Below, one piece after another: positions 1 to 64,000 of a DNA stretch of 64,000 nt. The stretch covers positions 72,788,453 through 72,852,452 of the forward strand of contig CM049311.1 in NCBI GenBank assembly GCA_026874595.1. Direction: 5' to 3'. The notes beneath the pieces are model-generated. The model did no database searches. It was not told the origin of the DNA and was given only the letters and a program-made list of their open reading frames with translations. Numbering within the stretch: position 1 is the first letter of the stretch; the number at the start of each line of letters is the position of its first letter. Origin of the DNA: Sipunculus nudus. Taxonomy: Eukaryota; Annelida; Sipuncula; Golfingiida; Sipunculidae. The position numbers and the translations under genes are program-made.

Positions 1-394
1 ATTTATTAATAGAAAACAGTTTAGCCAATTTTCAATATACTAAAGGGACATATCTTTTATTTTGGATGAAACTAAACTGGTCCTTAGAATAAAGTAAGGG
101 TAGTATAAGCTGTGGTAAGGTGCTTGCTTTAGCATGGTCTGCTGCGATTCTCCACCTCTTGGCTGGCACAGGGTAAAAAACATAATCAGACCAAAGTTTA
201 ACAGGGATTCACAATGCAGGGTTCGACGCAAATTGCGCAGCATAAGTGGGGGAACCAAGCAAACGATGCATTATCAAGCATTGGTTTTGCGAAAGGAGAA
301 TGCAACTAATAGTTACTGCTAATGTGGACCTCATGATCCAGATGTTTACATATACATGTGAATCATTTGTGTTTGTACTTGGCAGCCACTATAG
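1..394. other. Non-coding, nothing recognised
   Basis: AT-rich sequence with only short random ORFs in several frames. I see no splice-framed exon, RNA gene or repeat shared with the rest of the window. Confidence 0.5.
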
Positions 395-710
395 ATACTC
401 GGACAATCAACTGACGCAATCAATGCATTTGATTTTGATTGCGTCCACATGCGCATGAACTATACGCTCCCGGGGCGGTGTTTGTATGTCGCTATATGCC
501 AGGTTTTCCAATGAAATCAACTATGTAGCTGACACAGGACCAAGACTGTTTAGCCTAATGAAAACATGCAAGATATCGCGGGTTTGAAACTTGGAGGCAC
601 AATGCGATGCCTCCCACTAAATGTTATTTCGTTTGATTATGTCATACCCCACTGACGCATGCTAAAATTGGAACACTCTATTTTATCTATAGAGTATTTC
701 TTTTTGTTGG
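395..710 (+). promoter_or_regulatory. Diverged second copy of the promoter of the 1605 gene
   Basis: This block matches 1225-1530 in the same order. GACAATCAACTGACGCAAT is at 402-420, followed by the inverted half ATTGCGTCC at 438-446. Further on are an ATCGCGG...CACAATGCGA segment (about 575-608), a TTTGATTATGTCA segment, and TGACGCATGCTAAAA at 653-667. The position matching the TATA box of the real promoter is degenerate here. No coding sequence of the family follows in 710-1225, so this is either a distal regulatory duplicate or the relic of a lost gene copy. Seen directly: the shared ordered segments. Inferred: regulatory role. Confidence 0.55.
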
Positions 711-1224
711 TTTTGCAAATTGCGGCTCATCCAGCCAGATATTTAGAAGCTCTTGAGGAATAAGTTTTTTATATATCTTTTGTAGCACCTCCATTTTTAC
801 TGATTTTACTGAATATATTAAAATAAAAGAAATCCTCTTCTCAAAATGATGATTTGCCGTTTTTTATTATATAGGTGGCTCTGTCTACTGATTGAAAATG
901 AAGAAAACCATATAAATGATATCATGGGCTTATAATTATAAGTTTCAACCTGAAGTTGACTTAAGAATGCATCTGTGATCTCTGATTTTTTCATATCACC
1001 ATTTGTCTTTTGCTAGCATGATTCCCGCCATTATAATTGTTTTCCAGTCCTTTAATAGCCGAGCTCTCAACATTTTCGGTATTAATTTTGTTTTGAATAA
1101 TGAAAGTATTGTAAGAGTATGTTATTTTACCGAATTAATCTGCTTCATGTGTACGGACATGTGTATGTGTGTGAGTGTGGACTCACTGGAGCGACGATGT
1201 GACTGGACCATGTGTTTGCCAAAA
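711..1224. other. Spacer between the two promoter copies
   Basis: I looked for a broken GIY-YIG gene behind the upstream promoter copy and found none. The sequence is AT-rich with no recognisable feature. Confidence 0.5.
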
Positions 1225-1604
1225 ACACCTGACAATCAACTGACGCAATGAATCCACAAGATTGCGTTATCATGCACTAAATTAAGTACGCAGTGTTTAT
1301 AGGCCACATTCCTTCTGTAACAGCTGCCTCATAACCACCAGGGGTTTTCCTATACAAGCCGCTATTATCGCGGATTGCAATTTTGAATCCACAATGCGAC
1401 ACTCAGCTTTCATTGGTCATTGCGAAATGATACGCATACTGATTCGTCAAAATATGCATTTGATAATGTCAACGTCGCATAGTGACGCAGGCTAAAAATA
1501 GACCACTAAAGCAAGTATATAAAGAACCCCCTGCTGTTTATCTGGGAGATTGTGTCTGGTTCTGCTGACGTAAAGAAGCTGAGGTAACTGCTAAGAGTAG
1601 AGAA
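1225..1604 (+). promoter_or_regulatory. Promoter and 5' leader of the 1605 gene
   Basis: TGACGCAAT (1241-1249) with an inverted ATTGCGT half (1261-1267), a CCAAT-type ATTGG (1412-1416), TGACGCAG (1483-1490) and a strong TATA box (1516-1524) lie in order before the ATG at 1605. TGACGCAA-type sites are hybrid CRE/C-EBP sites bound by bZIP factors in animals. A CRE-like TGACGTAA (1566-1573) lies in the expected leader. Transcription should start about 30 bp after the TATA box, near 1546, which gives a leader of about 60 nt. CTGAGGTAACTG at 1579-1590 resembles a splice donor but is not needed to reach the ATG. Confidence 0.6.
1516..1524 (+). promoter_or_regulatory. TATA box
   Basis: TATATAAAG, 89 bp before the ATG. 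It is a consensus match at a normal distance for a short unspliced leader. Confidence 0.65.
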
Positions 1605-1970
1605 ATGGCACCCATTAAGAAAAGAAGAGGAGGAGCAAGGAGGTCGGAGGGCCCGGGATATGTTTATGGAATGACCAGCGGGAACAAACTGAAGATTGGC
1701 TCATCCAAGAAACCGCAACAAAGGCTGAAAGAAATTAAAAGACAGCGGCCAAGAACGAAATTAAGATTTACTGTAAGAGCAAGGGATATGAGGGGCGCTG
1801 AATCCGCTGCCCAGAGGGCGTTGCTCCAGAAGCACAGAGTGAAGAAAGAATATATGAAGAAAGACTGGTTTGATCAGCGCAGTTTAAAGAGATTAAAAGC
1901 AAAAACTAAAACCGTCAGGTCTGCAGTTTACAGCCACAACCGTGATAGGAAGACAAGAACCAGGAGATAA
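1605..1970 (+). CDS. Highly basic GIY-YIG-type (T5orf172/MUG113-like) small protein
   Basis: 121 aa, one uninterrupted exon. A basic N-terminus (KKRRGGARR, residues 5-13, a likely nuclear localisation signal) leads into a GIY-YIG-superfamily fold of the T5orf172/MUG113 type. GYVYGM is at 18-23, KIG at 30-32 (the YIG strand, with Lys for Tyr as is usual in this branch), R40-L41 in the first helix, E66 in AESAAQRA, and DWF at 87-89. Y19/Y21, R40 and E66 occupy the expected catalytic positions. The tail (about 94-121) is rich in Lys/Arg and ends RDRKTRTRR. About a third of all residues are Lys or Arg and only 8 are acidic, so net charge is about +33. The start has G at -3 and +4. Paralogues lie at 25183-25524 and 54869-55195. 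GIY-YIG proteins cut or bind DNA; a chromatin or DNA-binding role here is inference, and nuclease activity is unproven. Confidence 0.85.
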   Translation: MAPIKKRRGGARRSEGPGYVYGMTSGNKLKIGSSKKPQQRLKEIKRQRPRTKLRFTVRARDMRGAESAAQRALLQKHRVKKEYMKKDWFDQRSLKRLKAKTKTVRSAVYSHNRDRKTRTRR

Positions 1971-1975
1971 CAAAG

Positions 1976-1981
1976 GTCAGT
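1976..1981 (+). other. Candidate 5' splice site just after the stop codon
   Basis: CAAAG|GTCAGT begins exactly 5 nt after the TAA. A candidate donor sits at the same distance from the stop of the 54869-55195 gene. No AATAAA occurs until 2613, so a spliced 3' UTR is plausible. Inference only; transcript data are lacking. Confidence 0.35.
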
Positions 1982-2439
1982 AACTCTATTCGCACAGCTT
2001 TACGCTCTTGATTAGGCGATCTTGATCCGTTAATTTAGTTTTCATAAGCTGAATCCAGATAAGCCTTGAAAAAAATAACAATACACCTTTGCAGTTTATG
2101 AACAGATGTCATGTATATCCTATATCTTGTATATTCGTTTGTAACTATATCCCAACTTTCATCGCGTTGTAGATATAAAGGGAAATGGTGCATACGCTCA
2201 GTTGATGATAAGATTTAATCCAAGTGAATGGTTAATCAAGAAGGGTTTCTCCTGGGGCTTTTTCAACCGAACACAACAGCCGTGTGTGTAGTACCATCTT
2301 ATCTACTACTATTTACCTGTAACTTTATCTTCATTGAGTTTCCCTATATTAATAACTTGCAATATCATTGTTTTGTTTAAACTAAGGCCAGGAAATTTGT
2401 TATTATTCCCAAACCTTTCATGTGACCGAGTGCAAGGCT

Positions 2440-2470
<31 letters not shown>

Positions 2471-2751
2471 AAGGGATGGGTATGAGGACGCATTTTTTAA
2501 TTCCCGATACTTTACATTTCTATTTTATCAGTTTTACAGATAATTTTATATGACACTTTTTTTCATCAAACGCAGCATTAACAGCAAATCTTTTACCAGT
2601 GTGTAGGTCATAAATAAACCGCCATAAATTTGTTTTACTACCGTAGACAATGCATATGGTCTTTTCGTTTTTCTTATGTTTTTACAGGGGTAATGGCCGT
2701 ATATGCTGTAAAAAAAATGACTTCTGAATCAATTCTTTTCATAATTTTCTT

Positions 2752-2851
2752 ACATAAGTTGATAAAACAAAGACAGCTTTTAAGGTTTTCTCTCTTTTTT
2801 CACATAAGTTCATAAAACAAAGAAAACTTTCAAGGTTTTCTCTCTGTTTTG
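2752..2851. repeat. Two-copy 50-bp direct repeat
   Basis: ACATAAGTT(G/C)ATAAAACAAAG... with a TTTTCTCTCT end occurs twice head to tail, starting near 2752 and 2802, with a few differences. Confidence 0.7.
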
Positions 2852-3816
2852 ACAGACGCTGTGCAGCATGATGCAATATGCCTGATGTTTCACTGGTAAT
2901 AGAGAATGATATTACAGCCGACGTCTTTTGGGGTGCGCCTGTGTTGACTGAATAACGGTGGGAATCCCTGAGCACACGTGACTTTTGTTGATAATCGGGG
3001 CATTTTTTTAAAAAAATGGTACCGGTTTATGATTTGTGTTATTCATGTATTGCTCACCAGATGGCGCTGGTGTTTTCAAATATGATTGTAATTCATCTGG
3101 GAATCTGATTTTTTAAAAATATTTTACCTAATTAAGTACCGTATATGTGTATAATGCTTCATTGGATTTCCAAGTCAAATTTTTTTTTTAACGAATACGC
3201 TATCGACTCCATACTTTTATAACTTGGCTATCCTCTCAATTTGACTGGGACAACATCTTCCTGACGCATTGTCACTTTTATTTATTTTTTACTTGTGTGT
3301 ATAGTGTGATGGTTTCATTGGTTTGATATTTAATGAAAATTAGGTATTCAGCTTATTCGTGATAACTGTTCATCCTAGTCTAAGAAGAACAGGACTCTAA
3401 ATAGAAAATGTAGGACACGTGAGGTATCAATGAGATAAAAAGATTCTAGCATTTAATAATATTAATTTGAGGTGAACATGATCTACCTCTGGAATATGTT
3501 TAAGTATTCAATATGCATGGAAATTAAAATACGGCTATAATTTTATTCTGGTTCTGTTATTTTTCTTCATAATCTTGTGAAAACGAGTGTTTGTCAGTGA
3601 TGACGTTTTCGTTTGTATACATGCAGATTGTCATATATTGAACTAAGAGCCCTTGGTATGTCTGTAATAGTAGGTTTTAATTTCCTTTTGGAATGAAATA
3701 GACTACTGCATTGTGAATGCCAAATCCATTTTTCTTATTGTAACCAGCATATTACCCGTTCCCATGTAGTTCCTGCTAGATGGCGCTCCATTAGCCCTTT
3801 TGCCCCAATTGCCGTA

Positions 3817-3819
<3 letters not shown>

Positions 3820-3877
<58 letters not shown>
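3820..3877. repeat. (AT)n microsatellite
   Basis: Uninterrupted AT dinucleotide run. It creates spurious Tyr-Ile ORFs on the minus strand. Confidence 0.95.
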
Positions 3878-3880
<3 letters not shown>

Positions 3881-5225
3881 ATGATAGACAAGACTACATG
3901 ACATCTAGGGCCACTGCCTATGAGTGTGACTGAGTGTACCAGGAGCAAGTCTTACACATTATGTAACTAGTAAAAAGGGGGAGAAGGGCATAGAGCACAG
4001 AACACCAGCAGGAATACCGCAGGTCTTATAATGGGCATTAGTCTGATGAAGTCTATGATAACTGGCCAGCCAGCATTGATTACAGATTTCATCTTTACCT
4101 TAGTAATCTCTCTGCCACCAACAACGAAACAACCATACTTAACACCTATGATAGAGTGTGCAACACAAATTGGGATGTGGGTTTTATATTATACTTCAAG
4201 CCAGGGCGGCAATACACACATCTATTTTATTCTTTGGTTGTCACTTCTCATCTTCTAGTAGTATATAGTGATACAAGCAGTGGTAGTAGAAATTAGTAGT
4301 TGTTGTAGTATCTGTTGTGGTCGTAGTTTATTGTCATTTTATTTAGGTAATCTATAAAGTTAATATGTAATAAAATATTTCTTTTGGGGGGGGGCCGGGG
4401 GGGGGTGTATTTGAAAACGTTTTGGTTTGGATGAAATCGACTAGCCTGAGTAATCTGAATTGTTGTGCGTCCTTGGGTGACTGTTTGTGTGTGTGTGCGG
4501 GGGGGGGGTATGAACCGGGGATGTTATGAAATCGTTACACCGGAACTTGTAGAGGCAATTATCACAATAAATATAGGTCTTCCTTCCTCTGTTTACAAGA
4601 AAAGCGAATACGTTGTGGTCGGTGTATGAATGCGCAGGCCCACAGAATTATGTTTTATAACATTATATACCCTCTACAAGCGTGTATGTCAATGCAAATC
4701 AAGGACAAAAGCACACAGACAGGGAACACTTCCTTTGCGGAACAAATACTACCTTTCAGAGTGATTTTTGCTGAATGAAAATATAGAGTATGCAGATAGA
4801 TCATATGCAGATTATGCTAATTACATCAGCCATAACACATGAAAAAGTAACATAGAAAGAAATTCGACATTGCAAAAAAGAGTTTGTTTATACACGAAGT
4901 GTTTCCAGAAAAGACGTGATTGTAGGACTACTTAACCCCTGTAAGTGTGCAAATTTAAACACTCGAGCCCTGTTGACACAGGACGACAACCCGTTGAAAG
5001 GAAAATTCTAACGTGTCTACTTTCCATCGCGAAATCACAGGCTTAACAGGGAAGTTTTTGACGTCATTAAGTGATGACTTGTAAAACTTTCCTTGATCAC
5101 GTTGGATTATTTTGGAATCAGCATATATCAATATCAGCGTATATCGATCCTGTTTACTGCATCACTATATTGCTCTATATCTGTTTTATATCAATTCCAT
5201 CTCAACACGAACCTCCCATAACGCG

Positions 5226-5740
5226 GCCATGTCCGGCTATGGCTATACAAATGGCGCTTTGTCAGTCGTCCGTCCGTCTGTTAGCAGGGCACTAATCGTA
5301 CCTGCTGGCCCTAGAAACTTCTAAATGAATATCCAGGGAGGTCAATGAAAAATCTCCTTGGAAACTTGAAATTAGGTCCAGTGACTTATATCCTCCAAGC
5401 TATGAGGCTTGGAATACCCCCCCCCCCCATGAATAAAAAATAATTGATACAAAATATCTTGATAATTAATGCATGAATTGTCACGAATCTTGCTTTGAAT
5501 ATTGACCATGACTAGTTTTAACCTTTTCCGAAAAGTGTTGGCGCCACCTGGATTTTTCTCATCATAATGAATATTTTTCTATTATATTTAATTATGAGAT
5601 GAAAACAATCAAGTCATTTCTCAGCTGTGAGAAAACCTGGTCTGTTTATTGATCACAAGTGGATGCTCTATAGTAATCACCCCGTCTGTCTGTCTATCTG
5701 TTCATCTGTCCATCTGTACATCCGTCCACCCACACAAAAA
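5226..5740 (+). repeat. Element A fragment (about 1.5 core monomers)
   Basis: It carries the landmarks of the A family seen complete at 9311-11200. These are a CGTCCGTCCGTCTGTTA lead-in, 'GGGCACTAATCGTA', 'CTTGGAAACTTGAAATTAGG', 'AGCTATGAGGCTT', a C run, and the GGCGCCACCTG box near 5541. A second TCTGTCTGTCTATCTG lead-in starts at about 5684. Both family ends are missing. Confidence 0.65.
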
Positions 5741-5993
5741 AGTCAAGGTCACAGGACGCACTTATTTAAAAAGATAGTGGAAAAGTTTACAATGGATATG
5801 TTAGGACCGTTAATTACATAATCAATAACATTTATCGAAATCCATGAAACTGATCACCCGTTCACCAGTAAAGTCCTTTAACATGCCATCAATAATATGT
5901 TATCAGACCGATTACCTCTGAACAGATAGGGCCTAATGCATCGTGGTTTTTACTTCGACCTGCATTTCGTAAACACACATCTGAAAAACGACA

Positions 5994-6145
5994 GTGTCCT
6001 TTCTCCAAAACAAACTTCCGGGAAACCTCACAGAGCAACTACAACAACGAAAATGCTTTTTTGTAGTTTACTTTTATGAAAATAAATCGATCTCTGTAAA
6101 CTCTATGTGCATGTTATTTATCTGGATTCGAAAAAAACCGCATTG
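5994..6145. other. Unique AT-rich lead-in to the minisatellite
   Basis: Open reading frames here run into the downstream 39-bp repeat and owe their length to it. There is no independent coding signal. Confidence 0.4.
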
Positions 6146-6534
6146 TGTGGACACGTTTTTATTTTATATACTCGGAAACCTTTGTGGACACATATTTTTA
6201 TTTTTTAAACTCGGAAACCCTTGTGGACACACGTTTTTATTTTATAAACTCGGAAACCCTTGTGGACACACGGTTTTATTTTATATACTCAAAAAAAAAA
6301 CTTATGGACACACGTTTTATTGTATATACTCAGAAACCCCTTGGACACACGTTTTTATTTTATATACTCGGAAACCCTTGTGGACACACATTATTTTTAT
6401 ATAATCGGAAACCCTTGTGGACACAGATTTTTATTTTATATACTCGGAAACCCTTGAGGACACACGGTTTTATTTTATATACTCGGAAACCCTTGTTGAC
6501 ACACGGTTTTATTTTATATACTCCTAAACCCTTG
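6146..6534. repeat. 39-bp minisatellite, about 10 copies
   Basis: The unit is roughly CTCGGAAACCCTTGTGGACA plus CACGTTTTTATTTTATATA. The GGACAC core recurs ten times at about 39-bp spacing with substitutions and small indels. Because 39 is divisible by three, one frame stays open and yields ORFs of about 136 aa with a Phe/Tyr-rich 13-residue period. I read this as a by-product rather than a gene. Confidence 0.85.
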
Positions 6535-6689
6535 AAATATAAGCCACCTGTTATATTGTGATTAAGATACCTTTTTCATTTACTGCCTGTCACACACATA
6601 GGAAAACCCGGTTTTGTTGAAAAAAAAGTAGAAAAGAAAAAGAAGTCTAATGAATGCAAGCCTCCGCCAATCACCTATTTGACCCACAT

Positions 6690-7165
6690 TGCCAGGTTCA
6701 TTCTAGCGTCATATTGACCCTCTGGCATTACGACCAGATTACTGGCGCCAGAGTGTCATAACATCTACGTCTGAGGATTGCATTGTAAGGCCTTATGAAG
6801 ATGTAAATATTTTCGTCATTTCTGACGACGCTTAATGGGCTACAGGTACACTGTCAATCAACATAAACCAGACCATTCGTTGGCATTTTTTGTGTACTTT
6901 CTAATAATACCAAATACGAGCGAGAAACGTTCCTGTTTAACCCAGCACATTGCTAAACCCCTCGGCATATTTGTTGAATTTATGACCGCATGAACACAAG
7001 CGTGGCTCGCACGGGTTACAGGACGCAGGCAACTTGCAGGCGACACAAGGAATGACCCGTGTCTATGGAGACGGTGTTTCAGTTTGGGTTGCGAGCTCAC
7101 ATATATACTATTGTGTTTATGCACCATTCTAATCATATTAATAAGATTATATCCGTTTACCACAA
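6690..7165 (-). repeat. Dispersed repeat, inverted relative to the copy at 20320
   Basis: The reverse complement matches 20320-20740 over most of its length. Shared landmarks include the GAGCTCACAACCCAAACTGA segment, the CATGGAAACGGGTCATT segment, AAAGTACACAAAAAATGC, and GTCGTAATGCCAGAGGGTC. No coding domain is seen in either copy, so it is probably a non-autonomous transposon relic. Confidence 0.7.
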
Positions 7166-7397
7166 TATGAATGCAACCATATGCAAGTAGATAACTCGTA
7201 CAGCTTTCAAGTCTTAGGAAATACCAACTGAACTGCAGTTAAACTAATAAATTCCTAACAAAGGCAGCCTTATCATAGGTGCTTACCATTCATGTTATCA
7301 TCGTGTTCCCTTTTCTTGTTACCATCGTTTTTCCATGACAAGTATATCTTTATTTATTTAAATGTTATGATAAGCAAATATATCATAAATAAGAGGA

Positions 7398-7545
7398 AAG
7401 AACAAGTGACCCATGGGTCCCCCTGACTAGGAAGAGATTCGCAAAATGAAATTTTATCATCAGATTGGTAGCATATACCCATTCAACTGAAGCATCAAAC
7501 AGATTACCCGACCGGCCAAGATTGTGTCTGTATTTATATATCCCG
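7398..7545 (-). repeat. Terminal part of an A element, minus orientation
   Basis: AAGTGACCCATGGGTC followed by AGAGATTCGCAAAATGAAAT is the reverse complement of the 3' end of the complete A element at 11060-11195. The core monomers are absent. Confidence 0.65.
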
Positions 7546-7571
7546 AAAATAGAGAAAAAAATGTGTAAACT

Positions 7572-8690
7572 TTAAAACTAGAATACCAGTAGTCGACAAG
7601 CAACTACGTGTATCCGCCAAATCAGAGTGGAACGGGTGAAGTGAGGCATGGATTGAGTGGCAAGGGGAAATAGAGTGAGGTGTGTTGCATATTAGCATGG
7701 ATGTCTGCAGCCTAATGTTGTGCCACCTACATCAAATCCAGAAAGCTGTCCAAGTTGTATAAATATGCGAAAGTTTAGGCAGAAAAGTCAAACCACTACA
7801 TGTATATGAGTGATTTTAGCCCACGGCAGACATACAGACAGACGCTGTGAAAAATGGTTGCAGGTGGCCCTCCAGTTTTGTGCATGATAAAGACCTATGT
7901 GAGATCTAAACACATGCACAGATTTTGCCCAATCGGTCAAATGGTTCCCGAAATATGAGCTTGGATGTCAGCAGCGTAAACAAAAATGTAGGTGGCGCCA
8001 TCTGTCATAAAATCAAGAAAGCTGTCCAGGATGTATAAACCTACAAAATTTTTGCAGTTATGTCAAACCACTACAGAGATATGAGTGATTTTAGCCCACG
8101 GCAGACAAACTGACAGACGCTGTGGAAAAATTGTTGCAGGTGGCCCCTCCAATTTTGTGTATGAAAAAGACTTATGTGAGATCTATACACATGCAAATTT
8201 TGGCCCAATCGGTCAAACGGTTCCCGAGATATGAGCTCGAATGTCTGCAGCGTAAACTAGAATGTAGGTGGCACCACCTGTCATAAAATCAAGAAAGCTG
8301 TCTAGGATGTATAAAACTGCAAAATTTTAGGCAGATATGTCAAACCACTGCCGCGATACGAGTGATATTATCCCACGGTAGACGAAAGGACGCTGTGCAA
8401 AAATGGTGGCAGGTGGCGCCACCAGTTTTGCGTATGATAAAGAGCTATGTGAGATCTATAAACATGCCTAATCGGTCAAACGGTTTCCGAGATATGAGCT
8501 TGGATATCTGCAGCGTGAACGTGAATGTAGGTGGCGCCACCTGTCATAAAATCAAGAAAGCTATCCAGGATGTATACGCATACCGAATTTCAGGTGAATT
8601 AGTCAATTCACTACAGAGATATGAGTGATTTTAACCCAAGGCAGATGAACAGATTGACACTGTGCAAACATGGTTGCAGGTTGCAGTGGG
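7572..8690 (+). mobile_element. Element B with about 280-bp tandem core (non-autonomous, truncated)
   Basis: It starts at AACTAGAATACCAGTAGTCG, which is the inverted form of the end at about 50190-50215. The core is about three to four head-to-tail monomers marked by GATATGAGTGATTTTAGCCC, ACGCTGTG(C)AAAAATGGT, GGTGGCGCCACC-type boxes and AAATCAAGAAAGCTGTCC. The palindromic far end seen at about 49028-49057 in the other copy is missing here. No transposase is encoded. Confidence 0.65.
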
Positions 8691-9310
8691 AGTAGCGTCA
8701 GTTTCTGATTAGATTGTCACTTCAACAATCCCATAGCAACAGAGTCATACTCCTGTGATTCCGAGTCTGGGCAGTGTGGTTGATGGGGTTACTTTACTGA
8801 ACAGTCTATTTAGTCCATGGACACAGGGTCTCTTACCCTCGTGCCTTTTTTTGCTCGGAGTTTCAGCTGCACGTGCCAGCGATGTTTACACATCAACCAG
8901 GGATTTTCCGCAAAAGTGTTTCCTCGGTTATATAAGCGGAAATAAAACAACAAACAGGTGACCCATGGGTCATTAGCTCACCTGGCTAGCATGGCATTAT
9001 AGGCTAACGTATTTTGTCATCTGAAAACCACTTTGTGATTAAATTAAAATGTGATCTTGACCTTTGACATTTATGAAACCAAACATGTCGACATGGTTCT
9101 TCCCTAAGTGATGGGTCATACATACGTGGAGACTGAATATAATCTTAACTTGTTTATACAGGTTATACAAAAGAGGAGTCAAATAAGGTCACCGGTTTTC
9201 AAACTCCGCCAAGAACTTGGAGATTCCCGTGTACACAAACATGTACATATACGCATTTTGTCCAGTAAAATCTAGTTGCAAATTATTCGACCTTTTGTCA
9301 TGCGTGTTTT
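8691..9310. other. Gene-free spacer with transposon-end motif
   Basis: CAGGTGACCCATGGGTCATT at 8957-8976 resembles the palindromic ACCCATGGGT end of A elements. No core follows in 8980-9310 and I see no gene. Confidence 0.4.
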
Positions 9311-11200
9311 TAGCTCAGCTGACTGAAAGTCTTCTGAGCTATAGCGATCACTCTTTGTTCGTCGTCCGTCTAGCTGTCCGTCTGTCCGTCTGTCTCTCTG
9401 TCCCTCTGTCCGTCTGTCCGTCCGTTAACCAGGCACAAATTGTAATCGCTGGACCTAGAATCTTGTAACTTGACATTCTGAGAGGTCCATGAAAAATCTC
9501 CATGGAAACCAGAAATTAGGTCTCTGTTACCCATATCCTTTGAGCTATGGGGCTCCAAAGTAACCCCCCCCCCCTCCCCAGAATAATAAAAAAATTCATA
9601 CAAAAACTTTAATATCTCATTAACTTCATCACTGATGGTCTTTATTTTTTGCATACATATTGATCATGAGATGTTTCATCAGTTTCTGCAGACTGTTGGC
9701 GTCACCTGTATTTTTCGATTTTTTTACGTTTTTTTTTCTCTATTTTTGGGACCTTCAAAAATGTGAACATCTGTCAACAGGGAACAAATCGTAAAGATTG
9801 GACCTAGAATCTTCCTAGACACAGTGAGAGACCTATGGAAGGTCTCCATGGAAACCTAACATAAGGTCTCTGTTACCTATATCCTTTGAGCTGTGGGGCT
9901 CCCAATTACTCCCCAGAATAATGGAAAATTTGATAAAAAACAAACTGCAACATCTCAATAACTACAACACTGATGGTCATGATTTTTGGCATACATATTG
10001 ATCAAGAGGTGTTCCATCAGTTCGTGCAGACTGGTGGCGCCACCTGTATTTTTTTCAAATTTTTACATTTTTTTTCTCTATTTTAGAGACCTTTAAGGAT
10101 GTAGTTATCTGTCAACAGGGTACAAATCGTAACGACTGAACCTAGAATCTTCATTCTTGATACACAGGAGACCCGTGAAAAGTCTCAATGGAAACATGAA
10201 ATTAGGTCTCTGTTACCCATATCCTTCTGAAGTATCTGAACAACTAATGCAGAGATCACCATAATCGTTTGTATGGATATTGATCGTGGAGTGTTTCATC
10301 AGTTTCTGCAGACTAGTGGCACCACCTGTATTTGTTCGTGTTTTTTTTACCATTTTTTTTCTCTATTTTTGAGACATTTAAAGATATGAACATCTGTTAA
10401 CAGGGCAGACATCATTACAACTGGAAATAGAATCTTCATTCTTGACACACTGGGAGACCCATGAAAAGTCTCCATGGAAACCTGAAATTAGGGCTCTGTT
10501 ACCCATATCCTTCAAGCTATAGGACTCCGAAGTATCCCTCAGAATAATAGTCAATTTGATACAAAAGCTAAAGTATGTGAACGACTAATGCAGAGACCAC
10601 CATAATCCTTTGCATGGATATGGATTATGGAGTGTTTCATCTGTTTCTGCAGACTGGTTGTGCCACCTATATTTTATTCAATTTTTTAAAATTATTTTCT
10701 CTATTTGTGAGACCTTTAAGGATGCTGTCATCTGTTAATGTGGCACAAATTGTAACAACAGGACCTAGAATCTTCATTCTTGTCATGCAAGGAGGCCCAT
10801 GAAAAGTGTCTGTGGAAACCTGAAATTAGGTCTCTGTTACCCATATCCTTCAAGCTATAGGACTCCGAAGTATCCCTCAGAATAATGGAAAATTTGATAC
10901 AAAAGCTGAAGTATCTGAACAACTAATGCAGAGATCACCATGATTCTTTGCATGGATACTGACCATTAAGTGTTTTTATTAGTTTCTGCAGACTGGTGGA
11001 ACCACCTGTATTTTTTTAAAGTTTACGCATTTTTTCTCTAATTTTGAGATGTATAAATATAGTCACAATCTTGACCTGTTGGTTAATCTGTTTGATGCTT
11101 CCGTTGAATGGGTATTTACTACCATTCAGATGATAAAATTTCCTTTTGCGAATCTCTTCCCGGTCAGCTGAGCGTCATGACCCATGGGTCACTTGTTTAT
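9311..11200 (+). mobile_element. Complete A element: short inverted ends around a tandem core
   Basis: The left end TTAGCTCAGCTGACTGAAAG and the right end GTCAGCTGAGCGTCATGACC with CCATGGGTCACTTGTTT contain matching inverted AGCTCAGCTGA/TCAGCTGAGC segments. Between them about five to six monomers of roughly 300 bp repeat head to tail. Each has a 'CTGTTAACAGGGCACAAATC'-type start, 'CATGGAAACCTGAAATTAGG', 'AGCTATGGGGCTC', 'CATACATATTGATCATG' and a GGTGGCGCCACCTGTATTTT box. No protein is encoded. Non-autonomous elements with tandem cores are known from bivalves; assignment to a named family was not possible. Confidence 0.7.
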
Positions 11201-12352
11201 ATGATGAATCAGCACATTTAGTTTCACTAATCACCATCAGGTGTCGCTAGCGGTGGACAGGTGCTACCATCTTTTGAGCTTGGTTAAAACTATTTGTACT
11301 TACCACAGACTTTAAAACCATCCCGGAATTATATGCGAAAGCCGGGGGCATAAGTTTCCTGAATTTACTTGTTTCTCAATATTATCAGTGCATATATTCA
11401 TTCTGCCTTTTTAAATTTTGACTCCACACCCAAGATTATATAGCCTCTTTTTTTTGTTAACCTTCCATCATCCTACATATTGTAATGGCATCAGTGTAGA
11501 CTACAGGGCCGTACAGCAGAGGTTCCATTCCAGGCAGGCGCAACTTCTGCTGTTTTATTGGGATATTCTAGTTTGTTTAAAAATGTACTAACACGTTTAA
11601 ATAATATTACTACATGTTTCATAGCAGATAACCTCACAGGAGAAAGTAGTGCGAGCAATATTTTATCCAGCAGTCCCAAACGTAGGTACTAATTTTAAAT
11701 CCCCCCCCCCCTTATCATTATTCCGCTGCCTCAGCAAAAAGTGAAGTAAAGAGTTCAGTTCTGAATGTGCCTCTGTCTGTCTATCTGAAAATAATTCATA
11801 TGCTAATGAAAAAGGGTTATAGCATTAGGATTTACATTTCAAGTGCAACAATATAACAAAAACTTTTACCTCTTTTCTGTGTCAGGATTTTATATTTTTC
11901 TATCATAGGCAAATTCAGCTGAGCGCATTGTAACATGTTTAAACATCTGCAGGAGCTGATAATGGCGGGGTCTTTAACATGGATAACTCAAGTCATCTGA
12001 GCTACAGTGCAGGGATGGGTCTTTGACAGCCTATCACTCTGACCAGACGCCTTGCCGTCCATTAGTCCCTTCAATACCTCAGAAGTTCTTGTTATAAAAT
12101 TACCGGAAAAGGGCCAGATTTCTCTCATATGAAACGTGTTTGTTTAAACACGCTTATATAATATTGTGAGATACATTAGGATGCAAAAGGCGGGGTAATT
12201 GCTCTTAATTTTTGGGGATATTTTCGAGTAGCAAAAGCTTCTGGGCAATAGTTAAATGATTTTTATCTGATCTGATTTCATCTACATCAGAACAAGTTAA
12301 AATTTCTAGATAATGGACATTCAAATTTCGGATTACTATTCATTTCTGAGGC
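11201..12352. other. Gene-free stretch
   Basis: Unique AT-rich sequence with a C run near 11701. Short ORFs only; no motif recognised. Confidence 0.45.
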
Positions 12353-12477
12353 TGATGGACCGTGCTGGTCCATTCCCTGGTCCTCTCATGAATTGTCCCT
12401 GCAACAATGAATTGTTAGAATCTTGGGAGGCAGCAATTGCGAGGAGTCTGAAAGGAAAACGAAGCCTTCGTTTACAG
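12353..12477 (+). other. Possible coding exon (weak)
   Basis: An open segment begins after a possible acceptor AG and contains an ATG with frame MDRAGPFPGPLMNCPCNNEL... (41 codons to a TGA). It ends at a strong donor-like ACA|GTGAGT (12478-12483). Base composition is visibly higher in GC than the flanks. No domain is recognised and no partner exon was identified. It could equally be a chance ORF. Confidence 0.2.
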
Positions 12478-12483
12478 TGAGTT

Positions 12484-13439
12484 ATCAGTAATATGATGTG
12501 TACACCAACACCAACTAAATGCAACAGTGAGAAACATCATTATTTGTTCAATTGGTAATTACGGTGCAAATGTCCTAAACCGAAAAAAAAAAAAAAAAAT
12601 GTAAAGGTATGTTAATAAATTAAGAATCCTCAAATTAAGGTTGCAGGAAATAAAAGGGTGAACTGAATCCTGACAGTCTTTAGATCTTGTAGGCCTATAC
12701 CCATCTGTAAAAAGTGTCGGAATAAGAGAAGAAAAAATATGTCGATACTGACTTAATTAGATCAGACTGTTTTTGGTCGCTCAGAACAAATGAGCAGATT
12801 CAGTGTTTGCATTCCCGAACAAGTTTATGTAATCATGCTGAATAAATGATACTGGCGGCTTCCAATCACTGATAATGCTATTAATGAGTGTAAATTAAGA
12901 CGAGAATTCAATTACCTAAGCTTGTATAGGTACTCTCCGTACATGAAAATTAGTTATTAAAAAAGTAATTTTATGTAATGAACTTATGGTTAAGATATCA
13001 TCCATTTCTTTTAAAGTGTTTTTTTTTTCAGTTTTACTCTCACTGTTGTTGGCACTTGGGCATTACGCGTATATCTGAGGTAGGCTAGTCGTGTAAACAA
13101 TGTCATGAGTTAACTGTGTGTTCCCTCAACATTTCAGCTACTATCATCCTAGGATATATTGCTACTGAAATAACACAGTTTAGATCACCGGTTTCTTTTT
13201 ATTTTCAAGCGTTATCTAGTCTATGAAATTGAGCAGTTATGTCCTGCCTACACCATTTGTATTCATCATTTGGGCCAAGATAAGTTTATTTTGAGAAATG
13301 TTAATAAATTTTTCATGTGTTAGCCCCTTCAGGAAAGTAGCTTTTCCTTAAAGACCTATACCGAAACCCATCATTTGCTTGCACTGATGTGTTCCTGTGG
13401 ATATGTATATATATAGTGTTTTATGAATTCTGTGCAAAT
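12484..13439. other. Gene-free stretch
   Basis: AT-rich, with an A run at about 12583-12599 and a T run at about 13020. No repeat shared with the rest of the window was noticed. Confidence 0.45.
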
Positions 13440-15420
13440 CTATATATTAATAGCGTAAGGCGATTTTTGTGATTTTCCGTATCTCCTCTGATACTACCGT
13501 ACGGTTTGCCATGTTTTCTGACATACATATGCTCAGGATTTGTCCGAAGAGATTCCACCCACTTTTATTTGCAATATTTGCGTATTACGTGCATAATCAA
13601 TAATTTTAATATTTGCTCCCCCGCAGGCGCCTCTTTTCTTTGTGTCTTCGGGCCTGGTAACACAATGGCCACAGAATGTTTGATGGCGGGACAGAGGTTT
13701 TCTCCGGAGGCCCTGTCTGCATGGGCTTTTCTTAAATTTGCGGTGACCATCCCGAAATAATCCCCATTGGAGATCTCTTCTCAAAAGGCAACCTCCGCGC
13801 AGCGAAAAGGTCTATTGTGCACAAGGAGATATCGCGTGAGGAAAATGCTCAAAAGGGGGATCTTTCAAAGAATGAAAATTTTCCGAGCGGTAGTGAATGC
13901 AGGGTAGTGTGTAAAACCCGAACCCCACGGTCCCCGGATCCCATAAACCTATATCTCATTTTCCATAATTTATACCGATAAAAACACCACTATTGTTGAT
14001 GTAAGAACAGAGCAAAGTCCCTAAATGTTGCACATTTGTAAATGGCCGATTCACTGAGAGATTTATGATTACAAAAATATTTCGATGAAGACGGACCTCA
14101 TTTACTTGAATTTGCCGACTGTTCAATTTGGACGGACCCCAGTAACCACCGCTCATATTTTTATTTATGACTAAAAGGGGAAAAAAAGTAGCACTCATGT
14201 CACACACTAAATATAATATTTGTTATTTTAAATGAAAATATAATAGTGCTGGCACAGTGGGGGAGATTTTTAATTGAAGTGCACTAACAGTTGAGCGAAC
14301 CTGAGACTGATATATCAGAGCACTTCCACATAACAACAGGTTTCGTGCTCCGTTCATAACAATATATGCAATTTAAAGTTTGCAATAATATAAATACCGA
14401 AAGGAATTGTTGATTACTTGCAATTCAAGCAACTACAGGTTCCAAAATAATGATTTTTAAATGTTTTTAATTATTATACTTTTTAAAACGCTACACAAAT
14501 GAAATAAATAGCAAATATAAAATTATAAATAAAAACTGAGACAGAAATTTAAAAATACAGATACAAACACAATAATGAATTACAAGGGTGTTATGGCTAA
14601 ACGTGATGTGAAATACATGTATGTACTAGAGAAATGGTAAAACAACGAGAAAACGGGGTCCGTGCGCCAGGGTCCGTAAGTAATTTTTTTTTATCAAATT
14701 TTGTTGGAAAACAGACTATTTTTTATGTTTTAACCAAACATGATATAAAATATGTCTTTAGATAAGATTATGCTGAAATATCTGGACAAATTACCATGAG
14801 AGTTTAAGAATTACAAATTTTTCTAGGGGTCCGGGATCCGGAGTAGGATCCGGGTTTAACACACTGCCTGAACGCAGTGACTGTCTCACTGGAAAACATT
14901 GGCTCAGCTTTCAAACAGAAAGGAAAGCGTGATATATAAAAATATATACAGCCATAAAATGTACCACATAATATAATGCTACCACGAACTTTTGCGCAGC
15001 GGGATTGCCCGACCATGTTAATGCTCAGTTTTTGTGCGTTATAACCGGAATGCAATTATCGAGATCACGTCTCAGCGCTGTACTGTACTACCATGCAAGA
15101 TAACAGGTTCCTTTACTGGCGGATTCACGGGCTCGGAGGGCAACTTTAAATGGCGATGTTCACCATAATATATATTTTCATATAACAATGATTTTATTTA
15201 ACATATTACTTCATTTTATTTAACACAACTTCTTCGAAAATTCTCCGGTCATCCTCTCGGCTTCAATTAGAGTTTTATGCATAACACCATGCATATAAGT
15301 GATCTATATATTATTAGCGTAACGCGATTTGTGTGAATTTTAATTGCCCCCTTTGACACTACGGTTTGCCGTGATTTTTGACATACATATGCTCCAGGTT
15401 TGTCCGAAGACATTCCACCA
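13440..15420. repeat. Composite repeat: 120-bp direct flanks with an inverted pair inside
   Basis: 13440-13559 and 15303-15419 are direct copies. Shared landmarks are a TTAGCGTAA/AGGCGATTT-type start, ACGGTTTGCC, ACATACATATGCTC and TTTGTCCGAAGA. Between them 13890-13942 and 14826-14885 form an inverted pair with GTAGTGTGT(A)AAACCCG and GGATCC-rich ends, as expected for a small terminal-inverted-repeat element. An ORF at 13506-13760 and its antisense partner have no recognised domain. An acceptor-like pyrimidine tract ends at 13625. Confidence 0.55.
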
Positions 15421-17288
15421 TTCGGAGAAGAATGTATTCGTCCAGGTCATTCAGACTCCGACACAAGGTTAACTAAGAGATAGAACACTAATACCAAATG
15501 TCGGATTCAAAGAGACAGTAACATTGTACACCCAAGACATGACAGACTATGACAGACTGTTTGACATCAGAACTAAATGCTCGCCCAAAACCGTACGTAG
15601 CACGGGTAATTGCTAGTAATTACATATTTACATATGGTCCTTTTATACTTTGTCACTTATATATCTCCGCCGCAATGCCCACAAACTTGTTTACTTGTTG
15701 AACAGTCACTCCACTTGGAAGACTGTAAATATCTTTGGATTTTGGGTGGCTTTTTTCAATCCTAAGAATGCCCCAAGCTCTTGAACTACTTTCTAAGCAC
15801 GCGCAGTTTTTCTTTTAATGTACGTTCCCCGTAGGTCTGCTCCTCTGTGCTTTTGTTTTACTTCCTACAGTCTCCTCTGCGGGTCGACTGAACACCCGAT
15901 TTTGGAATCTCTTCCTATCTGCATCTGGTAAAGATAAGCAACATCCCGACACACTCCTGGTTGGGCAACCGTTCCTAAAATGATAGTTAGCAAAATAATA
16001 GGAAAAATAAAAGTGAATCATTCGTAATCAGAGGTCACCTGATAACAGTCATTGGTAAATTCCTGATTTCCTTTCTAAATTTTATTTCCACATTATTCAT
16101 GTTTGCTATGTCAGCTCAAAAATGCCACTCAACAAACAATTAAACAGCTGTGTTACTGGCAAATATGAAATATATGTATGTGTGTGTATGTTGCATGGCT
16201 TTGTAGTCTATGGCTCTGATCCCTGAGACTATTTATGTCGTAGGTATGAGATAATATGTCATAGGTATGAGATAATATGTCGTAAGTATATATAAATATT
16301 TTTTTCTTTACGAGATTACCAGCTTCCATATAAATGAGATCGTTCTCGACACAGTGTAATTAGCCTCCAGCAACTTGGCGAGACTTCATGTCTAGTCCAG
16401 AAAAAGAACAAAAACGTTATCTTTAATAGGTGGAATAAAATGCTTTTTTTTGCAATGTCCCCCTGCCACCCTGCCACACCTTCCAATCCTGAGAGCCTTG
16501 ATGAAAGCACAGCTGGATTCACGTCTCCGTCTTTTGACAAATGTTATATATCCTTTGGCGTCTTTACGTCTATATTTAAAAGAAATTAAATCGCGGAAAT
16601 TATATTACCTTTTGAAGGGCGGTTAAATTCTTTTTCAGTTTACGCCTAGAATCCATGAATAAGGAAATAAAAGTACATTTATCAAATAAATAGTTATCAT
16701 GATGTGAATTGAATGACTTTGAGTCTGCAATATATTTATATATAAATATATTATATATAAATATATATTTGCACTTTACCTATATCTAACCCCCTAGCTG
16801 AAAAATCCGCCTCAAGTGGTATATTGAAAGCCATATTGACTCTTGGAGCATCAGTGCCATGAGCTCAGGATGGTCTAATGTGATCATATATTGGGTCTCA
16901 AAAGATTTCATCGTACAACTATACGTGTTATACTTATACAGAGGATATGTTTCAATGAAGGATTGTTAAGGGAGCTTCATGAAGCTACATATGTCTGTTA
17001 AAGTTGTATGGAGTTTGTCTTCACGATACAGGAAAAGATCATAATGATGAGTGGCGGCATCCTGCCACCCAAACGTCGATTTTTAATGAACTTAAGACGT
17101 TGGAGTGGCAGTACAAGCTATGCCGTTGGGATCAATTATAATATAAGTAGATGTGTACGCCATTTCTGATTATACTTGTCTAACTCTCTATTTCCCCGAG
17201 GAAACACAAACAGTTGCGTTATTTTATTGGAAATAGTAATAAATTACATTGCAGATGACTTACGTGTATTTAGCAGCAGTTATTAATA
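15421..17288. other. Gene-free stretch
   Basis: It includes a two-copy GTCATAGGTATGAGATAATA repeat near 16250 and an AT-rich palindromic stretch near 16730-16770. A few open stretches (for example 15460-15620 + and 15815-16021 -) lack recognisable domains. Confidence 0.4.
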
Positions 17289-18110
17289 ACTAGTGACCCA
17301 TGGGAAATGACGCTCAGCTGAACTGACACCCAGGTGGTGCATGTATTAATTATTGATGTTATGATCTGGTGATAAATTTGTTAAGAAACGTTGTACAATG
17401 GGTAAGGATGACCCCCAGAGTGCCCAAAATCACGTTTTGCCCATAGTCCTAAAAAAAATGCTAGCTGGGTCTATCTTACTTACAGTGTACTCAAATCAAG
17501 TTGTTTCACATAACTCACAGAATACAGGTCTTAGTGACCTTATTTTGGATGTCAAAGAAGACATAACAATGACCAACCTTTATTACATGGAAGATATTTT
17601 AGGTCTATCAATATTTGTGATCTGTCCGACTTCCTGGGTGCTCAACATTTGGGTGTCTGCCTATAGCTAACAGATTATAAATCACAGTGACCTAATGTTA
17701 GTATTCAAAGGAGACTTTACCAAGGACCTTTCTTTAGGTCATATTAGAAGGTTTGAGGTGCAATAATAAAGTTGTGTGCCCTACCTCACTGTCTGTTTGC
17801 TCATAGTCATATTTGGGGTCAGTCGCTTTCAGGATAAAGTCACCATGACCTAGTTACAGGTTTCCAAGGTGGTTTGGCCAGAACCTCCTTAGATGTTGTG
17901 TTATAAGATACTAGGCCTAACGGTTAAAATGTGTGTCTTATCTTGCTGTCTGGATGCTTTAAATGATATTTTTGTCCAGTCCCAGAATATAAGTGATCAT
18001 GACCTAATTTCAGGTTACCAAGAAAATTTGCCTGAGACGTCTCTGGATATTACATAAGAAAATTATAGGGCTTACGCATACAATTTTTACGCATCTGACT
18101 TAAGGGTTGT
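17289..18110 (-). repeat. Decayed A-type element, minus orientation
   Basis: AGTGACCCATGGGAAATGAC with GCTCAGCTGA at 17292-17319 is the inverted right end of family A. The body that follows has degraded 'GTCACCATGACCTAGTTACA' and 'GGTTTCCAAGG' phrases, which match the TTTCCATGGAGATT and TAGGTC wording of inverted A monomers only loosely. Confidence 0.45.
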
Positions 18111-19149
18111 CAAATAATATTTTCCTATAGTTTACAGAATATAGGTTTCCATATCGCGCAGCCCTAGTATTAAATGAGTCGAAGGCATTTTTACTGTAAA
18201 TCCAGGTAAAAGCATATCTTCTGAATACGCTGCGACATATACACGGCTATATTCAACAGACAAGTATGATGAAGTTGCCTGCCGCTCTATCCAGGCGGGA
18301 GATGATGTCAAATCCCTAACCAAACACAGGTGACAGTCTTGGGGCAAGTCCCAAGTAATACTGTCCCTTAAGTTTCCTTAAGGTTTCTTAATCTTATTAT
18401 TAATGGTGAAGCAGATGTGCGGAGGTGCACGATCTAAAGGTTTAATATGACATAACAGCCGAGTAACATTTAGGTTTATGAGTAAAGATAATGCTGTCTG
18501 CTCTAATGGTATAATGCTGAAAGTTCTCTTTTATAGTATTCCAAGACAAGAAGGTCCTGCGAGGAAGAGGGGAACAGAAGCAGTCATTATTCTGTACTGC
18601 GTACGCCACTTGTACCTTACACGACACTCAGTCACCGTCTTCAGCAGACAAGGGCATTTCCTGACATATGGGTCTAGCTTTGTACTATAGACTGGTCTGG
18701 CTGTGGTTGTTTCATTACGTTTACCACTCCCTCAAAGAACTATCACCAGGTAGGTCAACATTGTATCCCGTCTTGTTTGGGACAATATTTAAATTGGCAA
18801 CGTACATTGATATCTAACGTGGGGAACATCTAAAGATTGGGAGATTATAAGTCGGTTGAATCTGGCTTTTATGTCACCAATGATAGAACACAACCTAATA
18901 ATTTTAGCTTTTTTCCACATATACTGTCATACTTGGTCGAAAGATTCTCCCCATTTACGTCAAAACGAAGTGTTCTTTACGCCTAGAGTTTAAGGGACCG
19001 TACCATACCTGCTGGAAGGGGTTCAGTGATTTCACCTTGATATTCGACTTAAGAGTTGTAAGCTTTAGGATACCAGAGATGTGACTTCGCACAACCGAAA
19101 TTCCTCCTAATCATGGAAAAATTAGTCAAGTCTTCTCCGTTCAAAATAT

Positions 19150-19195
<46 letters not shown>

Positions 19196-20319
19196 TATCA
19201 AGTCATATATAATGATGCCGCCTCTTTCACCCGAACTGAGTCTGTTAAATGCATTTTTCTCATAAAGAGTGATTTATGGTTTTCAATAAAGCAATTCAGT
19301 AACTTATCTCTACATGTGTACCAGAATATCTAACTGAAATGCGGTTAAAGACATATTCCGAGCAAATTTGTGAATCTGGAGACTGGAGGTCCAGTGAGTC
19401 TTCTTTTTAGGTTAAATGCGCACCGTGTAGCTCAGCTAGCTCATAAATAGTAGTTACTTAAACTCGATATATTAGCAAGTTCTCTCAAGTCATCATCCTC
19501 AGCTTTGATTTTGTATATAACCACACTAAAATTATGCTACAACTGTGGGTTGTGTATCACCATCAAGAAGACACAGCTCTATCATGTAAAATAAAGAACT
19601 GAACGAGGAATGCAGTACAAATTATCACCTGCGTAATGTAAATAGAAAAGTTTTAAATTTTAAATTTGCATGTTAATTATCTTTATATCGGGTTTGGGTT
19701 TGCACTTTTCCACCTCCTCACACATATGGACATTCTCACATTGTCAGTGTTTTACAACCACATTTTCTTCTCTTGATAAAGGTAAACAATCTAACCACAC
19801 ATTTCACTATTGAATACAAAAAAAAAAACCAGAAGCATGTCCCTATATATATAGCACAAGAGTAACATCTAGTTTCCTCCAGTAATTCTAAAGTCATCAT
19901 CCATACTTTTTCTTTGCATGAACCATATACATCTGCCTGGCTAGCAAGAAAGTAAATGAAAAAGAAGAGAGGATTGTGTTAACAAGGACTGGCGATTATG
20001 ACATGGTGGGTCATTCCAGAGATATTTCTAAATAATAACACGTGTTAATATTGTACAAGGAATTGTGTATCACAAAGAAGAAAGCAAACGATATTTTGTT
20101 GTGTTAACCATGTCTATGTTAACCACCTAATTACAAGGATGCTACAAATAATTCGAAAAAAGGTAATAAAAAAAATTAGCCGTGACAACCCGACTCAGTA
20201 GGCAATCGGAAAATTGGGCTAGTAAGCCTACTCGAGTCGTGATACAAGTTATATCTAGGAATGTATCGCAGTGGTCTTGCATCAGGTTGCATTCATATCG
20301 TGATAAACGGCCCAAAATC
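18111..20319. other. Gene-free stretch with one weak exon candidate
   Basis: 18172-18331 (+) is open for about 50 codons and ends at a donor-like CACAG|GTGACA. Its composition looks coding-like (…YSTDKYDEVACRSIQ…) but no domain is recognised. An AT microsatellite lies at 19154-19192. The rest shows nothing identifiable. Confidence 0.35.
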
Positions 20320-20740
20320 TCAATATTATGCTAAAAATAATGAATTTACACAATAGTATACATGTGAGCTCACAACCCAAACTGAAACACCTTCTCCATG
20401 GAAACGGGTCATTGCTAGTATCGCCTGCAAGCTGCCTGTGTCCTGTTACCCATGCGAGCCATGCTTGTGTTCAAGCGGTCATATATTCAATAAACACGCC
20501 AAAGGGTTTGCCAACGTGCTGGGATTAAACGTAATTTTTTATATTATTAGAAAGTACACAAAAAATGCTAACGATTGGTCTGATTTATGTTGATTGACAG
20601 TTTACCTGTAGGCCATGAAGTATTGTCAGAAATGATGAAAATATTTGCAATTTCATTAATGCGTTCCTCAGACATAGATGTAATGACACTCTGACGCTAG
20701 TAATTTGGTCGTAATGCCAGAGGGTCGATATGATGCTAAT
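20320..20740 (+). repeat. Dispersed repeat, second copy (see 6690-7165)
   Basis: It matches the reverse complement of 6690-7165 over about 420 bp with scattered differences. It includes a 66-codon ORF whose counterpart at 6690-7165 is not better conserved than the surrounding sequence. Confidence 0.7.
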
Positions 20741-21074
20741 AAATATTATGAGGTAAATAAGGAAAATTACCTATTCTATATGTTGATACACCGTTGTAAA
20801 ATTACACGTATATCATGTTTATAATATTTAACGCGTAAATGCTTTTCGAAAAAGTTCACAAAAATTATAAGGTTGTCGACATAAGCATTCCCAATAAGAT
20901 TCCACTGAGAGAGAGAGAGAGAGAGAGAGGTAAAAATTACCGAATTCACAAACGAGAAACGTATTTAAATGAACTCTCAACAACTAGTGGTAAGATACCA
21001 AAACTGTTTGCAAACCCTAAAGATAATTTCTTCCACTGTGTTTAGGTGATAGCAATTGTGTGACAGGAATTAAC

Positions 21075-21121
<47 letters not shown>

Positions 21122-21239
21122 GTGTGAATATTTATTTATTTATTCTTATTGGTGTATCTCATCTCTTATTTTCCAGATTGATTCTATGTACTGCTCCTTA
21201 CCCAGAACGCATCACGCATTCAACGGATATTGACACGGT
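20741..21239. other. Spacer with two microsatellites
   Basis: A (GA)n run lies at 20907-20929 and an (AT)n run at 21077-21120. No gene. Confidence 0.6.
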
Positions 21240-22222
21240 AAACTGATTATTGCGACCACCTTAATTTTTTTCAAATTTTACGCATTTTCGTCTCTATTTT
21301 TAAGACCTTCAAATGAAAAAGTCCAGCCGTTATCAGGGCATAAACCGTGACCGTTTGACTTCTAACTGTACATCCAGGGAGGTAATAAGGAAATCTCTCT
21401 GGAAACCTGAAATTAGGTCATGGTCACCTTTATTTTGCAAGCTTCTGGATTAAGACATGATTTTAATCACTCATAGAATCAGACAGACCATAACACTTTA
21501 ATGTTGGACCTAGAATCTTTTATCTTAAAATCCATAGCCGTCCTACAAAAATCTCTGTGGATACCTGAATTTAGGTCAATGCGACATTACTTCTCCAATT
21601 GATGGGGCCTGTTTTTGCAAGGCAGAATAATAAAATAAAATGATACAAAAGCTGCAGTAACTTAATAACTCATGCATTTGTTGCCATAACTTTCGCAATT
21701 ATGTACAGCATCATCAGTTCCAAAAGACTGGTGGCGCCAACTGTATTTTTTATGTCTGAGACTGCCATGCAAAATCATTTCTTAACAATGGTTTTATCTA
21801 GTGTCGTGCAACATTATCTGTTTATTAATCATGAAATGTTTTATCAGTTGCTGAAAACTGGTGGCACTGCCTGTGTTTAGGCATTTTTCTTTATTTGTAG
21901 ACATTCAAATAGAGCAGTCATATCAGTTTCTTAGCCAAGTTTTCGTCTGGTGTTATGAAACCTAGTTTGTTTAACATATAGTGTCATTTTTTCAGCTGTG
22001 GTTTCATGAAGTGTCCTGAAACCAAGTATGCTTATTGATAATATTTTTTTTTTCAAATTCCTTAGAATTGATGGCCCTATCTTATTTTTTTAAAATCTTT
22101 TATGTATGTATTTTAGGCTCTAAATGAAAGCAATCATATCAACTAATCCCTCTCTAGCCCCTTATTATGTCATACTGTCTTTCCAGTCAGCTGAGCGTCA
22201 TGACCCATGGGTCAATTGTTTT
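21240..22222 (+). mobile_element. 5'-truncated A element
   Basis: A-type monomers (CTGGAAACCTGAAATTAGGT, GGTGGCGCCAACTGTATTTT near 21730) run into the family's right end CAGTCAGCTGAGCGTCATGA with CCATGGGTCAATTGTTT at about 22189-22220. The left end is not recognisable. Confidence 0.6.
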
Positions 22223-22276
22223 TAATCTCAGGTGAATTAAAGTTGTTTTGGCTGTAGGGATGGTTCGTTGTACGCA

Positions 22277-22281
<5 letters not shown>

Positions 22282-22318
<37 letters not shown>
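22282..22318. repeat. (CT)n microsatellite
   Basis: Uninterrupted CT run. Confidence 0.95.
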
Positions 22319-22320
<2 letters not shown>

Positions 22321-23005
22321 CAATAAAACATATCCATAATAACTAGGAAGTCCAACCTTGTTTCTCTGGTGATTTGAAAAGTCGTCTGTGGGAACCAGGA
22401 CACTTTGAGATGTAATTGCCGATCTAAGGATTACAGTTTCAGCAAGTTTAAATTCCTGTTAGTGATGAGTGGGTTGTCATGATAGTTGGCGTGCTAATTG
22501 ACCCTGATGACCTTTAATGGTTATAGTATCAAGTGGTGCAACCTGCAAGTCCCCTGTTTCTATTATGCAGCTTACAAATTACAAATAGCCATTGGCTCAT
22601 TCTTTAGTAAGACACATATTTACACACAGATAGTCTCATCTCCGCGGTCCATGGGCACTACACCATGGGATAAATAATACCCTAACAATAGCAAGTGTAG
22701 AGTATGTTTATTCCTCATTTTTTACTCAATGATATGAGAAAGTACTTCCGACAAAAATGGGACACAGAGAACATTTTTTATTTGGTATATTTGTACCACA
22801 ATGATTTGCTACTTGTGAATATCTACATACCTGCTTACGGTAATGATCTCTGGTGGTCCAGAGGATTACATTGCGGTATGTATGTAGGCTTGTATATATG
22901 TAGTTATGGCTGTTTATCCATGGTTTAACATGCCTCCGCTTTTTTTAATTACCGCTTGTATTTTTCTTAGATATAGGTTTTTGCGGAAATCCCTGTACAA
23001 TTACA

Positions 23006-23060
<55 letters not shown>

Positions 23061-23329
23061 TCAGTCAATCTGTGGAATCAGTCATGGTATGAAATGCTTA
23101 AATTTGAGGCATTTTGCGTAATGCCTGAGACCACCAGTCATTGCGTGAAATTACTAAAATGTTCAGTCATTTCACTGAGAATGAACGGTTTTAATTACAC
23201 AAATTGCCTAGCTGCAAATCAGGCAATCTGTGTAACAGGTAAAATAGTGAGATATTTTATCAAGAAGTTATTTCAGTAACTGCTCAATTGTTTCTCCACT
23301 GTGTTGGGTACTATTATGGTATCTCGTAT
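22319..23329. other. Gene-free stretch
   Basis: An (AT)n microsatellite lies at 23009-23057. Short ORFs (for example 22704-22928) are low-complexity or interrupted and carry no recognisable domain. Confidence 0.5.
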
Positions 23330-23665
23330 CACTATAGAGCTGTCACATACCAATTAGCAGTAAGTAACAGTGGGAAAAGTCTCTATGTTTGTGTTTGTTC
23401 AGCGGGGACTGGGAAGGCTCAAAACATCGGTCCCCTTATGTAGCAATAATAATAGTAGGTACTAGCAACATGGAAACCATACACGAATGCATTAGCTGAG
23501 CAGGGGACTAAGAGCTAGAAAGGGAGCAATCGCCAGTGAGTAGCCACAAGGAAACCCTACATCAACTGAGCAGGGGACTAAGATACCTTCTACAACAGGT
23601 CTCAGGTACCCATCAACAGTGAGTAGCAGTGGGAAAAACTCCATGTATGTGTTAGTTTTGCAGGT
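23330..23665. repeat. Imperfect tandem repeat
   Basis: Phrases AGTAAGTAACAGTGGGAAAA / AGTGAGTAGCAGTGGGAAAA, CAGCGGGGACT / GAGCAGGGGACTAAGA and GGAAACC(AT/CT)ACA recur about four times at 70-90 bp spacing with substitutions. Confidence 0.55.
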
Positions 23666-25060
23666 CTTTTTGAACAAAGCTTTAAATATGGCACATTTAT
23701 AATCATTAATTACATTTAAAAAAATATTCACTGTGATGAAATATTAAAATCTAACACAAGTTACTCATTTACACATGTTATATTTCAGTAACGGCATTAG
23801 GCCACCTATTCTTATTAAGACTCCTAATTTTTGTGTGTAGCATTAAATGCACGGGTTCTGCAAGCTGTAGAGTTTTCAGCTGTAAATTGTAATAGGTATG
23901 ATCTAAGTAAAGATATATTTAATCCATGAGAAAAAGTAGTTCCATCAAGTACAGATGAATTCAATCTATTATCTCTTGAATTGTCAACTAGGCTGATTTT
24001 CTAATTTAAAATAAAATCATGAAATAAAATATTGAGATAAAACTAGCCAATTGGTGTATATCCTTTGAAGCATTTCAGTCATATCTCTTGAAGGTGGCTT
24101 GGGCTTGCTATGCATAACTGGTACATTTAATCAATCAGGAATATAAGGAAAACTTTCATAGGTGTTTTATATTTAAATAAATAAATAAATAAAAGAATAA
24201 ATCCATAAAATTTAATTTTCAGCCATATGACCATGTTGAACCTATCATGGGATATTTTTTTTTCCTTTACAGTTGCTTTTGTTAATCAAATGTATACTTT
24301 CATATTATTCTTAGGATTATCACTATATTCCGTATATCGAAATTAAATTGTTTCAGGCCAAACATGGAAGCTCATGTCGACAAAAGATGGATATTGGGCA
24401 ATAAGAAGTGACGAGAGGCATTCTTATCAATCTTGATATTAAATGGGAGGGAAAGAATGAAAGTATATAATGTACTGTTTAAAATAAAAGGAAAAATTCC
24501 TTATAAAAAAAATAACCCGTCCGGCTATAAAAAAAAACGTTGGTTCCTTTTATGTGTACAGCAATATAGGTAATCTTTGATTACAAGCAACACTGTGTTT
24601 TTATTTTAATAACACCCTCTTTTACGTTTTACTTCTGTGTGACGTTTTATTTAGGTTTTCAAATATATTCCTTATTACTATACAGTAAGACAAGTAATTC
24701 ATAATATGTCCTGTGGACCTTCCGAAAGAATATTCCTTTACAAGCAGGGATCGTTGGTTTCAAACTGCGTGCACTTTCTTTAGCCTAAAACTGATATAGT
24801 ATAAATATAGGTGCTTCAATGGTAACTGCTCTGTAACGTTATGAGGGAACAGCATCTCCCACACCAAGAAGCACGCAAATACTCTAACTTTGATCAATCA
24901 AAACAATCAATCGCTTCATTTAAACTGCGGTAAATTTTAATTCAAAAGTTGCAATCATAAATGAAGTTATATTAAACTATATGTTACTTGACTACACACC
25001 AGAATGCTTAGCTGGCGCATCATAAAGACCAGAAATTTAGCTCCTATATCCTTTGTCTTT
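23666..25060. other. Gene-free stretch
   Basis: AT-rich, with an AAATAAATAAAT run near 24175. No recognisable feature until the poly(A) signal of the next gene. Confidence 0.5.
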
Positions 25061-25072
25061 GGCAGTTAATCA

Positions 25073-25078
25073 TTTATT
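25073..25078 (-). terminator. Poly(A) signal of the 25183-25524 gene
   Basis: AATAAA on the minus strand, about 105 nt after the stop codon. This is a normal position for cleavage and polyadenylation in an unspliced 3' UTR. Confidence 0.55.
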
Positions 25079-25182
25079 CCAATGAAACTATTCGTATTGT
25101 ATACTGATAGATTTTAACACTGATCATATTGTATAGATGCCATGTCGAAGGCACATCTGCCTTTTTACTGATGCTGGGCTTC

Positions 25183-25524
25183 CTATCTGTTGGCTCTTTT
25201 AACAGCTTTTTTCACTACCTCCTTTACGCTCTTCAGAGGAACGCTGCTTGGTAATATGTACCATCCCTTCGAGTGAGGACCCGTCTTCTTCAGCCCAAGT
25301 TCGGTCTCAACCGCCCTCTGTGCGAACCGTTCAGCCTTCGCCGTATTCTTACTTTTATATTTTGCAATAAGCCGTGTGCCTGGGTATTCCCTTTTAACCT
25401 GGCTAAGTCGCTTGTCAGTGTTACTTGAACATCCGATCTTAATCTCTGCACCACCTTTTTCATTCTTTCTTTTCATTATGTAAATCAATTTGTTATTTGC
25501 ACATTCTCCTCTTCTGGTTGCCAT
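25183..25524 (-). CDS. Basic GIY-YIG-type (T5orf172/MUG113-like) small protein
   Basis: 113 aa, coding part in one exon. The domain covers nearly the whole protein: LIYIM at 13-17, KIG at 29-31, KRL with R39 in the first helix, AERFAQRAV with E65 at 64-72, GWY at 87-89, and a helical tail KEVVKKAVKRANR at 101-113. Compared with the 121-aa paralogue the Y-to-KIG spacing is about five residues longer (KRKNEKGGAE insert). The AQ-x-A-V...L-x-L-K-K stretch and the VV-x-K-A-V tail match the 108-aa paralogue closely. Net charge is about +20. The start has G at -3 and +4. A good 3' splice site ends 2 nt before the ATG, so the 5' leader is probably spliced. The upstream flank is duplicated twice elsewhere without the gene. 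Function unknown; DNA binding or cleavage is the family expectation. Confidence 0.85.
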   Translation of the reverse strand: MATRRGECANNKLIYIMKRKNEKGGAEIKIGCSSNTDKRLSQVKREYPGTRLIAKYKSKNTAKAERFAQRAVETELGLKKTGPHSKGWYILPSSVPLKSVKEVVKKAVKRANR

Positions 25525-25835
25525 GTCTGAAAGTTGAAGAGAAAGATATTTTTATTACACATGCCCAAAAGTGTTATAAAAATAATTTTCTAAAACAAAT
25601 TATTTTGTGTTTTTTTCTGATCATTTAGTCCTCTTTTATTTGTAGAAGGAGCACTATCTTTCATATTACTTTCCATTTTGAAGAGTGTTGTCTTTCATTC
25701 TGTCCAGTTACTGTCATTCGGAAACATGAGGTCAATACTACATTGCATGGTATGCTACATATAAGTGCCTCGGGTGTAATAATTCTGACATGAAATGTAT
25801 TTATTTAATAAATGTTATTCCAAAAATCAGGCGCG
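25525..25835. repeat. Block X, copy 1 (5' flank of the 25183-25524 gene)
   Basis: It aligns with 39165-39455 and 47458-47765. Shared phrases include TTGAAGAGAAAGATATTTTT, TTTGTAGAAGGA(G/C)C(A/G)CTA, GTCCAGTTACTGTCATTCGG and GTATGCTA. Homology starts at the start codon and runs away from the gene. The promoter or first non-coding exon of the gene may lie here; a TTATATG box is at about 25758-25764. Confidence 0.7.
25527..25548 (-). other. Candidate 3' splice site directly before the ATG
   Basis: TATCTTTCTCTTCAACTTTCAG reads as a pyrimidine tract plus CAG, followed by AC and the start codon. In the two duplicated flanks (39165- and 47458-) the same tract is kept but the AG is lost (TTTCAAAC, TTTCAACC). 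That fits relaxed selection where no coding exon follows. Confidence 0.5.
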
Positions 25836-25844
25836 GATGAAGGG

Positions 25845-25985
25845 ATCCCCCCCCCCCCGCTCTTAACCAACGACCCTTTTTAGACAAATCTTATGCATGA
25901 CGGTTGTTTTTTGGCTCGAGTCCCCCCCCCCCCCCTCTCTTAACCAACGACCTTTTTTAACACTTTTATGCATGACAACCTTTGA
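25845..25985. repeat. Two-copy ~75-bp repeat starting with C runs
   Basis: A long C run then TCTTAACCAACGACC(C)TTTTT...TTATGCATGAC occurs at about 25846 and again at about 25922. Confidence 0.75.
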
Positions 25986-25989
25986 CCTT

Positions 25990-26324
25990 GATTGTCACAG
26001 GTTATTACGAAATGCCTTGATACAGTACTAAGGACTGGAGTTTGATTTTCCATCATTTTCCATTTAGTAATGACTTTTCAGCTATCAGATCTTTGAGCTT
26101 AACGGTCTACATGGACTGTTTAGGAATGGATGATTCACATGCCTCTGCGGTATATCACCAAGGAATAGAGCGCACGTACTGAATACGTTATCTGCAACTG
26201 CTCATAAATATTAATACTTCCTGACGTCATGCGAATTACCTGTTGCGGCAAGAATATGTAGTCCTATCAATATTCATTAGATATATGGATGGGAATCTAA
26301 TGGAGGGACTTTCCTAAAAACAGT
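25990..26324. repeat. Block Y, copy 1, with CRE
   Basis: It aligns with 40160-40540 and 50995-51355. The conserved heart is GAATACGTTATCTGCAACTG, CTCATAAATATTAA and a perfect CRE palindrome TGACGTCA at 26222-26229. It may be a retained promoter-like module, but no gene of the family follows on either side in copies 2 and 3. Confidence 0.6.
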
Positions 26325-26634
26325 TTTTAGCTCAGCTGACTGAACGTAATCTGAGCTACAACGACCACTCTTTGTCCGTCGTCCCGACCATCCGTTTTCC
26401 GGGCACAAATCGTAACCGCTGGAACTGATAACCTCTTACTTAACATCCAGAGTGGTCCATGGAAAATCTCCCAGGAAACCTGAAATTAAGTCACTGCAGC
26501 CTATATTCTCCGGGCTATGGGTCTTGTAATCCCCCCCCCCAATAAAATTAAAAATTTGATACAAAATCTCATGTATCACAATAATTAATAAATGGATTGC
26601 CATGAGGGCCGTGACTCCCGGGTCCCTTGTTTTG
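26325..26634 (+). mobile_element. Short A element (single monomer) inserted between blocks Y and Z
   Basis: Left end TTTTAGCTCAGCTGACTGAA, one monomer (GGGCACAAATCGTAACCGCT, GGAAACCTGAAATTAAGTC, GGGCTATGGGTCTT, C run), and a worn right end GTGACTCCCGGGTCCCTTGT. It separates Y and Z, which are adjacent in copies 2 and 3, so this insertion postdates the duplication or is specific to this copy. Confidence 0.65.
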
Positions 26635-26636
26635 TC

Positions 26637-29152
26637 TCGCCGGGATGTCTGTCGGGGAGTATTTGAGGTTATGTAAATTATAATCGTGAATTAACACACA
26701 TTTCTACGCCTGTTCAGGTAATTCTTTTCCCTCTTTTATTCCTACGGCGTTTCATATGTTTTCTTTCCTGACATTAGTCTGTTTGGGTTATTATTCCATT
26801 TTGGTTTATGATAAAGAGACCACGTGAATTCATACTCTATTAAGGCTCTGTCAATTTTTATAAGAAATTGTTACTTTAAAATATCGTTTACATTGTGATT
26901 TTTCTACATGTTACGGTGAATACGCTCGAATCCGGCTACGGCTGATGGGTATAGGCCATAACCGAGGGCATCAATACAGTGTACACGATGTACGTAACCA
27001 GTCGCAGATGTGCATACATGCTTTATCAGTGTCATCATCATTAGAATCTCGACAAGTTTAAGTCTATAAATTAATAGATAAAACCATTGAAAACGAATGC
27101 AGTGAAAACATAGTTTTGGAGATACCTTCCATCACTGAGGTAACTGTATACATGCAAGCTTTCCCATTTTACTTTAGGGTTGGCCACTTTTTGGAGGGGG
27201 CGGGAAGGCTGTATTTGGGATCGAGTTTGTTTATAAAACTATAATATAGGGGACTCTTAAATTCTATGCATGCCACACATACGAGAGGCCAAAGCGAGGT
27301 TAGTAGGGAATAACAAAGACACGTGCTCACTTGTCACAGCAGTAACACATGTGCTGTTACAGTTTAGCTCAGCATGGAAGGTCGTGTCACAGCCTTTTCT
27401 GTTCCTTCATGCTACTCATTTACTAATTGGACATCAGATTTGTTTTTTCAATAGTTTTAATAGGTGATTCGATAGAAAGAAACAGTGGAAATTACTAATT
27501 AATTCATACATCTGGACGAGGGACTCTTTGTGATTGTGTGTTCATATGTTCTTGGTTTGGTCTGCCGTTTGTTATATTTGTTCATATAAATATATAAATG
27601 AACAACCATTTTAGAACAATGATTTTTAATGATCTGTATCAATTTATAAAGGCACATATTTAAATAGTCCATGCCCTCATTTTGTTTTGCCTTACCTTTA
27701 TTATACACATGTCAAGATATTTTAAAATACTGTGCTGTAACACAAAATCTGTGTCCATACACATGCAATATATTGTACTTTATTAAATTAAATAGTAACA
27801 TAAATAAAAAATGACAGAAGACTACCAACATATTTAACTTGATGGTGACATTGAGCAAAGATCTGCATATAGTTTTTACCAGCCAAGCATTGATCCCCTT
27901 ACTGGTTTATAGATAATAGATACATTGGTATGTCTCAATTGGTTGAAGGGGCTTACATTTTATATTACCAAAACTTAATGTCATCATTTTATCTCATTGT
28001 TACTTGAGGCCCTCTAAGACGGCATCTGCGGGTAGCTTTAAGGCCCTTAAATTACATAGTTGCAAAACAGTTATAGATATATCCCCACATGACCAGCCTA
28101 GACCCACTGCAATTTAAAGAATATTTAACTCATGCAATTCTTGTGTCACCATTTCCTTTGTTTGTCAATGCAGTTTATGTCACACAGCTGTAGGACACGC
28201 CGTCAGTATATTTTAACTCTTTATTAAAAACAAATATGTAGTTTTAGTATATGACACATTACTTTTTATATTCGATTTATAAAGAATTTTTGAAGGATCT
28301 AACCTGAGTTAAAAGGTGTGGAGCTGGTGAAGTGTTGAGCATTAATTAAAATAAATATATTAATCCATAATTCATACCTTATATATCTTTATATTTTTTT
28401 TCTCAAATTATATAAAGTCTTGCGGGGAAAAAGGTGTCATTTATAAAATTCTGTTTCTGCCCATGCACTAATATAATCCTTTTCATGCCCAGGAAACTAC
28501 CATATCACTATCTAATGAGGATATATTTTTTTAAATGACCTGTGACGTAGTGTTTCACTTGACAGCTATGTGTCGGTTATGCCACTAAAAATACAGTGTA
28601 TTTTCTATGATTATCATTGGTGCCAGATACAGCATACCTACATCTATATTTTTAAAGGGCCTGTGAATAGAAAACATTTCATAATTTCATTCCAGAACAC
28701 TTTTAACCATCACAGAAGCAGACATGTTTCATTTTAGCTTTATTAGTCTTTATTAAGTTAATGACTTCATAATGGCAGTATAAGCAGCGTACTGCCAAAG
28801 TGTTTTGGTGTGTGTGTCACTCTGTGCCTACTGTACATGAAACAAGAAACTTAGTATTAATGTACACAATCAGAGGAACCATGCACAGACCACCTTATGC
28901 TGTGCCGTATGGAATGTGTATCAATCAGCACCTGTGCCCCGACACTTGTATATCTTGATATTTTAATTGACCTCAGGCAATTAATGGCATCCTGTGGTTT
29001 GATTCATAGCTAGCATAGACCGTAGAGCCAAGTAGATGTGAGCCCAAGGGTCTTTAACTTTATTAAGTTAAGAGTCACTTGAAAGTACCTTCCTTACAAG
29101 TCGGGTTCACATTGTGCTCATAGCAGCAGATTCCTTTGGATTTATACTTCTT
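26637..29152. repeat. 2.5-kb tandem unit, copy 1
   Basis: The unit starts at TCGCCGGGATGTCTGTCGGG and is 2,516 bp long. Its first ~550 bp are block Z (also at 40535 and 51355). The remaining ~2 kb is unique to the array. It contains a GGAGGGGGCGGGAAGG GC box near 27196 and a CTGAGGTAACTG phrase near 27136 also found in the leader of the 1605 gene. ORFs are at most 69 codons, with no domain. Private differences such as ACATACGAGAGG set it apart from copies 2 and 3. Confidence 0.95.
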
Positions 29153-31667
29153 TCGCCGGGATGTCTGTCGGGGAGTATTTGAGGTTATGTAAATTATAAT
29201 CGTGAATTAACACACATTTCTACGCCTGTTCAGGTAATTCTTTTCCCTCTTTTATTCCTACGGCGTTTCATATGTTTTCTTTCCGGACATTAGTCTGTTT
29301 GGGTTATTATTCCATTTTGGTTTATGATAAAGAGACCACGTGAATTCATACTCTATTAAGGCTCTGTCAATTTTTATAAGAAATTGTTACTTTAAAATAT
29401 CGTTTACATTGTGATTTTTCTACATGTTACGGTGAATACGCTCGAATCCGGCTACGGCTGATGGGTATAGGCCATAACCGAGGGCATCAATACAGTGTAC
29501 ACGATGTACGTAACCAGTCGCAGATGTGCATACATGCTTTATCAGTGTCATCATCATTAGAATCTCGACAAGTTTAAGTCTATAAATTAATAGATAAAAC
29601 CATTGAAAACGAATGCAGTGAAAACATAGTTTTGGAGATACCTTCCATCACTGAGGTAACTGTATACATGCAAGCTTTCCCATTTTACTTTAGGGTTGGC
29701 CACTTTTTGGAGGGGGCGGGAAGGCTGTATTTGGGATCGAGTTTGTTTATAAAACTATAATATAGGGGACTCTTAAATTCTATGCATGCCACACATACCA
29801 GAGGCCAAAGCGAGGTTAGTAGGGAATAACAAAGACACGTGCTCACTTGTCACAGCAGTAACACATGTGCTGTTACAGTTTAGCTCAGCATGGAAGGTCG
29901 TGTCACAGCCTTTTCTGTTCCTTCATGCTACTCATTTACTAATTGGACATCAGATTTGTTTTTTCAATAGTTTTCATAGGTGATTCGATAGAAAGAAACA
30001 GTGGAAATTACTAATTAATTCATACATCTGGACGAGGGACTCTTTGTGATTGTGTGTTCATATGTTCTTGGTTTGGTCTGCCGTTTGTTATATTTGTTCA
30101 TATAAATATATAAATGAACAACCATTTTAGAACAATGATTTTTAATGATCTGTATCAATTTATAAAGGCACATATTTAAATAGTCCATGCCCTCATTTTG
30201 TTTTGCCTTACCTTTATTATACACATGTCAAGATATTTTAAAATACTGTGCTGTTACACAAAATCTGTGTCCATACACATGCAATATATTGTACTTTATT
30301 AAATTAAATAGTAACATAAATAAAAAATGACAGAAGACTACCAACATATTTAACTTGATGGTGACATTGAGCAAAGATCTGCATATAGTTTTTACCAGCC
30401 AAGCATTGATCCCCTTACTGGTTTATAGATAATAGATACTTTGGTATGTCTCAATTGGTTGAAGGGGCTTACATTTTATATTACCAAAACTTAATGTCAT
30501 CATTTTATCTCATTGTTACTTGAGGCCCTCTAAGACGGCATCTGCGGGTAGCTTTAAGGCCCTTAAATTACATAGTTGCAAAACAGTTATAGATATATCC
30601 CCACATGACCAGCCTAGACCCACTGCAATTTAAAGAATATTTAACTCATGCAATTCTTGTGTCACCATTTCCTTTGTTTGTCAATGCAGTTTATGTCACA
30701 CAGCTGTAGGACACGCCGTCAGTATATTTTAACTCTTTATTAAAAACAAATATGTAGTTTTAGTATATGACACATTACTTTTTATATTCGATTTATAAAG
30801 AATTTTTGAAGGATCTAACCTGAGTTAAAAGGTGTGGAGCTGGTGAAGTGTTGAGCATTAATTAAAATAAATATATTAATCCATAATTCATACCTTATAT
30901 ATCTTTATATTTTTTTCTCAAATTATATAAAGTCTTGCGGGGAAAAAGGTGTCATTTATAAAATTCTGTTTCTGCCCATGCACTAATATAATCCTTTTCA
31001 TGCCCAGGAACCTACCATATCACTATCTAATGAGGATATATTTTTTTAAATGACCTGTGACGTAGTGTTTCACTTGACAGCTATGTGTTGGTTATGCCAC
31101 TAAAAATACAGTGTATTTTCTATGATTATCATTGGTGCCAGATACAGCATACCTACATCTATATTTTTAAAAGGCCTGTGAATAGAAAACATTTCATAAT
31201 TTCATTCCAGAACACTTTTAACCATCACAGAAGCAGACATGTTTCATTTTAGCTTTATTAGTCTTTATTAAGTTAATGACTTCATAATGGCAGTATAAGC
31301 AGCGTACTGCCAAAGTGTTTTGGTGTGTGTGTCACTCTGTGCCAACTGTACATGAAACAAGAAACTTAGTATTAATGTACACAATCAGAGGAACCATGCA
31401 CAGACCACCTTATGCTGTGCCGTATGGAATGTGTATCAATCAGCACCTGTGCCCCGACACTTGTATATCTTGATATTTTAATTGACCTCAGGCAATTAAT
31501 GGCATCCTGTGGTTTGATTCATAGCTAGCATAGACCGTAGAGCCAAGTAGATGTGAGCCCAAGGGTCTTTAACTTTATTAAGTTAAGAGTCACTTGAAAG
31601 TACCTTCCTTACAAGTCGGGTTCACATTGTGCTCATAGCAGCAGATTCCTTTGGATTTATACTTCTT
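29153..31667. repeat. 2.5-kb tandem unit, copy 2
   Basis: 2,515 bp, near identical to copies 1 and 3. It shares ACATACCAGAGG and TTTTCATAGG with copy 3 against copy 1, so copies 2 and 3 are the younger pair. No gene recognised. Confidence 0.95.
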
Positions 31668-34182
31668 TCGCCGGGATGTCTGTCGGAGAGTATTTGAGGT
31701 TATGTAAATTATAATCGTGAATTAACACACATTTCTACGCCTGTTCAGGTAATTCTTTTCCCTCTTTTATTCCTACGGCGTTTCATATGTTTTCTTTCCT
31801 GACATTAGTCTGTTTGGGTTATTATTCCATTTTGGTTTATGATAAAGAGACCACGTGAATTCATACTCTATTAAGGCTCTGTCAATTTTTATAAGAAATT
31901 GTTACTTTAAAATATCGTTTACATTGTGATTTTTCTACATGTTACGGTGAATACGCTCGAATCCGGCTACGGCTGATGGGTATAGGCCATAACCGAGGGC
32001 ATCAATACAGTGTACACGATGTACGTAACCAGTCGCAGATGTGCATACATGCTTTATCAGTGTCATCATCATTAGAATCTCGACAAGTTTAAGTCTATAA
32101 ATTAATAGATAAAACCATTGAAAACGAATGCAGTGAAAACATAGTTTTGGAGATACCTTCCATCACTGAGGTAACTGTATACATGCAAGCTTTCCCATTT
32201 TACTTTAGGGTTGGCCACTTTTTGGAGGGGGCGGGAAGGCTGTATTTGGGATCGAGTTTGTTTATAAAACTATAATATAGGGGACTCTTAAATTCTATGC
32301 ATGCCACACATACCAGAGGCCAAAGCGAGGTTAGTAGGGAATAACAAAGACACGTGCTCACTTGTCACAGCAGTAACACATGTGCTGTTACAGTTTAGCT
32401 CAGCATGGAAGGTCGTGTCACAGCCTTTTCTGTTCCTTCATGCTACTCATTTACTAATTGGACATCAGATTTGTTTTTTCAATAGTTTTCATAGGTGATT
32501 CGATAGAAAGAAACAGTGGAAATTACTAATTAATTCATACATTTGGACGAGGGACTCTTTGTGATTGTGTGTTCATATGTTCTTGGTTTGGTCTGCCGTT
32601 TGTTATATTTGTTCATATAAATATATAAATGAACAACCATTTTAGAACAATGATTTTTAATGATCTGTATCAATTTATAAAGGCACATATTTAAATAGTC
32701 CATGCCCTCATTTTGTTTTGCCTTACCTTTATTATACACATGTCAAGATATTTTAAAATACTGTGCTGTTACACAAAATCTGTGTCCATACACATGCAAT
32801 TAATTGTACTTTATTAAATTAAATAGTAACATAAATAAAAAATGACAGAAGACTACCAACATATTTAACTTGATGGTGACATTGAGCAAAGATCTGCATA
32901 TAATTTTTACCAGCCAAGCATTGATCCCCTTACTGGTTTATAGATAATAGATACTTTGGTATGTCTCAATTGGTTGAAGGGGCTTACATTTTATATTACC
33001 AAAACTTAATGTCATCATTTTATCTCATTGTTACTTGAGGCCCTCTAAGACGGCATCTGCGGGTAGCTTTAAGGCCCTTAAATTACATAGTTGCAAAACA
33101 GTTATAGATATATCCCCACATGACCAGCCTAGACCCACTGCAATTTAAAGAATATTTAACTCATGCAATTCTTGTGTCACCATTTCCTTTGTTTGTCAAT
33201 GCAGTTTATGTCACACAGCTGTAGGACACGCCGTCAGTATATTTTAACTCTTTATTAAAAACAAATATGTAGTTTTAGTATATGACACATTACTTTTTAT
33301 ATTCGATTTATAAAGAATTTTTGAAGGATCTAACCTGAGTTAAAAGGTGTGGAGCTGGTGAAGTGTTGAGCATTAATTAAAATAAATATATTAATCCATA
33401 ATTCATACCTTATATATCTTTATATTTTTTTCTCAAATTATATAAAGTCTTGCGGGGAAAAAGGTGTCATTTATAAAATTCTGTTTCTGCCCATGCACTA
33501 ATATAATCCTTTTCATGCCCAGGAACCTACCATATCACTATCTAATGAGGATATATTTTTTTAAATGACCTGTGACGTAGTGTTTCACTTGACAGCTATG
33601 TGTTGGTTATGCCACTAAAAATACAGTGTATTTTCTATGATTATCATTGGTGCCAGATACAGCATACCTACATCTATATTTTTAAAAGGCCTGTGAATAG
33701 AAAACATTTCATAATTTCATTCCAGAAAACTTTTAACCATCACAGAAGCAGACATGTTTCATTTTAGCTTTATTAGTCTTTATTAAGTTAATGACTTCAT
33801 AATGGCAGTATAAGCAGCGTACTGCCAAAGTGTTTTGGTGTGTGTGTCACTCTGTGCCTACTGTACATGAAACAAGAAACTTAGTATTAATGTACACAAT
33901 CAGAGGAACCATGCACAGACCACCTTATGCTGTGCCGTATGGAATGTGTATCAATCAGCACCTGTGCCCCGACACTTGTATATCTTGATATTTTAATTGA
34001 CCTGAGGCAATTAATGGCATCCTGTGGTTTGATTCATAGCTAGCATAGACTGTAAAGCCAAGTAAATGTGAGCCCAAGGGTCTTTAAATTTATTCTGTTA
34101 AGAGTCACTTGAAAGTACCTTCCTTACAAGTCGGGTTCACATTGTGCTCAAAGCAGCAGATTCCTTTGGATTTATACTTCCT
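31668..34182. repeat. 2.5-kb tandem unit, copy 3
   Basis: 2,515 bp. The last ~150 bp carry more substitutions (for example TTTAAATTTATTCTGTTAAG for TTTAACTTTATTAAGTTAAG), as is usual for the edge unit of an array. No gene recognised. Confidence 0.95.
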
Positions 34183-35034
34183 TCCAGATGCTTTTAACAA
34201 AATTTGTTTGTAAGCATCCACAAATTTGAAGTGGATAAAGGGAACAACTGACAGGTCTGGGTTGCTCTACACAGCCATGGTGAGTGAGCACGTGCTTACT
34301 GTTATTCCCCACTAGCCTCGCTTTCGCTAGCTGATTAATTATTCATGAGGAATATTAAGAATCCCCTATGGCTTCACAACCCGCTGAAAAAAAGATCTCG
34401 TTTATCTGGTTCGACGGTTGATTGTACATTTGGTTATCAAGTGCTTCGTGTTATGTAGGCTGATGTAGGGGATTCCCTATTGTCACGGAACGTATGTCGA
34501 CCTACCTAGATATATCTTAACTCCATGGATTTACTACAAGTAATTTCGTGGTTCATTAAGGTTTTTGACCCTACATATTCTGTATGGGAAATGGCTTTTA
34601 ACGAAAGTGAGCTACATATACCGACAACATAGAATATACAGAAAAATCCCTTTATAATGATACCGTGTATACATATCACTGGCAGGTCAAACTGAAAGGG
34701 TAAGTTCAAGTGAAAAGTACTAAAATGTTAATGTCCCATTAAAAAAAAAATATACCTGTTTAACGCAATGGGATAAATAGAGGACTCTGTTTTTGGTCAA
34801 CTGTTATATGTTTACCCTTCAATCACACATGTGGCGGTTCGCACCATGGCAAAGAGTTTCATACTGGATGCATCATGCGAAGCCCCGAGCTCTCATTGGT
34901 CTGAACAATCCTGTTCACTCTGAACATATCCTTTGCGGCTAATATAGGAAATCCCCCTGTATAAACCCAATACCGCTAGGCATTTATTAAAAGAAGGAGT
35001 GAGAATACAGTGATGACGTGATTTTCAAATGTTT
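34183..35034. other. Array edge with an inverted fragment of the unit
   Basis: 34281-34372 is a diverged reverse complement of the unit segment at 32278-32368. It shares the GCGAGG(C/T)TAGT(G/A)GGGAATAAC and CACGTGCTCACT phrases in inverse. The remainder is AT-rich with no gene apart from the promoter-like stretch listed separately. Confidence 0.5.
34895..34965 (+). promoter_or_regulatory. Orphan CCAAT/TATA promoter-like stretch
   Basis: ATTGG (34895-34899) within GAGCTCTCATTGGTC, and TATAAA (34960-34965). The phrase ATGCGA...GCTCTCATTGGTC resembles ATGCGACACTCAGCTTTCATTGGTC of the 1605 promoter. The downstream sequence (block V) has no recognisable coding region, so a functional promoter is unproven. 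Confidence 0.3.
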
Positions 35035-36625
35035 ATAAGTAATCTCTATGGCTGGGAGTTTAATGGCCTGAGCATGTTTGTGCAATCGATGACAGGGAAA
35101 TTCGGTTTAATAAGTTAAATTCGCTTTGTAGCATTTCTGGAGTGGTCTAAGATAGCTGCAGGGAGTTGAACCTGGACCTGAATAACCTAAGTAGACTTTC
35201 GTGTCACAGGAGTTTTTAGTTCAAATGTTTTTTGTTTATAAACACAGAGGGGCCTTACTCTAGTGGGTGTTTCATTCATAATCGCCGTATTTCCCCATAA
35301 GAGAACAACATATATTCATATAAGTCAGAATAATTTAATTATAAATAACAATTATCGGATCCGACAGGCCGACAGACTCCAAGTTTATATCAAACTAAGT
35401 GATTAATTAAATTAGATACAGCAATTTTAATCATAACTATACAATGACCTGACAGGCAAAAAAGACCCTTTTAAATCAGAGGGGTAAAATTGCGCAAGGT
35501 ATGTCTAAACTGAACAACCTAATATAACCGATTAATTAAATAAGATACTGTAGTTTTAATAATGACTATATAATGATCAAGTACCACACTAAAATTGTGA
35601 ATTTTCTAATTGTACAATCATAGCCACCCTACCTTAGTATGGTCACAACGTATGCTTGTGGCTCGGCGGTCGTTTGAAACCGGTGTGTCTCTTTTGAAAT
35701 ACGCGGCACATACTAAATGCTCTATCTGTAGCCCCTCATTAATATGTAAATTCTGACGTGATCCATAATATACTGGAAGGTACGGATTTATCCTAATTAA
35801 TCGGAGACAACATCTAAACGAGGTGTGGGGCCTTCTAAGTACTTTTTGCACAGCTGACAACGGTTAACAATGTTTACAATGAGTACGTGTAAATAATTCC
35901 ATCTATACTTGTCACATGCGCTGCAGATAAATTAAATAATTTAAAGACTCGGTTGCAGTTTCCTCTTATGTTTCTGGGAAATGACTTTTGAGGAATATTT
36001 ATTGTTAATGCGGATGTCAAGGGGGCGGGATTTTCTAATCCAGTGCTAGAAGGTACTGGTGGGATACTCACGTCCTCAATTTTGGCGGGTTTCTAAGGCC
36101 GCACAGAGAGCGGACGAGATGAGACGAGACGAGAATCCGGTCCGGTCCGCTCTGTTTGCGGCACTGAGCGGACCGGACTGCTACTTCCTGTACTGGTCCG
36201 GACCCAGTCCTGAGCGATCCTGACCGTATCAAAATTTCTTGATAATTTAAGGACTGTCCCTGAGTAGTCCGGTCCGATCCGTTTGAGGCCGCTCTGTTTG
36301 GGGGGGGGGGGGTTAAGGACTAGTCATGATCGGGGCCTTTATAATTTACCAAGACAGCAGCTCTATGAATCACATGATATAGGTACAATTTTGAAGAAGG
36401 TGAATTAAGAGATACACATAGAGTGTACGACACATGGAGATCGGTGTCCTCTTTAGCTGTACAGGGAAATACTTGCTTAAATAGTTAGAGTTGCCCACCT
36501 CATCTCTATCTAAATAGAGGGAAAGGATTTTTGCCATTCAATTAATATAAAAAAAGATATAATTATGTTGACCATAATTTCAATAGTTAATTATGACCAA
36601 ATCAGTGGTATTGCATATATTTATC
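35035..36625. repeat. Block V, copy 1
   Basis: About 1.6 kb, aligned along its length with 42952-44540. It includes CTCATTAATATGTAAATTCTGACGTGA (CRE lost by one base at 35754-35761) and a GGGGGCGGGATTTTC box (36021-36035). It also has TTTTGGCGGGTT (36080-36091, E2F-like) and a GC-rich segment of CGGTCCGG repeats (36100-36300) bounded by inverted CAGAGAGCGG / CCGCTCTGTTTG. No ORF with a recognisable domain. Confidence 0.8.
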
Positions 36626-37639
36626 TAGTTATTTACAGAAAACTTAATTTAGGTTGTAATACAAAGCAAATACGTTTAAGCACAATACTATCGTTCATAT
36701 TAGTTCTTAATGTGAAATGACATATATAAAAGATTGTATAAAGTCATGTAGAGGCTCAAATGTATGATGACAGAGGAAGAAACAATATATAAGATTATAG
36801 ATTTCCTACGCTCCCGAGGCAGCGAAAATCTTGCGCTTCTAAAGAAGCAACTGATTCTCCCGCTGCCTGCTTTAACCGTTTATTATGCACTTAAACACCA
36901 GGTGGTGCACATGGCCCTGTCTGCTGAAAACCTGCTGATGTGACCAGCAGCCAACCAAATGCAAGTCAACAAACACTCGACAGGCATCAGGCTCCGCCAA
37001 GAAACCGCGTGAGGGGCAATTCTCTCTGAGCCTGTGGCCTGTTCAAACGGTCGCCGGGGCGATGAGCTGTCACTGAAAACGAAATGAACAACATTGGCTT
37101 CGTGTATTCCTCACTTGGCTAGTAAACCGTTTTGTCTTCCAGCACAGGGTCTCATCTGATTGGGCATAAATACAGTGCTCTCCTCTGGTGTAGAGATTCA
37201 GGATACAAGATCATAACAAACAGCGCTTACGATTTAGGTGGTTGGCCTATAGGTAAAGCGCTGTGTAAAGAGCGTATAGATTTCAAGGTTTATTTATAAA
37301 TGAAAGTTTTATCTCAGATAGTGATGCCAGAATCTTTGTATATGTATGTATATGTATATGTATATGTATATATGTAATTATATATAAATATATATTTATA
37401 TAGCGTAGGTAAAGATTAAGAGTGACGCCTTTTAGATAGACATTAGATAGAATTTTAGATATTAACACATTATTCTTTTATGATATTTACCATTAAACAA
37501 ATCACAATTTCAATTAAAAAAAAGCAAAATTGGACTAAAAACGCGTGTACATACCATTGGCAGACCATATGATAGGACACCATGCTCGAATGAAATTTTA
37601 GAATAATGTAAATATATACCCACAATGAATGCATGCATT
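36626..37639. other. Gene-free stretch
   Basis: A moderately GC-rich patch at 36800-37100 has no recognised exon. A TATATGTATATG microsatellite-like run lies at 37338-37372. Confidence 0.45.
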
Positions 37640-39110
37640 AAAAATTTTAAAATGATTTATCGGCCATGGCGTTCAATATTTACGTAGAAATGTGTCGGCT
37701 TCTTTAGTCTTCTTCGGGCTTTGACATCTTGTTTGTGGGCATGAGTAATTGAGAGGAATTGAGTAATTGAGGTGAATTTGATACCGAGATGCTTATAAGC
37801 CCCATAGCTCAGAGATATGGGTAACAGAAACCTTATTTCAGGTTTCCATGGATATTTTTTACGGGCCTCCTCGTAGATTCTGGGTCCGGTGGTTATAAAT
37901 TGTGTCCTGTTAATTGGTGACTGCATCATGAAGGTTTCAAAATTGAGAAGAAAAAGATGGCTTAAAATTAAAAAAATATCCAGGTGGCGCCGACAGTCTG
38001 CAGAAACTGATAAATAACTCAATGATGAATATACATACAAAGAATCATGGTGATTAGATGTTCAGATACTTTAGTTTTTGTATGAAATTTTAAATTATTC
38101 GGGGGGGGGGGGGGGGGGGTTCTGAGCCCCACAGCTGGGAGAATATGGGTAACAGAGACCTAATTAAAGATTTCCATGGAGATTTTTCATGGACCTCCCT
38201 GGATGTCAAGTTAGACAATTTCAGGTTCAAGGTCACAATTTGTGCCTAGTTAACAGACCGCATCTTTAAAAGGTAAAAAAAAAAAAAAAACGGAGAGAAA
38301 ATGCGTAATAATTAAAAAAAAAACAGTCTACAAAAACTGATGAAACACTCCATGATGATTAGGCATGCATGCAAAAAATCATATCGATCATTGCATTGGT
38401 TGTTCAGCTTTTGTATCAAATGTTTAGTTATTCTAGGGGGGTACTTCTGAGCCCCATAGCTCGAAGAATATTGGAAACAGAGACCTAATTTCAGGTTTTC
38501 AAGGAGACTTTGCATGGGCATCCCTGAATTTCAGGTTTCAAGATTCTAGGTTCAGTCATTACGATTTGTTCTCTATTTTCAGTTAACCACATCTTTAAAG
38601 GTCTCAAAAACAGAGAAATAAAAAATCGAAAAAATACAGGTGGCGCCACCAGTCTACAGAAACTGATGAAACATTTCATGACCAGTATCCATGCAAAGAA
38701 TCATGGTATTCAATGCATTAATTGTTCAGATACTTGAGCTTTTGTATGAAATTTTCCATAATACTTCGAAACCCCATAGCTCAGTGGTTATGGGTAACAG
38801 AGAACTAACTTTAGGTTTCCCAGGTGACTTTTTATATGCTTCTCTGCATGTCAAGATGGAAGATTCTAGGTCAAGTCATTACAATTTGTGCACTGTTAAC
38901 AGATGATCGCATCTTTAAAGGTCTCAAAAATAGAGAAAAAAATCGTAAAAAATGAAAAATACAGGTGACGCTAGCAGTCTGCAGAAAACAATGAAACACT
39001 CCTCGATCAATATCCATGCAAAGAATCATGGTGATCTAATGCTTTGATCACCATGATTCTGCATGGATATTGATCGAGGAGTGTTTCATTATTCTTGGGG
39101 AGGGGGTACT
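37640..39110 (-). mobile_element. A element, minus orientation, about four monomers
   Basis: Inverted A landmarks recur: CCCCATAGCTCAGAGATATG, GGTTTCCATGGA, and GGTGGCGCCACCAGTCT(A/G)CAGAAAC. Long G runs (38101-38119) match the C runs of plus-strand copies. A local inversion at the right edge creates the hairpin listed at 38990-39090. Confidence 0.65.
38990..39090. repeat. Near-perfect 45-bp inverted repeat (hairpin)
   Basis: Arms 38990-39036 and 39046-39090 are complementary except for a 2-nt indel, with a 9-nt loop. The sequence is A-element monomer (ACACTCCTCGATCAATATCC...), so one monomer has been copied head to head. Confidence 0.9.
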
Positions 39111-39114
39111 TCGA

Positions 39115-39660
39115 AAAAATTTAAGGTATTGACTTAACATTTATGCTAATAACTTGTTCCATGTTTGAAATTTGAAGAGAAAGATATTTTTATTATATGT
39201 GCTCAAAAAGTTGAATAATGTTTTTCCAAAGCAAAACATGTTATGTTTCTCTCTGATCATATATTTCTGTATTTTTTGTAGAAGGACCACTATCTTTTAT
39301 TTTACTTCACATTTGGAAGAGTAAGGTCGTCCATTCAGTCCAGTTACGGTCATTCGAAAACATCAGATCAACACTTTATGGCTGGGTATGCTATGAATAA
39401 CAAAATGTGTCTTAGGCTGACATCAAATTTATTACTTAATACTGAAACAAGAAATTGTTCCAATAGTTTGACATGTACAGAAAGTAATTGATTTTTAGTT
39501 GCGAAAGAATTTGATACCCTGAATTACATTCGGGAAAAGGGCACTGGTCTAACCAATTTAAGAATGTACAGTGCCTTTATATTTAATCTACAGAATCGTC
39601 ATATATCTATAAGATGGGTATCACTTAATCTAATTATGACTGATGCTGAGCAAGGAATTC
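39115..39660. repeat. Block X, copy 2 (no gene attached)
   Basis: 39165-39455 is homologous to the 5' flank of the 25183-25524 gene, and the following ~200 bp match copy 3. On the side where the gene should lie, the sequence changes to a dispersed AAATTTAAGGTATTGACTTA motif and then the A element. The CAT of the antisense start codon is still present (TTCCATGTTTGAAA), but no family coding sequence follows. Confidence 0.65.
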
Positions 39661-39960
39661 GTAAATAAATTACCTCCACCAATCGGAGTTTATGTTTTTG
39701 GTGGCGTTGGTTTGTCTGTTTGTCTGACTGTTAGCAACATTACCCAGTTATTAACGGATTTTGATGAAATTTTTAGGATAGCTCGGCAGCAATAAAAAAA
39801 TGTATTTAATTTTTGGGTGATTTGGATCATCCATCTGAATCCAGAATTGTTTTAAAGAAATATCCTAAATTTCTGACAATGCTAGATAGGCGTTATGGGC
39901 TACCTTAGCGGAGGTCTGCGCTCTCTGAGTGCAAATTTCTAGTTTGATTGTTAAAAGTTT
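39660..39960 (+). repeat. Dispersed repeat C
   Basis: Marked by GTTGGTTTGTCTGTTTGTCT, TTTTGATGAAATTTTTAGGA, AGCTCGGCAGCAAT and GCGGAGGTCTGCGCTCTCTG with AGTGCAAATTTCTAGTTT. Also at 47935-48535. Confidence 0.65.
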
Positions 39961-40039
39961 GTCTTTTTCCTTGTCTTTTGGCAGTATAGCTCACACTGTG
40001 ATTTACAGAATTTGATGAAATGTTCTGGATAGCTTGACA

Positions 40040-41170
40040 ATGATACTAGAAACAATTTATTATATTTTTAGGGCGATCGCCTGTCTCGCCTGTTTAATGC
40101 TAAATCGCCATTAAAAAAGACGGGGGGGGGGGCAAAAATCGCTCGCCTACATATGCTTCTGACAGGTTATTACCGAAAAAAACTGAAGTTCGGTTTCCCG
40201 CATTCCAGCTGAATGGGAACGGTGTATCCAAATCATTTTAATTACAATATTATATACAATATTTTTACGGTCATGACTATTTAACTATCTCATGTCTTTC
40301 GGTACCCTAAATGTAAACGTTTATATTACAAACTCTTTGGTAATGGCTGATTCACTTGACACTACTGTCACAAGGAATATACTAGGCGCAAGTGCTGAAT
40401 ACGTTATCTGCAACTGCTTATGAATATTTAAATTTTCTGACGTCACGGGAATCACTTGCTGAGGCGCGATTTCGAAGTCCTAACTATAGGAACATGATGC
40501 AGGTATTTTCCGGAAGTATTTTATGTCTCGCCTTGGCGTCTGTCGGGACTGTTCTAGGATATGTAAGTCATAACAGTGATTTAGCGCAAATCTGACACCT
40601 GTTCAGGTAATTCTTTTCCAAATTTTATTCTTACAGGGTTTCATATGCTTTCTTTCCTGAGATTATTCCGATTGCGTTATTTTCCATTTTGGTTTATGAA
40701 GAATTGAGGACATGAATGCATAGACTGTATAAAGGCTCTGTCAAATTTCTTAAAACTTTGTTATTATAACAGGATTGTTACCATGGTGATTTTGGGATCT
40801 GTAATGCTGAATACGTTCTAGTCATTAAGGATAAAGCTGACGAGTATAGGTTATAATTAAAGGCTTAACACAGTCTACATGATGTATGTAACCATTCGCT
40901 GTTAGAGCTGTACATATATACTTTATCAGTGTCACCATTATTAGAATATCTACCGACAAGTTAAAGTTTGTAATTTCATAGAATCCAACAAGCCGGCTAT
41001 TAGGACATTTTGGGGACGAACACTGGTATAGGACTCCTCGCCAGGTAAAGGTACACGTGTTTGTGTGTCTGACCTATATACATTGCACGTTCGGTTTCCC
41101 CAAATGTTACTTCTGGGAAACGTGAATGCAGTACACGTATTGTTGGAAATATCTTGCACCATAGATTTAT
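40040..41170. repeat. Blocks Y and Z, copy 2 (adjacent)
   Basis: Y has ACGTTATCTGCAACTGCTTA, TATGAATATTTAAATTTTC and TGACGTCA at 40438-40445. Z has TCTCGCCTTGGCGTCTGTCG and CACCTGTTCAGGTAATTCTT, and ends near 41160. A 67-codon ORF (40392-40595) includes a hydrophobic SILCLALASVGTVLG stretch, but it is not open in copies 1 and 3, so it is not supported as a gene. Confidence 0.7.
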
Positions 41171-42307
41171 CTTAATACATGTAAATACAAAAGCAATTTG
41201 CAAGCAAATTTTTCTGTAAGGTAGACAGGGTGAATTGGGAGGGGGGGGGGTGGTATGTTTTTTAGCTTGTTCATATGGGATTGAGATTATTGATAAGAAT
41301 GCTTGGACAAAATGGTTCATTATATAGTCTCCACTGGTGTTTTCATGTTGAAACCTATATGTAAACTAGGACCTTTATTTTACTCCACAAGCATTTATCA
41401 TTCACGCTTAAGTCCGCAAAATAGTCATGCTTTCATTTTAGAATGATGCCTTAATCTGTTACTTAATTTATATTAAAAGGTATGAAATGTACTAATCAAT
41501 CCCAATAATTTAGGATGGTGTTTGGACTCGTATTGATCAATATATCATACTGATTCCTTTGAAATTCTACAAAATTGTCAAGAATATGGATTAATTAATA
41601 TTTCCTCTTTCATAACTGCATTTTTAAGGGATCATAGGCTACTGGTCCTACAGGTTATTATCACTTTTGTTTGCACGTATTTTTTGTATATTTGAGGGTT
41701 CGATAAACTTCTTTTTAGTTTGGTAAGAAACATTCTGCAGGGCAATTACGTCATTAATATATGTATTCTTGATCATTTGTATCAGAAAAAACTATCCTGA
41801 AATAATCCAGTTTTAAATGTTAATTAAGTTCAGAACATTATCACCAGATAAATGTCTTTGAGCATCCGTGTACGAAGTAAACAATCTGTCAGTATCAATG
41901 TGTGAGGGATACTCCTGGTATACTACATTCAGTCAATGTAACACAATGGAAAGTGAAACTTTCTGTCTCTCTCTCTCTCTTTTTCTCTCTCTCGCTCTCT
42001 CTCTCAAAGCACAAAATATTAACTTTATTTATGTTCATATACAAATGCACTGTAAAGTTCTCATGTGTTCATAACGGTTCGGTAAATATAACCGTTGGCA
42101 ATAAAATTTGCTGTGGGGAAAGGTTTGATCTGTTTCGTATTCTACAAATGTCAGATTGAAAAACTGGGAGATAAGTAAGCTTTCCCAAACTTTATTAATA
42201 TAGTTAAACGGTGATATATAGATGCGTGTTAGCAGACTACCTTATTTTTTGTAAGTTTATATAGCTGTAGAGAAAGATGAAAAGAACAGTCATATAAATT
42301 TATATTG

Positions 42308-42345
<38 letters not shown>
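41171..42345. other. Gene-free stretch with microsatellites
   Basis: A TCTC-type run at 41965-42005 is shared in position with 52136-52168 of copy 3 (both preceded by a GTGGAAA..TGAAACTTTC-like phrase). An (AT)n run lies at 42310-42345. No gene. Confidence 0.55.
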
Positions 42346-42350
<5 letters not shown>

Positions 42351-42721
42351 GTGAACCTATTAATCGATTAAATCGATGATTGGACGTTTTCTTTCAAATC
42401 GATTGCATTTTAGCATTATCGATTAAAACGATGCAAACGCAAAGAATCTAATCCTGTCAGAGTAACGAACAGCATCAAAATGAAACCTTGCGCAGCCAAC
42501 AAACGTCGGACGGCAAGTCGACCTTGGATGCGGATGTGATGATGGTATCATAGTGAATACCGATGTACATGTCATTCTATTTACTGGTGTCAATATTTTA
42601 AGTAATAGTATACTGCAGATTTAAAGGTAATAAATTAAGTACATAAGAGAATCGATTGATTATCGACCATCGGTCGCTTTTATTTTTCAATCATCGATTA
42701 TGATTTTAAAACCTACCACTA
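42346..42721. mobile_element. hAT-like MITE with 8-bp target duplication
   Basis: The ends TATTGGTGAACC and TAGTGGTAGGTT (read inward) are imperfect inverted repeats, followed on both sides by ATCGAT-rich inverted segments. ATATATAT flanks both ends (42338-42345 and 42722-42729), but the left copy lies in an AT microsatellite, so the target duplication is only suggestive. 376 bp, no coding capacity. Confidence 0.55.
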
Positions 42722-42951
42722 ATATATATGGCTCAGCATGTTGTGGTTTTCTATATTTTTAATCTCTCGTGGGAAAATTTTGAAGGCTTGATGAAAATCT
42801 TTTAAAATGCACTCGTGTATAGAAAAGTCCGGGAATTCTAAAGCTTAAATATTCACGCCAGCGGATCCCCGCCGATCCTTTATGGAGACTGGATTAGCAC
42901 TACAGATACAGCCCTAGCCTACAAATGTTACCAGTTGACTCTCATTTATGG
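42722..42951. other. Short unique spacer
   Basis: No recognisable feature. Confidence 0.4.
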
Positions 42952-44540
42952 TAACTGAATCTCTATGGCTGGGAGTTTAATGGCCTGAGCATGTTTGTGC
43001 AATTGATGACAGGAAAATTCGGTTTAATAAGTTACATTCGCTTTCTAGCATTTCTGGAGTGGTCAGACTTTCGTGTCACAGGAGTTTTTATTTAAAATGT
43101 TTATTGTTTATAAACGCAGAGGGGCCTTACTCTAGTGGGTGTTTCTTTCATAATCGCCGTATTTCCCCAAAAGAGAACAATATATATTCATATAAGTCAG
43201 TATAATTTATTTATAAATAACAATTATCGGATCTGACAGGCCGACAGACTCCAAGTTTATATAAAACTAAGTGATTATTTAAATAAGATGCAGCAATTTC
43301 AATCATGACTTTTTAATGACCTGACCGGCCAAAAGAGCCTTTTAAATAAGAGGGGTAAAGTTGCGTAAGGTATGTCTAAACTTAACAACCTAATATAACT
43401 GTTTAATTAAAAAGATACTGTAGTTTTAATCATGACTATATAATGATTAAATACCACACGTTAAACTGAATTGTGAATGTTCTATTGTACAATCATAGCC
43501 ACCCTACCTTAGTATGGTCACAACGTATGCTTGTGGCTCGGCGGTCGTTTGAAACCGGTGTGTCTCTATTGAAATACGCGGCACATACTAAATGCTATAT
43601 CTGTAGCCCCTCATGAATATGTAAATTCTGACGTCATCCATAATATACTGGAAGGTATGGATTTATCCTAATTAATCAGAGATAACATCTAAACGAGGTG
43701 TGGGGCCTTCCAAGTGACACTTTTTGCACAGCTGACAACGGTTAACAATGTTGACAATGAGTAAGTGTAAATAATTGCATGTATACTTGTCACATGCGCT
43801 GCAGATTAATTAAATAAAGACTCAGTTGCAGTTTCCTCTTATGTTTCTGGGAAATGCCTTTTGAGGAATATTTATTGTTAATGTAGATGCCGCGGGGGCG
43901 GGATTTTCTAATCCAATGCAAGGTACTGGTGGGATACTCACGTCATCAATTTTGGCGGGTTGTCTGTGTGGTTTCTAAGGCCGCACACAGAGCGGAGTAG
44001 ATAAGACGAGACGAGATCGGACCGGACTTGAACCCGGTCCTGTCCGCTCTGTTTGCGGCTTTGAGCTGGACCTGACTGCTAGTCCCGGTACTCAGGCCGG
44101 ACCCAGCCCTAAGCGATCCTGGCCATATCAATTTTTTTGGGATAATTTCAGGACTGGACCTGAGTTGTCCGGTCCGGTCCGTTTGAGTCAGCTCTGTTTG
44201 AGGGGGTTTTAGGACTAGCCACGATCGGGCCTTTATAATTTATAGCTTTATAATTGTTAAGACAGCAGCTCTATGAATCACATGATATACGTACAATTTT
44301 GAAGGAGGTGAATTAAGAGATGGAAATAAAGTGGGTGACACATCGGTGTCCTCTTTAGCTGTACAGGGAAATACTTGCTTAAATAGTCAGTGATGCCCAC
44401 CTCATCTCTATCTAAATACATAGAAAGGATTTTGTCTTTCAATTAAATATAAAATAAAGAAAGATTTAATTATGTTGACCATCATTTCGATAGTTAAAAA
44501 TGACCAAACCAGTGGTTTTGAATATAAATATATTCAGTGG
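42952..44540. repeat. Block V, copy 2
   Basis: Aligned with 35035-36625. The CRE is intact here: CTCATGAATATGTAAATTCTGACGTCA with TGACGTCA at 43629-43636. TTTTGGCGGGTTGTC at 43951-43965 and the CGGTCCGG-rich segment with its inverted borders (43978-44210) are retained. No gene recognised. Confidence 0.8.
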
Positions 44541-45284
44541 CGTAACCAGTGGGGTGGCTGAAAATAAAAGCGAATGAGAAAAATCAACTTAAAGTTCAGT
44601 AGAATAATTCTATTACGGAACATCAAATTCAACAGGGTCTCGTTTTGCCTTGTATTTATATTAACATGCTTTAATTTGTTTATTACTTTTAAAAGTTTAC
44701 GTTTGTTTGTATTTGTTTTATAACTGGTTAAGCTTATTTTAATATATAATACAAGTAATGTTTCTAGTTGGGCCATTGCATTTACTAATTATCATAAATG
44801 TTCATGATATTATAACAAGAGACATTTTAAAGGACGTATAGGATAGGGTGCTGGAAGCGACCCCAATCCCATCCTTTTTTCTCAGAGGATTCAAAATGTG
44901 CTGATATCTTGACGTTATTTTCTGTACCAATCTAAAAACGTCCTCTCGTACATAGGAGAACTTCGGGAGTGATTGTTTTCGGTTCATGTGCATGTATATA
45001 TCGTGCACGTGTTCTTTTATCCGATCAATAAGCAGTTGTCATAAGCTAACACGTGCATGTTTTACAGATATATATTAAACCGGTTAAGTCGGCATTTGTA
45101 ATCCAAAATGGAAAACTGCGTATAACCACTGCGTAAACAGTGTATGGCATGATAATCAGATATTTATAAGTAATCTCTTTGGCTGGCAGTGTTACGTTCT
45201 AATCAGTTTGTGCCATCACTGACAAGATGATGTGTTTAATTTTATTTTTGCGTGGTCTGGGTATTCCGTGTGTCAGATTGTTTT
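44541..45284. other. Gene-free stretch with a partial third block V
   Basis: 45165-45240 resembles the first part of V (AGTAATCTCTTTGGCTGGCA, TTTGTGCCATC..TGACA) and then diverges. The rest is AT-rich. Confidence 0.45.
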
Positions 45285-46995
45285 TTTAGCTTTGCCAACT
45301 GAAAGTTAGCTACAGTAAAGCAGGGATGTAGCTTTGTTCATTGTCTGTCTCTCTCTCTCTCTCTGTCGTACAGTCTAATTCCGTCCATTAACATGACACA
45401 GATTTTCCGTAATACCTAGTTTTCTAGCAGAATAGAAAACAGCTTCAGTACCTCAGAAATGTAGGCTCTCGTTTGTATAGATTCGTATATATGATTTCTC
45501 TCTTTTAAGGCATTTTACTTTTATTTTCAAGATGAAAATTAAAGCCTTTTGCCCATCCTTTGTAATTATCACATGACTTAAAATCATCTGAGCTATAGTG
45601 ATCACTCTTTGTCCGTCGTCCGTTATCAGGCCACAAAATGTAAATTGGACCCAGTATCTTCAAACTTAATATCCTGGTAGGTGCATGAAAAATCTAATTA
45701 AAACCGGAAATTAGGTGTCCGTTTCCCATATCCTCCGAGCTATGGGGCTCATATGTACCCCCTAGAATAATTGAAAATAAGATACGAAAGCTCCAGTATC
45801 TGAATACTCAATACATAGATCGCCATGATTCTTTGCATGCATATTGATCATGCAGTGTTTGATCAGTTCCTAGAGACTGGTGGCGCCAACTGTATTTTTC
45901 GAATTTTTACGCATTTTTTTCTGTTTTCGAGATCTCCAAAAAAGCGGCCGTCCACTAACAGTGCACAAATCGTCACTGTTAGACCTAGAATCTTCTAAGT
46001 TAATATCCAGGGAGGTCAATGAAAAATCATCTGGAAACCTGAAATGAGGTCTCTGTTACCCATATACTCAGAGCTATATGAGGATCGTAACTTTCCCACA
46101 GAATAATTGAAAAATTGATACATAAGCTCCAGTATCTAAATAACTAATGCATTGATTACCATGATTTTTTGCTTGCATACAATTCATGGAGTGTTTCATC
46201 AAATCCTTCAGACTATGGGGCAACCTCTTTTTCGATTTTTTACGAATATTTCTCTATTTTTGAGACCTTCAGATGAAGTGGTCGTCCGTAAACTGGCATC
46301 TTATAGTAATCATTGGACCTTCGAATCCAGAAATTAGGTCTCTGTTATTCATATTCCCCCAGCTATGGAGCATCACCCACAGAATAATTTTAAAAAATTG
46401 TTACAAAAGCTCCAGTATCTGAATAACTAATAAGGCATCTTGATCATGCAGTGTTTCATCAGTTTCTGCAGCATAGTGGTGCCACTTGTATTTTTTTTCT
46501 CATTTTATCTCAATATTTTAGACCAAAGGAAGAAGTTTGGCTATTAATAGACACAAACTCTAACCGTTAGACCTATTATCTTATATATCCAGGGAGGTCT
46601 TAGGCAAATCTCATTGGAAACCTGAATTATATTTTGCAAGATATGTGAAAGAACATGATTTGAGCACCTTACAGGACAGCTTTGCTTAATTGTTACAGTT
46701 GGGCCTAGAAACATCTAATTTGATTAAGATCCAGGGAGGTTCCTATAAAAAATCCTTGGAAACCTGAAATAATGTCACTGTGAGCTATATACTGCAAGTT
46801 GTGTGAAAGAACATCATGATTTTGACACTATTTGTCAGAAGGGCACAAATGGTAGCATCTGGATGTGGAATAAGGTCACTGCAACATATATCTAAGGTCT
46901 ATTTGTAAAATGCATGGATTTGAGCACTCTGGGAGTCATGTATCCCATTGATCAAGATTCAGCTGAGCGTCTTCGCCCATTGGCCACTTGTTATA
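45285..46995 (+). mobile_element. A element, worn, about five monomers
   Basis: Left end TTTAGCTTTGCCAACTGAAA, monomers with GGTGGCGCCAACTGTATTTT (45879-45898), GGAAACCTGAAATGAGGTCT and AGCTATATGAGG, and right end CAGCTGAGCGTCTTCGCCCA with TTGGCCACTTGTTA. It is more diverged than the 9311 copy. Confidence 0.6.
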
Positions 46996-47399
46996 TATTA
47001 GTATTGGCAAAGCTAAGAAAAATGATCCTCATATTTGGTGATAATCAAGTACTAAATATATGAATCCCAAACCAATACTTTGACATGACTGCCATGGAAA
47101 AACCAGTATAGACTTTTGAGATACTGTGTTGCATGTGAAATATTTACATATAGAGGCAGGTTGACAGAGAGGACTGATAACTCTATTTAAATTTCTGATG
47201 AGGCAGGGACACTGCACACCACCGTACTGGGTTGACATGGTGTCTGAAAACTTAATAAAAGTAATATAATGATAAAAAGTTAAAGCTACTGTTTTTTACC
47301 AAATCCTTTCAAATGTTAGATTTCAAAAGATTTCATCATGATGTGTATTTGCCGTGAAAATTAATTGATCGTTTCTTACAGGGGAAAAATGTGCCATGG
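46996..47399. other. Gene-free spacer
   Basis: No recognisable feature. Confidence 0.4.
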
Positions 47400-47934
47400 T
47401 CAAAGTTTGGCAAAATTTAAGGTATTGATTTTACATTTATGCCTTTAACTTGTTACTTGGTTGAAATTTGAAGAGAAAGATATTTTTATTACATATCTTC
47501 AGAAAGTTGAATAAATGTTTTTCCAAAGCAAAACATGTTATGTTTCTCTCTGATCATTTATTCCTTTATTATTTGTAGAAGGACCGCTACCTTTTGTATT
47601 ACTTCACATTTGGAAGAGTACGGTCGTCCATTCAGTCCAGTTACTGTCATTCGGAAACAGAAGATCAATACTATATGGCCTGGTATGCTATGAATAACTA
47701 AATGTGTCTTAGGCTGACATCAAATTTATTAACTTAATAAATTTAATTCCAGAAATTTGTAAAATATTTGGAATGTCAAGAGAGTAACTATTTTTTAGTT
47801 ACGAAAGAATTTGATACCCTTAATTACATTTGAAAAGACGGCACTGGATTGTACAGGGCCTAAATATATTATCTACGAAATCGTAAAATATTTATTAAAT
47901 TGGTATCACTTAATTGGATTAAGACCGAAGCTGA
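47400..47934. repeat. Block X, copy 3 (no gene attached)
   Basis: 47458-47765 aligns with 25525-25835 and 39165-39455. The gene side carries the same GGCAAAATTTAAGGTATTGA motif as copy 2. Copies 2 and 3 stay homologous further out than copy 1, so they are the closer pair. Confidence 0.65.
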
Positions 47935-48535
47935 GCAAGGTAATCTTAAATTAATTACCTTGGCCAAGCGGGGTTTATGATTTTGTCGGTGTTGGTTTGT
48001 CTGTTTGACTGATTGTTAGCAACATTTCTAAAATAATTATCACCGTATCTTGATCACATTTCCAGGAAAGCTCGGCAATGATACAAGAAACAATTGATTA
48101 AATTTGGGGGGTGATCCGGGTCACCATCTGAATCAAGAATTTTTAAAAGAAAATCCCTGCATTTTTTTCAATGCCACATAGATATAATGAGCTACCTTGG
48201 CGGATGTCTGTGCTTTTTGAGTGCAGACTTCTAGTTTATTTGTTAAAAGTTTGTCTGTATGTTTGTGGCGGAGGTCTGCGCTCTCTGAGTGCAAATTTCT
48301 TGTTCGTTTGTTAAAGGTTTGTCTGTTTCTTTGTCTATCAGCATTTTAACTCGAAAAGTGATTAATGGATTTTGATGAAATTTTCAGGATAACTCGCCAA
48401 TGATACAAGAAACAATTAATTTAATTGTGGGGGTGATCCCGGTCACCATCTGGATCCAGATTCGAGAAAAATGCTGAATTTCTGACAATGCCATACTGAA
48501 GTAATGAGCTGCCTTGGCAGAGGTCTTCGCTCTCT
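47935..48535 (+). repeat. Dispersed repeat C, two tandem units
   Basis: Two ~270-bp units with GTTGGTTTGTCTGTTT / AAAGGTTTGTCTGTTTCTTT, ATACAAGAAACAATT(G/A)ATT, GATCC(G/C)GGTCACCATCTG and GCGGAGGTCTGCGCTCTCTG. Confidence 0.65.
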
Positions 48536-50782
48536 TAAGCCGGGTGCTCACTACCCGATTTTATCAAGCGACATTGTCGGGTGATTTTTTGGGCAGATTT
48601 TCTCAAAATCGGCTGAAAATCGGCTTGGTTTAGTTGGCCGATTTTCGGTGTCACATTTACCGACGCGCTTGTTCCCACCTCCCGATTATCGGCGAAAGAG
48701 TCTGTCTCATTATAGTCTGTATCACTCAAAAGTTTTCGGCTATTCATTCATATCTTCTCTCTTTTCCTCTTACTTTGGGCTTATTATTTTATTTATACAC
48801 TTTCTTCTCTGGCACCTTTGTTTTTGCTTACTTTAAGGAGAACCTGTGATAGGACAAAACACTGTGATGGGACAAAAAAAATATATTAAGGAAAGAAATT
48901 TATAATGATGGTTAGAGATTACAAGCAGATATAGGCCTACAGTTGATTATTGCCATCCCTGAGATGTAAATATTGAATTGTGTTATTTTTTCCCCAGGAA
49001 ACTCTTACATCAGCTTGAGTTAATTGTATCCGCCAAAACGAAGTTTTGCGGATACTATGTTTTTTACCGGGTTCCGCCACCGCCGCCGCCGCGTTCGTTT
49101 CCGGAGAACTCCTCTGAGACTACTGGACGGATTTTTCCGAAACTTACAAAAATTATCGGGTCACATGTGAACTGGTGCCTAACCAAGTGACCTTGACCTC
49201 TGACCTTTCCTCTCTGCCCAGCGTCCGTTTGTGCGTCTGTTTTCACACATAAACCCACATATCTCGGGAACCGTTTGACCGATCAGGAAAATTTTTTTTA
49301 CACATTTGTAGCCCTGGGATAGCTTTATAACATACACAAAAAAGGTGGCGCCACCTGCAACCATGTTTGCACAGTGTCTATCTGTTCATCTGCCTTTGGT
49401 TAAAATCACTCATATCTCTGCAGTGGTTTGACTAATTCACCTAAAATTAGGCATGCGTATACATCCTAGATAGCTTTCTTGATTTTATGATAGGGGCGCC
49501 ACCTTCATTCACGTTCACGCTGTAGACATCCATGCTTATATCTCCGGACTCGTTCAACCAATCAGGAAAAAAAATTACACAAATGTAGCCCTTGGATAGC
49601 TTTATAACATACACAAAAATGGTGGCGCCACCTGCAGCCATTTTTGCACAGCGTCCATCTGTTTGTCTGCCTTGGGTTAGAATCACTCATATCTCTGCAG
49701 TGGTTTGACCAAATTACCTGAAAATCGGCATGCGTATACATCCTGGATAGCTTTCTTGCTTTTATGACAGGTGGCGCCACCTACATTCACGTTCACGCTG
49801 CAGACATTAATGCTTATATCTCCGGACTCGTTTGACCAATCAGGAAAACAAATTACACAAATGTAGCCCTTGGATAGCTTTATAACATACACAAAAATGG
49901 TGGCGCCACCTGCAGCCATTTTTGCACAGCGTCCATCTGTTTGTCTGCTGTGGGATAAAATCACTCATATCTCTGCAGTGGTTTGACTTTTCCACATGAA
50001 ATTTTGCATGTGTATACATCTTGGATAGTTTCCGTTCAAATAACAGGTAGCGCCACCTACAATCATGTTTATGTGGCAGAGATCCATTCTAATATGTAAC
50101 ACATGTAACTCTATTTCCCCTTGCCACTAAATCAATGCCTCACTTCACCCGTCCTTCTCTGATTTTGGCGGATACACGTAGTCGCTTGTCGACTACCCGT
50201 ATTCTAGTTTTTCAGAGTAGCTCGTCACACTATTGGAAGGATTGCTAAACAGCCCAGCAATAAATAGGCGTTTGCAAACATACACCTTGTTCGTTCAGTC
50301 TAATGTTTACAGAAATGTTCGCACATTGTAATTATATGAATGGATACTCCTTTATAATTATTAATAAATTGCAGGTCGTCTTATAGAAATACATGAAATT
50401 TGAATCTTTACCAAAATCTGTCTTTATTTCTTTTTAAAATACAGAAATATGTCATTATACAATATATACTTATGACTAATAGTGACAACGTACAGAACGT
50501 GAACTCTGACATAAAAATAAACAAAATCGGCCGACTTTGTCGCAAACATTGGCTCACTACACGATTTCGGTAATCGCCCGACAAAATCGGCCGATTTTCT
50601 TTGACAGTGCCAGACTCTTGGCGACGCCGATTTTTCACGCCGACGCCGACAAAATCGCGTCGCTTGGGGTGTCACACTACACGACAATGTACCCCCGTCG
50701 GTACATAGTCGGCCGATCCTATGAATGGGCCGATAAAATCGGTAAGTGAGCCGCCGGCTTTAGTGAGCCGCCGGCTTTAGTG
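48536..50782. mobile_element. Fold-back element with long GATTTT/AAAATCGG-rich ends
   Basis: The left arm (48536-48705, TAAGCCGGGTGCTCACTACC...) and right arm (50525-50782, reverse complement AAAGCCGGCGGCTCACTTAC...) are inverted. Both are dense in CCGATTTTATC / AAAATCGGC phrases. The right tip is duplicated (GTGAGCCGCCGGCTTTA twice). No transposase ORF is recognisable. The interior holds the B element listed separately. Confidence 0.65.
49020..50215 (-). mobile_element. Element B, minus orientation, with palindromic end
   Basis: One end is a 30-bp near-palindrome (49028-49057: GTATCCGCCAAAAC-GAA-GTTTTGCGGATAC). The other is the inverse of the plus-strand start (GGCGGATACACGTAGTCGCT ... CCGTATTCTAG). 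In between are three to four ~280-bp monomers with CATATCTCTGCAGTGGTTTG and AAATGGTGGCGCCACCTGCA. The hairpin at one tip and the tandem core recall Helitron-derived non-autonomous elements; the superfamily is unproven. Confidence 0.65.
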
Positions 50783-50869
50783 CCCATATTCTTGATATTG
50801 ATTAATATACTTTAACTTTCAAGGTATACTGAAATAAAAAGATGGAATCAGTTTAATTATACGGATTCT

Positions 50870-51995
50870 TATTTATAAGACGTATCAGAGATCTAAGTTT
50901 GAAAGCCTTGCCTGTTGAATGCTAAATCATCATTAACGGGACGGGAGCTGAGCTGGGGGGGGGGGTATGATAAGCTCGCCTACATATGATTGTGACAGAT
51001 TATTACAGAAAGGACTAAAGTTTGGTTTTCCATCCTGGCATTCCAGCTGATTGGGACGGTATATCCAAATCATTCCATTTATAAACAAAGTTTTAGTCAC
51101 GACTCGATTACTATCAATTGTCCTACCCTAAATGTAAATTTTTATATTAGGGACTCCTTTGTTATAGTCATTCACCTGTCACTATGGTATATCGCAAAAG
51201 ACGCTTAGCGTACGTACTAAATATGTTATCTGCAACTGCTCATGAATAGTAAAGTTTTCTGACGTCACGCGAACCACCTGTTGAGGCGTGAGTACTCGGT
51301 TTCATCTTTACATAAAGATAAGAACATAATACAGGTACTCTCTCGAAAAACTTTTTTTTTGGTCTCGCCGGGGCGTCTAACGGGACTGTTAAAGGATATC
51401 TAGATTACAACAGTGATTTAGCTGACACCTGTTCAGGTAATTCTTTTCCATCTTTTATTCTTACAAGGTTTCAAATGCTTTCTTTCCTGAGATTAGTCCG
51501 TTTGCGTTATTTTTCAAAGCTGGTTTATGATGAATAAAGAACATGAATGCATATACTCTATTTAAGCTCTGTCAAATTTCTTAGAACTTTACAATTATAA
51601 CTATATAAATACCATAGTGATTTTGCGACCTGCTACGGTGAATACGTTCTGGTCATTTAGGCTACGGCTGACGGTATGGATCATATATAACCAAGGGCAT
51701 TAATGCAGTGGACATGATGCATGTAACCATTGGCTGTTACAGCTGTGCATATGCTTTATCAGCCCCAATCTAAACTGGTAAGTTTAAGTTTGTAGTATAC
51801 AGAGTCAAACAAGCCGGATATTAGGACATTTTGGGGACAAACACTGGTATCAAACATCCCCGCCAGGTAATGGTACACGTGATTGTGTGTCTGACCTACA
51901 TATATCGCTCGATTAGTTTCCCCAAATCAAACTTCTGGGAAACATGAATGCAGTAAACACATGCTGTTGGGCTAAATGTAAACCTAAATGTTAAC
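50870..51995. repeat. Blocks Y and Z, copy 3
   Basis: Y with ATGTTATCTGCAACTGCTCA, TGAATAGTAAAGTTTTC and TGACGTCA at 51260-51267. Z with GTCTCGCCGGGGCGTCTAAC and CACCTGTTCAGGTAATTCTT. GACATTTTGGGGAC(A/G)AACACTGG and CGCCAGGTAA are shared with copy 2 near 51825-51870 and 41010-41045. Confidence 0.7.
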
Positions 51996-52133
51996 TGGGA
52001 CTTAATCTTTACTATTCGAGCAATGATCATCCGCGCATAAAGATTGCATTCCATACATTCGTATGCTGTACGTCTACTCTGAGATATAAAATTGGTGTTT
52101 CCAGAGGAAAATCCTTTATAGTGGAAAATGAAA

Positions 52134-52135
<2 letters not shown>

Positions 52136-52168
<33 letters not shown>
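52136..52168. repeat. (TC)n microsatellite
   Basis: Uninterrupted run, at the same place relative to block Z as the 41965-42005 run. Confidence 0.95.
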
Positions 52169-52171
<3 letters not shown>

Positions 52172-53904
52172 TACTCTCATATATGATAACTGAATCATGC
52201 CGCTTTTCTACTCTTTCATGCTCTGTGTTGGATAAATGAACATATTTCAAAACCTTTTAAGTCAAGGATTGTCATCATAAAGTTACGTTTTGGCTCGCTC
52301 ATGTATGTCAAGAAAATAAAAACACGAAATAAAGCGTTATTTGAGAAAAGCATCATTTATTCAGAGGAGGGTCGTGAAGTTTAGTTCTCAGAAATATCCA
52401 AGGGGTCTGTCTGCACATTGCATCAACTAACATTTAAAATGATAATCAATTTTACGTATATTTTTTAAGGTTAAATTGCTATTTTTCATCTATTTACGGA
52501 GTTGTTGATATGTTTTCTAAAATACATTGGTGTTATATTTTCCCTATCTTTCATGGGATATCTTTTATAGGTGAACAAATAAACAATAACATTTTTGGCA
52601 CTTTTAAATCTTCAATGCTCTATAAAATCATAATTTACAGAGTTAAAGTCACAGTTAAAAAATTCTGGGGATTCATATCTATATTTTAATATGATCACAT
52701 ATTTTTATTAATATTAATAAATCGATCAGTACTAAAGAATCAAAACTGTCCATATGCGAAAATTTAGTACGAATTCTCACCTTTCAGAACATGTACATGT
52801 CAAGGGGTGACAGACCAGTAGTGTGTACAAAATTAAGGAAAACTTAACCAATGTATACATGTTTTTTTGACAGTTCTGAGTTCTAATCACAAGAGCTGAC
52901 ATATCTTAGTTTCATAGCCATTGAAAACATTGAAAGATCCTTGTTCATTCATAATTCAGATTGTTGTATGAAAGTTGCAGTGATTTTTTTTTCAATGTTA
53001 AGAATATTATTTTGAATATAATTCATTCTGTTGCATTAACCAGACATTCTTTAATACCAATTTCCCGAACAACGAAAATTTCTACTGGATTAATTAAATT
53101 ATAGATATATTAATCCTAGATATATTACAGAATTATCTGCACTCAGGAAAATTGTCCGGAACCATTTATTCTTTCTGGTTTCTTTCAGTCGATGAGGATT
53201 TCAAACCAGCAAGCGTGAATCCGAGAAACCCATGTCTCAATGAGGCCTTCTGAAATAGAAAAGATTGACAGTAAAACTCAGATTTTCCACATTTTTTTAG
53301 AAATCTGAACAAATTATATAAGGACACACACACATATACATGTATATATATATATTGTTTAATTCCTAATTCAGTCTTATATACTGTCTATACTGAAAAT
53401 ATTTTAAAATACACATATTTCCTGAAATCAAGGGGTAATACCTACTCAGATTTACTGAAGGGTCCAGTTGGAACAGTTCAAACATTTACTGGTGACGTCA
53501 TTATCATTAAATACAGCGTGGTTTCGAAGTTAGTGAATGGAGTGGACAGGTATATATCAGATATATATACCCCATGATACCTTTATAGCCATGATTCAAT
53601 CCATTGGGGTTCAAGGATATATCAATATATAATAATGAATATAGACTGGTTTCCAAGATTCATATGGTGAGCTCATGTTAAATGAAAAGCTGTATCCAGG
53701 ATCAGATACCGTGAATGTGTAAAACCCAATATAAATATCGGAATGGACACAAAGTTAATCTGAACTAATTTAGAAGTGTAAATGATATTATTTGCTTCCT
53801 AAGAAAGTTATTTCAATTCAGATTATTATATTACTTTATTATATTCCTTATTTCTTTTGTCATATTCTATCTTGTATTATGGTATTCAAGTACATATGAA
53901 AAAT
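52169..53904. other. Gene-free AT-rich stretch
   Basis: No repeat shared with the rest of the window and no ORF with a recognisable domain. Confidence 0.5.
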
Positions 53905-53920
53905 AATATATGATGAGGTT

Positions 53921-54176
53921 TTTTTTTTTTTATTAATTTTTTTGGTGGAGGTAACCGCCTCCTTTTTTTATGCTTGCTTAACTAAGTCTATATACAACCG
54001 CAGAATTTCCATTCCGGTTTCGGACTCCGTGACAGGGGCTTGCACACAGTGCTCTGGCGTCAACCAGGCTTGGTGATTCACTCCTGCGGGTCCTGGGTGT
54101 GTCTCATCCCCATTGCTGGGTCGTAACACCGAGGAACCCCCGAAAGGCGCACTCGTTTGTGAGTGAAACCCGACTG
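53921..54176 (-). mobile_element. SINE-like retroinsertion with 16-bp target duplication
   Basis: AATATATGATGAGGTT flanks it perfectly on both sides (53905-53920 and 54177-54192). Read on the minus strand, a GC-rich 256-bp body ends in an A-rich tail. That combination is the signature of target-primed reverse transcription. The body does not look like tRNA, 5S or 7SL to me, and has no ORF. Confidence 0.75.
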
Positions 54177-54192
54177 AATATATGATGAGGTT

Positions 54193-54857
54193 AACATGAA
54201 ACTTTGCAAATATCCTGATAAATATTAGAAATTATAAGAGTAGAGTGAGACATCTAATGCATTTTTTTAACAAAAAGGCAAAATTTCTTGTCAGCTTAGA
54301 TAAAATAGTTAACATGCAGATTTACTTTAATTGTTTTGTGTCAGAAATAAAAAAAAAACACATTTATGGTGTGGGCACGGTCGACAAAATAGTGACATGT
54401 ATAGTGGCCTTCATCAGGAGGGTATGCGTTCATCCCCGTTCGTGTTTGTGTTAGTTACATCATAACTCACACAATCTTGAAGGCTTTTGGACTTTTTGTG
54501 AATAGACCAAAGTAAAATCTATTAGATTTTGGCGTGGATCTGTCATATGACCCGGATTTAGAAACGTCATAAAGGAATATTCACGAATGTACAGAAACTT
54601 ATGAACAAACCCTTCCACCAGAGGAAATTTCTGCAAAATTCGGGTGACTTGTGACTATCTTGAGCGAAAAGATGTTGCATGTTTTTTTAAACATTGCCGC
54701 GACACAATATTGAGACCCTGCGGCTCACGCGAGGAAATTGAGACATTTTTGAAACTCCCTCGTGAATGCAGTTTTCGCCCAAAGTCGCCTCCGAGTGAGA
54801 AACGGATGATTATGAGGACCCAATATATCGTCCAAACTTTTTATATATACATGAATC
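54193..54857. other. Gene-free region downstream of the 54869 gene
   Basis: No AATAAA on the minus strand lies close behind the stop codon. 54644-54860 is open on the plus strand as part of a 202-codon ORF antisense to the 54869-55195 gene. I do not consider that ORF a gene. Confidence 0.45.
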
Positions 54858-54863
54858 ATTTAC
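54858..54863 (-). other. Candidate 5' splice site just after the stop codon
   Basis: TCCAG|GTAAAT begins 5 nt after the TAA, the same distance as CAAAG|GTCAGT behind the 1605-1970 gene. The lack of a nearby poly(A) signal fits a spliced 3' UTR. Confidence 0.4.
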
Positions 54864-54868
54864 CTGGA

Positions 54869-55195
54869 TTAGTTTTGGTTGTCCCGGTTAACAGCTTTGT
54901 CCACCACACCCGTAACCTTGTGGGTCCTTGCCCCCTGGGGGTTGGTGTACCAGTCAGATTGTGCCCCGTCAACTTTCTTCATCCCGAGCTGGTGTTGAAC
55001 TGCTCCCTGTGCGGCCCGCTCACCACTCCCTTTATCACTTGTATCAACTCGGTGGATTATCTCAGCACCAGGGTGGTTCGCCCTTACTTCGTGGAGTCTT
55101 CTACCGGGATCTGTCGAAGCGCCCACTTTGAACTGGTCGCCATCTTTCATTACGTACACCTTGCCCGGACCACCGGATCCCTGTTGGTCGGCCAT
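54869..55195 (-). CDS. Near-neutral GIY-YIG-type (T5orf172/MUG113-like) small protein
   Basis: 108 aa, one exon. After a short polar, Gly-rich N-terminus come KVYVM (12-16), KVG (23-25), RRL with R33, GERAAQGAV with E59 (58-66), DWY (81-83) and the tail TGVVDKAVNRDNQN (95-108). The domain order and spacing match the other two paralogues, with closest resemblance to the 113-aa one (LGMKK against LGLKK; VV-x-K-A-V tail). Unlike them it lacks basic extensions: about 15 Lys/Arg against 13 Asp/Glu. The coding DNA is clearly richer in G and C than its surroundings. The start has A at -3 and G at +4. Tyr14, Arg33 and Glu59 could make it catalytically competent. Whether it cuts DNA, binds DNA or does neither is unknown. 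Confidence 0.85.
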   Translation of the reverse strand: MADQQGSGGPGKVYVMKDGDQFKVGASTDPGRRLHEVRANHPGAEIIHRVDTSDKGSGERAAQGAVQHQLGMKKVDGAQSDWYTNPQGARTHKVTGVVDKAVNRDNQN

Positions 55196-55256
55196 TTTAC
55201 GAGAGTAGCTTGGAGTTCGTTATTGGTGCCCAACGTTTCAGATACCGAATGACTGG

Positions 55257-55282
55257 TGACGTCTTGTACGACGCCTATTTAA
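55257..55282 (-). promoter_or_regulatory. Core promoter of the 54869-55195 gene
   Basis: Read on the minus strand: a weak TATA-like TTAAATAGG (55274-55282), then a CRE-like AGACGTCA (55257-55264), about 60-90 bp before the ATG. No resemblance to the 1605 promoter beyond the TGACGT core. A CCAAT-type ACCAATTACAGG lies further up, near 55388-55400. Confidence 0.4.
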
Positions 55283-56183
55283 CCGGCTTGTGTTTCAGGG
55301 ACCTTAAGACTGCTGAACGTAACACACGGAATTTTATAGCTGATATCACAACGAAGGTAGTTTTGGTTTCGTTATCGGACTTTGTACCTGTAATTGGTAT
55401 ACCAAAATAAAACCGAAACGACTGTTTATTTGATATGAACGAGGGTAACAACTCTTGAGGCAGCCACAAATATATATGAGTTACCTCTATTGAAGTCGTA
55501 CAGTTCGGGAGGTCACACTGATATATAGAAAACATAAGACACGTATGACCAAAACACACTCCAGATTAATACATGGTTTAACATTCTCTAGCTGACTGTA
55601 GGGTTTATATTTATCGGTTGGCAATGAGAGCGCTAGAAATGTAGTGTTTAATTTAGAAACCTCACAAAATCTCGATGCAAAAAAGGACTAAGCAAATATT
55701 TATAGAACAATTGTTCGTTGGAGTCCCTATAAGCGTGGCTTGTCAAGGAAATACATTTATTTCAGAAGGAAAGGAACATTATCAAGAATTTTGTTGTTGT
55801 TGTTAAAATACTGTTATTTCCTCCTTCGTATCGATGTTCTCTCCGTTTGTATGTCTGAACAGTTTTGCATGCTGTTATGTTGCAGTGAGGGGTGTCAATA
55901 CAGGGGGGATGGGGGTATATATGCCACAACCCCCCCCCCCGCCCACACCTTTTTAGCGAGGGGGGATGGTCAATGAAATCCTCCCCCCCCCCACCGCCCC
56001 TGGATTTAGAGAGAATAATATCAATTTACTGGGAATAAAACATATTAAAACTTAGAAAAATAGACTTTGGTTCTTTTTCTGAGTATACTATAAAATACTT
56101 TATATTTCTAAACTTGTTTAAAATTAACATATGCCTTATTTTTTAAAACATACTTCAGATCTGAAATGTCTCGCACAGACAAT

Positions 56184-56189
<6 letters not shown>
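55283..56189. other. Gene-free stretch
   Basis: Upstream flank of the 54869-55195 gene, then G/C runs at 55900-56000. No coding sequence recognised. Confidence 0.45.
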
Positions 56190-56248
<59 letters not shown>

Positions 56249-56257
56249 TATCATATA

Positions 56258-56295
<38 letters not shown>
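56190..56295. repeat. (AT)n microsatellite, interrupted
   Basis: Two long AT runs separated by AATTTTTATC at about 56242-56251. Confidence 0.95.
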
Positions 56296-56299
<4 letters not shown>

Positions 56300-57331
56300 T
56301 CTGTTTTGTTTTTATTTTGATTGCTCTCCGACACCTGTCATCCCCCATCCTTGCGAATCATCCACAACCCCTGAAGAAAGAATTGACGCCATGGTTGCAG
56401 TTAGAAAGTGAGACCGATATTAGGGCTCAAAACATCAAGCATCAATATACCATTTAAGTCAAAAGAAAGTTTAAGAACTGTCTCATGTCTCACGGTATCC
56501 GAGCCTTCAGGTTTTGCTTGTTGATACTCCTGCTCTGTTCCTGTTTGAACAGTGATAATTTGGTCACGTTTACAAAGAATGAATCTATATATTAAATTTT
56601 ACAGCGGACCATATTCTCAGACAACCTCAACAGCTGAGTTCATATATCTCCAGGATCGGCCAGACTACTTAAGTATAAACGTATGAAGTACACGGGAGTA
56701 CTCAACCCCGAACATGTGTTCTCCCAGTGTCGACATATGATCAAAAATCATATTCCCCAGACAAATGATCATCAGTCCACATGTTCCCAAGTCCTATGTT
56801 CTTTAGTTAGTGTGTTACATAGTCCTCTATGTTCTCGAGTCCCAATGTGCCCAAGTCCTATTCTCAAGTTCCTTTATATAACCTAGCCCTCTCTGAATAC
56901 TAACAGAGAGCGGTGTTACGTATATAGAACTAACATGATTATGTCGTGTTTGTGAGATAAAATGAGTGTACTCGAGCGCCCCTGCATGGTGTGGGGAGTT
57001 ATTGACAGAAGAGCAGAACAAAGAACAATGCAAAAACTGATCATTTGTAGAGTTTTAATTTGAAACTTCTCCATGAATATCTGAGGATATCATAACACCA
57101 TCAAAACAAGGATTATAGAACAATCATAACAGATTAAACAAAGCCAGTTTATTGCTTGTTCATTGGATGTAAACTAATTGTAATTTGCTTCATTTATATT
57201 TTTCTTGAAAAATTGTCATTTAATCTCATAATATGCTTGCACTAGTTGTAGTTTCTTTGCAAGCAGCAGTTATATTTATTCATGTTTATATTTATCACTG
57301 CCTATGAACGAGACATATTTATTTTACTTAA

Positions 57332-57375
<44 letters not shown>

Positions 57376-58469
57376 GGTAGTAGTAGTAGTATTTTAATTA
57401 TACTATAGGACATCATTTTTATACATTTTGTCTTAATTTAACTAAATGAATATTGTTTTCATTAAAAATATTTAGGGTAACAACAAGTAGTTCATGATAG
57501 TATAAATTCTACTAATATTTTCATAAATGGAATTAAAGGTATTGATTCATGATATCATGAATTGATTATGAAAAGAAATACTTAACCCCTTTTATCAAAA
57601 TTGAATTTATGATATTACAGATTAATTTTTTATTTTGACGAATAAAAATCATAACATCATAAATTCAGGTTGTACCATCATGATGTGTGGAATAATTGTT
57701 AAAACGGCTTGCCGGAAATGGCCCTTGTTTGCTGAGAAAATGGGGGGGGGGGGGGGGGGGGCTGCTCCACGAAAAAAGGGCATCCGGATTGTTCCCTTCT
57801 CTGCCCCCTCCCCCAACCCAACCCCCATAAATAATCGAGTAAATTTCCCCTACAGAGTGATAAAACTTTGTGCACTCTCACCATATAAGATGAAATATTT
57901 TTGTTATATGAAAATAATTTTGTCCAATTTTTCCACAATATATGATTCATTCATTATATAATATGATTTGAACATTGGATGACAAACATTTATGACAATT
58001 TACTGAGGCAGTTATGCAATATCCAAAATTTTCCGAAAAAAAAAAAAATTCAGAGATGAAATGTTATTGGGTTAAAAGATGACGAAACTGATCGAGGGAA
58101 TTATCTCAAACTTATCACTAATATACTAATTACGTAAAAGGGGGTAGACAAAAGGTACTTTGTCATAACTTGTTAGATGTGAGGGGGCTTGTCCCACTGG
58201 CTTCGCCCCCCCCCCCCCCCCCCCCCACACCAGCTCCAAACAAGGCCCGTATATTGCCATATTAACTTCAGATGAACTAATTTTAAACAAAAATGGCCTT
58301 GGGGACCTTAAGTACCAGATAACATAGGTATACCTATAACGGGGACTACGATTTCGCTTCCTGATACACGTTAACATTACTTTACCTATAAAAACAAGGG
58401 ACCTATGGGTCACTTCGCTCAGATGGATTAAAAAATGTTTGCAAATTCAAAATATACTTATTTTTTTTG
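56296..58469. other. Gene-free stretch with simple repeats
   Basis: (TTA)n and (GTA)n at 57333-57390, a G run at 57743-57761 and a C run at 58206-58226. CAAGGGACCTATGGGTCACT at about 58396-58415 resembles the A-family terminus but no core is attached. 56750-56880 has TCCCAAGTCCTATGTTCT-type short repeats. No gene. Confidence 0.5.
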
Positions 58470-59099
<630 letters not shown>

Positions 59100-60303
59100 A
59101 CAATTTACGGTAATCGTGCAATATAACGGACCCATCTTACATGGTCTCACAAAAAAGTGTGACCACATTTCACTAAAATTTTTTTTGCATGATAAAGTTG
59201 AAGATCCGGCGCATCTAATGATACAATATTTTTGTATGTTTGATATAAATATATTTTGCTACAAACTGTCGAAAAAGGGTAGTTTTCTGAAAATACCCAA
59301 AATGATGTCGTGTCAAAGACGTTCTCAGCCGACGTCATGAATCCACAGTACTTTACGTGCATACCATGTTAAACAAAAGGATGATGTCTAACAAAAGTTA
59401 CAGTCAATATATCTTTTTATGCATAGATAGAGAGACAATTTTACCTCTAAATATCCATATTTCCCAAGATTTAATAAAAGTTGACGACGTCGTGCCGCCA
59501 AAAACATAAACATGCAACTGTCGTCTGTGAATGTATTCGACTGATCACGTTAACTCTTCCTCTATTCAGCTTTGTCTCTATGTACGTTTTATATGTAAAA
59601 AAATATATAAATTGTGTAATAAACAGTCATTTTTGTGGACAGAGTATAGAGACTACATTTTATACATGTCATTTATCTTATTTATTTTTTATTGTCCTGT
59701 TAGACTACGTTATGTAAGTATTATCAGAAAGGAACATCCCCTCCCCATGAGTAAAAGACCGGTAGCCCTTAAAATCGAGACGAACGCGGGAGAAACACGG
59801 GACCATGTTGGGCATATCATCCATATGTGACCACATTTTATAATATTATATATATAATACAAACTTATATGGCTGGTCAAATAAAATGTGGTCACACCTT
59901 ATTTTTGTTTTTATTTATTGGTAATAAATGTGGTCACTCCATATGTGACCATATTTTATAATATTAAATATATAATACAAACATATATGGCTGTTCAAAT
60001 AAAATGTGGTCACACCTTATTTTTGTCAATATTTATTGTAAAAAAATGTGTTCACACCATATGTGACCACTTTCTAAAATATTATATTTTATTACAAACT
60101 TATATGGCCTGTCAAATAAAATGTGGTCACACCCTATTTTTGTTAATATTTATTGTAAAAAATGTGGTCACACCATGTGACCACATTTTATAATATTATA
60201 TATAATACAAATATATATGGCTGGTCAAATAAAATGTGGTCACACCTTATTTGTTTAATATTTATTGGTAATAAATGTGGTCACACCATGTGACCACATT
60301 TTA

Positions 60304-60340
<37 letters not shown>

Positions 60341-60542
60341 ATACAAACTTATATGGCCGGTCAAAATGTGGTCACACCTTATTTTTGTCAATATTCTTTG
60401 GTGAAAAATGTGGTCACACCATATGTGACCACATTTTATAATATTCTATATATATAATACAAACTTATATGGCTGGTCAAGTAAAATGTGGTCACAACTT
60501 ATTTTTGGCAAAATTTATTTTAAAATTTATAATATATACATT

Positions 60543-60591
<49 letters not shown>

Positions 60592-61371
60592 CAAACTTAT
60601 ATGGCTGGTCAAAGTGTGGACACCCCCTATTTTTGTGAATATTTATTGGTAATAAATGTGGTCACGCCATATGTGACCATATTTTATAATATTATATATA
60701 TAATACAAACATATATGGCTGTTCAAATAAATGTGGTCACACCTTATTTTTGTCAATATTTATTTTAAAAATGTGGTCACACCATATGTGACCACATTCT
60801 AAAAATTATATATTTATTACTAACTTATATGGCTTGTCAAATAAAATGTGGTCACACCTAATTTTTGTTAATATTTATTGTAAAAAATGTGGTCACATTA
60901 TGTGACCACATTTTATGATATATTAAATATATATATATATATATAATACAAACTTATATGGCTTGTCACATTAAATGAGGTCACACCTTATTTTTGTTAA
61001 TAATTATTGGTAAAAAATGTGGGTACACCTTATGTAACACATTTTATAATATTCCATATATAATACAGACTTATATGGATGGTCAAATAAAATGAGGTCA
61101 CACCTTATTTTTGTCAATATTTATTGTGAAAAATGTGGTCACACTATATGTGACAAAATTTTATAATATTATATATATAATAGAAACTTATTAGGCTGGT
61201 CAATATTCTTTGGTGAAAAAAGTGGTCACACCATATGTGACCACAATTTATATAATTCTATATATAATACAAACATATGGCTGGTCACTAAAATGTGGTC
61301 ACAACCTATATATTTGGCAAAGTTTATTGTAAAAAATGTGGTCACACCATGTGACCACATTTTATAATATA

Positions 61372-61417
<46 letters not shown>

Positions 61418-62588
61418 CAAACTTATATGGCTTGTCAAATAAAATGCGGTCGCACCTTATTTTTGTTTATATTTATTGGTAAAAAATGTGGTCACACCTT
61501 ATGTGACCACATTTTATAAATTTCTATATATAATACAAACTTATATGGCTGGTCAAATAAAATGTGGTCACACCTTATTTTTGTCAATCTTTATTGTGAA
61601 AAATGTGGTCATCCCATATGTGACAACATTTTATAATATTATATATATAATACAAACTTATTAGGCTGGTCAAATAAAATGTGGTCACACCTTATTTTTG
61701 GCAATATTCTTTTGTGAAAAATTTGGTCACACCATATGTGACCACATTTATAATATTCTATATATAATACAAACTTATATGGCTGGTCAAATAAAATGTG
61801 GTCACAACTTATTTTTTTATTGGTAAAAGTATGGTATCTTGGTTTGAAAACAAATTTAGGATTAAATTTAGAAAAAAATAAGGGATATGATGATGTAAGA
61901 ATATATTTAAATGTGGTCACAACACCTTTTTTTACCATTTCTAACTACTATATGTGGCCACACAATTTATAAAAAAGAGATCACATCTTAATAATGTCAT
62001 TAATTATAACTAAAAAATGTTGTCACACTTAATAATTATTTTATTAAAAATAAGAATATTATTATATTAGTATAACAAAAAAATGTTGTAATATAATGCG
62101 GACGAACGTGTTTCTCCCGTGTCTCTCTTTATTTTAAGTGTATGACTTGTCACTTGACACTCGACATTTGTTTACGTTCTGGCGGCAGGGCGTCGTCACC
62201 TTGAACGTACATCAAGTGAAATGTGGATAAAAAGAGGTAAAAAATATAAACAAATATCGGTAATATTATATATTGACTGTAAATTTTATAAGACATCATC
62301 TAAATGTTTAACATGGTATATATATGTATATAACTGTGGATTCATGACGTCGGCTCAGAACGTCTTAATTTGACACGACGTCATTTTGGGTATTTTCGGC
62401 AAACTACCCTTTTTCGACAGTTTGTAACAAAATAAATATTTAAATAACATACAAAAATATGATATCATTAGATGCGCCGGATCGTCAACTTTATCATGCA
62501 AAAAAAAATTTAGTGAAATGTGGTCACACTTATTTGTGAGAGAGAGAAATATGGGTCCGTTATTTTGCACGATTTCCCAATTTACAGC
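59100..62588. mobile_element. 3.5-kb fold-back element with minisatellite core
   Basis: The left arm (59100-59815) and right arm (62085-62588) are inverted copies. Shared landmarks, in opposite order, are ATCGTGCAA(T/A)ATAACGGACC, GTGTGACCACATTTCACTAA, GCATGATAAAGTTGA, AACTGTCGAAAAAGGGTAGT, GACGTCATGAATCCACAGT, a GACGACG...GCCGCCA box, and CGGGAGAAACACG. The arms have diverged by substitutions and indels and the left one is longer. Between them is the ~120-bp tandem array. No transposase is encoded, so it would need a helper. Confidence 0.8.
59880..61830. repeat. ~120-bp minisatellite with built-in hairpin, about 17 copies
   Basis: Each monomer reads roughly ATGTGGTCACACCTTATTTT...TATTTATTGGTAAAAA, then ATGTGGTCACACCATATGTG plus ACCACATTTTATAATATT, an AT stretch, and AATACAAACTTATATGGCTG GTCAAATAAA. 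TGTGGTCACACCATATGTGACCACA is an inverted repeat able to form a stem. AT tracts inside monomers have expanded in several copies (for example 60303-60340, 60548-60590, 61377-61414). Confidence 0.9.
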
Positions 62589-62908
62589 TATATATACTTC
62601 AGATATAGATTGCAGAACACATATTAATTCTATACAGATAAAAAACAAATGTTAATGACTAGGTCTTAAATTGTGTCAAGTAGTACTTATCAAAAACTTA
62701 TATTTTATCACCTATATAAAAATAAACATAATAAATTTGCAATATGTAGAGCATGGGATTGACTGACTGAAGATGTGGCAAGGCCTGAAAATCTATTATG
62801 TAAAAAAAATTAAAAAAATACAAAATTCATCAATAGTACAAACAAATATGAAATTATGAGATTCATCTTGTTTATTGAACCTGCCTGTCAACTGAAAAAG
62901 GGGGGGGG

Positions 62909-62959
<51 letters not shown>

Positions 62960-63249
62960 GGGGTGGGGGGGGGGGAGTGACAGACTGAGAGGTTGCTTAC
63001 TTCAGGCAGCCTGACCTAGAATCAGCCAGCTGACTGAGTACCTTACATAACAAGCCCAGCAGGGGACATGGCCAACAGATCAGGTAAGCAGAGAGAACTG
63101 TACTGAATGACCTCCGGTGACCAAACTAGGCTGCTGGACAATTTATGTGAATACTATTAGAGCCCCTCCAAAATTCAATAACTAGCCTAGTTGTTTAGAT
63201 TTTTTTTAAATAAAGATATTAACATATTAAATGTGTTTGTGTGCATGCT
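62589..63249. other. Gene-free stretch with G and (GA)n runs
   Basis: (GA)n at 62913-62956 is bordered by G runs. No gene. A GCCAACAGATCAGGTAAGCA phrase at 63069 contains a donor-like CAGGTAAGC, but no exon can be framed. Confidence 0.5.
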
Positions 63250-63880
63250 GTGGAAATTAAATACACAATACTTCAAGAAAAAGGTGCCGTGGCCAACATT
63301 GGTCAAAATTTAAAGTAATGTTTTTATATTTTTGCTAATAACTTTAAAAAAATTGCAAAATTTTGATCAAATTTTGGGTATAAAATTGAACTAATTAAAT
63401 AAAGTTACATCCCTGCTAAAAACTCTCTTGCAACAGTTTTCATGTTAAGTGTGTAACTATATATTTCTGATTTTTTTCAAAGTGCATTTTGTTTGGTAAC
63501 TTCAAGTTTTTACACAATACTGATTTAATTTCTGGTATGTACATAGGAAATATAAAGAGGAAAAGGTATATTAAATATGACCAATTACAGAATAGTGGTT
63601 TTGACATTAGGCAGACTTGAACTGTAATAATGGCTTTTTAATGGAAAATTGAGGATTTTTTTTCTAAAAATCTCGATGGAACGAAGTCCTATAGAGCAAA
63701 TTGTTAGAATGGTAGGAAAGTTTGGGGACACCAAACGGTATGCCGAATTTTGAATTCGTACGTTTTCAAAACATGCCAGTTTAGCCGACGGACAGACAAC
63801 AGGACGGACGGCCGGCCGGACGGACAGCCGACGGACACAATACCATGACTTTTAGTCAGCGGTGCTCAAATTCATAACAC
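63250..63880. repeat. Dispersed repeat fragment
   Basis: GGTGCCGTGGCCAACATTGG with TCAAAATTTAAAGTAATG resembles the motif beside X copies 2 and 3 (47391-47440). The stretch ends in a GGACGGACGGCCGGCCGGAC run of GGAC repeats (63787-63837). No ORF. Confidence 0.5.
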
Positions 63881-64000
63881 TACTGGGATTGGACTGGTTC
63901 ACTCTGACGTTTTGTAAAAAAAAAATGGATGCTGTTTCAAAATCAGTCGGTAATTTATATTCTTCCCCTGTAATATAATTGAGATTTTAATGTAAGAGTG

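Follow-up and report, generated by a model that had tools for sequence, protein, structure and literature searches.

A tandem cluster of short T5orf172-type genes with conserved active-site residues in the Sipunculus nudus genome

T5orf172 domains are found mainly in phage and giant-virus proteins, and also in the obscure fungal protein Mug113. Odn (Gp88) of Vibrio phage ICP1 is a T5orf172-bearing DNA cutter, and its E180A mutant was reported to be inactive (PMC8263062). In animals, a gene-number expansion of PF01541 has been described in a bivalve (PMC10729735), a GIY-YIG transcript in Mytilus (PMC6215123) and a GIY-YIG expansion in lungfish (PMC4764851), and the sole animal mention of T5orf172 among the literature matches listed is one marker gene in a sponge (PMC10176882). 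Among the matches listed for T5orf172, Orf172 or MUG113, no title or abstract concerned an animal family of the kind described here. A sizeable tandem array of genes for this domain alone, held under constraint in an animal, would offer a compact way to test whether animals retain phage-type nucleases for DNA defence.

We analyzed a 64,000-nucleotide stretch of Sipunculus nudus DNA, hereafter the window. Three ORFs, P0001, P0003 and P0004 (genes m790, m813 and m843), are present at the coordinates given by a first-pass annotation, P0001 on the + strand and P0003 and P0004 on the - strand. The annotation had described them as divergent GIY-YIG-type proteins with a common signature. The signature held up: 23 of 128 alignment columns are invariant, the VV-x-K-A-V motif assigned to two ORFs is carried by P0003 and P0004, and Tyr, Arg and Glu are retained in all three. 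When P0004 was searched against the 1.43 Gb genome, the other two window ORFs were recovered with E values of 1.1e-10 and 4.5e-7, and their resemblance is therefore non-random. Judged by their sequences, P0001, P0003 and P0004 are genuine paralogues. The three had also been called the only supportable genes of the window. This needs correction: a fourth, broken copy (m804p) lies in the window and the 22-copy cluster exceeds both window ends. Ten scanned ORFs, out of 18 others of at least 90 aa, gave no Pfam match at an E value of 0.1. The ORF antisense to P0004 (54644-55252, +) had no Pfam match and was treated as incidental. No tRNA was found in the window, and no Rfam match reached the gathering score. 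The features are collected in Table 1.

Table 1. Positions of family genes, upstream signals and noncoding repeats in the window.
Feature	Position	Strand	Remarks
T5orf172-type gene m790 (P0001)	1605..1970	+	121 aa, pI 11.9
T5orf172-type gene m813 (P0003)	25183..25524	-	113 aa, pI 10.4
T5orf172-type gene m843 (P0004)	54869..55195	-	108 aa
Broken family copy m804p	about 15656..15975	-	in-frame TAG; twin m734p in sister unit
TATA-like box TATATAAA	1516..1523	+	82-89 bp upstream of m790 ATG; shared with m864; by eye
TATA-like box TTAAATAG	55275..55282	-	80-87 bp upstream of m843 ATG; shared with m656 and m701; by eye
Pyrimidine-rich stretch and splice-acceptor-like TTTCAG/AC	25525..25550	-	adjoins m813 ATG
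ISRE/IRF-like candidate site CGAAACCAAAACT	55359..55371	-	one mismatch to consensus; weak evidence
Cluster-restricted element	26627..27029	-	1.1 kb upstream of m813
Cluster-restricted element, further copies	29153-29545 and 31668-32060
Cluster-restricted element	40519..40929	-	further copy
Cluster-restricted element	51350..51781	-	3.1 kb beyond m843 3' end
Three tandem 2.5-kb noncoding units	26637..34184	.	about 99% alike; cluster-restricted element in each

Profile searches suggested for the three proteins were borne out in part. P0001 and P0003 exceeded the cut-off of 20 bits for T5orf172 (PF10544), with 31.2 and 31.8 bits and E values of 3e-7 and 2e-7, whereas P0004 reached 16.6 bits (E value of 0.012) and is assigned to the family despite this score because of its paralogy with the other members. 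MUG113 (PF13455) likewise matched P0001 and P0003 (23.5 and 24.8 bits; cut-off 22.3), but not P0004 at E≤10. The GIY-YIG profile itself (PF01541) failed, with 12.5 bits for P0001 against a cut-off of 22.6 and no match for P0003 or P0004. Of the 14 distinct open proteins, all but m780, which differs from m706 by one residue, were scanned; among these 13, the T5orf172, MUG113 and PF01541 profiles matched 12, 10 and one member, respectively, at E≤1.

The AlphaFold2 model of P0003 (pLDDT 83.3, pTM 0.75) has the predicted order strand-strand-helix-strand-helix-strand-helix; the single-sequence model of P0004 was poor (pLDDT 52) and unusable for fold comparison. Comparison of the P0003 model with GIY-YIG folds, also suggested by the first-pass annotation, gave matches to viral T5orf172 proteins but not to solved structures at E≤0.001. 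Foldseek against the BFVD viral library returned 60 matches at this threshold, headed by a Klosneuvirus T5 Orf172 protein, and among the best 50 of the 60, T5 Orf172 was named in 12 and identity to P0003 was 12-28%. Against the PDB, no match reached E≤0.001, and a UPF0213 entry, which we take to be of GIY-YIG type, appeared at rank 50 with an E value of 1.7.

The catalytic Tyr, Arg and Glu of GIY-YIG enzymes occur in order in the family. In P0003 numbering, Tyr15, Lys29, Gly31 and Glu65 are kept in all 16 open copies, and Arg39 and Trp88 in 15 each, where m864 has Gly for Arg39 and m679 lacks the Trp. Purifying selection, measured on paralogues inside this one genome, was significant in six of eight pairs, with dN/dS of 0.26-0.38 and Fisher p from 1.6e-3 to 1.7e-7 (m679/m744, 0.30; m720/m864, 0.37; two m612 pairs, 0.26 and 0.38; two m656 pairs, 0.35 and 0.36). 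Constraint was not significant for m706/m854 (dN/dS 0.54, p 0.08) and m701/m843 (dN/dS 0.39, p 0.15), and dS was saturated in many more distant pairs. The coding divergence of m706/m854 was 15.6% compared with about 7% in both flanks (Fisher p 1e-5, with counts rebuilt from rounded percentages). Because dS is also elevated in this pair, gene conversion is as good an explanation as diversifying selection.

The multi-member family thought unexpected in an animal genome comprises 22 copies, 16 open and six broken, spanning 276 kb. All copies listed by five queries over the 1.43 Gb genome lie at C6:72.589-72.865 Mb and none was listed outside this tandem cluster, a placement unlike that of homing endonuclease genes, which sit within introns or inteins or are scattered between genes at numerous sites. 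In the open copies, the domain lies within one coding exon and the predicted protein is basic (about 94-127 aa, pI 8.0-11.9). Genes this short (~110 codons), with a single coding exon, are prone to being overlooked and form a clear annotation target. The cluster expanded via tandem duplication of ~70 kb multi-gene units. Blocks of two near-identical units at 72.697-72.760+ and 72.770-72.827 Mb share 98.5-99.6% identity, and corresponding parts of a third unit are 90.6-94.8% alike. The close copies of the window genes include m720, which is protein-identical to m790 and 70 kb off, and m744, whose coding sequence is identical to that of m813; m864 is 80% identical to m790, and m843 has copies in m701 (94%), m774 (96%) and m656 (68%). 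Between m744 and m612, DNA similarity is confined to the stretch from -23 through just beyond the stop. Transposon remnants were observed inside and adjoining the cluster.

A noncoding element of about 400 bp is present in 15 copies and restricted to the cluster. It was rejected as a recognizable RNA, with a best Rfam E value of 0.7 (below gathering) and a consensus fold of only -7.25 kcal/mol across 465 columns. Upstream of the genes, a TATA-like box lies near the ATG in three subfamilies and an acceptor-like site in the fourth. The acceptor-like TTTCAG/AC is retained in m612, m679, m744 and m813, and in m652p before ATT; the position reads TTTTTCAGAC in m686p and ATTCCAGAC in m596, and the site is missing from m641 and m734p. 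The candidate CGAAACCAAAACT sits in an upstream block identical among m701, m843 and m656. Allowing up to one mismatch, CGAAANNGAAANT occurs 50 times in 297.5 kb (expectation 0.10 per 600 bp). Of 20 upstream regions scanned, seven carry such sites (m656, m679, m701, m744, m774, m813 and m843) and 13 carry none, and four of the seven represent one ancestral site and two another. On these motifs, ISRE/IRF-like regulation of family members is a lead only. IRFs are animal genes, and the genome contains IRF genes and 141 C1q-domain matches, so an animal host is supported; the C1q matches would also fit a bivalve. A COX1 search yielded nine long intact matches on contigs C60-C89, one on C123 and a fragment on C5, of which the C123 gene, the one read, is by eye an oxidase of bacterial type. 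The profile of molluscan haemocyanin (PF14830) gave no match, an uninformative negative as no control responded.

Taken together, we lean, at little better than even confidence, towards a host-encoded, tandemly expanded minimal T5orf172-class (GIY-YIG superfamily) family whose products would be nucleases. The conserved Tyr, Lys and Arg with a metal-binding Glu would cleave phosphodiester bonds in DNA, which would be gripped by the basic surface and the C-terminal helix. Less surely, the family may act on DNA that is foreign or damaged, with defence as the most likely role, and unequal crossing-over of multi-gene units may have changed its copy number. A home-grown DNA-cutting family in defence or repair is plausible but unproven, and the 'domesticated nuclease or DNA-binding family' of the first-pass annotation is kept as an interpretation. 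A family of host nucleases for DNA repair or meiosis, acting like fungal Mug113/Yfs1 and not in defence, would suit the MUG113 matches of P0001, P0003 and 10 of 13 members, but seems unlikely to us: 22 copies with turnover, including six broken ones and near-identical recent duplicates, would be unlike a core repair gene, the proteins have a single domain only, and the Mug113/Yfs1 paper reports mug113 deletion without a meiotic phenotype. We also doubt that the domain was retained as a nucleic-acid binder or regulator without cutting. While the database label of the family is that of a DNA-binding domain, and the basic pI and Trp88 fit such a role, the retention of the acidic Glu and of Tyr, Lys and Arg in 15-16 of the 16 open copies would be unexpected under selection for binding alone.

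Selfish or viral DNA, as free-standing homing-type genes, transposon cargo or integrated large DNA virus relics, is very unlikely, even though many phage and giant-virus proteins have T5orf172 folds (PMC10448857, PMC9040626) and transposon remnants accompany the cluster. The listed copies are confined to one place, viral genes were recognized in none of the 19 ORFs scanned (a small share of all ORFs), and the sites resembling splice acceptors and TATA boxes suggest genes of host type. Moreover, a phage tblastn search with P0003 gave no match, and pattern scans of viral contigs (queries A3 and P0004) and prokaryote genome contigs (A3) found no relative, where these scans address close relatives and are compatible with distant donors. 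The copy number could partly be an assembly artefact if the two near-identical units were unmerged haplotypes, for allelic difference in a heterozygous animal could reach their level of identity. We consider this somewhat unlikely, as the count of 2.5-kb noncoding units differs, with three in the window unit and four in the sister unit. Since the third unit is less alike and m596, m612, m641, m656 and m679 have diverged much further, the family is large regardless of haplotypes. The copy-number history is most likely the birth and death of host-owned genes. As a quite improbable extension, the host family may constitute an animal restriction system, in which inducible, fast-turnover single-domain T5orf172 nucleases, partly driven by IRF-type promoters, would cut viral or mobile DNA and some members would share a cluster-private regulatory element.

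Compared with known systems, none of the 13 family members matched the PADLOC known-defence models at E≤1. The bivalve and lungfish GIY-YIG proteins, compared by description only, share the superfamily name, whereas the window proteins all fall below the PF01541 cut-off. Fungal Mug113 and yeast Yfs1 are linked to the family by the above-cut-off MUG113 match of two of the three window proteins; however, P0004 lacks that match, and in Yfs1 the domain occupies the middle of a longer protein (PMC12719033). Odn has a T5orf172 domain with the same order of Y, K-x-G, R, E and W by eye, but direct alignment is weak: profile comparison covered 29 columns at 26% probability, and MAFFT placed E180 out of register with the family Glu, so that their equivalence is drawn by eye. 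The N-terminal region of Odn has been described as resembling the replication protein of its parasite target, fitting the origin it attacks (PMC8263062), whereas in the animal proteins the domain stands alone. The phage and giant-virus T5orf172 proteins are alike in profile match, predicted fold and the pattern of Tyr, Lys-x-Gly, Arg, Glu and Trp, and some of the best 50 of the 60 viral fold matches are equally short (108-138 aa). In contrast to them, the genes described here form a chromosomal tandem family of an animal, with eukaryotic-looking gene signals.

The three ORFs that the first-pass annotation had read as divergent GIY-YIG-type mini-proteins were all found, and their proteins aligned over 128 columns, 23 of them invariant. 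When the three were scanned, P0001 and P0003 scored above the Pfam curated cut-offs of T5orf172 and MUG113, and GIY-YIG (PF01541) matched P0001 only, weakly and below its cut-off. In the wider family, whose copies are named by their position on contig CM049311.1 (C6; p marks broken copies), we scanned 13 members, namely the distinct open proteins minus m780, a single-residue variant of m706. At E ≤ 1, T5orf172 was detected in 12 of these and MUG113 in 10. PHROGs matches were weak (best 4.5e-5) and mostly to families without assigned function, one member matching an endonuclease family and one a homing endonuclease family. Among the 13 members, the single NCBIfam match was irrelevant and no PADLOC defence model matched. 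The frame antisense to P0004, without a match in a Pfam scan, is likewise open at m701, m774 and m656.

Features of the window (C6:72788453-72852452) and its surroundings
Feature	Position	Strand	Description
P0001 (m790)	window 1605-1970	+	T5orf172 (PF10544) E 3.3e-7, above curated cut-off
P0003 (m813)	window 25183-25524	-	T5orf172 (PF10544) E 2.2e-7, above curated cut-off
P0004 (m843)	window 54869-55195	-	T5orf172 (PF10544) E 0.012, below curated cut-off
Antisense frame	window 54644-55252	+	202 codons, open
Element copy	window 26627-27029	-	~400-bp noncoding repeat
Element copy	window 29153-29545	-	~400-bp noncoding repeat
Element copy	window 31668-32060	-	~400-bp noncoding repeat
Element copy	window 40519-40929	-	~400-bp noncoding repeat
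Element copy	window 51350-51781	-	~400-bp noncoding repeat
Tandem repeat	window 26637-34184		three head-to-tail 2.5-kb units, ~99% alike, upstream of m813
Tandem array	window 59821-61816		very AT-rich, ~117-bp units; frames read as repetitive ORFs
RAG1-like remnant (L032)	C6:72712468-72715117	-	between m706 and m720
Reverse transcriptase and RNase H pieces, with following ORF	L038:5556-9375 (C6:72865556-72869375)		just beyond last family member

The family proved larger than the three genes reported earlier. In searches of the genome (1.43 Gb, 153 contigs), the places listed numbered 21 for P0004, 22 for P0003, 21 for P0001, 20 for the divergent copy m596 and 8 for the Pfam family, all within 72.589-72.865 Mb of C6, which is of chromosome size (88.9 Mb). 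A profile scan of 72.56-72.87 Mb, 2.5 kb being N, recovered 22 copies, 16 open and six broken (m589p, m652p, m674p, m686p, m734p and m804p); it left out 72760001-72770000 (10 kb), where the genome-wide queries listed no copy. The open copies encode 14 distinct proteins, and 15 of the 16 have an ATG, m641 being the exception. The case for absence of the family outside this cluster is strong and not absolute, because only the best candidates were scored, in an exon-by-exon reading. A genome search for C1q domains scored 150 of 203 candidates, at least 141 of which matched at E ≤ 0.001; bivalves are reported to have tandemly expanded C1q genes (PMC6835236). With the IRF matches described below, this gene content would fit a mollusc host, more narrowly a bivalve. 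Nine long intact COX1-family genes with very similar scores lie on contigs C60, C61, C62, C66, C72, C74, C75 and C89, and C123 carries one that is bacterial-type by eye. The COX1-bearing contigs are likely symbionts or contaminants.

The catalytic Tyr, Arg and Glu pattern of GIY-YIG enzymes, noted earlier in the window proteins, extends across the cluster: in P0003 numbering, Tyr15, Lys29, Gly31 and Glu65 are kept in all 16 open copies, and Arg39 and Trp88 in 15 each (Gly in m864 and Arg in m679, respectively). AlphaFold2 with the three window proteins as input, P0003 first, gave pLDDT 83.3 and pTM 0.75 and a predicted E-E-H-E-H-E-H order for P0003, and P0004 modelled alone gave pLDDT 52. The P0003 model had 60 matches at E ≤ 0.001 among predicted viral proteins, headed by a Klosneuvirus T5 Orf172 protein; among the best 50, 12 were named T5 Orf172 and two GIY-YIG nuclease, the rest having other or no names. 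Against the PDB, neither the model (E ≤ 0.001) nor the P0003 sequence (E ≤ 10) had a match. The predicted structural link is therefore by way of T5orf172 proteins rather than direct to a solved GIY-YIG enzyme.

We estimated dN/dS by Nei-Gojobori counts in eight chosen pairs; in the all-pairs run, many dS values were saturated. Constraint was significant (Fisher p 1.6e-3 to 1.7e-7; m656/m843, p 3e-4) for m679/m744 (0.30), two m612 pairs (0.26 and 0.38), m656 with m701 (0.35) and with m843 (0.36), and m720/m864 (0.37), and not significant for m706/m854 (0.54, p 0.08) and m701/m843 (0.39, p 0.15). Each window gene is part of a constrained pair, because the m813 coding sequence is identical to m744, the m790 protein is identical to m720, and m843 is paired with m656. 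Between m706 (L031) and m854 (L037), coding divergence is 15.6%, twice that of both flanks (~7%), and peaks mid-gene with dS raised as well, a pattern that may reflect gene conversion or diversifying selection.

Blocks of 72.697-72.760 Mb are repeated at 72.770-72.827 Mb with 98.5-99.6% identity, and portions of 72.689-72.709 Mb at 72.829-72.857 Mb with 90.6-94.8%. The gene order therefore recurs in three units, m701-m706-m720-m734p-m744, m774-m780-m790-m804p-m813 and m843-m854-m864, the window covering part of the second (m790, m804p and m813) and m843 from the third. Some of the duplication between the two most similar units may represent haplotypes that the assembly left unmerged. In a phylogeny of the 16 open copies, support was strong for the m706 and m720 groups and weak for deeper forks. 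The region also holds mobile-element pieces: in the RAG1-like remnant, adjacent frames hold a RING finger and a match to RAG1 importin-binding (6e-7), and the reverse transcriptase piece (3e-22) is accompanied by an RNase H piece below cut-off and followed by an ORF that resembles a DIRS-like tyrosine recombinase by eye, without a Pfam match.

Around the genes, the DNA likeness of m744 and m612 runs from 23 bases before the ATG, at a pyrimidine-rich stretch with TTTCAG|AC, to just past the stop. TCAGAC or CCAGAC is present in m596, m612, m652p, m679, m686p, m744 and m813, and was not found in m641 or m734p. The m701, m706 and m720 groups have TATA-like boxes ~80-92 bases before the ATG (TTAAATAG, TTTAAAAG, TATATAAA), and donor-like AG|GT follows the stop within a few bases in the m701 and m720 groups; all these signals are putative. 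The ~400-bp element has 15 genome copies at E ≤ 0.001, all inside the cluster on the minus strand, ten of them at C6:72.653-72.772 Mb beyond those tabulated. It is found <3 kb upstream of m652p, m679, m686p, m744 and m813, and about 3 kb beyond m701, m774 and m843; m596 and m612 have the acceptor-like site with no element nearby. Of the five copies in the window, three lie in the 2.5-kb tandem repeat, one in each of its units; the sister multi-gene unit has four such repeats. The element matched no known RNA family and its consensus fold was not stable; it may act as an enhancer or supply a first exon together with a promoter. In the m701 group, an upstream stretch that is identical in m701, m843 and m656 contains CGAAACCAAAACT, one mismatch from an IRF-type consensus, and IRF matches were found at two genome places. 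Regulation of the m701 group through this site is a weak lead, because such sites occur once per ~6 kb in the cluster region and are missing from 13 of 20 upstream regions. Publications exist on IRF and ISRE signalling in oysters (PMC8218723 and PMC5557890).

Taken together, the family is an addition to the known T5orf172 domain family, and what is unusual is its setting: an animal genome with a tandem family whose proteins consist of the bare domain and evolve under constraint. As regards its role, copies that arise and are lost, some broken and others recently duplicated, are more like a defence family than a core repair gene, but Mug113/Yfs1, the related fungal proteins, suggest a part in DNA repair or meiosis (PMC12719033); a defence role is nevertheless a tentative reading, somewhat doubtful at present. 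Nuclease activity is the better prospect and, by analogy with Odn (Gp88) of phage ICP1, moderately probable. Odn carries T5orf172; when purified, it cleaves the origin that it targets, and the E180A mutation abolishes cutting (PMC8263062). Odn scored above the T5orf172 cut-off in our profile scan and has Y, K-x-G, R, E and W in the same order as the animal family, although direct comparison was weak (29 columns, 26% probability) and E180, out of register in the automatic alignment, was matched to the family Glu by eye. The animal proteins would most likely be metal-dependent nucleases. The N-terminal part of Odn fits its target; the animal proteins lack a second domain, and because of this they may have low sequence selectivity, act on structure or depend on a partner.
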